64,000 nt of DNA from assembly GCA_031763025.1 (NCBI GenBank), contig JASSKH010000026.1, forward strand, positions 6,994,408 through 7,058,407, in the 5' to 3' direction. Made by a program: the position numbers and the translations under genes. This DNA comes from Macrocystis pyrifera (lineage: Eukaryota; Sar; Phaeophyceae; Laminariales; Laminariaceae). Below the pieces are notes generated by a model. It made no database searches. It worked only from the letters and a program-made list of their open reading frames with translations, and was not told the origin of the DNA. Positions 1 to 64,000 of this stretch are shown in pieces. The number at the start of each line of letters is the position of its first letter. Position 1 is the stretch's first letter.

Positions 1-2440
1 ATCGATGGGGTTTCCTTTGTGGTTGCCTACGCTCCGACTGATAGTCACAAATCAATGAGTGACAAAGACCTGTTTTGGGCTACACTAGACAGCACTGTTG
101 CTGAAGTGCCTAAAAGAGAACACCTTATTGTGATGATGGATACTAACCTCGCACTGGCGCAAGGGGGGGAGGTTACGTCGATGACAAGATGCTGGGTGCA
201 TACGGGCGGGATACGCTGAATGACAACGGACCGCGTGTGCTGCCGTTCTCAGCAGAAAACCAACTTGCTCTTGTCGATACGTCTTTCATCGCACCCAAAA
301 CGTTTAATCTCTTACACCTTCCAAAGTCCCAATCGTAGGAAAGGTCGTTGCCGGATGTTATCCTCACAATCGGACAGACGACTCGTACTAAATGTCTCTG
401 TATGTCGACTTCCTCCAGTGAAACATGAATCAGATAATAACCTGGTCACAACAGACATGCGGCTGCTTGGACACTGTGCCCCTAACCGCCGCACGCGGGA
501 GATGAAGGTCAGACGGGCGATCGGCCTCCAACAACTGATGTCAAAACCCCCAACTGCGGAGAGCCTTCACCGAGAGATTCACATCCCTACCCCCTGGGAG
601 GGACGTGGATGGTATAACAATGGTATTCGCCGAAGCGATGGTGTCAACTAGCGCTAGCATCACGCCACGTGCAGAGCGCAGTCAAGGACAGGCGGGGTGG
701 TGTGAGAGCGAGGAAACGAAGGGGGAAATGTGCGCAGATCCAAGTGACAGCAACCTCAGGATCGAAGCTGTGCAGAGATTCTTCGAGCAATTTGTCAGTC
801 AACTTGAGGTGCGCATCAAAGATGGCGACCAATCTGGTTTCTACAAACACCTCAAGGAGATGAGTATCGAGGGGAAGATATCGTGCAGCTCCAGATACAC
901 CAAGGACGCAGTGGACAGTTTTCTTCGTGACATTGGGCTCATTCGCGATCGGTAGTCTGTTGTACAGTGGTTTAGCTCTTTGCTCAACACTACGTCACCA
1001 ACGCTCGACCCGGGTATTGTCGAAGAGCTCAAGGTATGGCACCTGTGCACACCTCCAATGACTTACCGTCGATCTTTGAGGTGGAGGAAACCATTAAGAG
1101 CATGTCAAACCGAAAGGCTGTTGGAACCGATGAGTTTCCCGCTGAACTGCTCAAAGTCGCCTTAGATGGAAATCGCGATGTTAACCACCGTATACTGGAA
1201 CCGTTCCACGCCATTGTGACTGCCATATGGCAGGGTGGGGGCGTACCTCAGGAGTGGAAAGATGCGACGATCATAGTGCTGCACAAGAAGAAAGACCGGG
1301 CTGATTGCGGTAACTATCGAGGCATCTCGCTCGTGGCATATCCTGGCCAGACTGTCACCAAGGTAATCGCCAATTGCCCCAGCAATTACTGCGAACGGGG
1401 GGATATCTTACCAGAGGAGCAGTGCGACTTCAGACAGCAACGGTAGACGATTGGTATGATCTTCGTGGTTCGATGACTTCACCAATTGGCACGAAAGAAG
1501 AGAACCCCTCTTTACATGTGTTTCGTCGACCTCACCAAGGCATACGATTCCGTGGACCGGACTCTCCTGTGGACCGTGCTCGCTCGGTTCGGCGTACCAC
1601 CAAAAATGCTCGCGGTTATTCACCACTTACCACGATGGAATGCATGCGCGCATCCGGACAGATGATGGTGAATATTCAGACTGATTCGTGCGTGGGACAG
1701 GGCCTATGGCAAGGATGCGTGTTCGCACCATTGTTGTTCAACATGTTCTTTTCTGCCGTACTGCGTGGGGCGGTGGAGCGGTTTAGCACCAATGCAGATG
1801 TGGCGAAGGACATGGTGTGCACCAGGCTGAAGGATGAGACGGGGGGGGAGGGGTAGCGAGGGGTGCCGGAGAAAGGGCGAAATAAACGTCAGGAGACTGT
1901 GGCGGAGCCGCAATCGATCTGGGGAATGCTGTATGCAGACGACGCGGGCATCATTTCCAGATCGAGGAATAGCCTTGCAAATATGATGGAAGATAGCGGT
2001 GCAGTGTGTGGTTCGTTCGGATTGACGGTTTCGGAAGTCAAGACGGAGACCATGTGTCTGATGACATAACGTATGGACAGGGTCACTTTCGTTGCTGAGG
2101 CAGCCAGTCAGGTGTACAAACAAACCACCGAGTTTGCGTACCTTGGGGCAACTGTGTGCGAGAACGCCGATCTTACTGCTGAAATCTACCGGCGCGTGCT
2201 GCTGGCCGACCTACGTTTCAGACGGTATCGTTTGCCACTGCACGACCAGCCCACCACACCGCTCCGACTTAAAGTACGGAAGCTCAAACCTGAGATATTG
2301 GAGGCCATTCTATACAGGTATGTCATGTGGAGCCTCACCGTGGCCCATCTCGCCATACTGCGGAAAGCTCACCGCCGATTGCTCCTCCGTTGCGGCGGAT
2401 GGAAGAGAAAACCTCGTGACGGCTAAATATCAGGTACATA
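1..2440 (+). mobile_element. Decayed LINE (endonuclease/RT type), 5' end outside window
   Basis: Remnant of a non-LTR retrotransposon read left to right. Positions 19-219 encode the later part of an AP-type endonuclease (VVAYAPTD motif, then a degenerate copy of the DANARTG segment seen at 16.4 kb). Positions 1036-1446 encode the start of the RT ([28 protein letters not shown]), a shifted frame carries [14 protein letters not shown], and 1863-2069 carries the catalytic YADDAG box. Positions 2073-2426 hold the thumb/C-terminal part (YLGATVCENADL, LKVRKLKPEILEA). The reading frame changes repeatedly and stops interrupt it, so it cannot be active. The domain order resembles RTE-like EN-RT elements; clade assignment is an inference. 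It is more diverged than the copies at 12.6 and 29 kb. Confidence 0.85.
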
Positions 2441-2478
2441 CTACTTACTGCCTCCTACAAAACAAATAAAAAAAAACG

Positions 2479-3262
2479 ATGACTGCTGTGCTCTCGTGAT
2501 GGTGTGCGCGCCGGTCGTGGGTATCCGTGGGCCGTCCTGCTGACGTTCAGCATGGCCGCCTCGTCGCCTTCGATCTTAACGAAGAGTGTTTTTCAGTTTT
2601 TTTTCGGTATTTTTTTTATAGGAAAACATCGAAAAATACCGAAAAGACTAAAAAAAAGCTGAAAAACAGTCGATTGTGAACAGTCTTTGTTAAGATCGAC
2701 CCTTAGCCCCATCGACCCGCTCCTGCGCACGTGCTCTCGTTGCCACTCCCTTCCAGTTGTTCCCCTCCCCCCCCCCCCCCCCCCGCGTCCCGAAAACATA
2801 ATGCTCCTCGCTCTTGCGGTTCTGATCTGAAAACAAAAATTCTCGCGCAGGGTGAGTTCAATCCGTCTCTTCCGCGTTCGTCGACGCTCTGTCTCCCTCC
2901 TCCTTTGTCGTCGAATCCAGCCTCCTACCGGCGCAATAGACTGTGCCGTAGTTTGGCCTGTGGTGGTGCCTCCCGCGCACGGATATCCTGATTGAACATT
3001 GCTGCTCTGCCGTTGTTGCCTAAAAACGACGGGCGAATCGTAGGTATCCGTGCCTGACGCACCACGTACGACTCAACTCTTCTGCTTCCACGAGTTTTAA
3101 GCCTCGCGGCCACACGCAGCAGCAAGAAGGTTGTTGTTGTTGCTGTTGTTGTTCTCGCATTAAGTCATCGCCACAATTCGAACGCATTCTGTGGTCGCAG
3201 GACAGGCTCCAATAACTCTGGAGTGGAAGAATACCTCGGTAGAAATAAAAAACAAGCAAAGA
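2479..3262 (+). mobile_element. Non-autonomous repeat element, copy 1
   Basis: Matches 16798-17340 in the opposite orientation. Shared landmarks are the start (AACGATGACTGCTGTGCTCT), a central block around 2840-3000 and the end (ATACCTCGGTAGAAATAAA). No coding potential is recognised. This copy carries an extra hairpin MITE (2573-2697) and extra sequence around 3010-3180 that the other copy lacks. Class unknown. Confidence 0.6.
2573..2697. mobile_element. Hairpin MITE nested in the 2.48-3.26 kb element
   Basis: Nearly palindromic 125-bp insert. The arms begin GATCTTAACGAAGA and end TCTTTGTTAAGATC, with complementary CGGTATTTTT / AAAAATACCG blocks around a short centre. The sister copy near 17.23-17.27 kb lacks this block and serves as a related empty site. 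Confidence 0.65.
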
Positions 3263-3966
3263 ATACTACACATGATAACCCTATGAATAGCACACCTACA
3301 CCTCAGAAAAATAAAGAGTGAGGTTCGCCCTCGTGCGCATCGAGTACATGCGGTACGCTGTACAAGTCGTCACATAAACCGAGAAGACCGCTTCCTACCC
3401 AGAAAAAAATAGACAGGATGAAAAAAACAACTTGACGTCGAAAAATTCGAAAAACGAAGTCGAAAAAATAAGAAACCAAAAAGGGAAGGGAGAGAGAGAA
3501 AAAAAAAAAAAAAAAACGATTCAAGTAAGAAAGAAAGAGATCAAGAAAGGAAAACACACGAGAGAATGCGCAGATTTTCGCAGATTGCAGGCTCGCAAGT
3601 TACGCGAGGGGCGTAGAACAGAGATAAGAACAAAAATGAAAAAAACTTACTCCGCTATTAAGAGCACCAGAGGAGCAAAAACGAAACTAATAGACAAGAA
3701 AAAACGAAAACAAAAAGGAAGACGACGAAGCAAATCAAAAGAAGCAGATATAGCGAAAAGTAAAAAGGGGGATACAGACAGAGACACAAAGAAAGCAAAC
3801 GGGAAGGGAAAAAAGGGTAGAGAAAAAAAAAGAGAAGGAAAAAAAGAGACAAAAAAAAGGAGGCGCGGGGACAGATAATACGAAAGACAGACACTGGTGC
3901 ATACAGACACGCAGAGTTGCCCGGATGGCACCATGGTTGTTTCTTGGGTCCCAAAGAAGGGACCGC
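3263..3966. repeat. Non-coding stretch with a long A/G-rich tract
   Basis: No gene seen. About 3400-3890 is almost entirely purine on the + strand (runs of A plus GAAAGA-type words), which yields a spurious lysine/arginine-rich reading frame. It resembles the purine-rich part of LINE 3'UTRs elsewhere in the window (for example 12.80-12.87 kb), but I could not align it convincingly. Confidence 0.5.
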
Positions 3967-4512
3967 TGTTTCAAATGCGTCCTTACTTGCCGGCTAGGAG
4001 GCATCTCAGTACCCCCTCGTGATGGTAATCCATCCCATACCCACTAGGCCTCCGTGGGCCCATTCTTCGCCTGCATTCACCACAACTCGCACCTCTACCG
4101 AACTGGTCTGACCTGCGGACATGTTGGCTCCCACGTGCTGGTTGTAGTATTGCTGCTCCATGCTGGCTCCTTCGCTCGCTTTCGTTGCTCGACAGGCCAG
4201 GTGTTGAGGACGTAAGGTGGGTCTCAGAGTATTTGGATTGTTCTTGGCCAGGGAAAAACTTGTGTGTACATCCGCACTCCTTCCGTCTGAGGTTTTACTT
4301 CCTGGAGGCGTGTTTCCCTGGGCATTTCTCATCATCGTCCCCTATTTCTAGGTCGACTGACAGCTCGGCATGGATCCTGTCTTTGCTCCGCATGTCAGCC
4401 TCCCTAGCAATCCTTTTCAAGGCAACCCCCCTCGTTCGGCATCAATCCATTGTCTATCCGGCCTCTCGACGCCAACCTTAGCAATGCCCTGTTGCACCCA
4501 ACCTCTGCAACA
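3967..4512 (-). repeat. 3' LTR of the Ty3/gypsy element
   Basis: Starts TG and ends CA on either strand. Colinear with 9622-10183 over its whole length with scattered substitutions and one small length difference near the element-internal CATTTGAAACA end. A G-run (GCTGGGGGGGA on the minus strand) lies immediately inside it and fits the polypurine tract. Confidence 0.85.
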
Positions 4513-7500
4513 TCCCCCCCAGCTTCGTGGCGATCAGGCTATAACAACGCGGCAAGATGGGCGGTGCGTACGCTAGAGCTTCGTATAAGGAATACCTTGG
4601 TCCGTGAATACTGCATAAGATACCAACCAGGGCTTTATGTACTCCACTTTCTAACCGAAACGGGCTATCTGTTCTTGCTGTATAGTTTGTAAAACGGCTA
4701 CTGCCACGGCAACGGGGCATTACTCTTTGAACTTGTTCAACTTGTCTACCTCAACCCTTCGCTTTACCCCCTTCTTCATTTCCGAGATCGTCAGTTCTTC
4801 CCAGTCGTTGTCTGGGAACCTAACACGCCAGTAGGGCGAGAAAAAGTGGTAAACCTGTCCTACCCGGTCTATCTGCTTATCGCCTACCGCTTGGGACCTG
4901 GTCACTGTCGTTCCCATCGGATATAGGGTTAGCGCTTCGCTTCTACTCGAGAGCGTACGCATCTTCGGGCGGGCGGTCGTCTGAGTTTTCTCCGCGTCGG
5001 CGGGGCTCAAGTTCCACAGGGCGTGGAAGGTGTCCAGCTGCAAAGGGATAAAACTGTCTAGGGATTCTGCCTCCGTGACCCAGTCCGAGGAGACCCCGTC
5101 TAGGTATCTTCCCCGATATTCCCAACGGGTTGTCCCTGTTTTACCCACCACCTCCCTGCGATCTATTAGAGTATACATCGGGGCCGCTGAGACCGAGTCC
5201 TCTTTGAGCCCCAGGTCAGCACCCCATGCTATCTGTGCGAATTCGTCCCCTTTCGGGTGTCTCAAGTCTGATGAGCGCCTGTAGAAGGGTTTGAGTGATG
5301 CTACCGACACCGTACGGGATCGTTTCTTTCTCCCCTCCATTTCGATGACAGCGCCCAGGCCCTTAAACACGACTTTGGTCACGGTCCACGGACCTGCCCA
5401 TTTTTCGTGTACCAACTTCGGTCCCATACCTTATCTGAAAAGCGAGCTATCGCTCTCCCGTGCCAGGACAAGGTCTCCTTCCGCTACTTTTGTACATGGG
5501 GACGACCGTGGTATCCTGGCATTGCGGCGCTGACGGGATTGCCTTATCTTTATCTTCGTGGATCTTTCGCAGTGCTTCCGCTACCTCCCGCATGTTATGC
5601 CTGCGGTTCTCGATGAAGTTGCTGAGGCCGCCTGTGGCCTCTGTGTCATCCATCTGTGGGATCGGCATATCGAGGGTTGTGCGAGGGCTACGACCGAACA
5701 GAAGCTGGAAGGGAGTCATGGCGGAGGGTAGCGCCGGGTCTGACGCAAGCGGTAGGTTTGCTGGATGATGCGTCGTCCGAGAATGAGTCATCGATCGAAG
5801 CGCCTGTTGCCCCCGGGCGCAGCAAGCGGGATAGAGCGTCAGGCAGTTGGTGTGACGTTCCTGCCCTCCACTTCATGACCATGTCGAATTCCGTTAGTCG
5901 GAGCGCCCATCTGTAAAGTTTAGGGTCCAGGTCCCGGCTACGAAATAGCCACAGCAACGCCGAGCAGTCTGTGACCAAAGTGAACCTTCTACCCGCCAAA
6001 AAAGGTCGAAAGTGGACAACCGCCCATAAAACCGCCATGCATTCCCTTGCGATAGGTCCACTACGCGCGTCTGTACGAGACCATCGATGACTGGCGTATG
6101 CGACGACACATTCCTTCCCATCGTGAACTCGCGTTAGCGCTGCACCTGCTCCTGTTTCACTGGTATCTGTGTGCAACGTAAGTGGGCTGTCCCAGGAAGC
6201 GAAAAATAAATAGGAAATGATGTGAGGGCCGCCTTCAACCCCAAGAACGCGTTCTGTTGTTGTTCTTCCCACGGGATAGGGAGGCACTGCGCGCGCTTGG
6301 TCGCAAAGGCTTTGTCCCGAAGGATATCTGTGAGCGGCGCGGCTAGAATACTGTACCGCTCTACGAACTGCCGCAAGTAGCCCGTCATTCCTAGAAATGC
6401 TCTGAGTTCCTCGACCGTTGACGGCGGAGGTAGCTCAGCTACGGCCGCCACTTCCAACTCCGACGGTCTAACTCCCCGTCTGTCCACTACCATCCCGACG
6501 AATTCCAGACTCGGGCAACACCATCTTGATTTGGCAAAATTCACCGAGAGTCCAGCAGACTGCAGGCGGGTGAGGAGTGCGTCAATCAGGATGAGGTGTT
6601 GGTCAAAGTCCTGGCTGTAAGTAAGGACATAGTCCAAGTAATTTTCCACACATTTGCCCCTTAACCCGCCAAGCAGCTCAGCTACCATACTTGCAGACAC
6701 TGGCGGCAGGATTTTGAGCCCAAACCCACATCTCATGTACTCCTAAAGTTGACCGTAAGCGTCGCGAAAAGTGGTTTTGTGTAGATCTTCTTTTGCCATG
6801 GGTAGCTGGAAGAATCCGGAGGCTAGATCGATGGAGGTCAACCATGAGCAACCCTGACATCGTTGGGAAATACCTTGCATGTCCCCGAGCCCCCCGCTAT
6901 CTGTCTTCAAGAGGTTGTTTAGTGCGCGATAGTCCTGGTACAGACGCAGCGTGCCGTCGTTCTTGGGCACAGTCACGCACCTGGCTGCCCAAGCGGAAGT
7001 CGACTCTCGGATGATGTCTCTCTTCGCTTACAGTTTCACCTCTCTCTGGATAGCGTCTGCCTGCTCTGGGGGAAAACGTTGCTGTTTGATTGCGATCGGC
7101 GGGGTGTGTTCGTCGATCAAGGGTATTCGCAATTCTCTTATTGTGCAATTCTCTTAGTGTGCACGGCCTCACGCGCTTCGAGTCCTCCGGCAACAGGCCG
7201 GCCACATTCTTCGGACCGAGGGTGTGTAACAGCTGTTTTTTATTGTCTTTCGCTGAGCTGACCGATGTTAACATCCTAGAGAGCGACTCCCTTTTGCGCC
7301 GATGGGTTATGGTCGGCTTCTAGCGGCGAGGGTTTGTCGGGCTGCGTCAAGGGCGGGGCGATGGGCGCGGGGTGGATGAAAAGCGCTCTAAACCTTTCAA
7401 CATCTCGCACGTTGAGGGAGATTACCTTGGCGACGGGGTGCCCGTTCCGGACGATTCCTGGAACAGGACCCGTATGCCGTCGTCTTCCCACGCTGCCTAC

Positions 7501-9603
7501 CCCAGGGAGCAGCTCGGTAACGGTGGGAGGTGCGGAGGAACACAGTGCGGTGGGGCCCGGGCGGTGTATGGTGGCCTAACCGCACCGTACACCTCTTTTG
7601 AGCGCTTACCTCCTGCGCTCCGCGACTGGAAAGGCACCCATGGCGCCCCGGGCGAGGGTTGGAAGCCTTTGCTTTTGTTGAGGGAGATGACGCTCTTGTT
7701 GGCACGAAAGAAGCTGGCTCCCAAAATGAATCCGTGTGGAAGATCTTGCACTACCGGTATCGGGACGTTCCGTACGCGGTCCTCGGGAGGAAACACGATG
7801 GGCAGCACTGTGGATCCCAGAATGGTCATTCCCGGCACCTCGCTGTTAGCGGGGTTTGCTGCTAAAAGTGCCCCTTAGCCCTTGCTACTGAGCTTCCTGC
7901 CGACGGCGCTCCCCCCGCACGCCTGAACGCTCTTCCAAAAAGCCAACGATATATAGTTACCTCCGCCCGCTCCTGTATCGATCAAAATGCTAACTGGGAT
8001 CCGCCCTACAACCCGACGTGGGTCCCATACTGTACCGTGGACCCACAGTTGCTGACTATTTCCTACGGCGACTAACTGTTCCTCCAGCGCCCCCAGCTCC
8101 TGGTCGCTTGAGCGGCTGGGCTCCGACAACCCAAGTCCCTGTCATGAACAGCAAATATGTGGTACGGGCCACGGCGCCAGCCGGACGAGTTTGAGGTCTG
8201 AAGGGTTCCCCGGAAGGGCTACTGCCCCCGGGGCGTGCCTTCAAGCGTCCACCTCAGTGTTCTCTACTGGCTCGCAGTCCTCTCCCATCACCGCTGCTAA
8301 CATCCCTGCCATCTCGTCAGACAACGCGTAAAGCTTATTGCGGGGCCGGGTTTCAGTTGAGTCTACGCTAACTGTCCCTGTCCACCGTCTCTTCGCCTCG
8401 GGGGATTTGAAGTGCCCGGCCGGGACGATGTTCGGGTCGTGGCTGAGCGGGCTGGAGGCTTTGGGGCAGTTGCCATTGAACGCCAGGCGGAAGCAGAATT
8501 GGTGTCGTAGCAGGAAATCCACCAGATCTTGTCGTGGCGCGTCCACGTCTGGCCTCTCTAAAGTCGACTTGTCCTCTCCGGCATGTTCGCGTTCCCCGCC
8601 TTGTGGCAGGGCTCTCTTGCTGCCCTGGCGCGTCCTCAGGTCTTCCGCCTGCGAAACGCCAAACGGAACTCCATGTCCACCCGGGGTGGAGGCCGGCTGG
8701 TGTTTGAAGGGGGCTACCGAGAGCTCTTCCCTAGTTCTAGCCCCGTCTGCTAGCAACGACGATTTGCCGGCCGACCATTGTTATTCAGCCTCGAGAAGGC
8801 GGCTAGCGAGAGTGTCGTCCATCTTGACTCTACCAGTCGTCGCGGGTTGGTCTGCTAGGGCGGCGATGGGGTTGCGTGTCTGGCTGAACATCTGGCGGAG
8901 CTGGGTCATGGACTCACCACCTTCGGAGGGTAGGTGCTGGGCTGACTTAGGGCCCGCCCCGACGCGCGGATTGTTTACCGGCGTGCCGTAGGATGTGCGT
9001 CGCTCCGGGATGAAATCCACCCAATCTACGAAAATGCCCCCAGTAATTTCCCCCGGCTCACCATGTCCGAGCTTTAGGCGTTCGCATAGTCTACCCGTAG
9101 GGGCCGGACGTCTGTCTGAATCCTCACAGCCTGAGCGTGCAAAGCGCGGACTGGTCAAATGTGTTCGTTGTGCCTCTTTAGCTTGACAGTTACGTGCCGG
9201 TTCGGGATATTGACATATTGTGCATTATGTGATTCTTGACATCTGGGTGTTATGGGATGACGCACAATGTCACTTCTGCTGTCCCTACCACTGCTGGGAG
9301 ATAATAATAAACGACCTGAATCATCAACTCATCGATTGTCTGGGTGTCTTGACTACCTGTGCTTGGGGCTGACGAACAAAATGCGCTAGGCAGGAACAGG
9401 CGAACGACTCTCTCCAAAAGTCCAATGAGGTTCCTCTCGGACACGTACCACCAGAAATAAATTGTTTCTGACCGGTGGGGGCGTTCAGGGTCTGCGGTGA
9501 GCGCTCGAAATGTCAGCACTAGACACTAGCTGCGGCTCTCCACGCCTCCGAACCGTGTACTGTTATGAACGCGATTGCTGCTTCTGTGGAAACCCGAGTT
9601 CGA

Positions 9604-9621
9604 TTCTCGGATTGGACACCA
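9604..9621 (-). other. Primer-binding site of the Ty3/gypsy element
   Basis: On the minus strand TGGTGTCCAATCCGAGAA abuts the 5' LTR with no gap. The complement ends in CCA. The + strand just upstream contains a perfect T-arm (stem CCGAG/CTCGG around TTCGATT), so complementarity to the primer tRNA extends well past 18 nt. The tRNA identity cannot be read from this. Confidence 0.75.
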
Positions 9622-10183
9622 TGCTTCAAATGCGTTCTCTGCGCAGGGGTCCTTACTTGTCGGCTAGGAGGCAGCTCGGTACCCTCTCGTGGTGGTAATC
9701 CATCTCATACCCCCTAGTGGCCTCCGTGGGCCCATTCTTCGCTTGTATTCACCACAACTCGCACCTCTACGGAACTGGTCTGACCTGCGGACATGTTGGC
9801 TCCCACGTGCTGGTTGTAGTATTGCTGCTCTATGCTGGCTCCTTCGCTCGCTTTCGTTGCTCGACAGACCAGGTGTTGAGGACGTAAGGTGGGTCTCAGA
9901 GTATTTGGACTGCTCTTGGCCAGGGAAAAACTTGTGTGTACATCCGCACTCCTTCCGTCTGAGGTTTTACTTCCTGGAGGCGTGTTTCCCTGGGCATTTC
10001 TCATCATCGTCCCCTATTTCTAGGTCGACTGACAGCTCGGCATGGATCCTGTCTTTGCTCTGCATGTCAGTCTCCCTGGTAATCCTTTTCAAGGCAACCC
10101 CCCTCGTTCGGCATCAATCTATTGTCTACGGGCCTCTCGACGCCAACCTCAGCAATGCCCTGTTACACCGAACCGCTGTAACA
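9622..10183 (-). repeat. 5' LTR of the Ty3/gypsy element
   Basis: Pairs with 3967-4512. On the minus strand it begins TGTTACAGCGG and ends TTGAAGCA, directly followed by the primer-binding site. Confidence 0.85.
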
Positions 10184-10344
10184 GCGCATCATAACGATGA
10201 TGGCCACACCCAGGTGTCGGTCTGTTGGGCAGACCACCTCCCTCCCCCCCTCCCCACCGCTGCCCCCCCCCCCGCTTCCCCCCCCCCCCGCCTTCCACCT
10301 CGCCCCCCTTTCGCCCCCGCCATTCTGCGCTCGTGCATTTACGT
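10184..10344. repeat. C-rich low-complexity stretch
   Basis: Pyrimidine tract with several C runs between the LTR element and the next LINE fragment. No gene seen. Confidence 0.6.
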
Positions 10345-11400
10345 GAACGGTTGTAGTCGCGGTTGCAGCCATCCTGTGCCGTTCTGCCGATCCTTGCGCC
10401 ATTCCCGCATGAAGACCTCCGCCCCTTCCTGTGCCGTTCTGCCGATGCCTCCTTCTCATCCTCATGCCATTTCCGCATGAAGACCTCCGTCCCTTCCTCG
10501 ACCCGTCGGAACTATCTAGTCTGCCGGCTTTCTGTGATGCCTCGCACCACCGTTCGAGCTTGATCCCAAACTCCTTGAGGTCCTCCACAAGGTACCTCAT
10601 CCAGTCTCACTCCTGTCCTCCAGAGTAGCCCTTACCCCCGGCCATCTCCCCAAACATCACCTTTTTCGGCAAGCGCTCCTCTCCCATGCGTGTCACAAAG
10701 CCCGTACACAATAGTCTACGCCTGCGTACCGTCGTTTCTACGCTCTCGGAGTTTGTCCTGAGAAACGCGCTGGCATAAGATAGAATGTGGTCTTCTCGCT
10801 TTCGTTTTCGCCAGCCGAGGCATCGGAGGAGCAGAGCAAAAACAAACACCGCTGGACCTAGGGTCACCAGTAACTGGACCTAGGGTCACCAGTAAAATAA
10901 TATCTTCTTCTGAGCCAAGCTCAAACCACATCATCGAACCAGCCTAACCGCGGTTCAGGCACTTGGCCTCTATCTCTGGTATCATACACCAGCCACAAGC
11001 CACTCAATATCTGCCGCAATCAGTCTTGCTCGGACTCCAAGTAACGCATCCGTAGAGCAACGTTTCGATCACCTCGGCTCTCAGCATCCGCACCTTCAGG
11101 CGTGGGCGCACACCCGGGCGGTCATAGATTTCCATCTTATACCGCCCAAAGCACGCCCGTGCCTTCTGGAGTCGACGCGTTACCTCGACACTTCTGCTCG
11201 TCCACTGTGCGCTGATAGCCCCGCCCAAATACACAAACTCGAGGGTTTGTTAGTACACTTGGCCGGCTGCTGTGACGGTGAACGGCACTTCCCCCCCATC
11301 CTTCGTTTGCAAACACACTATCTCCGTCTTGGCCTCCAAGACCGTCAGGCCGAACGTAGCACATACATGCATTCACGATCACCGTCATCATCCTCTCCAG
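10345..11400 (-). mobile_element. LINE fragment, second family, 3' half
   Basis: Minus strand encodes RT C-terminal segments: 11004-11234 has YLGGAISAQ, then [20 protein letters not shown]; 10607-10867 has ILSYASAFL and RLLCTGFVTRMGEERLPKKV; further down comes YLVEDLKEFGIKLERWCEAS. These match the C-terminal region of the main LINE ([20 protein letters not shown]) at clearly lower identity, so it is a separate family. No YADD box survives in this piece. It holds two internal tandem duplications: about 63 bp x2 at 10371-10495, and 22 bp x2 at 10855-10898. Confidence 0.75.
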
Positions 11401-11611
11401 GCCGTTCGGTGATCGTTATACAACCACTCCTTGAGGGTGACTTCTGTTCCCCTCGCTGCCTCGGCAAGGCATGCTGCGAGGCATGTCCTATCAGGCTGAT
11501 AGCGAGCGGGGTAGGTCTTTCTGGCGGGTATAAGGCCGGACTCACCCTCAAGGAGCGATACCTTCTTGCTGCTGCGTGTGGCCGCGAGGCCCAGCCGGCA
11601 GTACAAGTGTT

Positions 11612-12143
11612 ATTAAGTTTTACACTGGGTTTTATAACTTGAGAAAATGACAAGTAGGTGAGAAAAAAACGTCTAAGCGGCTAACTTCTTCAATTCGTAA
11701 AATAATTCAAGTCTGATAGGCTCAAAAACAATGTACTCTTCACCAGCAACCGAACGCACTTACTCTTAATAAAAACGAACGAGTACAGCCGGAGGTACAG
11801 CAAAAACAATCGTTTGAAGCGAAAAATAAAGAGCAACCGAACGCACTTACTCTTACTAAAAACGAACGAGTACAGCCGGAGGTACAGCAAAAACAATCGT
11901 TTCAAGCGAAAAATGAAGAATCGCGGTAAAAATGTCGTTTTTACTGTAACTCCGGCTGTACTCGTTCGTTTTAATCAAGAGTAAAAGTGCGTTCCGTTGC
12001 TGTTGTTGAAGAGTACCTAGTTTTTGAGCCTATCAGACTTGAATTATTTTACGAATTGAAGAAGCTATAATAATATAGACGTTTTTTTTTTTCTCAACTA
12101 CTTGTCATTTTCTCAAGTTATAGAATCCAGTACTTGACTTTTT
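11612..12143. mobile_element. Fold-back element with about 220-bp inverted repeats
   Basis: The left half (ACTGGGTTTTATAACTTGAG, CTTCAATTCGTAAAATAATT, ACGAACGAGTACAGCCGGAG) recurs as reverse complement in the right half, ending CTCAAGTTATAGAATCCAGT. About 94 bp of the left arm is tandemly duplicated (about 11744-11836 and 11837-11930). No coding capacity. It would form a very long hairpin. Confidence 0.8.
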
Positions 12144-12249
12144 TTTGGTTTTTTGTTTCGACTTCGTTTTTCGATTTGTCGACGTCGAGTTCTTTTTTTA
12201 ACCCTGTCTTTTAATAATATTATACTTTCTTCTTATTTCAACTCGCCGA

Positions 12250-12588
12250 CCTTCTAACTTAGAGGATATCAAACCCCCGCTGCTTGTACACCCCCACGAG
12301 TAGAGTACTACGGTAAATGGTCTTCTTCCTCACTGGTCTTCTTCCTCACTAACTGTGTCAACCCTTCCCAAGCTGTCTCCCGAGTTCAGCCAACTGCACT
12401 CGTCATGAACTCTACGCACCTCTTGCCCATCCCCTCTGTCCAATCATGCCAACGATTCAATACCTCTCCACAAACCCCAGATTTCCTCCGTTCAGCCTTC
12501 TACAGCTTCTACATTTTTTCCTTGGATGGTATGCGGTCTTCTCGGTGTATGTGGCGACTTGCACAGCGTACCGCATGCACCTGATATG
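12250..12588. repeat. Interspersed repeat, intact copy of a block split at 28.75/32.0 kb
   Basis: Contains ACACCCCCACGAGTAGAGTA, then TTGCCCATCCCCTCTGT and AACGATTCAATACCTCTCCA. The same order occurs at 28750-28880 and 31999-32090, but there it is interrupted by the 29-32 kb LINE. Function unknown. Confidence 0.65.
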
Positions 12589-15500
12589 TTGTTGTTGTTG
12601 TTGTTGTTTTCTTCACATTAAACCGTTCTTTCTACGCGTCGACATCCAGCACAACCAGTGTCCGTGCCGATTCTTCAAACCTAGAGAGATACAAGTTCTG
12701 TGGTCACAAAGCTACGCCACAGAGATACTACGTTGCCACGTATGTAATGCAATGCCATGTCATCATACTGCGTACGACAGGCACGACATACACATTCCAT
12801 GACCTAGAGAAACAAAAACGAAACAAAGAGAAAAAACAAAAACAAAGACAATTCGAAAGAGAAAAGAAACAAAAAAAGAAACTAAAATATACCTGGTATA
12901 TGTATATACTTCAGTATAGCAGCAAACCATCGTACCCCCACGTAGGGGACGTGGCAGACACTTGAAAAGAACGAGCTGGAAAAAAAAGAAAAAGAAGGAA
13001 ACACCACTAGTCGTCAACAGAGTAAGACTAAGAACCAAGGTAAAAACAACAGTCAAACCAAACAAAGCACAAGGCATGCTCCAGGTAGCGGCAGCAGTTT
13101 ATGGTACGAGTAGCACAGCCAGGGTCTCCCTGCTGGCCCGTCTGGTACCTTGCTACCCTGTCTGCCACCATCGTCCAGCGTTCGTCAACTATGCCCGGCC
13201 CCTCGGCGTCAGACAGTACGAAACAAGCAGAGCAGGCTCGTCATCCACCCACGCCACACGACTCCTTCAATAAGGCTTATCAATCGGAGAAAGGAAGAGA
13301 AATGAAAATCACATAGGGTCACCGCAAAGAAGACAATAAAATGAAATAAAAATAAACAAAAACAACAGGAAGACAAAGGAAGACCACGTTCGAACCAGCT
13401 GCACCAGTTGGTGGTACGAGTAGTATAGGCATGTTCTACTTCTTAGTCTGCCCGGTACCTGGCTACCCTATCTGCCATCTCCTTCCTACTTTCGTCCACT
13501 GCAGTTTCCCTGCTACTCCTCTTCCCCCCCCTCTCCGCATTCCCTTGGTCGGGTTTTCTGCTACTCCTCTTGTTGCCCCTCCTCCCCCCATTCCCTTGGA
13601 CACCACCCACGGCGGATGCGCGGCGCTGCCTGCTCAGCTCAGCCTCAGCCTCGTGCCACCTCACCATGAACCGTTCGGCTGCTTCCAGGATCCCCCGGTA
13701 CCACTTCCCCGCCTTTTTTGCAGCAGTGGGCCACAGTGCGGTCTCAACTCCAAACACCAAGGGAGCAAGTTCCGTTGACCCTTCGGTGGCGCGGAACTCC
13801 CTAAGGTCTTCGACTACGCATCTATGCCAAGTCTTAACCTGTCAGCCAGGTCTCGGGTTCTCCCCACCATCAATCGTCCCGAACATCACCCGGCTGGGTA
13901 ATCGATCCTTGCTTTGCCGTGCCACCCCCCCCGCGAAGAAGAGATGCCGTTTGCGGATGGTCGTTTCGATGCTCTCGCAACGTGTCATCTTAAAGGCCTT
14001 CGCGTACGAGAGGGTGGCATGGTCAGTGCGAAGTCGGCGTTGGAAGCCAATGGCTCGCAACAGGACTTGGTGGTGAGCCGTTCGAAGCTTGGCAAAGTGT
14101 TCCGCTCTGAGGGTCCACGTCACACACCCGTAGAGCAGGGTCTCAATCACCTCGGCCTTCAGCATTCGGACTTTCAGGCTAAGGGGGGCGGTCGTCCTAT
14201 CATACAGCTCCGGGCCGAACCGTTTGAGGCATGCTCGCATGAGACGGATCCGTCGGTCGATTTCGAGCGAGAGGTCAGCATTTTCGTGGATAACGCCGCC
14301 TAGGTACAAGAACTGGCCCGTCTGCTTATACCTCTGGCCTGCTGCTTCGATAACGAGCGGTGGTGCGAGGGTTTTCTGGTCTGGCGTTTGTAGAAGCATA
14401 GTATCTGTCTTCTTTTCCGACACCGTAAGGCCTGCTGCTTCGAAGACAGTCACGATGACTGTCATCATTTTCGCGAGCCCTTCAGCCGACTTCGAGAGAA
14501 TCCCTGCGTCATCGGCGTACAACATGCCCCATACAGCCCTTCGCACGTACGCCAACGGCTCCTGCTCCTTCGTCCCGACTACTCCAGCATCACTAAGTTG
14601 GACCAAATCCCTTACGATTGCTTCGTCATGGCTACAGCGTACTAGTACGACGTGCAACGCAGCAGCGAAAAATACGTTGAACAGTAACGGTGACAGCACA
14701 CAGCCTTGCCGCAGCCCCTGCGTGACATCAAACCATTCCGAGTGCTCGCCGTCATCCGTACGCACGCGAGCCCGCATGCCATCGTGGAAATTACGGATAA
14801 TTCTCAGCATCTTGGTTGGTACGCCAAAACGTGTGAGTACTTCTCATAACAGCTCTCGGTCGACAGAGTCGTATGCTTTCTGCAGATCGATGAAGCACAA
14901 GTACAGGGGGATTTTCCTCTGTCTTCCAAGCTCTTGCAACCGGCGCACGACGAACAACATATCAATCGTTGATCGTGCGGGGCGGAAGCCGCACTGTTCC
15001 TCCGGGAGTAATTCCTCGGTCTCGCAGTAGTTGTTGAGGCGCGACGCGACGATTTTCAACAAGACTTTGCCTGCGTGGGCAACCAGCGAAATCCCTCTGT
15101 AGTTGTTGCAATCAGTTCGGTCCTTCTTTTTGTGAAGGACCTTGATGATCGCGTCTTTCCATTGCTGGGGGACTTCTCCTGTTACCCAAACATTTGACAA
15201 GGATGTTGTGAAAGCACTGGGCGAATGCGGGGTGGTCGATTTTCAGGAGTTCGGCCGGGAGACCATCTGGCCCGACAGCTTTCCAGTTTGACATCCCCTT
15301 AAGTGCTTTCGTCATCTCGTCCATGGATGGTTCATCTCCGAGCGACAGTTTAAGCGGTCGTGGTGGCAAGAGGTCGATGATCGTGGAATCGAGTTTAAGC
15401 GATTTCGTGTTCAAAAGTTTGCGGTAAAACCTCCCCCACCGTTCACGAATTCGCACCTTATCCCGCAACAGCGTGCCATCCTCGTCCCTAATGAACTGTT

Positions 15501-16790
15501 CGCTTCTCGCTTTAGTCCCTTCCAATCCTACCGTACTCTTAAGGTGCTTGTAAAAGCCTCTCTGGTCGTTGTTCGCTAGTAGTCAGTCGTTCGGTTTCAG
15601 CGAGGTACGCTTCGAAGTACGCATGCAGTCCTGCGGCAATCACCTTCTGCAGGTTCGCACACGCAGATCTCAGTGTCTTCCACGCGGTTCTATTCTGGGG
15701 GTGGGCACGCAAGAATTGCCGTGCATCCTCCCTCGCTGTCCATGCTAATATGAATGCGGTCACGGTTTCGGCAGACTCACACCATCCATGTCTGCGGTGG
15801 CGACGTGGAGGGGGGGTGGTACCTCTTTTTCGACCGCATCAATAATAGCCGCAGTGAAAAACTCAACCATGCCAGACGTATTACGGGGCTGGTTAGGCTG
15901 GTTGAGAGTGGAGATGACCCTCGCGACTACTCGTTCACGACACTTTCCATCGGACATAAAAAGCTGCCTGTCGAACTCTCGGCGTTTTGTCGGTCTACGT
16001 ATTTGTCTGTTGGACGCAAAGTGACCACTGAGTCGGACTTTGACATACAAGATGTTGTGGTCTGAGTCAGCCTTAGCTGGGGCAGGAGGCTGTGGGACGA
16101 CTTTAACATCTTGTACTCTAGGTCGATGGGCTTGACGGGTTAGGATGTAGTCGATCCGCTTACGGTCACTCGGGCTGGTGCCGTTGTGTGTATGCGAAAT
16201 CCCACCCTTGCGCGTGCTGAAAAACGTGTTGGTGAGAGCTAACTTGTAATTTTGGCGAACGACAGGAGTCGTCTGCCATTATCATTACGAACATCACGCC
16301 CATATGCTCCAAGCACTCTATTTTCATCATCACCACACCCTTCCATCCTCTGTCCAGTTCGCGCGTTGGCATCCGTCAGTACAAACAGACACTCTTTCGT
16401 CGGGATCTTTTCCACCAAGTCCTCCAGCTTCTGCCAGAAGCTACGTTTCAGTCCAACGTCTTTGGTACAATCAGTTGGAGCATACGCGACGACGAAATTA
16501 ACTGCCTCGTATTTGCTAGCCAGCTCAAAGCGCATAGACATAAGCCGCTCGTCAATGAACTGATGAGTGTACACAGCCTTACTGCACAACGATTCCTTTA
16601 CAGCTAGACCTACTCCGTACAGCCCTTGCCTAGCAGCTGTTGTTTCCTGACCTGAACAGAAAACGCGATACCCTGCCGCACGAAACGTCGTGCTACCGGT
16701 CCTCCGGGTATAATACGCACGAGCGCGGACCTCACTTTCTATATTTATTTGTCTGAGGTGTAGATGTGCTAATAATAGGGTTATCATATG
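12589..16790 (-). mobile_element. Main LINE copy: endonuclease, RT, long 3'UTR, (AAC)n tail
   Basis: The most complete LINE copy. Minus strand: 16239-16787 encodes an AP-type endonuclease (GLYGVGLAVKESL, VVAYAPTD, VLTDANARTG, NDNGRRLL), continuing in a shifted frame with LTNTFF, RKRIDYILTR and DHNILYVKVRL. A linker follows (ILAWTAREDARQFLRAHPQN, 15539-15763), then RT N-terminal half 14844-15525 ([20 protein letters not shown]-like, [36 protein letters not shown]). RT C-terminal half 13842-14810 has [29 protein letters not shown] and [20 protein letters not shown]. The frame is broken at a handful of places (about five shifts or stops) and the first endonuclease residues are missing. A long 3'UTR runs to a (GTT)n run at 12589-12610, i.e. 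an (AAC)n tail. RTE-like by layout; clade uncertain. Confidence 0.9.
13090..13500 (-). repeat. Direct duplication inside the LINE 3' region
   Basis: The end of the coding region and the following bases (GGTACGAGTAG...GGTACC...CTACCCT, 13390-13490) recur about 290 bp further into the 3'UTR (13100-13190). The same duplication is present in the copies at 25.85-26.2 kb, so it belongs to the family and not to one insertion. Confidence 0.6.
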
Positions 16791-16797
16791 TATTACG

Positions 16798-17340
16798 TAT
16801 TAATTATTCATTGTTTTTTTTATTTCTACCGAGCGAGGTATTCTTCCACTCCTCCTGCGACCACAGAATGCATTGCTGTTGTGGCGGTAGTTAATGTGAG
16901 AACAACAACCTACGATTCGCGCGTCTTTTTTTATTCAGCGGAGGCAGAGCAGCAATGCTCAATTGGGACGTCCGTGCGCGGAGGCAGGCACCGCCACAGG
17001 CCAAATTACGGCACAGTCTATTGCGCCGGTAGGAGGCTGGATTCGACGACGAAGGAAGAGGGAGACAGAGCGTCGACGAGCGGGGAAGATACGGGTTGAA
17101 ACTCACCCTGCGCGAGAACCTTTCTTTGTTTTTCAGATGAGAACAACCGCAAGTGCGAGGAGGACTTTGTTTTTCGGGACGGGGGAGAAAGGGAACCGAC
17201 AGGAAAGGAGTGGCAACGGGAGCACGTGCAAAGATGCAGGGCGGTTAGGCGATGAGGCGGCCATGAAGAACGGCAGCAGGATGGCACACGGAAACCTATG
17301 ACGGCGCGCACACCATCACGAGAGAAGCAGTCATCGTTAT
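16798..17340 (-). mobile_element. Non-autonomous repeat element, copy 2
   Basis: Reverse-complement relative of 2479-3262, without the hairpin MITE. It abuts the 5' end of the main LINE. Confidence 0.55.
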
Positions 17341-17796
17341 TTCTTCCTGGTTGTGTTTTCACGAGGCAGTAGCATGTACTTGTTATTTACGCAACTGGTC
17401 TTTGTAGTATTGGCGAGTTGTATACCCGTCATGGAGGATGACTGCCGCAAGTATCAGGGACGTGGTATCATATATAGCTGTGCTGCATTTTTTGTCAGAC
17501 AATCCGGGAAGAGATGGCGATCGTTGATATTTGTGTGGTGGTTTTGGTTCGATCGCTCCTTTTTCATTGCATGTCTGCGAGTCGTCATTCTGACGGCGCC
17601 CCAGACAGCAGGCGTGTTCCTCTCTGTGTTCGCGACTACCGTGCGTTTCGTACGGTGCAGGCAGCACTCCAGACAGCAACCAACCGCTGTATGTAGTCAG
17701 TAGCCACGAGTTGGCTAGTTGTGGGAACGGGGGGAAATTTATATGCTGTAGTTGAGAGAGTATACCGGCGGCCATGTTACAGTTCAGTTTGCACAT
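17341..17796. other. No recognised feature
   Basis: Unique-looking sequence. A 116-codon frame at 17353-17703 has no recognisable motif and no supporting context, so I do not call it a gene. Confidence 0.4.
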
Positions 17797-17892
17797 CGTC
17801 CCCGGTGGCTTGGTAGGTGGTCCGCGAGCCAAGCTTCGAAAACATGTGCAGATGAGCTACCACCGTCTATAGCTCAAGCCGGGGAAAACATG

Positions 17893-17939
<47 letters not shown>

Positions 17940-18740
17940 CATCACTTTTACTTTCCAGCCCACTCGTATGAGGTTTTACCCTAAGCGATCTTCTGGACAA
18001 GCCGTGGTCACAGGTGTCGTCCCTTCTCCCCCCCGGTACGTGCCTTTATTTTTTATCGCGCATAGGGTTCAGCATTCCCACTGCTCGTCGATTTTCATCG
18101 AATGTACAGCTAACTCACGCTCTCGCGCTTTCCGCTAATAATCAATTTTATGCAAGAAAAAGTCCCTATGAGCATGCACTCGGTGAGACTCGAACTCACG
18201 AAATTGATCTTGATAGGCTCGCGGACCACCTACCAAGCCACCGTAGCTCCTACGGTATAGCTCACTCTGGACATGTATGTACAGATGAGCTATCCTCTAC
18301 AGCTCAAGCTTGGAAAACATGTGCAGATGAGCTACCCTCCCATAGCTCAAGCCAGGAAAACATGTATAGCTCACGCAGCTCACGTAGCTCACCGGTGAGC
18401 TAGCTCCTTGAAGAGCTAGCTCGAGCTACCGTGAGCTGATCTGTCCGAGGTGTGAAAAATTTCGTGGGTTCGAGTCTCACCGAGTGCATGCTCGTAGGGA
18501 TTTTTTCTTGCTTAAAATCGATTAGCCAAGCGCGAGAGCGTGAGTTAGCTGTACATTCGATGAAAATCGACGAGCAGTGGGAATGCTGAACCCTATGCGC
18601 GATAAAAAATAAAGGCAGGCACCGGGGGGGAGAAGGGACGACACTTGTGACCACAGCTTGTCCAGAAGATCGCTGAGGGTAAAACCTCCCACGAGTAAGG
18701 CTGGAAAGTAAAAGTGATGATAAAAAATAAAAATAAAAAT
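17797..18740 (+). mobile_element. tRNA-derived SINE, interrupted copy
   Basis: Head at 17797-17831 (CGTCCCCGGTGGCTTGGTAG, the A-box region), body at about 18440-18740 with B-box GTTCGAGTCTCAC. Between them lie a block of AGCTC/GAGCTA-rich tandem units of about 45 bp (17832-17897 and 18246-18436) and a second SINE inserted in the opposite orientation (17899-18245). The 3' end is A-rich (AAAAATAAAAATAAAAATG). Confidence 0.75.
17899..18245 (-). mobile_element. tRNA-derived SINE nested in another SINE
   Basis: T-run at 17899-17937 is the poly(A) tail on the minus strand. The body is about 310 bp. The tRNA-like head at the right carries A-box TGGCTTGGTAGGTGG and a perfect T-arm/B-box GTGAGTTCGAGTCTCAC. 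Highly similar to 20392-20704. Confidence 0.85.
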
Positions 18741-18780
18741 GATGTCATCTTGTGTGCGCCATCTTCGTCTCGTGTTTAGA

Positions 18781-18892
18781 GCCCATCTTAAAGGGGAACA
18801 CTAAATTTCGTCCGATCAGATGCAAATCAAATTAGAAAAGAAGAATCAAGTCAAATTGAAAGAACCGAAAGTCCTCGATAAGATGGGCCCTC
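18781..18892. mobile_element. MITE family B copy (GGGCCCATCTTA ends)
   Basis: About 112 bp, with imperfect terminal inverted repeats GAGCCCATCTTA / TAAGATGGGCCC. Other copies at 21640-21815 and 53493-53609. Flanks agree with a TTA target duplication, suggesting a PIF/Harbinger-type MITE. Confidence 0.7.
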
Positions 18893-18953
18893 TTAGGTAC
18901 CGCAAGCCGAATATTGATTTTTTGTACCAGGCATGTCGGTTAGGATCTTCCTA

Positions 18954-18971
18954 TTACGGGGGACCATAGTC
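18954..18971 (+). mobile_element. MITE family A, end fragment
   Basis: Only the left terminus (TTACGGGGGACCATAGT), preceded by TA. Confidence 0.6.
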
Positions 18972-19024
18972 TTTTTCTTTCCCTTTTTCGGTTTGGTTTC
19001 TTCGTTGCTTCTCTTTCTTTATAG

Positions 19025-19112
19025 TGTCCAGAAGATCGTAGAGGGTAAAACCTCCTACGAGTGGGCTGGAAAGTAAAAGTAATGATGCAAAAAAAAAAAA
19101 AAAAAAAAAAAA
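19025..19112 (+). mobile_element. SINE 3' fragment
   Basis: Last about 65 bp of the SINE body (TGTCCAGAAGATCG to GGAAAGTAAAAG) plus a poly(A) tail. Confidence 0.75.
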
Positions 19113-19204
19113 GAAGTGTATTTTGGTTGCTGGCGTATGTTAGTATGTTGTGTCGCCCGCACCTAGTGCGAAGGCATGGTATTGCGTAGGTAGGCTACGT
19201 ATTA

Positions 19205-19358
19205 ATGCATTGCGGTGTGTTATCTCTGTGTCGTAGTCTGTGACCACAGAGAGAGCTCGTATCTTTCTAGGGTGAAGAATCAGCACGCGGACACTGGGCT
19301 TGCTGGATGTCGACGAGTAGAAGAACGGTTAAATGTGAAGAAACACACACACACATAG
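19205..19358 (+). mobile_element. LINE 3'UTR fragment with (CA)n tail
   Basis: 5'-truncated piece of the main LINE's terminal region (GTGACCACAGAG, GGACACTGGGCTTGCTGGAT, AAATGTGAAGAAACACACAC). Confidence 0.75.
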
Positions 19359-19410
19359 TAAATAAGACCTACGGTACACACAAAACCTTCACATTTACAT
19401 TTTTTTACTA

Positions 19411-19515
19411 TTACGGGGGTCTATAGTTAACAGGACCTATGGCATACATAAAAATCTATATATTTAGGTATTTTTACTAACAATATTTGGTCCTGTTAAC
19501 TATGGACTCCCGTAA
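19411..19515 (+). mobile_element. MITE family A copy
   Basis: Complete, 105 bp, ends TTACGGGGGTC and ACTCCCGTAA, flanked by TA on both sides. A right-end-only fragment follows at 19530-19570. Confidence 0.85.
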
Positions 19516-19932
19516 TATATGTTAATACTAATATTTGGTCCTATTTACTACTGTGTATGGTCCCCCGTACTAATAGAGTTCCAGCGCCTTTGTGTGGCAA
19601 CGGACTCCTTCGAGATACGATCGTAATGCATAATGAATGTGGTGAGAACACAACACAACATCAACACCAGTACACACATTGCTGTACATGATCACCCCTA
19701 CAAAAGTTCCTACGGTCAAGAGGCCCGAGCCCCTGTGAGGCGACGCTTCTTGGATCTTTCTTTCCCTCTCGATGCCATTTATTCTTACGTTCTGGCGTCC
19801 GTCGCCCCGAGGCCACACCAGGAGACATGTATGTACTCCCTGAGGCATCGACCCTCATTCCCCGATCGTCGATCGATGTCAAATCTATGATACGAGTTCA
19901 CGAGAACCGGTACAACACCCAGCACATACATG

Positions 19933-19978
19933 TCAGGATACCGGTACCAGGTACCAGATACCTGTACCAGGTACCAGA
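19933..19978. repeat. Cluster of TACCAGGTA words
   Basis: GGTACC / CCAGGTACC words repeat in tandem. The same 9-mer is scattered over the window (see findings). Confidence 0.6.
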
Positions 19979-20009
19979 AAGTACCCTCTGAGATAACAAT
20001 ACGAGTGAG

Positions 20010-20357
20010 TACTTTTTTTTTTTTATTTTTTTTTTTTTTTTATTTTTCATCACTTTTACTTTCCAGCCCACTCGTAGGAGGTTTTACCCTCGACGATCTT
20101 CTGGACAAGCCGTGGTCACAGGTGTCGTCCCTTTTCCCCCCGGTACGTTCCTTTAGTTTTTATCGCGCATAGGGTTCAGCATGGCCACTGCTCGTCGATT
20201 TTCATCGAATGTACAGCTAACACACGCTCTCGCGCTTTCCGCTAATCAATTTTATGCAAGAAAAAGTCCCTACGAGCATGCACTCGGTGAGACTCGAACT
20301 CACGAAATTGATCTTGATAGGCTCGCGGACCAACCACCTACCAAGCCACCGGGGACG
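20010..20357 (-). mobile_element. tRNA-derived SINE, full copy
   Basis: T-rich tail 20010-20044, body, then the tRNA-like head ending CCACCGGGGACGC at the right. Tandem head-to-tail with the next copy. Confidence 0.85.
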
Positions 20358-20365
20358 CGGGTACT

Positions 20366-20704
20366 TTTTTTTTTTTTTTTTTTTTTTTTTTCATTATCAC
20401 TTTTACTTTCCAGCCCACTCGTAGGAGGTTTTACCCTCGACGATCTTCTGGACAAGCCGTGGTCACAGGTGTCGTCCCTTCTCCCCCCCGGTACGTGCCT
20501 TTAGTTTTTATCGCGCATAGGGTTCAGCATTCCCACTGCTCGTCGATTTTCATCGAATGTACAGCTAACTCACGCTCTCGCGCTTTCCGCTAATCAATTT
20601 TATGCAAGAAAAAGTCCCTATGAGCATGCACTCGGTGAGACTCGAACTCACGAAATTGATCTTGATAGGCTCGCGGACCACCTACCAAGCCACCGGGGAC
20701 GCCG
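20366..20704 (-). mobile_element. tRNA-derived SINE, full copy
   Basis: T-run 20366-20391 (tail), about 310-bp body, head to 20704. The minus strand reads GCGTCCCCGGTGGCTTGGTA (A-box region) and later GTGAGTTCGAGTCTCAC, whose T-stem pairs perfectly. This is the best representative of the family in the window. Confidence 0.88.
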
Positions 20705-21082
20705 GTATACTGCTGTTGTGCGTATATACGAAGTTTTCAAGTCGTCACGACGTCAGGACAGGTAGTTTTCACTTTCCCCTCCAAAAAGTGACGGTTTCGC
20801 CTGTTTAAGATTTAAGACGTCCAATCGTCCCGAAAAGTTGATTCTTTACTACGTACGTATAGATTATGTTTTTTTTTGTGATTACGCCGCATATTCTGCC
20901 TTTCCACTCCAGACTCTCCAGTTTCCAGTTTCCAGTGCTTCGCAGTCTGCGAAGACACCACAAGGAGTCAAGTCGCCACCAAAAACAATCGGCAATTTTC
21001 AACAGCAGTCAGGAAGCAGCAGCAGCAGCAGCAGCAGCAATAGGAGCCGCAGTGACAGCTAGCCTAGCGTCGGAGAAGGATC

Positions 21083-21447
21083 ATGTCGTTGGGGCGAGGG
21101 TGGAGCGGCCCCCGGCGGGAGATGAGCGACCCCGAGGACGGGCGCGGCGCTCGCAACCCTCCGTTGGTATTCACGTCATCTGTCGAAAACAACAACAACA
21201 ACCCCGGTATCAGATCCGGTTGGGCTCGTAGCACCGGCACTGCAGCACAAGCAGCAGCAACAACCGCAGCTCAACATGGCCAGTACCGCGAAGGCAACAA
21301 CAGCTCCTCTGGCAGGTACGCTTCGCAGGGTGCTCGTGTGACAGATAGTTTGGCGCCGGGCCCGACACCGCCGCAGCACCACAACACCGGCGTCGTTCCT
21401 CCGGCGGCGAGAGCTCCTGGGAGCAAGCGGCGGATGGCGACAGGAAG
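21083..21447 (+). CDS. Possible first exon of a low-complexity protein
   Basis: ATG at 21083 opens 121 codons starting MSLGRGWSGPRREMSDPEDG, rich in Asn, Ala, Gln, Ser and Pro, and running into a good 5' splice site (GGAAG then GTGAGA at 21448). The composition resembles N-termini of algal proteins. No domain is recognised and no downstream exon was identified; the next coding-like sequence on this strand is far away. Upstream lies a short (CAG)n run at 21016-21039. It may be an isolated remnant. Confidence 0.3.
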
Positions 21448-21538
21448 GTGAGAAAAACCATTTTCTCATTATTTTCTCTGTTTTGCTCGTGGTAGACACA
21501 GGTTGCAGGTACCCAGGTACGCATACTCGTACAACCTT

Positions 21539-21618
21539 TGGGACTGCAGTCCCGTTTCGGGGACAAACTCACTGAGAATTTGACTGCTTTGTCCCCGAAA
21601 TGCGACTGCAATCCTGAT
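21539..21618. mobile_element. MITE family C copy (GGACTGCAGTCCCG ends)
   Basis: About 80 bp, nearly a perfect hairpin: GACTGCAGTCCCGTTTCGGG at the left mirrored by CCCCGAAATGCGACTGCAAT at the right. Relatives at 33094-33182, 42436-42517 and partial ends at 21868-21893 and 40103-40122. Confidence 0.75.
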
Positions 21619-21639
21619 AGGTAACCAACCTCTTAGGGC

Positions 21640-21815
21640 GCATCTTAACGGGGAACACTTAAATTTCGTTTAATCAGATGCAAATTAAATTAGAAAAAAA
21701 ATCAAGTCGAATTGAAAGAACCGAAAGTCCTCGATAAGATGGGCCCTTAAATTCAATTAGAAAAAAAAAATCAAGTCAAATTGAAAGAGCCGAAAGTCCC
21801 CGTTAAGATGGGCCC
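21640..21815. mobile_element. MITE family B copy with duplicated right half
   Basis: Left end GGGCGCATCTTAACGGGG. A right end occurs twice (…GATAAGATGGGCCC at about 21749 and …GTTAAGATGGGCCC at about 21815). TTA lies outside both ends. Confidence 0.7.
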
Positions 21816-21907
21816 TTATATATACCTGTAAATTTTAAAATATTTCTCAATATTATTAATAATTATTTGTTCCCGAAACGGGACTGCAGTCCTACTATTA
21901 ATATTTT

Positions 21908-22085
21908 ATGACTATATCTTTAACAAGGAATCACATATAGAATACGCGCGCTCGGTTTATCACAATACTTGTAAAATTCGGTAAAAATGGAATATTGACG
22001 AGGCATATTACGCAGCTTTCAAAGTTGAGTATCAACTATTTAATCAGTCGAACTCACAGCTGACGTATTTCAAAATTTATAAAAA
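21908..22085 (+). repeat. Interspersed repeat F, copy 1
   Basis: About 175 bp matching 28884-29046 in reverse complement (AACAAGGAATCACATATAGA, GCGCGCTCGGTTTATCACAA, AGTTGAGTATCAACTATTTA). Unknown class. Confidence 0.65.
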
Positions 22086-22169
22086 AAAATAAAGGTAACC
22101 AACCTCTCATAGCGGTATCATACGTACGAGTAGTCAGTAAATATGACGACCGTTTGTTATTAATAGTAA

Positions 22170-22870
22170 AAAAAACGAACACCAAGAATACTGTATCGGT
22201 ATATACCAGGTGTACCAGGTTGTATTTTCGGGATGTTGTGCGGAGTTTCGGACGAAGTGGTGAAGGCATCTCCGTCAAACCAACGCCCCCCGCCGCCCTT
22301 CGTATTCGGTTGCATGCCTCACCGTGGACCTTTTACGGGGGGGGGGGGGGCGAGAGAGACGGGCGAGCATAAATGCGGATATATATACCAGGTACCATGT
22401 ATTTCGGGATCCGACTCGGGGTTTCGTTACGTAGTAATAATGAAAGTACATGCGCAGTACTTTTTTCCCGAGTTCCCGGAGACAAAATAGACCCACAAGT
22501 AAATTGATGCCTTGTCGTCTAGGGCTTGGCACTGGCTGACTCAGTCACAGAAGCGATTATCCTATCCGTCGTAAAAATCGATCAGAGTACGTACTGGATT
22601 GCAGCGGTATACATTTCCCATCACAATCAATCGGGGCTCAAAACTGCATTGCTGGCCGGGGTGGTTTAGCGGTCTTATTAACCACACCGAAGCAAACAAG
22701 AAATAATATATCAAGAGAAATTCTTGCAGCATGTGGAGATGATGTGACGATCTTCATGTTACTGGCTTTCGCGGAGGTACGTAAACAACCCCGGTACCAG
22801 GTACGAGGTATACCATTTAACGTTACGCCGTCGCTCCTCTCCTTGGGGCACAGAGCGGTACAGGCCTACA
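22170..22870. other. No gene; tRNA-like half near 22.65 kb
   Basis: Contains a G12 run (about 22336-22349) after TTTTAC, several TACCAGGTA words and, at 22653-22675, GGCCGGGGTGGTTTAGCGGT, which resembles the 5' half of a tRNA or a SINE head with an A-box. No matching 3' half or B-box was found. Confidence 0.4.
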
Positions 22871-22882
22871 CTATTAATACTA

Positions 22883-22996
22883 TTACGGGGGACTATAGTA
22901 AATAGGACCTACGGTACACACAAAAACCTACCAGGGTATGCATTTACCTATTTTTACTTACAATATTTGGTCCTATTTACTATGATCCCCCCGTAA
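22883..22996 (+). mobile_element. MITE family A copy, tandem with a truncated one
   Basis: Complete copy with an approximately 9-bp internal variant, TA on both sides. The right-hand TA is shared with a second, truncated copy at 22999-23050. Confidence 0.85.
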
Positions 22997-23223
22997 TATT
23001 ACGGTGGTCCATAGTTAATAGGACCGATGGTATACACAAAAACCTATATTTAATGTGAAAACAACGTACCTGGTACACCCATATCCAGCAACAGGCAAAA
23101 CCGATTTCCGTGCCGACCTTCAATCTTCTGTGCTCACCAAACTATGCCACAGAGATACTGCTGGTGTACATTGTTATGCAGTAAGCAGAGTAGACACTTA
23201 ATGTGAAGAACACACACAACATA

Positions 23224-23328
23224 TTACGGGGGTACATAGTTAATAGGACCTATGGTATACATAAAAACCTATATATCTACATTTTTTTACTAACAAAATT
23301 TGGTCCCGTTAACTATGGACCCCCGTAA
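23224..23328 (+). mobile_element. MITE family A copy in LINE 3'UTR
   Basis: Complete, TA flanks at 23222-23223 and 23329-23330. Confidence 0.85.
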
Positions 23329-24002
23329 TAGTAAGCGAAGTAGACCATGTAACAGACTGTAGTGTAATGCCGTGTCATCGTACGGGATACGACGGGCACC
23401 ACATACACATTCTGTGAAAGAGAGAAATACTACGTAAATCAATAAAAAAAGGAAATCGAAATAAAAAGGAAAAAATGGAAGAAAAAAGTGTCGTGCCCCC
23501 CCGTGTGGTAGGTGGTAGGGGATGAGGCAGAGCAAACAGGACGAGCTAAAGCAACAATAGCATTTTCTGGTGCATATAAGCAGAGTAAGAATAAGAACCA
23601 AGGGAAATAACAGGCAAACCGAAGCACACCAGTAAACAACGAAAAATACCCTCCAGCAGCAGTTTGTGGTACGAGTACGAGCATAGACAGGTTCCACCTA
23701 CTACGGCAGTCGGTCCGGTACCTTTCTACTCTTGTCTGCTGTCTCCGTCCTGCTTTGGTCAGTCATGACCCACCCCCGGAGAGGATCTGCCAGACAGTAC
23801 GAAACAAGCAAAGCAGACTCCTCGTCCACCCACGCCACAAGACTCCTGTGACACGGAAAAGCAGGAAGAAATCTAGGAAGAAGTAACAAATAAGAAAATC
23901 ACGGAGGATCAGTGCGCAAGTAGAAGAAAAGTCAAAAGGGAGACCACGTTCGAACCAGCTGCAGCAGTTGGCGGCACGAGTAGCATAGGCAAGTTGCACT
24001 TA

Positions 24003-24107
24003 TTACGGAGGACCATAGTAAATAACACCTGTGATGCACACAAAAACCTATATATTTTCCTATTTTTACTAACGAAATTTGGTCCCATTTACTATGGTCC
24101 TCTGTAA
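24003..24107 (+). mobile_element. MITE family A copy in left LINE arm
   Basis: Complete, flanked by TA. The mirrored right arm (near 25870) and the LINE copies at 13.44 and 29.65 kb have no insertion at this point and act as related empty sites. Confidence 0.88.
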
Positions 24108-25030
24108 TAGTAGTCGGCCTGGTGCCTTGCTGCCCTGTCTGCCGTCTCCTTCCTACTTTCGTCCACCGCCGTTTCCGTTCTACTCTTGCTGTTGCCCCCC
24201 CTTGCCCCCATTCACTTGGTCGGGTTCCTTCCACTCCTCCTGTTGCCCCCCCTCCCCTCATTCCCATGGGCACCACCCACGGCGGATGCGCGGCCTTTCC
24301 TACTCAGCTGTGCCCCATCCTCGTGCCACTTCACCATGAGCCGTTCGACTGCTTCAAGGATCCCCCGCGGGGACCACGTCCCCGCCTTTTTTGCTGCAGT
24401 GGACCACGGCGCAGTCTCAACTCCAAACACCAAGGGGGATTGTTCCGTTGATCCTTCGTGGCTCGGAACTCCCCAAGGTCTTCGACTTCCTCAAGGTCTT
24501 TGACTATGCATCTTCAGCAGTGTGCTAGGTCTTGTACTGTCGGCCAGGTTTCGGGTTCTCCCCACCAGCCATCGTCCTGAACGTTACCCGACTGGGTAAT
24601 CGCTCCCTGCTCTGCCGTGCCACGACCCCTGCGAAACAGAGACGCCGTTTACGGATGGTCGTTTCGATGCTCTCGCAACGTGTCATCTTGAGGGCCTTCA
24701 CGTGCGAGAGGGTGGCATGGTCAGTACGAAGTCGGCGTTGGAAGCCAATGACTCGCAGAAGGACTTGGTGGTGACCCGTTCGAAGCTTGGCAAAGTGTTC
24801 CGCTCTGAGGGTCCACGTCACACACCCGTACAGCAGGGTCTCAATCACCTCCGCCTTCAGCATTCGGACTTTCAGGCTAAGGGAGGCGGTCGTCCCATCA
24901 TAAAACTCCGGGCCGAACCGTTTGAGGCACGCCCGCAGGAGACTGATCCATCGATCGATTTCGAACGAGAGGTCAGGGTTTTCGGGGACAATGCTAACCA
25001 GGTACAAGCTGGACCGTCTGTTTATACCTA

Positions 25031-26690
25031 CCCACGAAAACCCTGACCTCTCGCTCGAAATCGACCGACGGACCCGTCTCACGCGGGCGTGCCTCAAACG
25101 GTTCGGCCCGGAGCTGTATGATAGGACAACCGCCCCCCTTAGCCTGAAAGTCCGAATGCTGAAGGCGGAGGTGATTGAGACCCTGCTGTACGGGTGTGTG
25201 AGGTGGACCCTCAGAGCGGAACACTTTGCCAAGCTTCGAACGGCTCACCACTAAGTCCTTTCGCGAGTCGTTGGCTTCCAGCGCCGACTTCGTACTGACC
25301 ATGCCACCCTCTCGTACGTGAAGGCCCTCAAGATGACACGTTGCGAGAGCATCGAAACGACCATCCGTAAACGGCGGCTCTTCTTCGCGGAGGTCGTGGC
25401 ACGGCAAAGCAAGGAGCGATTACCCAGTCGGGTAACTGGTGGGGAGAACCCGAAACCTGGCGGACAGTTCAAGACCTGGCATAGATGCATAGTCGAAGAC
25501 CTCAGGGAGATCCCAGCCACCGAAGGAGCAACGGAACTTGCCCCCTTAGTGTTTGGAGTTGAGACCGCACTGTGGTCCACTGCACAGCAAAAATTGCGGG
25601 GAAGTGGTACCGGGAGGTCCTCGAAGGAGCCGAACGGTTCATGGTGAGTTGGCACGAGAGGATGAGGCACAGCTGAGTAGGCAGCGCCGCAAATCCGCAG
25701 TGGGTGGTGTCCAAGGGAAGGGGGGGAGGGGGGGGCAACAGGGAGTAGAAGGAAACCCGAACAAGGGAATGCGGGGAGGGGGGGGAACAGGAGGAACAGA
25801 AGGGAAACCGCGGTGGACGAAAGTAGGAAGGAGATGGCAGACAGGGTAGCAAGGCACCAGGCCGACTAGGAAGTAGAACATGCCTATGCTACTCGTGCCG
25901 CCAAATGGTGCAGCTGGTTCGAACGTGGTCTTCCTTTGTCTTCTTTTTTATTTTTGCGCTTGATCCTCTGTGTTTTTCATTTTATTTTTTTCTCTTCCTT
26001 TCTTCTTTTGATAAGCCTTGAGAAGGGAGCCGTGTGGCGTGGGCGGATGACGAGCCTGCTTTGCTTGTTTCGTATTGTCCGACGCCGAGGGGCGGGGCAT
26101 AGTTGACGAACGCAGGACGGAGACGGCAGACAGGGTAGCAAGGTACCAGGCGGACTAGTAGGGAGAATCTGGCTATGCTACTCGTACCACAAACTGCTGC
26201 GGCTACCTGGAGGGTGCTTTGTGATTCAGTTTGCGTGTTATTTTCCCCTGGTTCCTATTAATAGTCTTACTCTGTTTATAAGTAGTGATGTTTTTAGCCC
26301 GTTCTTTTCGAGTGTCTGCCACATGCCCTGCGGGGAGGCACGATATATATTTTTTTTTTTTCTCCTTTTCTGTTTCGATTTGTTTTCTATATTTTCTTGA
26401 CTTTTTGTTTATCTTTGTCCTCTTTCGTTTTCTCTCTTGCATATAATGTGTGTGTGTCGTGCTTGTCATATCCAGTATGATATGACATTGCATTGTCTAC
26501 TCTGTACCGTGCTTGCTCCATACGCAACAATGTGTGTGTGCAATAGTATCTCTGATGTGGCGTAGTTTTGTGACCACAGAACTTGCATCTCTCTAGGATT
26601 GAAGAATCGGCACGGACACTGGTTGTGCTGGATTTCGACGGGTAGAAAGAATGTTTAATGTGAAGAACACCCACATATATTTTCACCCTG
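25031..26690 (+). mobile_element. LINE 3' half, right arm of an inverted duplication
   Basis: Plus strand reads [20 protein letters not shown], then [20 protein letters not shown], then the C-terminal tail to about 25865. The 3'UTR with its internal duplication follows (26090-26220 repeats 25800-25930). It ends TTTAATGTGAAGAACAC at about 26665-26681. The joint with the left arm near 25030 is a short palindrome: TCAGGGTTTTCG at 24976 and CGAAAACCCTGA at 25037. Confidence 0.82.
26256..26263. other. TATTAATA, candidate MITE excision footprint
   Basis: This LINE 3'UTR copy reads GGTTCC-TATTAATA-GTCTTAC, whereas homologous copies (minus strand at about 13.02 kb and 23.59 kb) read GGTTCT-TA-GTCTTAC and GGTTCT-TA-TTCTTAC. 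The difference is TA changed to TA-TTAA-TA. Other occurrences start at 21854, 21896, 22158, 22872, 32102, 33003, 37346, 41558, 46407, 53578, 54711, 55251, 55282 and 63743. Confidence 0.6.
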
Positions 26691-27360
26691 GACAATCGAC
26701 AATAGTCCAATTGTCTACTAATAGCTTCCTATTGCAATTAACTGTCTCATTGTGGTCCCTAGTTCTAACTAATTGAAACGTACCGAGCTCTTTTGTCCAG
26801 ACAATTTCTACTATTAGTATTAGTAGATGACCCCCGCCTGGCCCTATTGCCCAGACAATTCCATTTTATAGGCACTCTCCGTAATAAATGGTCCGGATAA
26901 TTCCTAAATTAATTGTCCGTCCAATTTTAGTTAATCGACCGTCTCCTAAGGCATTTGTTCCGACATTTCCAATTAGTAGACCACTGTCTTCCAAGTCCAT
27001 TGCCCCCACTACTCCAATTAATAGACACCCCCCCAAATCATTTGTCCCGGACAATTCCAATTAATAGACTCCTACATCAATTGTCCCGAAAATTCCAATT
27101 AATAGACATCCTCCCGAATCAATTGTCCCGACAATTCCAATGGATATACTGTCTCCAATATCAGTTCGATTTCAATTAGCATAGCGGATTTCGGATCAAC
27201 TGTTCGGGCACTTCCAAGTACTAGACAGTATACAAAAGCAATTCTCCGGAGAATTTAAACCAATAGAATATCTCGTAAATTACATTTGCTGACGTTTCCG
27301 GACAACGTCAATTGGTAGACAGTCTCCTAAATCTTTCGCCCGTACAAATCAAATTATCAG
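26690..27360 (+). repeat. Degenerate AATTGTCC satellite, first block
   Basis: Units of roughly 40-55 bp built on TTGTCC(C)GGACAATTCC, AATTAATAGAC and TCTCCTAAA words. Strongly diverged. Same words as the next blocks. Confidence 0.65.
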
Positions 27361-27544
27361 CGCATACGGATTCTTTTTGTCTCGTGAATGTTTGAAATGT
27401 TTTTTTTTTTTCATGATTTAGATCTGAACACATGGGCTATGCGGCATTTCGTACGTACGAACGTGAAATGCATGCCTGAAGTTGATATGTCCCGCGCTTT
27501 TCTCCTTATGCTTTGCCCCTACAGCAGTGTCATGCCGTTGTCTA

Positions 27545-28205
27545 TTGAATGAAATTGTCCGGGCAAGTGATGTGAGAGACTTGTCTAGCAATTGAAATCG
27601 TCTAGACAATTGATCTTGGGAGACTGTCTATTAATTGGATTAGTTCGGACGATTGACTTGGGAGACTTGATTGGAGTGGTTTGAACAGTTGATGTCTGGT
27701 GTGTGTTGTCTTCACATTAAATCGTCCTTTTTACCCAGCTTCATCAGCACACCCGGTGACCGTCCTCATTCCTTATCCTAGAGAGATACTAATTCTGTGG
27801 TCACAGACTGAGACAGAGGAAGACCAAAAACTAAAACAATTCGCAAAATCATGGGTCAAAGCAAGTGAAATAAATGCCAGCGTACCAGGTATATACGAGG
27901 ATACAACACAAGCAAGACCAAAAAAAAAGAACATGGTGCTTTCTACCAATTGGAGGTTTCCGGACAAACGATTTTGGAGACTATCAATTGAAATTGTCCT
28001 GGCAATTGATTTTCAGAGACTTACCCATTAATTGAATTTCTCTGAACAGTTGATGTTTGGTGATTTTTAACCAATGGAATTGTCCGGCCAAACGGTTTTG
28101 GAGACTGTCCAATGATTGGAATTAGTTGGACAGTTGGTTTCGGAAGTAGTCCCAATTGAAATTGCCCGTACAATCGAGTTCTGGAGGTCTCTGTTATTCG
28201 AAAGC
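27545..28205 (-). repeat. AATTGTCC satellite, inverted block
   Basis: Same family in opposite orientation (AATTGTCCGG, GGGAGACTGTCTATTAATTG). Interrupted by a LINE 3'UTR fragment at 27697-27935. Confidence 0.6.
27697..27935 (-). mobile_element. LINE-type 3'UTR fragment
   Basis: GTCTTCACATTAAATCG tail, then GAGAGATACTAATTCTGTGG. Best matched by 35440-35870, a subtype distinct from the main LINE. Confidence 0.6.
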
Positions 28206-28429
28206 TGGCATCTAATTGTAGAGCTACAAATGGTTTGGTCAGCACACTATTGATACAATACCCCGCTACGACGACTATTGCCTCTACAACAGGATCAGGA
28301 AGTTCCTGTAAACCCTATCATTTGCAAGGCATTTTTCTTTGCCTTTTCACGAGTACTATGAATACAACAAATATCTACAAGGCCATGACATTTCTCGAGC
28401 AGTTGAATTATTTAGCGGCGTCTGAACTG

Positions 28430-28745
28430 AATTGTGCGGATAATTCCAATCACTTTCCGATCGCCGAAGTCCGTTCAGACAATTCCGAAATTGACAGCAC
28501 CCGAAATAATTTTTCGGACAATTCCATTTAATAGGCGGCATCCGAAATCAATTGTTTAGACAAGTCCAATCAGCAGACAGCACCCGAAATCTACTTCTTA
28601 GACGAGAGTCCGATCAGCAGACAGCCCCCGAAATCAATGTCTGGACAACTTCAGTTAGTGGAGAGCACCCGAAATCAATTGTCTGGACACATCCGACTAA
28701 TGAACCAGCATCCGAAATCGGTTGGCTGGATAATTTGCCGACAAC
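28430..28745 (+). repeat. AATTGTCC satellite, third block, period about 43 bp
   Basis: Here the units are clearest: CCCGAAATCAATTGTCTGGA followed by a variable CAGCAGACAGCA-like part, repeating about every 42-44 bp for six to seven units. Confidence 0.7.
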
Positions 28746-28749
28746 CCCT

Positions 28750-28880
28750 GCTCGTACACCCCCACGAGTAGAGTACTACGCACGCTGGAATATGGCCGTC
28801 TTCCTCGCTGCTGTGTCAGCCTTTCCCAGCTTGCCTTCCTAGTTCAACCAATATGCCAACTGCACCCGTCATCAACTCTT
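28750..28880. repeat. Left half of the 12.25-kb-type repeat, split by the 29-32 kb LINE
   Basis: ACACCCCCACGAGTAGAGTA to about CACCCGTCATCAACTC. The right half resumes at 31999. Confidence 0.6.
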
Positions 28881-28883
28881 TTT

Positions 28884-29046
28884 TATAAATTTTGAAATAC
28901 GTCAGCTGTGTGTTCGACTGATTAAATAGTTGATACTCAACTTTGCAAGCTGCGTAATACGCCTAGTCTATAATCCATTTTTACAGAATTTTACAAGTAT
29001 TGTGATAAACCGAGCGCGCGTATTCTATATGTGATTCCTTGTCAAA
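28884..29046 (-). repeat. Interspersed repeat F, copy 2
   Basis: Reverse complement of 21908-22085. It sits between the split repeat and the LINE tail. Confidence 0.6.
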
Positions 29047-29047
29047 G

Positions 29048-31998
29048 ATATGTGTGTGTGTTCTTCACATTAAACCGTTCTTCTACTCGTCGACATCCAG
29101 CAAGCCCAGTGTCCGTGCTGATTCTTCACCCTAGAAAGATACGAGCTCTGTGGTCACAGACTACGACACAGAGATAACACACCGTAATGCATTAATAGCC
29201 TACGCAATACCATGCCTTCGCACTAGGTGCGGCCGACACAACATACATACGCCAGCAACCAAAATACACCATAAAGAAAGAGAAGCGACGAAGAAACCAA
29301 ACCGAAAAAGAAAAAGAAAATGAAAAGGAGAAGAATCCCAAATAAATAAATAAAATGGGAAGCCAGAGCTCAGACACATACATACTTACCCCGAGCATGA
29401 GCCAAAAGGGACGTGCAAGGGGAAAGATATGAGAAGGAAAAAGGGACTATGCATCCCGGTGAACACTTAACTAGGTAAAAAGAGCAATAATGAGTGGGCC
29501 AAAATACGCTCGTCACCCACCCACTATGTAGTGTACTTCTTTCATAAGGATAAGAAGAGAAAAATATAGGAAAAAGTTAAGTCATGGAAAAAATCAAAAT
29601 ACATACCGAACGGCCGCAGCAGTTGGCGGTACGAGTAGCAAAGAAAAGTCCAACCTATTAGTCGGCCTGGTACCTTGCTACCCTATCTGCGGTCTCTCTG
29701 CTACTCTCTTCTATCGCGGTTTCCCTTCTACTCCTCCTGTTCCCCCCCCTGCCCCCATACACTTGTACGGTGTTCCTTCTACCCCTCCTGCTGTTACCCC
29801 TCCCCCCATTCCCTCTAACACTACCTGCAGCGGATGCACGGCGCTGTCTACTCAGCTTTGCCTCAGCCTCGTGCCACCTGCCCATGAACTGTTCAGCTGC
29901 TTCGAGGATTCCCCGGTACCACTTTCCCGTCTGTTTTGCTGCAGTGGGCCACAGTGCGGTCCCAACTCCAAAGACTAAGGGGGAGTCTTCCGTTGATCCC
30001 TCGGTGGCTTTGAACACTCTAAGGCCCTCAGCAATAGCCCTAGGCCAAGTCTTGGGCTGCCCGCCTGGTTTCGGGCTCCTCCCACCAGCGATCGTCCCGA
30101 ACATCGACCGACTGGGCAATCGCCCCTCGTGTTGCCGCACCAGAGAGCCCCCGCAAAGAAGAGTCGCCGTTTACGAATGGTCGTTTCGATACTTTTTCGC
30201 ATCGTGTTATCCTGAGCGCCTTCGCATACGAGAGGGTGGTGTGGTCCGTGCGTAGTCGGCGCTAGAAGCCAATGACTCGCAGAAGGACTTCGTGGTGGGC
30301 TGATCGAAGCTTGGCGAAGTGGTCCGCATTGAGGGTCCACGTCACGCAACCGTACAGCAAGGTCTCAATCATCTCGGCCTTCAGCATCCGGACTTTCAGA
30401 CTAAGCGGTGCGTTCGTCCTATCGTACAGTTGCGGACCATACCGTTTGGGGCATGCCCGCATCAGACGGATTCGTCGCTCGATTTCGAAGGAGAGGTCAG
30501 CGTTCTCGTGGATAATGCCTCCTAGGTATAAACACTGGGTCGTCTGTGTATACTTTTGGCCTGCAGCTTCGATCGCGAGCGGTGAGGTGGTAAACGTCTG
30601 ATCCGGTGTTCGTAGGAGCATCGTCTCTATCTTCTTCTCGGATACTGTGAGACCTACTGCTTCGAAGACAGTCACGATGACTGTCATCATTCTTGCAAGG
30701 CCTTCCGCCGACTTCGAGACTATTCCTGCGTCGTCTGCATACAACATGCCCCACACAGCCCTTTGCACGCACGCCAACGGTTCCTCTTTTCCGACAACCC
30801 TGTCCTCTTCGAGATGAACCAAATCCCTTACGATGCATTCGTCTTTGCTGAGGCGTACCAGCACGATGTGTATCGCAGCGGCGAATAACACGTTGAAACA
30901 GTAACGGCGATAGTACGCAGCCTTGCCGCAGCCCCTGGGTTACATTGAACCAGTCCGAGTGTTCACCGTCATCCGCACGCACGCGAGCCCGCATGCCTTC
31001 GTGAAAATTGCGAATGATTGTGAGCATCTTGGTTGGTACACCAAGGCGTGTGAGTACCTCCCACAACAGTTCTCGGTCGACAGAGTCGTACGCTTTCTGC
31101 AGGTCGATGAAGCACATGTACAGGGGGATTTTCTTCTGCCGCCCGAGCTCCTGCAACCGGCGCACGACAAACAACATATCGACTGTTGACCGTGCGGGGC
31201 GGAAGCCGCACTGTTATTCAGGGAGTGTGTGCTCGGTCTCGCAGTAGCTGCTTAGACGGGACGCAACGATTTTCAGCAACACCTTGCCTGCGTGAGCAAC
31301 AAGCGAAATACCTCTGTAGTTGTTGCAATCAGTTCTATCCTTCTTTTTGTGAAGGGGTTTTATGATCGCATCTTTCCATTGCTGGGGGACTTCTCCCGTT
31401 GTTACCCAAACGTTAACAAGGATGCTGTGAAAATACTGCACGAAAGCGGGGTGGTCAAGTTTCAGTACTTCGACCAGGAGACCATCTGGTCCAACGGCTT
31501 TCCAGTTTGACACACCCTTCACTGCTTCCATCATCTCGTCCATGGATGGTTCATTTCCAAGGGACAGTTTCAGCGGTCGTGGTGGCACTAGGTCGATGAT
31601 CGTGGGGTCAAGTTTCAGCGATTTCGTGTTCAATAGTTTGTGGTAGTGCCCCGCCCATCTTTCACGAATTCGCGCTTGATCCCGCAACAGCGTGCCATCC
31701 TCGTCCATGATAAACTGTTCACTCCTCGCTTTCGTACCTTGCAACCTACCGTACTCTTCAGGTGCTTGTAGAACCCTCGTTGATCGGAACTCGCGAGGAA
31801 TTTCTCGGTTTCAGCGGGGGGGTACTCTTCAAAATACGCATTGACTCCTGCGGCGACCACTTCCTGCAGATTCGCACAGGCGGATCTCAACTTCTTCCAC
31901 GCTGTACTATCTCGGGGGTAGACACGCAAGAGCTGTCTCGCATCCTCCCTCGCTGTCCATGCTACTTTGAAAGCGAGCGGCTCCCCTGGATGCTGCCC
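29048..31998 (-). mobile_element. LINE copy lacking the endonuclease, 5'-truncated
   Basis: Minus strand: linker (WTAREDARQLLRVYPRD, 31630-32000), RT N-terminal half 31214-31744 ([48 protein letters not shown]), palm 30497-31177 ([31 protein letters not shown]), 30262-30891 ([40 protein letters not shown]), C-terminal tail 29658-30140, then 3'UTR to a (GT)n/TTCACATTAAACC end at 29048. About four frame changes. Same family as 12.6-16.8 kb. It lies inside a split copy of the 12.25-kb repeat. Confidence 0.88.
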
Positions 31999-32515
31999 GG
32001 GTCTATAAACCTCTTGCCCATCCCCTCTGTTCACGCATGCCAACGATTCAATACCTCTCCACAAAGCTCAGATTTCCTCCGTTCAATCTTCTACTATCTA
32101 CTATTAATATATAATACTCCTACTATCATGCTCTGTCCACTACTGATTCATTCATACGAATGATACGCAAGCAGTTATGTGTGCACGTAACGTATGTAAT
32201 GACGTACGTATGTCGTGCCTGCCGTATCGGGTACTGGAGAGGTATAACGACCCGGATACACCCGCAAATGGTTCATTATGCTCGGCTCTCAAGTTTTTGG
32301 TTTGGTTTTAGTGCTGAACCACTTGCCTATACGAAGTTTGCTTTGTGCACCCGCTCTATTTTTTCGTTTTCTTCCAAGCTCCTTCACCCTTGGCGACCTA
32401 TCATGTCACTTTATTCAACATCGTACTCCAAACCGGGTACGACTTGTGATTAATTTTTGGTCAAGTCACGTCGCTCGTGGTGGGGTTGTGTAGTTGACTC
32501 GATTACAGGCTCAGC
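31999..32515. other. Right half of the split repeat, then no recognised feature
   Basis: 31999-32090 completes the repeat begun at 28750. The rest is unassigned and contains a TATTAATA at 32102. Confidence 0.5.
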
Positions 32516-32516
32516 A

Positions 32517-32790
32517 GCGATATTCTGGACAAGCCGTGGTCACCATCGTCGTGCCTCCATTTTTACCGCGCATACAACAGGGTTCACCATTCCCACTGCT
32601 CGTTGTGGATTTTTATCGAATGAATTTTCATCACGCATACCGCTCTCGGGCTTTCCACTGTTTTCATTTTTTAAGCAAGATGAAGTCCTTGTAGGAGTAC
32701 GCACCCGGTGAACCCACGAAATTGATCTTTGTAGACACGCGGACCACCTACATTACCTGTTGCCCGAGCCATCGGGGGCGCCGCTGTACC
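32517..32790 (-). mobile_element. Degenerate SINE copy
   Basis: Diverged relative of the 20.4-kb SINE (TTCTGGACAAGCCGTGGTCA, ACGAAATTGATCTTTGTAGA, GCGGACCACCTAC). The poly(A) tail has been lost. Confidence 0.7.
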
Positions 32791-33535
32791 CATTTTTCGC
32801 CCCAACCATAACATAAAATCACTGGCAAAAATATTGACCAGTAGATTAGCACTGCTGCCAGTTGCCTGTTGCCGCTTCATATATACTTGTGCCAGTGCCA
32901 GCCGTTCAGTTTTTTTTTCCCAAAAATATTTTGGTTGTGTGGAACTCGGCTCGATGTCCGGATGCGTACGTCAATCGTACCTACCGCCGTACACGCAGCT
33001 ATTATTAATAATAGCTCTGTTGTTTGCTCCTTTTCCCCCCTTGAGCAGAGGAATTTGTAGGCGATAATTGCAAGATATGTCTTTTAAACGATTTTAGTAC
33101 TGCAGTCCCGTTTGGGTGACAAACTACTTGAACTTTGACTGGTTTGTTCCCAACACGGTACTGCGGCTCTAAAAGGGTTAACCGATCGTCCGGTAATCTT
33201 CCAGGGGTTGGGGTGGTTCGCTGTTGGTGGGCTAAAATACGAAGCAAGAAGCCCCTTCCTGGTGGGATCAAGATGGGCGTACAACCAACCAATAACTCCT
33301 ACGACCCCAACCCTAACCAAAGATGCCAAGAGACAGCGTTTTCACCCCTTGACAGACGGACAGCAACTTTTGCCTTGACATGCCTTGACTGACACCAATA
33401 TACTAGGCTTTAGTGTGGAACTCTCGCGCCCTACACCCTTCACAGCGCAGGATTTGCCTTCCTTGACATGTCTCCTGACGTCTTTGACCCTATGACCCTA
33501 ATCTTCAAATCATCACCCTGACCCCAAACCGGACC
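32791..33535. other. Mostly unassigned; includes a MITE C copy
   Basis: MITE C at about 33094-33182 ends CGGCTCTAAAAGGGTTAA. This is the empty-site counterpart of the MITE A insertion at 42522. Nothing else recognised. Confidence 0.5.
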
Positions 33536-33837
33536 AACAAACGGCCCGAAATCGGCAAAATAAACGCGATTGCCCCGCTTGAGCATTTCGTTTTGTTATT
33601 CCGAACGAGCTGACCACCAGTTCCCCTCTTTTAGACCATTATATAGTGCTGTCCATCGCCCGGAAACGTCCCGGAAATATGGTATCGAATGAAATGTGAA
33701 CACTATGTACCGGAGATAATTTCAAGTTGAATACTTGCATGCGGGTTGTCTTTTCTTTTTACCCAGTTACATCAACACTGAACACTATCAATAGCTGATC
33801 AACACCCTGTCGACGGGCAGAAATTAAAGGTAGGACC
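33536..33837 (+). repeat. Direct repeat, left copy (about 300 bp)
   Basis: Matches 35235-35530 in the same orientation: CCCCTCTTTTAGACCATTA, CCCGGAAATATGGTA, CAACACCCTGTCGACGGG. No TG…CA ends or adjacent primer site seen, so I do not call it an LTR. Confidence 0.65.
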
Positions 33838-34010
33838 CTGAGTTCAATTACCCGGGTACCCGGCGGGTATACCCGTCAGGGTCCTACCCGTTTGACGGGT
33901 AGAGTCCGAGCTCATTACCCGCGGGTAATCGGAGCCTGAAGGGTAATTGGGTTGTCGGGTACCGGGTACCCGGGTACCCGCGGGTACACGAAAACCCGCC
34001 TGTAAGGTAT
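33838..34010. repeat. GGGTACCCG island, left
   Basis: Dense nested palindromes of ACCCG/CGGGT (TACCCGGGTACCCG, ACCCGCGGGTA). A second island lies at 34960-35110. Confidence 0.7.
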
Positions 34011-34959
34011 TCCCGGTTCATCATGCCTGCACAATTTTCTTTTAGAAACCCTTTCTCAACACGCACTCACGCAAGCCAAGCACCCAAACCATTAACTAGC
34101 TACATGCAACGCTCAAGGGGACGCCCACGGCACACGGCAGTATCGTCGCGCGGGACAAGCTGGGCACAATGAGCCGAGAGGCGAGCGGTCCTGACCCGAT
34201 CTCCCAGGAGAGTGAATTTCTGGCGGGGGGCGATCTTTCTGAGAATCCTGCCGAAAGTTCCAAGTCGCCTGTACAGTGTGCAAACCACCCTCGAAAGCGA
34301 TACAGACAGCAGCAGCGACGACAGCGACGACTCTGCAAGCCCCGGCTCTGACAGCAGCAGCAGTGGAGAGTCGGATCAGAGCGTGCTCCTGTGATGCTGG
34401 CCCCTTGTCCCTGCTGAGTTTAGGGGTGTAGGTGTGGGTAGCCGCTTCTTTGTGAGCAGCCATGTACTCGTTTCTTTCATGCTTCTTGTTTTTTTTTTTC
34501 CTATCCGTCCACGATTTCTTCGATTTTCGAGCACAGACAGGCGGTTGTTGATATGTTATCGACGGTAGTTCCGCATTACTATGATGATGCAGCGGATTGT
34601 AATTCAGCGCCACACGGTCAATCATCATGAATGACGCAGTGCTACTTTCCGATGTCTGCCACGTACTGATTGGGTCGAAAAATGTTCACAGCGTAGTCTT
34701 CTAAGCGGGAGAGAGACCGTCAACCAACGCCCGCATCGTAGGTATTCGCAACATTTTCCGCGCATTCAGACCCACAATATCACGCCAGCGCAATGAAGTA
34801 ATACACGACACGGCAAGTTTAGGCGGCTTGTGTATCGAATCAATCACAAAGAAACTGTTCGTACTCGTCGTTTCGGCATAAAACACAGTAGTACTGCACG
34901 CTTTCCCCCACTTCAACGCCATTTGTGGCATTGAAATATGGAGAAAACACCTCAAGTGT
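34011..34959. other. Unassigned sequence between two GGGTACCCG islands
   Basis: Contains a short CAG/CGA-rich tract (34300-34370) and frames of 60-171 codons on both strands with no recognisable domain. No gene called. Confidence 0.4.
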
Positions 34960-35110
34960 ATGTCCGGGTACCCGGCAAAAAAAAACGGGTACCCGGGCAC
35001 CCGGTCGTCAAAATGGCATTACCCGGCGGGTAGGGTAGGGTCCGGGCTCCAAAATTTGGCGGGTACCCGTTCCTGGCGGGGTGCACGTTCTGGGCGGGTA
35101 CCCGCAGGGT
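34960..35110. repeat. GGGTACCCG island, right
   Basis: Same word set as 33838-34010 (GGGTACCCGGCA, CGGGTACCCGGGCACCCGG, GGCGGGTACCCG). Confidence 0.7.
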
Positions 35111-35124
35111 CCAACCTCTACGTA

Positions 35125-35229
35125 TTACGGGGGACCATAGTAAACAGGACCAAATATTGTTAGTAAAAACACCTAAAGATATAGGTTTTTATGTATGCCA
35201 TAGGTCCTGTTAACTATAGACCCCCGTAA
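35125..35229 (-). mobile_element. MITE family A copy
   Basis: Complete, reversed orientation, TA flanks. Confidence 0.85.
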
Positions 35230-35234
35230 TAGTA

Positions 35235-35530
35235 GCAATACAAATGCCCCAAAAACGGCAAAAAAAAACGCGGCTGCGCCGCTTTAGCATTCCGTTTTTG
35301 TTTTTCCGAGCGAGCGGACACCATTTCCCCTCTTTTAGACCATTAGTGCCGTAAATCGCCCGGAACCGTCCCGGAAATATGGTACCGAGTGAAATGTGAA
35401 CACTACGTACCGGAGACGATTTCGAGGTGAGTACTTGAACGCGGGTTGTCTTCTTTTTACCTGTTGATAGGTACGTCAACACTTTTGAAGCGATCGTAGC
35501 TGATCAACACCCTGTCGACGGGTACAAATA
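35235..35530 (+). repeat. Direct repeat, right copy
   Basis: Pairs with 33536-33837; roughly 80-85% identical by eye. Confidence 0.65.
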
Positions 35531-35539
35531 CCGACGAAC

Positions 35540-35870
35540 ACACACACAGCACACAGCAGTAGTAGCAGTGTCCGTCCTGGTTCTTATCCTACTTTTACGG
35601 GAGTCCATAGTTAATAGGACCTATGGTATGCATAAAAACCTGTGTATTTACCTATTTTTACTAACAATATTTGGTCCTGTTAGCTATGGACCCCCGTAAT
35701 ACTACTGTAGATAGATAGATAGATACAAATCTGTGCTCACAGACAGCAGACCTGTGCGAGAAAAATTAAACAAAAAGTAAATCGCAATTTGGTCAAAAGG
35801 TAAAAGCAAGGAAAATGCCAACGTACCGGGCACGAGAACGAAACAACACAAGCCAGACCAGAAAATAAGC
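35540..35870 (-). mobile_element. LINE-type 3'UTR fragment interrupted by a MITE
   Basis: Same subtype as 27697-27935 (GTGTCCGTCCTGGTTCTTAT, GATACAAATCTGTGCTCACA, ACAACACAAGCCAGACCA). A family A MITE (35595-35699) splits it. Confidence 0.6.
35595..35699 (+). mobile_element. MITE family A copy
   Basis: Complete; left flank is TT instead of TA, right flank TA. Confidence 0.8.
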
Positions 35871-35873
35871 GAA

Positions 35874-36877
35874 GGTTATCACGGAAGACGAGGCCCGCGT
35901 GGGACGGGACGGTCGGGTTTCGCTCGCCGCAGGCGGGATTTTTTCTTGCCCCCCGTTGTGATGGGAATGGGAATCCGGTCGTCAAATTGTTGCCTCCCGT
36001 TGTGATGGGAACGGGAAATGCCCACTTGCTTCTTACTTGGGATGGGAATGGGACGGGAAGCTGGGGTTTGTTTCATCCATGTGGCGGTATGGGACTCGAA
36101 CGTGATGCCAACGGGATGGGATGGGACTAGCGTGTCGTATAGAAGAGGTGACAAACAGTGGATACATGTGGGTAAACTGTGGGGGCACATCGGGAAACGA
36201 TAATGGGGAATATATGGGACTGCTCAACGAAACACGCGAGGGGAGGTACACGCCGTTCTTCCCCTTCACCGCTGGCGCGAACTCCACCACATGCTTTCTG
36301 AATCCCTGACCGCCTGCCTGTTTCTCCCAGCGCCAGCGCCGATCACTTGTTCTACGGCAATCACCGTTGATCACGAGTGATCTGCTTGGCTGTGGGAGAG
36401 GGGAGCTCAGCAGCAGAGCCACCAATGGGGTCCGCCATCGCCCTTGTGCGTCGGTGACGGGCGCGTTCTCTCTCTACAAGAACCCTGGGAGAATTCTTGA
36501 ACTCACTTCTGGTTCTTCCCGTAATTCAACACAAGATTCAGAACAACGCCAGTTATGGTGTAGCATGTTACATGTGTGTATGGGCGTGCCACTTGGAAGG
36601 TTAGTGGGAATAAGGTGGGATTGGGGATGGGAGAAGCCGTGCCCTCAAAGGGAATGGGAATAGGAGAAGCCGCGCCCACAACGGGAATAGGAAGCTCGTG
36701 GGATGGGGGGATGCTAGATCGACCATGTTGGGGAGCAAGTGGTTGTTAAATTCATCGTGGGATGGGCGGGATGGGAATGGGGAGCTCCAAATTGACGGTG
36801 GGATTCCCGGCTCATTCCCATGTTCCCGTCCCACCCACAGTGGGAATTCTCGCCCCATAGTCTCTCCCGTGATAACC
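35874..36877. mobile_element. 1-kb TIR element with GGGA-rich interior
   Basis: Terminal inverted repeats GGTTATCACGG(A/G)AGA at 35874 and as reverse complement at the right end. The interior ends (35905-36130 and 36600-36850) are packed with GGGATGGGAATGGG words. No transposase frame; a non-autonomous DNA transposon is the simplest reading. A clear target duplication is not visible. Confidence 0.5.
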
Positions 36878-36882
36878 CTCGA

Positions 36883-37930
36883 AAATAAGAACAAAAGACA
36901 GTAAAACATAAACAGTTACCAGGTATGATATTGACAGTTACCTGGTACCAGGTTGAAAAAATAACTTACCAGGCAGGCTGAAGACAAACATACAACTGCT
37001 CCTCGGACGAAGCAGGACGAAGAAGAGGAAGCTATGCCATGGGGGGAAAAAAAAAAAAGGAAACACGAAACGAGAAACAATGCAAGTAGTGAAAAAGACG
37101 CGAGCAGATAAAGAAACCGTACTCAACAGGGGGGGATGATAACATGGGCTGCCGTCTCCGCTGCGAAGTCGATCCGGGGACCTTGTCACTTGCCCACACC
37201 CTCCGCCGTCTCCTTCTTACTGTCGCTAATAGCGGTGTCGACTGTCAGCATAGCCGCTGTCGCCCCCCCCCCCCCCCCCGCGTTGAAGAACTCAACAAGA
37301 AACAGCTTACTCCTGCTATCGTCTTGTAGTAGACTCCAAGGGCTCTATTAATAGCAACACACGTTCCACTCGTGGCCCCGATACCTCGCGACACCATCTA
37401 CCATTTCGTTCCTGCGTTCGTCGACAGCTGTACCCGTACGCCTTCCCCCCTCTCCTCCCCTCCCCTCCCGCCCTACCCCTATCAGCTCGGGAGAATTACA
37501 CAACAAGAGTCGTCCTGGTGCATGCTCCCAACAGACGGTTGATAATGATTTTCGTCTGCGATACATATTTTTTTGATCGCGTTTGTAGACGCATATAAAT
37601 GAATCTCTTGGTCTCAAAAGGGTTGAAGAAACAACCTTTCAACGTGTTTTTTTTTTTGTAGAAACGCCCGTATTGACTTTGATTTGTGTTTTGAACACTC
37701 AAGACTGAATTTATCAATGTACATATGTTATGTGAACATTGCTTCGGTGAAAAGTCGTCTTTGGGTTTCCTACCGAGGAAAGACGTACTGCTTTACTTTT
37801 GTGTTCTGAAATTTTGAAGAACGCAAAAGAGTCAATGGACCATGCGTGGGCAACCAACGAGGCGAGCGAAGACACGCGTCCTCTCCAGAGCGCCGTGGCC
37901 AGCGGAAGATTGTTTTCGCCGGGACTGGCT
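36883..37930. other. No recognised gene
   Basis: Holds TACCAGGTA words (36915-36965), a C17 run near 37266, a pyrimidine-rich stretch and a TATTAATA at 37346. Confidence 0.4.
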
Positions 37931-37931
37931 A

Positions 37932-38042
37932 TTACGGGGGACCATAGTTAAATAGGACCACATATTGTTTATAAAAATAGCGGAGTATATAGGTTTTTGC
38001 GTTTACCGTACGGTAGGTCCCATTTACCATGGTCCCCCGTAA
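37932..38042 (-). mobile_element. MITE family A copy
   Basis: Complete, reversed orientation, TA flanks. Confidence 0.85.
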
Positions 38043-38449
38043 TAGTGGTAATGTTCCTTGTGCTAATTTCATATTTGTTGTTACTTTTTTGTGTTGTTTA
38101 TGCGTGCTTCTTTTTCTGTGTTGGGAGGTATGTTTCCTGACGGTGTTGAGCAACGATGGTGACCATCAACCTCGGACGATACACGAAAAGTAGAAGCGGT
38201 CAGGTACGCTGCGGTACGTAATCCAGACGAAAAGACAGACAACACCGGAGAAAAAGATGGGCGAACACTCCCACCACGAAGCGGTCGGAAGGAAACCTGG
38301 AAAACTACCTGTGCGGTGAGGCGTCCTAACTCAAAACAAACGCGATAAAGTAGGTCGTGCTAAAAATCTTACCGATTGGTGTTCTGTCACGTTGGCCGGC
38401 GTCGTTTACTCTCCCTCCGTGTGTGGCAGCAAGCCGGGTGGCGATCTCC

Positions 38450-38450
<1 letters not shown>

Positions 38451-38506
<56 letters not shown>

Positions 38507-38529
38507 AGCAGCAGCAGCAACAGCAGCAG
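38451..38529 (+). repeat. CAG/CAA microsatellite, about 26 triplets
   Basis: Near-perfect (CAG)n with CAA interruptions. In one frame it reads as polyglutamine inside an open frame starting at 38392. Confidence 0.9.
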
Positions 38530-38820
38530 GCTCGCGCAAGCCTCGTCTTGGGCAACACGAGCTTCTACAACCGTCTCGTATTCGGTTCGCCAAGGCGACA
38601 GGACGCTGTACCCCCAAGGCGACAAGAGGAACAGACCGGAAGTCTACATAAGCGCCAGCACGACGGGCAGCGTCGAGTGGAACGGGGTCGCGGTTGCCGC
38701 TTCCGCGAACCCTGAGCGCGAATTCGGGTCTATCGGTGCCGCTAACCCCGAGGTTGGGAAGATGCTGGATAAGCTCGAAAAGGAAGATTTGGATGACACG
38801 GGGGGAGAACGCAAGATGAC

Positions 38821-39087
38821 ATGGGGAAGGTCGTCTTGTGGGACTTCCGAATGGAACCCATGGGCAGGACTCAGGAGAACGAAGTCTTGTTCCCTGCAGG
38901 CTGCGAGGTGCTGCTCGTCCGCGGCTACTACTGGGACTCGGTAGCCAAAGACTGGAAGAAGTTCAAGGACGAGGTCTACTCCATCGCTAGACAGCAAGGC
39001 CCGGCCGCCGAGAAGAAGGTCTTCCGTGTCGTGGCGTCGGCCTCCGACTTCAAGACGCGGACGACAGCGCCAGCGCCAGGAATGTGA
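38821..39087 (+). CDS. Short ORF with ADP-ribosyltransferase-like motif
   Basis: 89 codons from MGKVVLWDF to TGA at 39085-39087. The segment QENEVLFPAGCEVLLV resembles the E-x-E-V-L-F-P strand of the ADP-ribosyltransferase fold, and WDSVAKDWKKFKDEVYSIAR is a plausible helix. The preceding 38600-38800 region also looks coding (PEVYISASTTGSVEWNGVAV). This may be the end of a host gene, part of a transferred ART-domain gene, or a relic; the sequence alone does not decide. Similarity rests on a short motif. Confidence 0.35.
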   Translation: MGKVVLWDFRMEPMGRTQENEVLFPAGCEVLLVRGYYWDSVAKDWKKFKDEVYSIARQQGPAAEKKVFRVVASASDFKTRTTAPAPGM

Positions 39088-39299
39088 GAGGCGTTTGCAT
39101 CGAGTGCATTCCGGCAGAGAGACGTTGTTCTATATCGTGTCAACTTTTTTTTTTTCTGTCACTCCATATAGCAAACGTAAACACGTCGAAACGTGTGCAG
39201 GAAAAACACTGGTGGTGCAAAATACGTGGTACAAGCCCAAGCGTGGGCGCGCTTCGGTGCCTGTTTTTTTTTTTTTTTTTCCAACTCTTGAACGTCGTA

Positions 39300-39790
39300 A
39301 CGAAAACTCTTGAGGGGAGCGGGACGGGGCGGGGATATTCTGTTTCTTGGCAGTTTGATGGAAGACAAGGTCAGGACGGGACACGATGGGACGGGTGCAT
39401 TTTGAATTATGAACGACAGGCGAGGGCACAACGATGCACTACATGATGTGTTAACAGGAAGGGACGGTAACGTTTCGAGGGGGTACTTTTTTCTTTTCCT
39501 GGCAGAAACGGCAGGTAATTTTGGCGGGAAGTGTTTTCTTGGCCGGGAGGGACGGTAATTCACGGCGGGAAAGTTTTCTTGGCCGGGAAGGATGGGCGCT
39601 TGCGGCGAGAAAGAACTGGACGGGAAGGGGTAGGAAAGAGTGAAACGGGATTTTGACGGGAACGTAAGAAGGCAAAAGGTGGGATGTTTGGCCGGGAAAT
39701 GACGGGAAAAATGTTGTTGATGACGGTGAGAAATGATGGGAAGGGCCCGCAGGCCGGAAAACCTCGACGGGATGGGTTTCGGGGAACAAG
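39300..39790. repeat. GGGA/GGCCGGGA-rich island
   Basis: Repeated words such as TTTTCTTGGCCGGGA and GGGACGGTAA at about 40-bp spacing. Composition like the interior of 35874-36877, but no TIRs recognised. Confidence 0.5.
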
Positions 39791-40469
39791 CCCAGAATAT
39801 ATATATATACCCAGGCGACTGCTTGGGTCTTGGTGGTCACAGCAGCTACTGGCTTGCATTCTTTTTCTGGCGTAGTGTTCATGTACGCTGGGTGGAGAAG
39901 AAGCCGCTCGGCCCGTCGTAGCTTCTGACTGGTTTTTCTTTATCGGACCGAGTAAAGTTACAATGTGAACCGCCGGCCGCGCTAGCGAAAGCTTTGCGCT
40001 TGGAAGGACGCAGCAGAAGTGTCTTCAGCACAGAGCATATGTGCTTTTTCGCATCGCTGCCGTTCGCTCCCTGGCTCGAACTCACTCAACTCTTTTGTTA
40101 CAGTAGGACTGCAGTCATGTTCTAGGGAAGAAGCACTCGAAACTCTGGTTTGTTTGTTTTTCTGATGGAAAATAGGGAGTGGGATTTGTACCCCAAACGG
40201 GTCTACCGCGGTCCTTCAGCGGTCCTTTAAGGGTTGAAGTAAAGTATGCCGCGGCACGGGGTCGCATCACAGCAGTCCGCCATGTGCTACCAACCCCACC
40301 CAGCTAGAGCGTCCTAAACACAAAGGGTTCCCGTTTCCGGCGGAGCCGAGCAAAGGTCGTAGATGGCTATCCATGTTGAACGCACAACTGCTTCATAATT
40401 TATACAACAGATCTACTGTACGAGAGTGTGATATCATGCGTTAATAGTTCGCTGAACCTTGTTCCCCCC
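39791..40469. other. No recognised gene
   Basis: Includes a short (TA)n at 39797 and a MITE C end at 40103-40122. Nothing else seen. Confidence 0.4.
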
Positions 40470-41118
40470 GCGGGGTCGGGACCGCCGGCGTCACGAACCC
40501 CAGCCAATAACGGTGTGCCTGGATTAGGGTTTTCCGCACCGTGCGGAGGGCCGGAATTGTCCCGGGGTACAGCCGCCTTCGTCCCCGATTCGTTGGAGTC
40601 GTAGATAATTTGAATGGGTTTGGATCCGGCGATGGGTCCTTATCTTCCCCGGCTGCCGCTGGCTTCACGAACCCCAGCCAGTCAACAATCAGGCAATGGA
40701 GTTGGGGTTTACACACCGTGTGATATGGTATCGATCCGGGGGATCACCGTATTTTGTCCCCGGTTTGTTGGAGCTGCACATAAATGTTTGAAAATATTTA
40801 TGACCTAGGGATAGGATCTTATCCTTCTATGTTGCCGCTGAATTCACGAACCTCAACCAATCAGCCAGTGGGGTTGGGATTTCCACACCGTGCCGGGCGG
40901 TGTCGGTCCAGGGGATCACTGTTTCTGTCCCCGGATTGTCGGAGTTGTGGAGATGTATGGAATGGTTTCTGATCCGAGGATGGAACCCTATCCTCCCCGC
41001 GTGCCGCCGGGTTCACGAACGCCAGCGAATGATTGATCAGCCAATGGGGTTGGGGTTCCCACACCGCGCGGGGCGGCATCAACCCGGGGGATCACCGTTT
41101 TCGCCCCCGGTTTAGCCT
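40470..41118 (+). repeat. Tandem repeat, period about 174 bp, nearly four units
   Basis: Landmark TCCCCGATTCGTTGGAG recurs at 40579, 40754, 40926 and (partly) 41101, spaced 175, 172 and 175 bp. Each unit also holds TTCACGAACCCCAGCCA and CACACCGTGC. Confidence 0.85.
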
Positions 41119-41267
41119 TAGGCTTTTAATGGTGACCAGTAGCGGCTACCGTGCTTGTCAGGACGCGAAAACTACCGCATGAGACCAGGCACGGTATTTC
41201 TCAGCAGTATCGACGGAACATCCGGCGGGGACTCTCGAAGTATTTTTCGACTCGGCTGCTATATTAT

Positions 41268-41372
41268 TTACGGGAGTCCATAGTAAATAGGTCCAAATAT
41301 TGTTGGTAAAAATAGCGAATTATATAGGTTTTTGTGTATAACATAGGTCCTGTTTACTATGGTCCCCCGAAA
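41268..41372 (-). mobile_element. MITE family A copy
   Basis: Complete, reversed orientation, slightly diverged termini. Confidence 0.8.
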
Positions 41373-41645
41373 TACGAGTAGTAAAGTGTCGGGGGACAAA
41401 TCGTGGTCCGCAGTTCGGAATAGTTACCAGAAAAAAACAAAAGCGGCACAGCGGCGATTCTGGCCCTGTTTTTCGGACCCTTTTTTGGTCAGGGTTGAGG
41501 TTAGAGTTATAACGGGTTGGTTTTTTTTGGGTCTACGCCCGTGCCCTTGGTCCACACTATTAATAATAGGAGATGCTTTCTCTAGCCCACAACAAACGAA
41601 ACACTCCCGACACCTGGAAGGTCCTGCGGGAGGGACACTCCGTTA

Positions 41646-41756
41646 TATCGGGGGTACATAATTAATAGGACCTATGCTGTACACAAAAACCTATATATTT
41701 ACCTATTTTTACTGACAACTACGTATGTGGTCCTATGTACTATGGTTCCACGTATT
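41646..41756 (+). mobile_element. MITE family A copy, diverged
   Basis: Left end TATCGGGGGTACATA, right end TATGGTTCCACGTA; internal match to the family. Confidence 0.7.
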
Positions 41757-42435
41757 ATTGTTAGTAGTCCTCGTATTTCTGGGGTATTTTTTTTTTTATC
41801 ATTTGTCCGCTTCCCGCGGCACAACTTTCGTTCGATTGTTGCTTTTTTTTTTCTCGGCGGGCCGGTGGAGGAAACATCTCCGCGCGACGTAAAGACGTAA
41901 AAGAGGAGGTTGGGAGGAGAGAAGGAGGGAGGGGACGGAAGGAGGAAAGGAGAGGGAGGGAGGGAGGCAGGGAGGGAGGGAGGTGCTGTCTGTGTTCGTC
42001 GGTTGAAGTTCCCCATAATAGTTTATTTAGCCGTCCCATTTCTCGTTTGTTTTCTCACCAACCAGAGGTTCCGTAAAACGTATGGTTGGATGTGTTTCAG
42101 AAGTGGTTTACGAGTCTGAGACCGTCCGCGTATACATCCACCTATTCGACAACAAGAGTTGACTTTTGACAAAATGTACGACTACAATTGCCATGCCAGG
42201 TACGTACATGCCTGGTACGTCGCAGGCGAGTACCGGTCCCCCCGCTAAAAGCATGAATTGGCTCCTTTCTTCTTTTGACTCCTGCGCTCGCCTTCGCGCG
42301 CTGATGAACAAGACCCACACCCTTGTCGCTCGTACCGATTCAAGCGCATGTGTTCCCTCGTTCGATCGTCCCCGTCGTAAGCCGTATGCTACCGGTGTGC
42401 GGGTCGCCGTCGGATGGGTGCGAGACAAAGTTCAC

Positions 42436-42517
42436 ACCCTTTAGGACAGCAATCCCGTTTTAGACACAAACTACTTGAAATTTGAGTGCTTTGTCCCCAA
42501 AGCGGGACTGCTGTAGC
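42436..42517. mobile_element. MITE family C copy next to a MITE A insertion
   Basis: TTTAGGACAGCAATCCCG … CGGGACTGCTGTAGCAC. The family C terminal block (TA)AAAGGGTTAA resumes only after the MITE A at 42522-42628. Confidence 0.75.
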
Positions 42518-42521
42518 ACTA

Positions 42522-42628
42522 TTACGGGGGGTCCATAGTTAATAGGACCTATGGTATACATGAAAACCTATATATTTGACTATTTTTACTAACAATATTT
42601 GGTCCTATTTACTATGGCCCCCCCGTAA
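42522..42628 (+). mobile_element. MITE family A copy inside a MITE C
   Basis: Complete with TA on both sides. The uninterrupted MITE C at 33.1 kb reads GCTC-TA-AAAGGG where this one reads GCAC-TA-[MITE]-TA-AAAGGG, so TA is the duplicated target. Hybrid termini: left TCCATAGTTAA type, right TTTACTATGG type. Confidence 0.9.
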
Positions 42629-42825
42629 TAAAAGGGTTAACCCCCTTTTAAAGATATTTATGTATGTAGACCCCTCCCCCCGCCCGTTCTGGAAAGAAAC
42701 AAGCTTTTGAAATGTTTTTGGAGGCAGGTGTTTCTTTTTTGTGAGGTGGCAGAAGAAAGTTAACGCCGAAGGTGGCGACTATCCGCGCGAGAGGGTCGGA
42801 TGCAACTTTCTCCGCCTCGGACAGC

Positions 42826-43205
42826 AGATCATGATCTATCTATCTATCTATCTATCTACTGCAGATCATCCATGATAGTTCCTCGCCTGTCGCTGTCAAA
42901 GGTTTGTGCAGGAGCTGCATACGCTCGTTGTACAGTCCCCATTCGAGGAAACATGTGCTACATTGGATAATGCAGATCGGATCCCACCCGGCAACATGAG
43001 GTAGATCGTATAGATCAGGGATCTATCTGTCGTGAATGATATTTTACGGGGGGGGGCCATAGTTAATAGGACCTTCGGTACATACAAAAATCTATATATT
43101 TACGTATTTTTACTATCAATGTTTGGTCCTATTTACTATGGTCCTCCGTAATAGATCATGATCTGCAGTTGATCTGTAAATGATCTGTCCGAAGTGCACA
43201 ACGTT
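42826..43205 (+). repeat. GATC-word repeat, copy 1
   Basis: Framework of AGATCATGATCT / GCAGATCATCCA words ending TGATCTGTCCGAAGTG. Contains a (CTAT)n run and is split by a MITE A. Relatives at 56791-57285 and 63035-63255. Confidence 0.55.
43044..43151 (+). mobile_element. MITE family A copy
   Basis: Complete; lies inside the GATC-word repeat. Confidence 0.8.
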
Positions 43206-43208
43206 CAG

Positions 43209-43233
43209 CCCCCCCCCCCCCCCCCCCCCCCCC
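43209..43233 (+). repeat. C25 homopolymer
   Basis: Uninterrupted run of 25 C. Confidence 0.9.
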
Positions 43234-43300
43234 AATCAAACTAATTTGACGCTGTCATCCATGTATATCGATATATATATGCAACAAAAAGTACCCACTA

Positions 43301-43405
43301 TTACGGGGAACCATAGTTAGCAGGACCTACGGTACACACAAAAACCTATATATTTACCTATTTTTATCAACAATATTTGGTCCTGTTTACTATGGACCCC
43401 CGTAA
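43301..43405 (+). mobile_element. MITE family A copy
   Basis: Complete; left TA flank, right end CGTAA followed by ATA. Confidence 0.8.
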
Positions 43406-43449
43406 ATAGGTGGTGTCGGAACCTGCCTGCCTCACAACGGGATTCTTGG

Positions 43450-43635
43450 TAGGGTGCAGCTCACCGTTCATGCGACTCGACGAACATCTCACGGCGCTTC
43501 GCGCTTGGTGCAAGCACTGTATACCTGCTCGGTGAAACAACCTGACGGGATTCCGTCCTGGCGTTGTAGGGGGTGCGAGAGCCTATATGGTCATACGGCT
43601 ACGGCCAAGAATGACAATGCGAGTGCACCTCCCTT
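43450..43635 (+). repeat. Interspersed repeat G, copy 1
   Basis: About 180 bp from GTGCAGCTCACC to GAGTGCACC with CTCACGGCGCTTCGCGCTTG in the middle. Other copies at 44585-44770 (minus) and 58602-58770 (plus). Ends are weakly inverted-complementary (GGTGCA / TGCACC), so a small DNA element is possible. Confidence 0.65.
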
Positions 43636-44169
43636 CCCCCCTCCCTCCCTCATCCCCCTCCCATTCCCGTTCCCTTCCCCACAAGCAGCTTGGATCCATG
43701 TTTGTTTCGGAGATATTTCCGATCTCACAGCAGTAGTTGAGGTGTTCTTGTTTCCCAACTTTTATACATTGAAAACGGGTGGAGCACACAAAAAGTTACC
43801 GCCGCCGCCGCCCCCCCCCCCCGCGACCCCCCCGACCCCACCCCCTGCTGCCAATCACCACCACACCACAAGGCTCAGACCTCACCCATCAATAAAACCC
43901 CCGTCCCACGCCGATGTCTCCCAATTTTCCAGGAAATCGTTTTTTTCAATCTGAAGCCGAGCAAAAGGCCACGCAACTGGCGGCGGATGAGCTCAAGTGG
44001 GAGGCGGAAGAAAGACTCAAGCTGGATCAGGAGGCGCCTCTCCGTGGGCTCGCAAGGTGATGCTTGGATTTCGTTGACTTCGTTAGTTTTCTTGATCTCG
44101 ATGATTTTGTTGACACTCATTATTTTTCATCGTTGGTACATTTTTTCTGCTACACGGTGACCGGGTAAC

Positions 44170-44515
44170 CGTTGGGGTAGGGTTCGGCGGGAGGTGGTGG
44201 TGGCGGGAGGCGAGGAGGGGGGGGGGGGGGGTGGGGTGAGGGAAAAGGGGGTGGGAGGTTTTCCCCGAAAAGGCTTCTACATTCATCACTGCGGCTGCGG
44301 TTGCAATATACGATGGTTGACGTTGGCATGATCCTAGAACGGCGGGAAAAAGAGAATATCAAGCTATCAAGGGTTTCCCATTTAACAGGTCCGATCACGA
44401 GAGGGGGGCGGGAGAGGGGCGCACTTATTTGTTGCTTGGCGTAGTTATTTATTTGGTCCTTGACCAAGTATCCCTTTCGAGACGGGTGGGGGGGGGGGGG
44501 GGGGGGGGGGGGGGG
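44170..44515. repeat. G-rich low complexity with a G28 run
   Basis: G-runs at 44216-44231 and 44488-44515. No gene seen. Confidence 0.7.
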
Positions 44516-44584
44516 CGGGGAAAAAGAAATTTCGTTCATGGTGTTTTCCGTTTAATAGGCCCGGCCACGCGGAGGAGTGGGGGT

Positions 44585-44770
44585 GTACTCGATAGCAGAG
44601 ATGTAATCGATCTCATGCATGGCCGTAGTCGTATGACGATGGACCCTCGCATCCAAACAATGCCGGGACGGAGCATGTCGGGTTTTCACCGACCAGGCAG
44701 ACATTGCTTGCACCAAGCGCGAAGCGCCGTGAGATGTCCAGCGAGTCGCATGAAGGGTGAGCTGCATCCT
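44585..44770 (-). repeat. Interspersed repeat G, copy 2
   Basis: Reverse complement of the unit at 43.45 kb and closest to the 58.6-kb copy. Confidence 0.65.
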
Positions 44771-45428
44771 ACTACAGTAAGAGCCGCTTGTGAGGCGGAC
44801 TTGCAGATGGATGACAGCGTCAATGAGTTAGTTTAATTTCCGGTCCAGAGACAGCAATGGGAGTACTACAGTATGTAACTGCTTCTTGGGTGCCTTATCT
44901 TAAACTATACCTGGTACGTGATACGACCATTCCCACTTGTGCGGAGTAAAGCTTCTTCACCTCGCACAAATGATCTAACTCGACCATCAGCTGTGATCGA
45001 CCGCCAACATAAAAAAAAACGGTACCCTCCTTTTCTAACTCAAGCAGTGAGCGGAATGTTTTACAGTGTCGTTGCCAACCGTTGCCAACCCAACCTATAT
45101 ATAGTAGGGCGGGGGGGCGGGGTTGGGGGAGGGAGGACGGGGGGGGAGGGACTCTCGGACAGCATCTCGCGTTAGAGGGGAAGGGTGGTTTTCCCGGTTA
45201 AGCGAGATGGGGACCCATGATATTTGTGACGGCGACGGCCGGTGGAAATAACCAGCTCGAAAAAGTTGAAGGCGTTTTCAAGGGCCAGCCAGCGCAGCGC
45301 GGCCATCGATTCGACGAATCCGTGGAAGGTATACCTGGTACACGAGGTATACCATACCTGGTATGTGTTCATAATATTTTTTTATACAGTAAATATTTAT
45401 ACACGTATGTAAGGGTTGGGGAATTTAC

Positions 45429-45908
45429 ATGACGACGAGCGTCACCCCATCGTGCTATCGCCCCCCCCGACGGTCTCCCTCCCCTCTTCTCCGCACCAGG
45501 AAAATGTCCCGTATGGACACCCGAAGAAAACTGTCCACCTCGGGGCAATTCAACAGGAACGCCCATGGCGGAAGCGATGTCCCCAGAATCAGCTCCTGGT
45601 TGTCCCGGAACTCAAAGAGACTGTCCAACTCCGACGTGAGCTCGACCGCCCCCCCCCCCGCCGGAGCCGCAGATGTCACCGCGGCCACCCCCGGGTTTGC
45701 GTTGCCTCCTTTGCCTCCAATGTCTGACCGCCTCTCAGCGCCCCGTCTCGCCCACAACGAAAGCCTCTCCGGGTCTGGGGTCGCGGGAAACCCCGAAACG
45801 CCTCCTCCCTTGAGGAGCATGTACAGGAGGAGGAGCCTGTTGAACCGAGACTCGACGGGGGGGGGTCCCGAGAAGGTTGACCATGAGCTCATGATCGGAG
45901 AGATTCGG
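45429..45908 (+). CDS. MSL-like channel exon 1 (N-terminal domain)
   Basis: 160 codons, phase 0 at the donor (CGG then GTAAGT). An in-frame stop at 45390 precedes the first ATG at 45429; a later ATG at 45504 is an alternative start. Rich in Ser, Arg and Pro (RRKLSTSGQFNRN, RSMYRRRSLLNRDS), with RRxS-type sites that could be phosphorylated (inference). A G7 and a C9 run interrupt the region but keep the frame as given. Confidence 0.6.
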
Positions 45909-46878
45909 GTAAGTAAGAGTTCGAGAATGGGGGTGGGGATGAGGGATCGGGGTGAGGGGTGGGAGCGGGGTTGGCGATTGCGGTGGGCGGGAGGTGTGCG
46001 GAGTGTGGTGTACGTTGAGAATACCCGAGGGTGTATACAGGTCGCACAGCGCGCTCTCGACGAGTAAGGCGAACTTCGTCGATGCGTCGCAACTCGACTT
46101 CAACGCGTGCCTGGGGGTGGGTTGCCGCCTGTGTGTGGTGCGATGGAGCGCGTGACTTTGGGGGCAGGTGCGATGAAGGCACCACGGGTTTTTGTTGATT
46201 CCTTTTTTTTTGTTTTTGTTTTATATTGATATTTTTTTTCGTGTCGGATGTTTTTTCCACTGTAGCTTAGTGGTGGATGTTGGTGTTGGTGTTGATGTTT
46301 TGGCGACGTGGGCACTGGTGGCGTTGGTGGTGGCAGCGTTAGTGACGTGCTGGTACTGGTGTTGATTGTGGTGGTATGATGTTATTGTTGGATGGGGGGG
46401 GGGTCTTATTAATAGTAGTAGCCCCTGAGTGTGTGGGTTTCCGAAGAGTCGTGGGAGCAACGGGACTTGTAACGGGTGGAAGTTGATCGAGCTGGGAGTA
46501 TTTTGATTGTTCAGCTCACCGCAGATTTGGTGGTGTTGTTGTTGTTGTTGTTTGTTGTTGTCAAGGTGAAGATTATACTAAGAGGAGCGAGAAAAGGGCC
46601 AGAAGAGATGGAACGGTGCCTTCATGTCAGGGGTCTGTGGGCGAAGACACTCGGCCTTTACAGGCCCCCCGTGTTTATCTGTCACTCCCCCTTTTGAGAA
46701 TCAACCTGAACGTCGCTATCCCTCGAGACCACTCTGTGAACGTCGCTCGGAACGGCGCACGTTTTTTGTGGGGGCGTTGCTTTGTCCCTCGCTCGCTGCT
46801 GATCTTGCCCTTGATGGTGTGCGTTCTTGCTTCTGCTGCTACCGTTCCCGCCGGCGGCGCTGTTATTGTTGTCGATGT

Positions 46879-46922
<44 letters not shown>

Positions 46923-49900
46923 ATTCTACTACTGCTGCTGCTGATTCTACGACTGCTGCTGCTATTGGTGGTGGTGGTGGTGGTGGCGGTGGCGATGTTT
47001 TCTGCCACCGGGACACCCATCTGTTCTTCGTGGGTTTGTGTGCCTCAGAGCATCCATCTGGACGTCGAGCTCGCGCTCGTGAAGAAGGCGATGGTGATCA
47101 TCGCGCTGAGCTACGTGGTCGCCTTTGTGCTGCGGTTTCGCGCGGGAGACCTGTGAGTGCGCCTCACGAGTGAAATAACGCTGTTTTTTTTACTCTTAAC
47201 CTGGTACAAATGACGGTAGTAGCGATCATACAATATTCAGTACACTGCTGTTCAGGGTCGTTTTTTTTTGGCAAACAATCTGGCAAAAGTTGGCATACCA
47301 GGTATGTATAGTCTACGCATGGATACTTGGAACTTGCGAATTCGGCAAGGGGTTTGCTAAGCGTGTTTTTTTATATCCTCCCCAACCCTTCGTTGGCAAG
47401 TTTGTGGAAATTTAGACTTGCCGTTTCATCTGGCAAGGTTTTTGTCAAGAACTGAAGGTAAAAACTTGCCAGAAGTTGCCAGCTTGGTTTGACAAGTTTT
47501 CACTGTCAGTAGAAACGATTATTAGGTGGCGACTTTTATAATTTTGTGTTGGTGACTGAAAAAGAAAGGAAGTCGGATTTTCCACCGGCGAAACATGCCA
47601 CCAGCACCGTTATTAGCGCATGTGCAAGAGAGCTAGCTGTGTGTTGTATGCCTTTCGTGCGTGGTGTGGCGAGTTCATCGATTCCCTCTATTTTCCATCG
47701 GTTTCTCATCGACAGCACATACATGGCCAAGGCTGTATTCGTGCTCGTCGTGTTTCCTCCCCACCGGTATGCTCCACGAGCGTGGATGCGTATTGCATTT
47801 TTTTTTCATGTTTTGTTGTCCGTTTTTTTTCGGATGTCGTGGTTTTATGTCAATTATTTCTATGTTGTCGGTTTTGTTGCAGCTGCTGTTCAGCTGTGTG
47901 TTCGTCTTTTTTTTTATTGATTGTGGTTCTTTTATGTATGCTTTTTGTTTTGTCTCTCATCAATCTCGTGCGGTCTCTTCTCTCTCTCCCCTCCCCTCTC
48001 TTTGTATTGCGTGCTTATCCTGTGCGGTAGGACCGAGAAAGTGAACGTTGTTCTGATGGTCTGTTTCGTGTCGATCCTGCTTCTGTCGTATCCCACCATC
48101 CGCCTCATCGTGCGGGCCTTGGCGTATATTGTCACCAATTGGGCGCCCGGAGTGCTGTATCGAGGAAACCGGTGAGGGTCATGCTTGCTGACTTTTTTCT
48201 GCCCCGCTGCTGTTTTTGCTCGCTTGTTTGCTTGTCTGCTTGCTGTCGTACGGTACTTGCTTGCTTGCTTGTTTATTGGCTTTACTGTACTTGCTTGCTT
48301 GCTTGCAAGTGTGTTTGCTGGCCTTTTCTTTCTCGCTTAGGTTTGTTTGATTGGCTGCTTTGTTTATTTGCTCCGACAGGAGGGGGGGGGGGAGGGGCGG
48401 CGGCGGCGGCGGCGGCGGCGGCGGGGGGCGGGGGGTCTGTCGAGTGGCGATCACGACTAGAAACTTGTTTGCGTTACGTTATACGGTAGTCTTGGCTACA
48501 ATAGTTACTAAACCTGCGTAAAACGTGTAAGTTGTCCGGGGGTGCGCAGATAGTTATTACGGGGTACATAGTTAATAGGACCTATGGTATACATAAAAAA
48601 AATATATATATTTACCTATTTTTACCAACAAAATTTGGTCCCATTAACTATGGACCCCCGTAATAGCAGCTTTGTAGACTGCTATGCTGTAGTTTGTTTC
48701 TCCGTTTATAACTCAACTAGCTGATCGCTAGGGTATTGTTGTCGCATCTCATTCGGTAGCGGACGCAAAAACCACGATCGGGGTGTTTGACGAGAAGCCA
48801 CCCTATTGCCGCCGTTCTCACACGGGCCTGAGCATGCTGTTCTATTGCCGCCTATTCCAAGTAACATTTTTTCCTACAGCAAAACCGTTTGTTGGGGGCG
48901 GGTATTCGAGATTGCAGAGAGTTGCAGCCAGCATCAAGTTTGCTCACGCATGGTAGTTCGTTCAAGGACTCCCCTTTCGATGCCGAATAGCCCATTTGAC
49001 GATGCCACCTCCATCTAGGGGTCGTGTTGGTGATACGTGCTTCGCTACAGCAGTAGCCAGTAGCCTACCGAGTCGCTGGTCGGTAACATTGTCATCTATA
49101 TGTCAGAGCACACTAGTATAGTGTATCCAAGTACTGCGTACTTGAAGGAGTGATATTGTCTGGCACACGATGAAATATTGATGCGTGTCGAGACGCTGTC
49201 TCTGTGAAGAGAGGCTCAGAGGTGGCACGGAGTGTGTAGAACGTTGCAGTGAAGAAAATGTAGGGGGTCAAAGAGGCGCTTGTGTGGCCATTGCGAAAAG
49301 GAAGGGGAAGCTTGATCTCTAGAGAAGAGAACAAGAGGCGACAAAAGGGAGACCAGATAAGAAGTGAAGTGATGGAAGTAGGCAGGGCTGTCACCTGATC
49401 ATCCCGGAAATATGTACAGACTACTCTACGGGCTGTTGCGTTGACCGACAATCCGCCCTACAACATTACCTGATACTTATGGTGGCAAGATACTGTAAAT
49501 GCTCTGCGCTATGGTCAACGTCCCCATCACGGCTAGTTGAACATGCCATATGGCGAACAGAGAAGAGGAGCTACTGTACTTATTTTGTAGTCTCGCCGAA
49601 TGCTGAGTTTAACGGAATACGGAAACAAAGACACTCGTATGCTCGTGGTCGTGCGTAGTGACTGCACATCAAATAGATGATGCATGGGTCTCCACGTCCC
49701 TATTCTAATATGCCACCGTGATGAAAAATAGTAGCCAGAGTAATGCTTACGGTGTTGAAACCTGAGACTCGGAAAAATCGAAAACACTAAATGGTGCAGC
49801 ATATTCTTCAGGGCTGCGCGATGGCAGCGACACTACAGCAGAAACAGCACACAAAAAATGGAACAGCATGTGCAGGTATGCCTCCTTGGCGCGAAGGGCG

Positions 49901-52900
49901 GGGGGCGCTGGCTAGAAGAGGCGGGCGAGGCAGACCACGCGGATCTGGGAGGGGGTCACGAGCGACCGGTACTGGGAGAGGGGCCGCCACGAGCCTGGAG
50001 CGAATCCCCAGGCCCGGGGCAGCGAGCCGCCACAAGCGCCTCTGACCGGAGGGGGAGCAACGATGGGGAGCGCGAACGTAGCAGGGAAGGAGAAGGCAGG
50101 GAGGGAGGAGGTGCAGGCAGCATCATGAAGCAGAGAGCGACTTCGTCCATCTATGGGTGAAAACCGAGAAGGCGCGGCCTGCGGGGGGGTCGTCGCGCGA
50201 CAGTGGCTCGGGCACAACGAGTGGTCAGATTACCCTGTGGATACCGGCATGCTGTGCAGTCAGGAGAGGTGGGGCACAGACACCGTTGTTTCTGCGGCGC
50301 TAGAGGTTCTACGGTCCGCCGTGGGAGACGGGAAGCACTAAAGGGTTGCCGTTCAGGACGATCCTGGGCTGCGTGGCACGGCAGTGGGACTCGGGGGGAT
50401 ACCCGACGATGACGAGGATGGGCGGCTTCATGGGCTCTGCTATCCCTCGGACCGAGATACGTTGGGGATAGCAGGCCCGCTCGATGACGTTCTCCTCGAG
50501 GGTCTCGAGCGATCCTTGATCACCGTGGATGGAAGTGCGGCCGAGGCTGGCTCCTGCCCATGCCAAGCTGTTCACCCACGTGCTTGGCCTCCTCAACCGC
50601 GCCTTGGGACAGCATCGTCTGAGGATAGAATCGGCGACGCCGAACTCGCTCCTGATGGCCGTTCGATTGTGATAACTTCATGGCGGGGGTCTTCTGCACT
50701 CGCAGGGTGGACGAGTGAAACCTCGTGAGGGATTCGCGTTTGCCAAAAGGCGGCGAGGCGGTGATATCACCCTCTTTGCTCCCGCGGCTGATGTGATGCA
50801 CCCGTCGGGTATCGATCGGCAAGGCGTAGTGACCAAAGCCCGCGAAGCGACGGGCGAAAAAAAACGAAGTTCAATAAGGTTATCATCAGCATGCCGCCAC
50901 CTGGGGTGTGTGACGGTGGCAGCACGCAGCCTTCTCGCGGAACCGCGAGCGCCCGGCAGCGAGGCAACGCAGGAGTGGGTGATCAATACGAATTTCCTCG
51001 ACGAAGGTCTGACCTCTGTCTCCAAGGTAGCAACGGTAGAGATAAGCGCAAGTGGCGCCGGGAGAGAAAGTTCGGCCATCAGGTCGCTCTCGAGATATTC
51101 AAATCTTGGAACGCCCTATCTGGCGCAGGAAAGTGTCATCTGCGCTTTTTGTACTCACACGTCAATCATTGGGACTGGCTCCGGGCGCGATAAGTTTGGC
51201 GCTGATATCGAGGCCTCCTGGAAGCGAGTTGTCGACGATCCAAGCGTCTGCCTCCCCGCCGGAGTTCTGACAGCTCTTGCTGCAATTCCATCTCACCGCC
51301 TTGGGCGAAACCTGCCGCCCCTTATGCGTGGGAAAGGCGTGGAGATGCCTCCTTGAAGCAAGGACTGTGCGGCAATATGCGACAGTTGCGGTCGCGACGG
51401 GAGGAGATCAAGCGCGGGGCGAGACAGCTTTGGGGTAGGAATACCAGGGGGGGGGGGGGGGGGAGGTAGAATACGCGCCCGAGTGCACTACGAGGGCGAT
51501 AAAGTGGCTGATTCTACCAAACTGCTCCAACGCCTTTATCACGGTCAAACGGACCGCGGTGCTCGCGGAGGCGGCCACTTGCGGGCAGGCGCTCACACCG
51601 TTTGCATCTAATGTTAGGGCGAGATATCTGCTCCCAGGTTCATTCCAGATGGACTCGAGAGAAAGGCGAACGATCGACGGCTCCAGTGGAGTGCGACAAG
51701 GGGACGCGCCGTGCGACCGGCATTGTTCTACATGCCGCTCTTTGCCGTTGCTGAAGCGGACTCCGAGAAGAGTTCGATCCAAGAAGTGTCGAGGCGTTCG
51801 TCTACTTGATTGACATCAGCATCGGTATGATGGAAGTCACAGGTGATGCTGCGGAGGTTGTTCCTTTCCTCTACCGAGAATTGGCCAACACCAGCCTCGC
51901 CGTGAGCCCGAGGAAAAACGAGAGCTGGCCAACACCGGCGTCGCCGTGAACCCGAGGAAAACGGTCGCCTTGCCTCCGAAGGGGTATATGCCCATGCCGG
52001 GAAGAAAATGGTCTTCGTGTATACGATATCACAGCAAATCAAATTCCAACAGCTAAAAATCTTTCAAGTTCGTACGGGACCCTTCGAGCTCTCAACACGC
52101 TGAAAATAATAACTTTCGAGCTCTCACATGCTCAAAAAATAACTTTCAAGATGCATTTTTGCCTCGTGCCGATCGAGGCATGCCGTTCGAGGCTCGCGCG
52201 GGTCCAGGTGGCGTTGAACACCGGTTGGGGGGGTAGGTACAGCGGGAAGCGACGAAAGTCGGTGTCGAAGCAAGCGCTCGAAACAATGAAATTATCCCTG
52301 AAAGATTCCGAGGTTCGTGAGGATCCGATGCTGAGACTGGCTCGAAAAACAAACGCTTGCCGGTCTATCGGTCGTCTATCGTGCTTTCTGCATCGTTATA
52401 TATATATACCAGGGATATAATATTGCAGCACGTTTACGAGATTTTTCGGTCGGCCGAGGCACGGAGTAGCTATCTCACAATGCAAGCACCAGGAAGCATT
52501 GGTGTAACAGGGAGGACAAGGCAGTGCAGCGATTCGGTACTTACCGTAGACCGTGCATCCCGCCATCAATAGGAGTTCACTGATGGGGGGCACCCCCCAT
52601 GGTCGCGCTGTCTCGTTTCTGCCTGCTCTTATTATAGTCGGCCTGAGAGCACCTATTTCAGCATCACACCAAGACCTATCTTTTCGGGTAAATGTCACTC
52701 GCAACCGGACTTCGGTTTGCGCAACAGCAAAATCGCCAAGCGATTCTCTCTCGGCCAGCATCGTAGTCGGTTCGCCTTCATCGCCAACCAACAGGCGGTG
52801 AAAATATATGCCACTTCTGCTGTACGCCTGCCTCGCCACGGCAAAAACATTGACAGGGTATTACGTGACCGATAAGTGTTTTTTGTATGACGCAAGCATG

Positions 52901-55900
52901 GCGATAAACAGCCGTCGACGTTCTATCAGCGAGCATAAGGTTTTTCGGTTGATCGCCAGCAATAGTGGTCAACTGCCTCACGTAAATTCAACACTGAAAA
53001 TGAGGACCCTTTCCTCGCAGGACGTGAAATTAACGTTAGGATTTTGATTTAGGTGGGCGACATTTATCCATTCCTGACTCTAGCGGATTAATTTTAGTCT
53101 TTTTTTGGAGACGATGCACGCTGCACATTGGAACATGCGCGCACCAACAGCAAAATCAGCCATTGTGTGGACATCGGGTTGTCGTTCGATGTTTCCCGCG
53201 GAGTGTTTGTTCGGAAGGGTGGGGGGACATGGCCCTTGCGGCTGGAGAGGGCAGGGTCAGGAGAAATAGGACCAAATATGTAGGTTTTTGTCTGTACCGC
53301 TAGGTCCTATTAACTATGGTCCTCCGTAATAAGTAGTTTTGGTGGTGTAGGGGTTGTTGGAAACATCGTTTCACGCTTTCGCTTTGTCTTGGTGTTGGCG
53401 GATTTTATGTCATTATCTCATCACGTTTTTAGTTGTTGATGGCAAAAAAAAAATGGTCATGTACCACTCTATCCGTTAGAGCCCACGTTAACGGGGAACA
53501 CTAAATTTCGTTCAATCAGATGCAAATTAAATTAGAAAAAAAAAAAATGCAAGTCAAATTGAAAGAACCGAAAGTCCTATTAATAGCTAAAGATGGGCCC
53601 TTAATAAACTTTAAAAGCTTTGCAGGTAGTATATTCAAAGTAATGCTTTATCAATACGGTACTTATTTTTACGGACAGAGGTGTCCCTGAATATAATTAA
53701 CATTTGTATACTAATGTTTAATCAATACGGTACTTATTTTTACGGACAGAGGTGTCCCTGAATATAATTAACCTTTGTATACTAGTGTTTAATCAATACG
53801 GTACTTAAATTTAGGGACATATATGCCCCTGAATAGTAGTAATTTTTATGTACTATTGTTTAATCAACACGGTATTTATATTTACGGACATAGGTGTCCC
53901 TGAATTTAATTAAATTTTGTATACTAATGTTTAATCAATACGGTACTTATATTTACGGACAGATGTGTCCCTGAATAGAATTAACCTGTGTATACTAATG
54001 TTTAATCAATACGGTACTTAAATTTAGGGACAAATATGCCCCTGAATAGTAGTAATTTTTATGTACTATTGTTTAATCAACACGGTATTTATATTTACGG
54101 ACATAGGTGTCCCTGAATTTAATTAAATTTTGTATACTAATGTTAATAAATACGGTACTTATATTTACGGACAGATGTGTCCCTGAATAGAATTAACCTG
54201 TGTATACTAATGTTTAATCAATACGGTACTTAAATTTAGGGACATATATGCCCCTGAATAGTAGTAATTTTTATGTACTATTGTTTAATCAACACGGTAT
54301 TTATATTTACGGACATAGGTGTCCCTGAATATAATTTAATTTTGTATACTAATGTTTAATAAATACGGTACTTATATTTACGGACAGAAGTGTCCCTGAA
54401 TAGAATTTAACCTTTGTTATACTAGTGTTTAATCAATACCGTACTTCAATTTACGGACATATATGTCCCTAGACAGTAGTAAAGTCTATGTACTATTGTT
54501 TAATCAATACCGTACTTATATTTACGGACAGAGGTGTCCCTAGATGTAAATATATTTTGTATACTTGTACTAACGTTGAGTCAGTACGGCACTTCACACG
54601 TATTTACGAGACACTACCAAAGAGACAAGCAATACTCCCGATAACCCGGTCGGCACGATAGGATTACGTCGCCCCTGTGCTCTAGTGGTTACCCTCGAAT
54701 GCTACTATTCTATTAATACTTATACAAGAGTTGATTCTTGAGCGACTTCGAATCCCACACTGCTGTCGCGAGAGATATTTTGAGTTTGTTTGCACCTGCT
54801 GATGAGAGCGCGTAGCGTGGGTATAGGCGCGATTCCAACCGAGTGGGCTTGGGAAGACAGGGCTGACGAGAACTGTTTCTTTCGCGATAAAAAAAGCAAC
54901 TCACGAGCCATCGTAGTGGGGAAAGGGGGACGGAAAACCTCTGTAGTGTGACCCGGGATTTGAGTTACGGCTGAGAGGGACAGATAAACGAAGGGCGTGA
55001 AGGTAATAAAAGGGAGGGGGGAAAAAAATATTTTTTCAAGGGAAGTAGACATGGAAGGTAGCTAGACGTTGTGCATGGGTTTCCTTTGTTTCCGGGGTTT
55101 TCTTGTTCCAGGAATGTTTCGAGTGATCAACGTTGAAGCTCATGCTGCACATTGTCGGATGGCGAGCCTAATTGTGTTTAGTTATTAACACTTCGATTCT
55201 ACATATGTAATTCGAAGCATACATGATGGACAATCAAATGGAGCAATATATATTAATAGTAGACGTGTACAATAGCGAGGCTATTAATAGCTTGCCACTC
55301 TGATTGGAGAAAAACGGTTGACACACCCCGTGCACGAGGCGAAAGGAACCCGAACTCTAAGCCAATCAAGCACAATCAAGCGTTGGCTAGCGTTGTTAGC
55401 TTTCTCTCGTCCGCGGTGTACGCCCTACTGACAAGCGACAGGATCAGGATTCCTGTTTTGATTTTCGTTGGGGTTTTCCTTTCTTTCTTTCGTTCTTTCT
55501 TCGGAATAGAAGTGTACCAGGTATACGTGTGATCAGCGTTAGCTTTTACTCTTCCACACATATAATCGAATTATGACAAAACGATCAGACTCTTGTGGCG
55601 TACTGGTACAAAACTACCGGTATTACTGTAGCTCTATTATCACAACAATATATTGCGTCCACGCACGCCTCAGTCGATTCGTCCGCTCCACTTTTTTTTT
55701 ACCACTGTAGCTTGGACCCCCACCCTGCCCCTGTACACCGTACGAGGATACGTTCGTCTCCGTTTTATTTCTGCTTGGTCTAATCCCTTGTACGATCCCC
55801 TCTCCCCCCCCTCTCTTTTCGTGCGCACCCTCGCCTTTTTCTCGTCGGAAAACCCGTAAAAAAGGTACTACTTTTTGGTGGCTCTCCACCATGACATCGC

Positions 55901-58900
55901 CATTGTCATCTGGTCAATTTTGTCGATGATGGTCTGGATGCAGCTGTTCTACGCGTGGGTCTACCCAGAAGAGTCGCAGGACGCCCGACGCGTTTTCACC
56001 ATTATCGGCGCCGTGCTCAAGGTGTAGTTGGTTGTAATCTATTGGGTGTGTAGAAACATGCATGCACCTCTCCGCCAGCGTGCGCTACATACACACACAG
56101 CATGGCCGGTGAAGTCATTAAGTAGCATCGGAGAGGCTTTGCACGGAGGTGCGTGCTTTCAGTTGGAGGTTCGGTGTGTTTTTTTTACCGAATCGTACAC
56201 CGAATCATATACCTCACCGAATGAACGGGTACAGCAGCACAGCAGTGTTTCCACTAGACCGTGTACCGCAACCGCTCCGCACCGCGCCGGCAGGATTAGG
56301 ATTTTCACAAGTCAGGATCGGCACTGCACGGCACTGCTGCTGCACCGTACGTTTTGGTTTCGTTTCGTTTCGTTTTTTTTTTTTAATCATCCCATGTATT
56401 GTCTCGCCCTTCTCTTTTCTCCCTCCTTTTTTCGGCGTAACTCAGATCCGGCCGGGATCATCACACCCCAGGCTCTCTCCTCCCCCCCTCGCCACCGTAC
56501 GGTTGGTGTCTTTGCTTTTTTTTTTTTTCATCGCGAGAATGCTTGATGGCCTTTATTTCCGTCGTCGGCTCCCGTCGAATTGATGATGAAAACCTATTAC
56601 GGGGGACCATAGGTAATAGGACCTATGGTATACATAAAAACCTATATATTTACCTTTTTTTACGAACAAAATTTGGTCCTGTTAACTATGGTCTCCCGTA
56701 ATATAATCCACACCTACTTGCTGTATGCCAGGTATGTGTACGTAACGTGAAATAAAACCGACCCAAAAAATACCGGGTAATACACTCCTCGGTCAGATAG
56801 ATGGTGGTGATCTACAGATAGATCATGATCTACTCTGTAGATCATCCAGTTCCTCTTCACTTGCCGTTGTCAGAGGTTGTGCAGGATCTGCATATGGTGT
56901 TACGGGGGACCATACTGTAGTAAGTAGGACCTACGGTACACACTAAAATCTGTATATTTGCCTATTTTTACTAACAATATTTGGTCCTATTTATTATGGT
57001 CCCCCGCAGTGGTGCAGATCCAACGCAGGCAAGACGCGCTATTACGGGGGTCCATAGTTAATAGGACCTATGGTATACATAAAAAAAAATTATGTTTACC
57101 TATTTTTACTCACGATATTTGGTCCTATTTACTATGTATGGTCCCCCGTAATAGATTTTGCAGATTGTACGGGTCCCACCCGGCAACGTGATGAACTAGA
57201 TCATACGAGATCGGGAATAGATGATATATCTGCCTTGAAAGATCTAGATCGTGATCTGTGGATGATCTGTCCAGCGCACCCTGGACAATAGACAATGGCC
57301 AGTGCAAATAGCAATATAATATAGCGCAACGGACGTGCCTATTGCCGTCGGTAGTCTATCGATTTACTACTACAGGGGTCCATAGTTAACGGGACCAAAT
57401 TTTGTTACTAAAAATAGGCAAATATATAGTTTTTTTATGTACACCATAGGTCCTGTTAACTATGGACCCCCCGTAATACTTCTATGAGTCTATTGTCGCG
57501 GGTGGTGGCCATCGATTGGACTACTTCCCCATGCATTGTCGTCGGTAGTAGCTATCGATGGATCACATCCCCAAATCCATTGTCACTGGTGGTGGCTGGC
57601 TATCGACTGGGTGTTCCACAATCTGTTGTGGCGGGCGATGTCTATCGATGGATCACATCCCCAGTCTGTTGTCACCGACGTTGGCCATCGATGGATAGAT
57701 ACTCCCCACAATCTACTATTGTTGTTATGCTTGCCTTCCGACAGCGTGTAGTGTTGTTCTAAAAAAGATTGAGGAGCAGAAAGTGAAGAGCTCTCCAGAA
57801 CATAAGCGCGGCAGTACCATACATACGACAAATCAAAACCGGTGTGACGCACGTGAAGACTGCAAAAAAAAAAAGCACAAAAACAAAAAAAAACATGGAA
57901 GACTACCACCACCAACATCCCTCCGTATCATCCCCACCAAAAACGACCACTCCCCTCCTTGAGCACTCCCTAACAAGCATCTACCAAAACCCCGATGTCC
58001 ATCAAAATGGTTGGTTTGTACCTGCTACGCGCATGGTTCGACGTGCAGAAGGCCGTGCGGTGTTGTTGTTGGTCGACACTGCCACCGGTGGTGCCTAGGA
58101 GAGAGTCCCTGCCGTCTTCCTCTCTCTGTAGCTCTTCTACCTCCTCCAACCCCTCCCCCCACATACTACTACTACTACTACTACTACTGATATTTACGGT
58201 ACCCCTGACTCTGCCACCTCCAACCGCAAGGGCCCAGTCCTCCCCTCCGAGCACTCCCGAGGAAGCATCTGCCAAAAACCCGCTGTCCATAAAAATGGCT
58301 GGTGTATAATTCCCCTCGTTTATTGTTGCTGGCAATATATACATCGATACATTATACTATCGCCTGTTGTCGCTGGCAATATCTTTCGATGTGTTTTTCC
58401 CTCGTCTATTGTCGCTGGCAATAGACCATGATGGGTCTATTGTCCAGGGTGTGTTTCTGTAGATGCTCTGTCCCCGGTCTGGAAACGATATCACTCTCAC
58501 CCAGCCACGTTTACCGCTTCCTTCTCTCTTGGACCCACGTCAAGGCGCCGCTGTTTGTCTCTCCTTCCCCCCCCTCTTCCCCCTCCTCCCTCTCAAGTCC
58601 TCGCAGCTCACCCTTTCATGGGACTCGCCCAACACCTCACGGCGCTTCGCGCTTGGTGCAAGTAATGTCTGCCTGGTCGGTGAAAACCCGACGTGCTCCG
58701 TCCCGGCGTTGTAGGGATGCGAGGGTCTATGGTCATATGACTACGGCCATGCACGATAATGAGTACACCCTCTCGAGTCCCCCAAATTCGATCCATCTGT
58801 GCAGTGCTCAACGCGTTTGTGTTCGGAGTAAATAAAAGCAGGGATGTGTGGTACTGCTATTACGGGGGGGCCATAGTTAACAGGGCCAAATATTTCTAGT

Positions 58901-59776
58901 AAAAATGCCTAAATATGTAGGTTTTTATGTATGCCATAGGTCCTGTTAACTGTAGACCCCCGGAATAGTCATAGCATTAAAGTGAGGACGTGTACACCGG
59001 CAGCACGAGTGTGCGAAATCTGTAGATGTGGAAACGTCTCGCAAGAACCGCTGCCAAAAAAAAAAGCTTTCGAACGGTTGAACCAGGGGATGGATCGCTA
59101 CCATCCCCTGTTAAGTACACTGCTCAAAATTCACCGTTGTGCGCCTCCTGTTCCATCACCTCTTATCACCCGCCCGAATGTGTATCAATGCGCATCGATC
59201 CAATTTTTTTTCTGCTGCACCTGCAGTACGAGCGACATGTTGCTCTATTAACAGAATGTCGAGAACAAAGGGGTCTCAGCTATATATAGAGGCATTTTCC
59301 ATCAGGGGACGGCACAAGAATCTCGAAACCGCCAAAAAAAAAAACGGAAACTGCATGTGGTGTTGAGAACAGATGATAACCTGGTACCGATATCACACGT
59401 GCCAGAATAAAAGTGGCTCGAGCACACGCTGCCAGCTACCACGAGATGCGCTCTCTGATCCACCGCGGTTTCATTCTGCAACCGATCGGGAAGCAGGCCA
59501 AAAGCTGATCCGCCGCAGTTCCTCTCTGCAACGGATCGGGACGCGGGCCAAAAGCTGTGGCGTGCAACGAGTAAAAAAATCCGTACTGCGAAGTATACAC
59601 GGATGTATCTCGCAATCGTTTGGTGTTGCAGTTGTTTGCTGAGTATTTGTCCGGGGTGGACGGCCGGTACATTGCGCGGCGCGCCGTTCGCGACACGACA
59701 CAAAACGAAGCAGCGTGACGTGACGTGACGTGACACGGGAGCACGGCACGTTGCGCACGTGCCTACCCAACCTGAA

Positions 59777-59826
<50 letters not shown>

Positions 59827-62275
59827 TCCTTATTGCGGTGGCGCAGTGCCACTTGGCGTTATGGGTTGGCATCTTGGTCAAGAACTTCCTGGTGCTGCTG
59901 GTGGCCACTTCCTACCTGTGGAGACCGTACCTGCAGCGGGTACAGGTGGGCACCCTACTACGGGGGTCCATAGTTAATAGGACCGATGGGATACATAAAA
60001 ACCTATATATTTACCTATTTTTTCTAACAAAATTTTGGTCCCGTTAACTATGGACCCCCGGAATACCGTTTTTGGGGCAACTGCTGCTGTTCGTAGAGGT
60101 GCTGGTACTGGTTAGGCTAGACTCAGGTGCCTACACTAGAGTCAGGTGCCTACATCCTCGGAGTAAACCGCACTTACTTTGACGACGGCACGGACGGTCA
60201 GCGACAGGCCCGACTAAGGCGGAAGAAACGAACCGGGTTCGAACCGGTACACGAGAACTTGAGCAAATAAGTGTGGACAGGGGTTTCCTCTCGCTCTCCG
60301 AGGCGTGACGCATCCTACTAGGGTGCGATGTCATATATAGCCCCGGCGCTAGAACCACTGAAGTAGTAGTACCAGGTGTTCAATAGTAATGCTCGTACCG
60401 TGTACAGTAGTATGTACCACCTGTAGTTACGGCGGGACATAGTAATCGAGACTGAAAATGCCTGGTAAAAATCCTGGAATATACAGGTTTGTATCTATAT
60501 GATGGGTCCTGTTTACTGTGGTTCCTCGTGTGATCAATGTCTTAATAGTTTACGTACTCTGGGCGGAATTGTAAGGACCATTGGGGTATAAATATGAAGA
60601 CCGAACGGTGCTTATGTTTCCGTTCAGAGTGGTGTGCGGTACCTGGTGCTACAAATGGGGGTTGTCATTTTTTCGTGATTGTGGCGTCGTGTGTGTCAGG
60701 GATTTTTTGGTGTGCTGGTCCATCGATTGTGTGTTTTGTCCATGTTTTGCGCGTGTCCTCTCTGCGAGTCCCGTGTGTCTGTGCCTCTTGTGCGCCTGTG
60801 CGCCTGTGTCGGATGTCGCCTGAGTGTGTGCGTGTGTCTTGGCGTGTGTCTTGTGGTGTGTATGCGCGTCTTGGGGTGCGCGTGTGTGTTGTGCGTCTGT
60901 TCTGGTGTGTCCGTGTGTACACGCTGTTGTTCTTTTGGTCGTTTCACGCCCTGTCCCTCTTGCTGCCCCTGCAGCAGTGCCAGGGTAATATGATCCTACG
61001 ACTGCGACCACGCCTGACGTTAGTACACCCCCCGCCCCCCCTTCTCCCCTCCGCGCGCGGGTCATAAAACCCGACCTTGCGAGCAGAGCAGCATCCTGGC
61101 GCAGTACATCCTCCTGCTGCTGACGGACTACTCCCTTAAGGGGACGTGTAACCCCGACGACCAGAAATTCGCCCTGGAGATGGTGAGGCAGGGCAACGAG
61201 AGCAAGAAGAAAATTTCCCTCTACGCCGTCTCCAAGGCCATGGGCTTCATCCCTCGGAACAAGCTGGAACACTCGTTCTTCCGGTACGACACACAGTCAC
61301 CGCGGGTGGGCGCGTGGGTGTTGCGGTTTGACGGGATTGTATTGAGTCGTACGAGCTGCATGATTTTGTGTGACGTGTAGTGATTTCATGAGTTGCAAGG
61401 TTTGCAAAGGGCAAGGAAGTTTGTGCTCAATGTACAGCAGTCGTATGTGGGGTTTTAAGTTGTATGAGCTGCAGAAGGTCGCAAGTCGTACCCTACCACG
61501 TGCCATGAAGGTCTTTGCAGGTTACTTCGCTGCGGGCTGGGGCGGTTACGTGGTTCCTGTTTTTCCCCCAGCCCGAACCCAACCCTAACCCCTATTTCCA
61601 ACCCCAATCCTAACCCCAACCCCAATCCTGACCCCCCCCCCCCCCCCCCCCCCCGCCGCTGCCACCGCCACCGCCACCACCCACCGCCACCGCTGAAACA
61701 GGCATCTCGCCGGGAGCGACACGCTAGACTCGAGCAAAGACGCCACCATCATCGGAAACTACCTGTTCGATAAGCTGATCTCGCGCAGCAGGCCGAAAAT
61801 CAGTCCCTGGGTTGCGGCGGTGACGGCCACCGCGGGGAAGGGGCATGGCGACCTCAAGAAGCAGGGCACGAGCACGAAGTCCTTGGGGCGCGGGTCCTGG
61901 CACGGGATCCCTCATCCCGGCGGCTTGGCGAAGAGGCACAGCGAGCCCAACGCTGCGGGCGTGCTCGACGTGTCTTCCTCAGACCGGCTTCGTCCGTTGG
62001 GCGAGCTTGGTGGGAGTGGGAGCAACATTGATGGCGGTGGCGGCGGCTACAGGGGGGCTGGTGGGGGGAGACGCCGCGGTAGCCGAGTCCGTCGTGACGC
62101 CAATGTGGATGACACCAGCAGCAACAGCAGCAGCAGCGACGACGATGGTCATCACCATGGTGAGAACAACTATCCGATCATGAGCGACGCCCCCAACGAG
62201 GTGATCAGCGGCTACAACAAAATCAAGGCCGCGAGGGAGCGGGCTTTCGCGCCCAGCTCCGGCAGCAGGGCTGGC

Positions 62276-62309
<34 letters not shown>

Positions 62310-62635
62310 AAGGTGCGGACGAAATCAACGCCTCCGGGCATCAAAGCAGGCGAGACCGTAACTCAATGGATATTCAGGTTTCGTCAATCCCTGAAGAAGA
62401 TGAGGACGCTCTGGAAAGAAGCGGAGAGATCGCCGGGGGGAAGGACAGGGACGGCGTGGGAGAGGTGGAGGAGGAGTCACCGGAGGCAGGCGGAGGGTCG
62501 ACGGAGGAGGAGGGGGAGGTGGAGCCGGTGGAGGTCTTGGTGAGGGAAACGCTTTGCCCGCCGCTCGACGAAGAGCTGATTAACATCGCGTTCTCTCATT
62601 TTGACGAGGACAATAGTGGCACTGTCACGAGGGAG
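45429..62635 (+). CDS. MscS-like mechanosensitive channel (plant MSL10 type), 5' and middle part
   Basis: Seven exons (45429-45908, 47049-47152, 48031-48171, 55865-56021, 59847-59945, 61087-61283, 61702-62635) with GT/AG borders and matching phases at all six junctions, giving 704 codons. The gene continues past the window. Order: Ser/Arg/Pro-rich cytoplasmic N-terminus (1-160); hydrophobic segments in exons 2-5 (AMVIIALSYVVAFVL; VVLMVCFVSILLL; IAIVIWSILSMMVWMQLFYA; LALWVGILVKNFLVLLVATS); then YLQRVQ-SSILAQYILLLL, a long Gly/Ser/acidic insert, and an EF-hand loop. Plant MSL10-like channels share this order, including a …RIQ…QYVLQTL stretch after the fourth helix and an EF-like motif before the MscS pore. 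Expected role: membrane-tension-gated anion release at the plasma membrane. Family assignment is recalled from known MSL sequences. Confidence 0.75.
45909..47048 (+). other. Intron 1 of the channel gene
   Basis: Contains a TATTAATA (46407) and a CTG-rich tract (about 46870-46970) close to the acceptor. A coding-looking segment at 46041-46115 (SALSTSKANFVDASQLDFNA) does not fit the phase of exon 1 and is left out. Confidence 0.55.
47049..47152 (+). CDS. MSL-like channel exon 2 (first membrane segment)
   Basis: Acceptor GTGTGCCTCAG, donor GTGAGT at 47153. Reads SIHLDVELALVKKAMVIIAL then SYVVAFVLRFRAGD; codons split 2+1 into exon 3. Confidence 0.75.
48031..48171 (+). CDS. MSL-like channel exon 3 (second membrane segment)
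   Basis: Acceptor GCGGTAG; the G completes Leu, then TEKVNVVLMVCFVSILLLSY and PTIRLIVRALAYIVTNWAPG. Donor GTGAGG at 48172. The next intron is 7.7 kb. Confidence 0.75.
48557..48663 (+). mobile_element. MITE family A copy in intron 3
   Basis: Complete, TA flanks. Confidence 0.85.
48664..49900. other. Intron 3, unassigned
   Basis: No repeat or coding region recognised. Confidence 0.4.
49900..52050 (+). mobile_element. Decayed reverse-transcriptase element in intron 3
   Basis: Sense orientation. 51685 on gives SSGVRQGD and, in a nearby frame, ALFYMPLFAVAEADSEKSSI; 51793 on gives AFVYLIDISIGMMEVTGDAA then EVVPFLYRELANTSLAVSPR, the region of RT box C and the following helix. A partial duplication of the last part follows (ELANTGVAVNPRKTVALPPK at about 51920-51980). 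Upstream frames are long but unrecognised. It is a different RT family from the LINEs at the left and carries many stops. Confidence 0.5.
52050..53260. other. Intron 3, unassigned
   Basis: No recognised gene or repeat. Confidence 0.4.
53264..53329 (-). mobile_element. MITE family A, internally deleted copy
   Basis: Right terminus CCTCCGTAA and AAATAGGACC part retained; left terminus missing. Confidence 0.65.
53493..53609. mobile_element. MITE family B copy
   Basis: GAGCCCACGTTAACGGGG … AAAGATGGGCCC with TTA on both outer sides. Contains an internal TATTAATA at 53578 that other copies lack. Confidence 0.75.
53640..54575 (+). repeat. 71-bp satellite with three-unit higher-order period
   Basis: Thirteen or so units; TCAATACGG landmarks at 53651, 53722, 53793, 53864, 53935, 54006, 54077, 54147, 54218, 54289. 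Three unit types (ACTTAAATTTAGGGACA; ACACGGTATTTATATTTACG; GGACAGATGTGTCC) cycle in order with a period of about 212 bp. Each unit has a GGACA…TGTCC dyad. Confidence 0.9.
54670..54775 (+). other. tRNA-like sequence (SINE or tRNA pseudogene)
   Basis: A-box-like TGCTCTAGTGGTTA and B-box-like ACTTCGAATCCC about 75 bp apart, with a TATTAATA between them (54711). Acceptor pairing is poor, so not a functional tRNA. Confidence 0.4.
55865..56021 (+). CDS. MSL-like channel exon 4 (third membrane segment)
   Basis: Acceptor GTAAAAAAG; reads YYFLVALHHDIAIVIWSILS, MMVWMQLFYAWVYPEESQDA, RRVFTIIGAVLK. Compare plant MSL10 LYFVYGLKKSVQVFIWLALI. Donor GTGTAG. Confidence 0.78.
56597..56701 (+). mobile_element. 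MITE family A copy in intron 4
   Basis: Complete, TA flanks. Confidence 0.85.
56900..57007 (+). mobile_element. MITE family A copy
   Basis: Complete but right end altered (CCCCCGCAG). Confidence 0.8.
57042..57151 (+). mobile_element. MITE family A copy
   Basis: Complete, TA flanks, hybrid termini and a small duplication near the right end (ACTATGTATGGTCC). Confidence 0.85.
57370..57476 (-). mobile_element. MITE family A copy
   Basis: Reversed orientation; left terminus CTACAGGGG. Confidence 0.8.
57481..57725 (+). repeat. Degenerate tandem repeat, period about 43-47 bp
   Basis: Units of (C)TATTGTCG…GGTGGTGGC-CATCGATGGATCACAT-CCCCA, five copies. Similar words resume at 58311-58450, the two parts being separated by unrelated sequence. 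Confidence 0.7.
57955..58310 (+). repeat. Direct repeat of about 70 bp flanking an (ACT)n run
   Basis: 57958-58020 and 58238-58310 share GAGCACTCCC, AAGCATCT-CCAAAA and CCATAAAAATGG-type words. An ACT microsatellite is at 58164-58190. Confidence 0.6.
58602..58770 (+). repeat. Interspersed repeat G, copy 3
   Basis: Closely matches 44585-44770 (reverse) and 43450-43635. Confidence 0.65.
58860..58965 (-). mobile_element. MITE family A copy
   Basis: Reversed orientation, TA flanks. Confidence 0.8.
59455..59560 (+). repeat. Tandem duplication, about 49 bp x2
   Basis: GATCC(A/G)CCGC(G/A)GTT … AGGCCAAAAGCTG repeated with few differences. Confidence 0.8.
59779..59823 (+). repeat. C45 homopolymer at a 3' splice site
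   Basis: 45 consecutive C ending 23 nt before the acceptor AG of exon 5. Confidence 0.85.
59847..59945 (+). CDS. MSL-like channel exon 5 (fourth membrane segment)
   Basis: Reads CHLALWVGILVKNFLVLLVA then TSYLWRPYLQRVQ (33 codons, phase 0 both ends). A C45 run lies 23 nt upstream of the acceptor, and a MITE A starts 12 nt after the donor. Confidence 0.8.
59958..60063 (+). mobile_element. MITE family A copy 12 nt after a 5' splice site
   Basis: Starts CTACGGGGGTCC, ends ACCCCCGGAA, TA flanks. The first base lies 12 nt into intron 5. Confidence 0.85.
60427..60530 (-). mobile_element. MITE family A copy, most diverged
   Basis: TTACGGCGGGACATAGTAA … GTTTACTGTGGTTCCTCG; internal sequence still alignable. 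Confidence 0.65.
61087..61283 (+). CDS. MSL-like channel exon 6
   Basis: Acceptor GCGAGCAG. Reads SSILAQYILLLLTDYSLKGT, then …LEMVRQGNESKKKISLYAVS and MGFIPRNKLEHSFF. The SSILAQYILLLL part corresponds to the conserved post-helix segment of MSL channels. Donor GTACGA. Confidence 0.78.
61632..61654 (+). repeat. C23 homopolymer in intron 6
   Basis: Lies about 45 nt before the exon 7 acceptor, after a stretch of CCCCAA(T/C)CCTAAC words. Confidence 0.85.
61702..62635 (+). CDS. MSL-like channel exon 7 (linker and EF-hand loop)
   Basis: 311 codons: TIIGNYLFDKLISRSRPKIS PWVAAVTATAGKG-like start (conserved SxW position), then a disordered linker with poly-Gly (62273-62309), HHHG and long Glu/Asp tracts. 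It ends at PLDEELINIAFSHF followed by the EF-hand loop DEDNSGTVTRE (positions 1-11). The intron at 62636 (GTGCGT) separates loop residue 11 from the twelfth, which must be in the next exon. Confidence 0.75.
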
Positions 62636-63853
62636 GTGCGTGCGCAACTTTTGTTGTTGTTGTTGAGTATTTTGTGGTCGTTTTTCAGTGTTTTTGGTTT
62701 TTGTGTTGGGAGGTTTTCATCGAGATACGTTCCCTGAGAAACGGGATCGGCATTTTGTTTTGAATAATTGTTATGTGTGTGTGTTTTTTGTTTTGTTGGT
62801 TTTAGTTGAAACGTAATTTCTGATCTAAACGATCAGGATGGTGCTGCCAAAAGCTATATGCGCTGGTATACCCGTACCGTGCCAAGGTACACGGAGAGGC
62901 GAAGGCTGCAGACTGTTGCCGGAAACGTACCGGTAATCTGTCTAGAAAGTGAGCACGGCATGCTATTGTGGCCTCTGGCGCAGATTGTTGAAGGTGTCTG
63001 CCAACCGATAGCTAGCCCTTCAACACCCCGCAGAGTTCATCATCTGCTGCACTGTAGATCATCTAGTTCCCCACCTGCCATCGTGCGAGGTTGTGCAGAA
63101 ACTCGCCCTGTACCAATCCAACCCAGAAATCTTGTGCTAGATCACGCAACAAAATAAGCTACATCATACAGATCATACATAGTGGGAGTTTTTTTGCCCC
63201 GAAAGGTCTAGGTGATGAACTGCAGGAATTCGACGATTTGTCCGAGGTGTGAACCTTTTTGCAGCTGCAACCTCGTTTTTTGAGAAGCCACTCGAAATAT
63301 TTAGAGTCTCGAACATTTTTTTGTGGCAGTCCAGTGGTCATACTACTCTAGTATCAGTCGTTGCTTTTTCGGCATGAGCACGTGCCCCGCGTGGGATTGC
63401 TTGCAGGCGCTTAACAGGATTTCACGGCCTGCGCTTAACGTACACACCGGCGTGAAACTGCCTTTTAGGCGATACGCTTTCGTCGAGGATTGCGCGCTGT
63501 ACCTCTCTCTCCCGCTCGCTCTCTCTCTCTTCCTACGCACGGTTTTTTAGTCTTCCAACGTGTTTGCTGTGGCTTGATTGAAGAGTGCGTTTCCCCGCTC
63601 CACGAGAGTGCCGGCCAGTCTTGGTTGGAGCGCTGCACAAGTCCGACACGTAATCCTCGTCATATGACCTATAAACCTTTTAGCGACATGATATGTTTCC
63701 ACAATCTGAAGGATCTGTACGAGCCGTACAATCTGTGTTGTCTATTAATAGGATAATTCATCCTTCCGGGGTTGGATCTGTGCTGTTTACAGATCCTTCC
63801 TGAACGACCCATCAAAGGGGCAGGTTAGGGACGTACTTGAATGGTCCACACTA
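62636..63853. other. Intron 7 (part): no exon recognised
   Basis: Starts GTGCGTGCG with a T/G-rich tract. Contains GATC-word repeat copy 3 (about 63035-63255, ending GATTTGTCCGAGGTGTGAA) and a TATTAATA at 63743. The next channel exon was not found. Confidence 0.5.
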
Positions 63854-63958
63854 TTACGGGGGGCCATAGTAAATAGGACCTACGGTACACACAAAAACCT
63901 ATATATTTACCTATTTTTTCCATCAAAATGTGGTCCCATTTACCATGACCCCCCGTAA
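63854..63958 (+). mobile_element. MITE family A copy
   Basis: Complete, TA flanks. Confidence 0.85.
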
Positions 63959-64000
63959 TAGTAGGTCGTTGTGTATCTGACCTATCCTGTTAATACGTGT

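What the first reader, a model, noticed from the sequence alone, without database searches (positions are those of the whole stretch)
21854..63750. Fifteen TATTAATA palindromes that look like MITE A excision footprints
The family A MITE sits as TA-[TTACGG…CCGTAA]-TA. If excision left two terminal bases on each side, the scar would be TA-TT-AA-TA, i.e. TATTAATA. I count 15 occurrences (starts 21854, 21896, 22158, 22872, 26256, 32102, 33003, 37346, 41558, 46407, 53578, 54711, 55251, 55282, 63743), all in the part of the window where the MITE occurs, against about one expected by chance. At 26256 homologous LINE 3'UTRs (about 13.02 and 23.59 kb) have a single TA in its place; at 53578 the scar splits a MITE B that is otherwise conserved. 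This suggests the family has been cut out often, so transposase was supplied in trans.
Basis: partly seen in the sequence, partly recalled or inferred. Interest (0 to 1): 0.78.

Follow-up and report, generated by a model that had tools for sequence, protein, structure and literature searches.

The report
Transposon excision scars in kelp DNA
The eight-letter word TATTAATA, found about 94,000 times in a 537-million-base genome that matches giant kelp, is mostly the scar left when a very short jumping DNA element was cut out, so the genome keeps a countable record of past excisions.

Summary
In detail: all 15 TATTAATA words are at the stated places. The window's assembly (537,376,219 bases, 223 contigs; statistics match published giant kelp) holds 94,130 TATTAATA against 7,522 for the reversed word.

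The excision reading is supported. MITE A is so numerous that its own body is a set of paralogous target sites. At its TTTAC-TA-ACAA site I find the empty state (about 24,000, extrapolated), the filled state (689 left junctions; 4 of 5 fetched are MITE A in MITE A) and the scar (348, reversed control 0; 88 of 100 listed exact). Locus L037 shows filled and scarred states together. At an equally common second site, GGTCC-TA-TTTAC, filled junctions fall to 11 and TTAA fillers to 0 of 100 listed. Insertions and scars share a target choice. Scarred copies are not one subfamily.

The transposase was not found, so Tc1/mariner membership is unproven and "in trans" is inference.

Further finding: TA-CCWGG-TA behaves like a second footprint family, and I saw no abundant parent element for it.

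The parts
21854..21861 (.). TATTAATA, putative scar (AT-rich surroundings, weak case)
21896..21903 (.). TATTAATA, putative scar, flank TAC
22158..22165 (.). TATTAATA, putative scar
22872..22879 (.). TATTAATA, putative scar one base left of a full MITE A
26256..26263 (.). TATTAATA scar in a LINE 3' region; 6 of 6 paralogs in the sample lack it, 5 with C/T-TA-GTC
32102..32109 (.). TATTAATA, putative scar, flank TAC
33003..33010 (.). TATTAATA, putative scar
37346..37353 (.). TATTAATA, putative scar, CTATTAATAG
41558..41565 (.). TATTAATA, putative scar
46407..46414 (.). TATTAATA, putative scar
53578..53585 (.). TATTAATA in a MITE B unit; absent from 5 of 5 paralogs, which read TC/CC, not TA
54711..54718 (.). 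TATTAATA, putative scar
55251..55258 (.). TATTAATA, putative scar
55282..55289 (.). TATTAATA, putative scar, CTATTAATAG
63743..63750 (.). TATTAATA, putative scar, CTATTAATAG
19409..19517 (.). MITE A copy with both TA
22881..22998 (.). MITE A copy; a second, truncated copy begins at its right TA (22997)
23222..23330 (.). MITE A copy, 109 bp with both TA
35123..35231 (.). MITE A copy
37930..38044 (.). MITE A copy
42520..42630 (.). MITE A copy; one alignment to L013 has a single TA at the site, a second alignment to L013 reads AA
48555..48665 (.). MITE A copy
56595..56703 (.). MITE A copy
57040..57153 (.). MITE A copy; paralogs at L024 and window 42,927 have a single TA
63852..63960 (.). MITE A copy

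Best explanation
TATTAATA is mainly the excision footprint of MITE A, a non-coding element of about 105 bp (TTACGGGGG...CCCCCGTAA) that inserts into TA, preferring T/A-A-C before the TA. A transposase encoded elsewhere (inferred, not found) cuts two bases inside each end. The broken ends keep TA-TT and AA-TA and are joined end to end, giving TA-TT-AA-TA. Joining sometimes adds or loses a base in the middle (TT-N-AA, TTA, TAA). Shown: TTAATA as an extra six bases at a TA; the same TA occurring empty, filled and scarred; a shared target preference; independence of scarred copies. Inferred: the cut geometry, end joining as the repair route, and a Tc1/mariner-type enzyme acting in trans.
For: Excess: 94,130 against 7,522 reversed. 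Scar inside MITE A at TTTAC-TA-ACAA: 348, reversed control 0; of 100 listed, 88 exact and 12 different in the two free bases. Filled left junction at the same site: 689, control 0; 5 loci fetched, 4 (L053, L055, L056, L057) are MITE A in MITE A at that TA, L054 is not. L037 is nested at that site and its inner copy is scarred. At GGTCC-TA-TTTAC: filled 11, control 0; TTAA fillers 0 of 100 listed among 369; the two left contexts are about equally common, 14 and 16 in 294 kb. Of 20 exact scarred copies fetched, 6 share outer flanks (one event copied); the other 14 differ, and scarred copies do not cluster: 8 of 15 have a scarred nearest neighbour, shuffle mean 7.5, p 0.51. Flank preference at -3, -2 and -1 is alike for scars (98 half-sites) and MITE ends (56), and both differ from all TA. 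Fillers at site 1 (100 listed of 343): TTAA 29, TT-N-AA 8, TTA/TAA 7, compounds containing TTAA 8.
Against: No transposase with TTACGG ends was found. At a third MITE A site, GGACC-TA-TGG, none of 4 pattern matches is the scar, although about 33,000-35,500 unscarred copies are extrapolated; my rough flank-based guess was some tens, so target choice depends on more than three flanking bases. Flank position -5 differs between scars and MITE ends. At 53578 the paralogs do not show TA. In the sample-wide test with the word kept in the query, 12 good alignments at 8 of 52 scars gave no net length change in 8, a deficit of 5-7 bases in 3 and a gain of 1 in 1; three of the eight (at two scars) show paralogs sharing the word with one substitution. 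Regional correlation of scars and MITE ends is weak. Some TATTAATA arise otherwise, e.g. L023:9741 is a mutated stretch of MITE A itself.
Confidence: 0.93

Rival explanations
1. TATTAATA is the unoccupied target: the element is CGGGGG...CCCCCG, the duplication is the central TA, and TATTA/TAATA are target flanks.
For: A filled copy reads TATTA-CGG...CCG-TAATA, so removing the element with one TA gives TATTAATA. The word is palindromic, as preferred targets often are (general knowledge).
Against: The MITE A site that takes complete copies (689 junctions) is in its usual state a single TA: TTTACTAACAA occurs 13 times in 294 kb (about 24,000 per genome) against 348 matches of the scar pattern in the whole genome. 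Paralogs of the MITE copy at 57040 (2 of 2) and one of two alignments for 42520 show single TA. It does not explain why an 8-base target should be more than 10 times in excess.
Confidence: 0.03
2. TATTAATA is a functional motif (transcription factor site or similar) kept by selection.
For: Abundant palindromes are usually read so; a Phytophthora study chose this reading for TACATGTA over a Tc1 footprint (passages).
Against: It sits in repeats as a six-base presence/absence difference at TA, varies by single substitutions, and its position inside MITE A follows MITE A insertion sites.
Confidence: 0.02
3. The scars come from another element that also begins TT and ends AA, and MITE A only shares its target taste.
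For: The autonomous partner is unseen, and words like related ends (TATTTCGG, TATTCCGG) exist.
Against: In a scan for TA-bounded inverted repeats, TTACG was the commonest start (12 of 81 pairs) and no other TT family stood out. Use of site 1 and site 2 agrees between filled MITE A and scars.
Confidence: 0.05
4. One scarred master MITE A was amplified, so the 348 cases are a single event.
For: 6 of 20 fetched copies do share one larger repeat.
Against: The other 14 have different outer flanks and do not cluster with each other; scars also occur outside MITE A, as at 26256 and L004:1501.
Confidence: 0.02

Closest known systems
Tc1 of Caenorhabditis elegans, footprint TACATGTA
   Same: TA target; two terminal bases of each end kept, giving TA-NN-NN-TA. 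That taCATGta is a Tc1 excision footprint is stated in PMC3520976 (passages), citing Eide and Anderson 1988, which is not held. The Tc1 end sequence is recalled.
   Different: End bases TT/AA instead of CA/TG; here the element is a MITE and scars number about 90,000. The PMC3520976 passage calls the Tc1 motif a rare footprint.
Stowaway MITEs and plant Mariner elements
   Same: Short non-coding TA element moved by another element's enzyme; excision leaves short terminal bases (abstract start of PMC4561436; passages of PMC4423477).
   Different: In rice the perfect footprint is described as perhaps rare (PMC4423477, passages); here one exact filler is the commonest at the site read (29 of 100 listed). 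Ends differ (rice Mariner CTCCCTC, here TTACGGGGG).
Sleeping Beauty-type footprints TAC(A/T)GTA (recalled)
   Same: TA-CTG-TA and TA-CAG-TA fillers occur at the same MITE A sites, and TACCNGGTA has an A/T centre in 76 of 80 cases.
   Different: TTAA scars have four bases and no mismatch centre.
Ectocarpus TcMar MITEs
   Same: Brown alga; Mariner-Tc1 copies are mostly non-autonomous (PMC12477816, passages).
   Different: The word footprint does not occur in that paper's main text; family identity with MITE A was not tested.

Membership tests
Tc1/mariner (IS630-Tc1-mariner) superfamily | TA target site duplication | tested here: met
   MITE A flanked by TA; nested copies sit at a TA of the host MITE A
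Tc1/mariner (IS630-Tc1-mariner) superfamily | Terminal inverted repeats | tested here: met
   TTACGGGGG(A/T)CCATAG at both ends
Tc1/mariner (IS630-Tc1-mariner) superfamily | Cut-and-paste excision leaving TA plus terminal bases | tested here: met
   same-site empty, filled and scarred states; excision itself is inferred from sequence
Tc1/mariner (IS630-Tc1-mariner) superfamily | Partner element coding a DDE/D transposase with matching ends | tested here: inconclusive
   PF13358 0 matches; PF01359 0, but the control rang nowhere; PF03184 39 matches, 5 loci of 5 kb fetched, none with a TATTACGG end
MITE | Short, non-coding, many copies, terminal inverted repeats | tested here: met
   about 105-109 bp; tens of thousands of copies by extrapolation
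piggyBac (TTAA target, traceless; recalled) | TTAA duplicated at the insertion | tested here: not met
   filled sites read TA-TTACGG...CCGTAA-TA, with no TTAA duplication

The most novel reading that the evidence does not exclude
The kelp genome carries a fossil record of several TA-targeting transposon families written as scars: TTAA, CC(A/T)GG, C(A/T)G and perhaps CGAG; the first three together come to roughly one per 2 kb if all excess in 294 kb is scar. The CCWGG family is known here only by its scar, with no abundant parent element seen. A MITE with tens of thousands of copies acts as its own excision reporter, giving target choice and repair spectrum per family without an experiment. Some abundant 'regulatory palindromes' in other genomes, such as Phytophthora TACATGTA, may deserve the same test.
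Probability: 0.6. Interest if true: 0.82.

Novelty: new member of a known kind. Interest (0 to 1): 0.72.

Why it matters
Excision of DNA transposons is hard to see in a single genome. Here it can be counted: about 90,000 exact scar words, a same-site comparison of empty, filled and scarred states, and a repair spectrum readable from an assembly alone. That makes excision-to-insertion ratios, end-joining habits and extinct families in brown algae directly measurable. It also warns that an enriched palindrome need not be a regulatory site.

Tried and rejected
Target-site reading (TATTAATA as the empty site): rejected on single-TA empty sites. Functional motif and amplified master copy: rejected. 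Paralog search with the scar kept in the query: 12 good alignments at 8 of 52 scars, mostly without a clean gap, because the aligner fills short gaps freely and some paralogs share the word. In its control, 12 of 326 TA-N4-TA sites with usable paralogs (1,129 sites in all) showed a 5-7 base deficit, and 3 of those 12 words (TATTCATA, TATTGATA, TATTAGTA) are one change from the scar. Paralogs of MITE insertions: 14 copies tried; in the part of the output shown, two (42520, 57040) gave flank paralogs, and others aligned only to other MITEs. Scar inside MITE A at GGACC-TA-TGG: 4 matches, none TTAA. Transposase search: PF13358 0, PF01359 0 (uninformative control), PF03184 39 matches, no TATTACGG end in the five loci fetched; L049 has one lone TTACGGNGG. 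LINE query for many paralogs: places returned, loci not cut. Literature: the search asked for any one of three terms and its 5 listed papers hold no TATTAATA, so it does not show absence; Macrocystis + transposon + footprint + excision gave 2 papers, neither on this by title; the listings show no genome-scale scar count by title. The library holds only part of the literature.
Full report
What was checked. The 15 TATTAATA words are all present at the stated starts and there are no others in the window. The window lies at C207:6994408-7058407 of an assembly with 537,376,219 bases in 223 contigs. Those figures equal the published giant kelp (Macrocystis pyrifera) assembly: 537 Mb, 223 contigs, 50.37% GC (PMC10498591, passages). 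The organism name is therefore inferred from statistics, not from a label.

Excess. Genome-wide there are 94,130 TATTAATA, against 7,522 for the word read backwards. In 23 stretches of 10 kb chosen by coordinate there are 34 against 3.2 expected from base composition. In a 275-kb sample, which includes the window and four loci fetched for the word, it is about 34 times a second-order Markov expectation. Of all TA-N4-TA words it has the highest score in 294 kb (window plus those 23 stretches), 49 against 1.7.

The element. MITE A reads TA-TTACGGGGG(A/T)CCATAG...CTATGG(A/T)CCCCCGTAA-TA, typically 109 bp with both TA. A sample of 272 kb holds 54 TATTACGG ends on both strands, which extrapolates to about 106,000 ends, and 18 copies of the inner word GGACCTATGG, about 35,500. 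These extrapolations have large sampling error.

Two ways to read the word. Either the element is TTACGG...CCGTAA in a TA target and TATTAATA is what excision leaves, or the element is CGG...CCG and TATTAATA is the target. Empty sites decide. At window 26256, 6 of 6 paralogous LINE 3' regions lack TTAATA, five with C/T-TA-GTC (the query had the six bases left out). The MITE A copy at 57040 has two paralogous regions with a single TA; for the copy at 42520 one of two alignments reads TA, the other AA. A scar at L004:1501 has an 82% identical paralog with a single TA. With the scar kept in the query the sample was less telling: of 12 good alignments at 8 of 52 scars, 8 had no net length change, 3 a deficit of 5-7 bases and 1 a gain of 1; three of the eight are paralogs that share the word with one substitution.

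MITE A as its own reporter. Because MITE A has so many copies, each TA in its body is a target seen thousands of times. I asked for TTTACTAT-NN-ATAACAA, the scar pattern at the TTTAC-TA-ACAA site with two middle bases free. There are 348 matches and none for the reversed pattern. Of the 100 listed, 88 have the exact scar and 12 differ in the free bases. Unscarred TTTACTAACAA occurs 13 times in 294 kb, about 24,000 per genome. The filled left junction TATTTTTACTATTACGGNGG occurs 689 times, reversed control 0. Of five such loci fetched, four are MITE A inside MITE A at this TA: the right junction is exact in L056 and L057 and slightly altered in L053 and L055; L054 has a different host sequence. 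L037 shows an outer MITE A filled at this site by an inner MITE A whose own copy of the site is scarred. L044 holds an outer fragment with a likely decayed scar, TATTGATA.

Independence. I fetched 20 of the scarred copies, all with the exact scar, from the 100 listed. Six share the same outer flanks and are one event copied by a larger repeat; the other 14 have different outer flanks. Counting the six as one, 8 of 15 scarred copies have a scarred nearest neighbour against a shuffle mean of 7.5 (p 0.51), so they are not one subfamily. Mean distance among scarred copies is 0.23 and among unscarred ones 0.15; the unscarred set was picked by intact words, so this difference may be a selection effect.

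Target choice. Flanks at -3 (T/A), -2 (A) and -1 (C) are alike for scars and MITE A ends, and both differ from all TA; position -5 differs between the two. At a second TA of MITE A, GGTCC-TA-TTTAC, the filled junction ATTTGGTCCTATTACGGNGG occurs only 11 times, control 0, and none of the 100 listed fillers (of 369) is TTAA; seven are TT, which could be slippage of TTTA or a two-base footprint. The two left contexts are about equally common, 14 and 16 in 294 kb, so 689 against 11 is a fair comparison. At a third site, GGACC-TA-TGG, none of 4 matches is the scar. Where MITE A seldom inserts, its scar is missing; the zero at the third site is lower than my flank-based guess, so the preference is not fully described. 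The contexts are not identical, so I give no exact filled-to-scar ratio.

Repair spectrum. At site 1, with any filler of 0-14 bases, there are 343 matches (control 0). Of the 100 listed: TTAA 29; TT-N-AA 8; TTA or TAA 7; TT-NN-AA 2; compounds containing TTAA 8, among them a double scar and a TTAA+CTG pair; CTG or CAG 7; one-change forms of TTAA 2; 14 are tandem copies of TTTTTAC-like sequence and unrelated; the rest are short or single cases. One listed match (TGGACCCCCGTAA) reads like the right end of a complete MITE A. Bases added or lost between TT and AA fit end joining of two ends that each keep two terminal bases. That the ends are 3' overhangs, as a passage of PMC4423477 says of transposon excision, is inference here.

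Who cuts. MITE A is too short to code, so an enzyme in trans is expected. DDE_3 (PF13358) has no match; Transposase_1 (PF01359) has none, but its control rang in no genome. DDE_1 (PF03184) has 39 matches, and the five 5-kb loci fetched hold no TATTACGG end. Introns could hide a partner. So 'works like a Tc1/mariner MITE' is well supported, and 'is a Tc1/mariner member' is not shown.

More than one family. Other TA-bounded words are in excess in 294 kb: TACCAGGTA/TACCTGGTA 72 against 2.5, TACGAGTA 57 against 9.7, TACAGCAGTA 34 against 0.8, TACAGTA/TACTGTA 76 against 41; the CAG-rich ones may partly reflect CAG repeats, which are themselves in excess. Of sites with usable paralogs, those with an empty single-unit paralog were 5 of 5 for CCWGG (81 sites in all), 8 of 12 for CWG (92 sites), 1 of 12 for CGAG (61 sites) and 0 of 2 for CAGCAG (38 sites), against controls of 79 of 341, 32 of 231 and 15 of 204 for N4, N5 and N3. 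That run pooled the loci fetched for carrying the TTAA scar, so its TTAA line (23 of 26) is biased; 3 of the 5 CCWGG sites also lie in those loci, and one of them (L034) looks misaligned on inspection. At MITE A site 2, of 100 listed fillers 25 are CCAGG and 11 CCTGG, with CTGG 4, CCGG 3 and similar singles, CTG/CAG 3 and CGAG 2; several CCAGG rows are on small contigs and may be one copied locus. The centre of TACCNGGTA is A/T in 76 of 80 cases; that A and T are equal follows from strand symmetry and means nothing. A scan for inverted repeats with CC...GG ends next to TA gave 18 scattered pairs and no recurrent family. CCWGG is thus a likely second footprint without a known parent; CGAG and CAGCAG are unproven.

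Comparison with print. The Tc1 footprint TACATGTA has the same build (PMC3520976, passages); that paper argued that TACATGTA in Phytophthora is too conserved and abundant to be a footprint, and the present case shows that abundance alone does not exclude it. Rice work calls the perfect footprint perhaps rare (PMC4423477, passages), and Hsmar2 leaves non-canonical ones (PMC3770610, passages). The Ectocarpus transposon paper does not use the word footprint in its main text. I saw no report of genome-scale scars in kelp in the listings, which cover an open-licence library only.

Verdict. As a mechanism it belongs to a known kind. The scale, the three-state evidence at one site in a single assembly, and the companion CCWGG scars make it of more than routine interest.

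Noticed in passing
window 12890, 19945, 19965, 22386, 22795, 23067, 27883, 36917, 36939, 44908, 45332, 45355, 47296, 55515: TACCWGGTA, a second TA-bounded word far above expectation (72 against 2.5 in 294 kb; places); at MITE A site GGTCC-TA-TTTAC it is the commonest filler listed. Likely footprint of an unseen family. Genome count not obtained.
   Followed up: partly
window 44773, 44867 and 14 other TAC(A/T)GTA places: Three-base fillers CTG/CAG at TA, as in Sleeping Beauty-type footprints (recalled); both named sites have single-TA paralogs in L019.
   Followed up: partly
L028-L031, L039, L041: A larger repeat on several mostly small contigs carries one MITE A scar with it.
   Followed up: no
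window 12600-15600: LINE region: 40 of 5,603 candidates were scored and 40 rows, the window's own included, span at least 2.5 kb at 96-100% identity, so it was active recently.
   Followed up: no
L048-L052: DDE_1 (PF03184) genes, 39 matches genome-wide with open frames up to 428 codons and no TATTACGG ends in the five loci fetched; perhaps another transposon family or tamed genes.
   Followed up: partly
window 53576-54565: About 71-bp tandem array whose first reported copy begins at the scar 53578.
   Followed up: no
window 59745-59845 and 43197-43260: Long poly-C runs.
   Followed up: no
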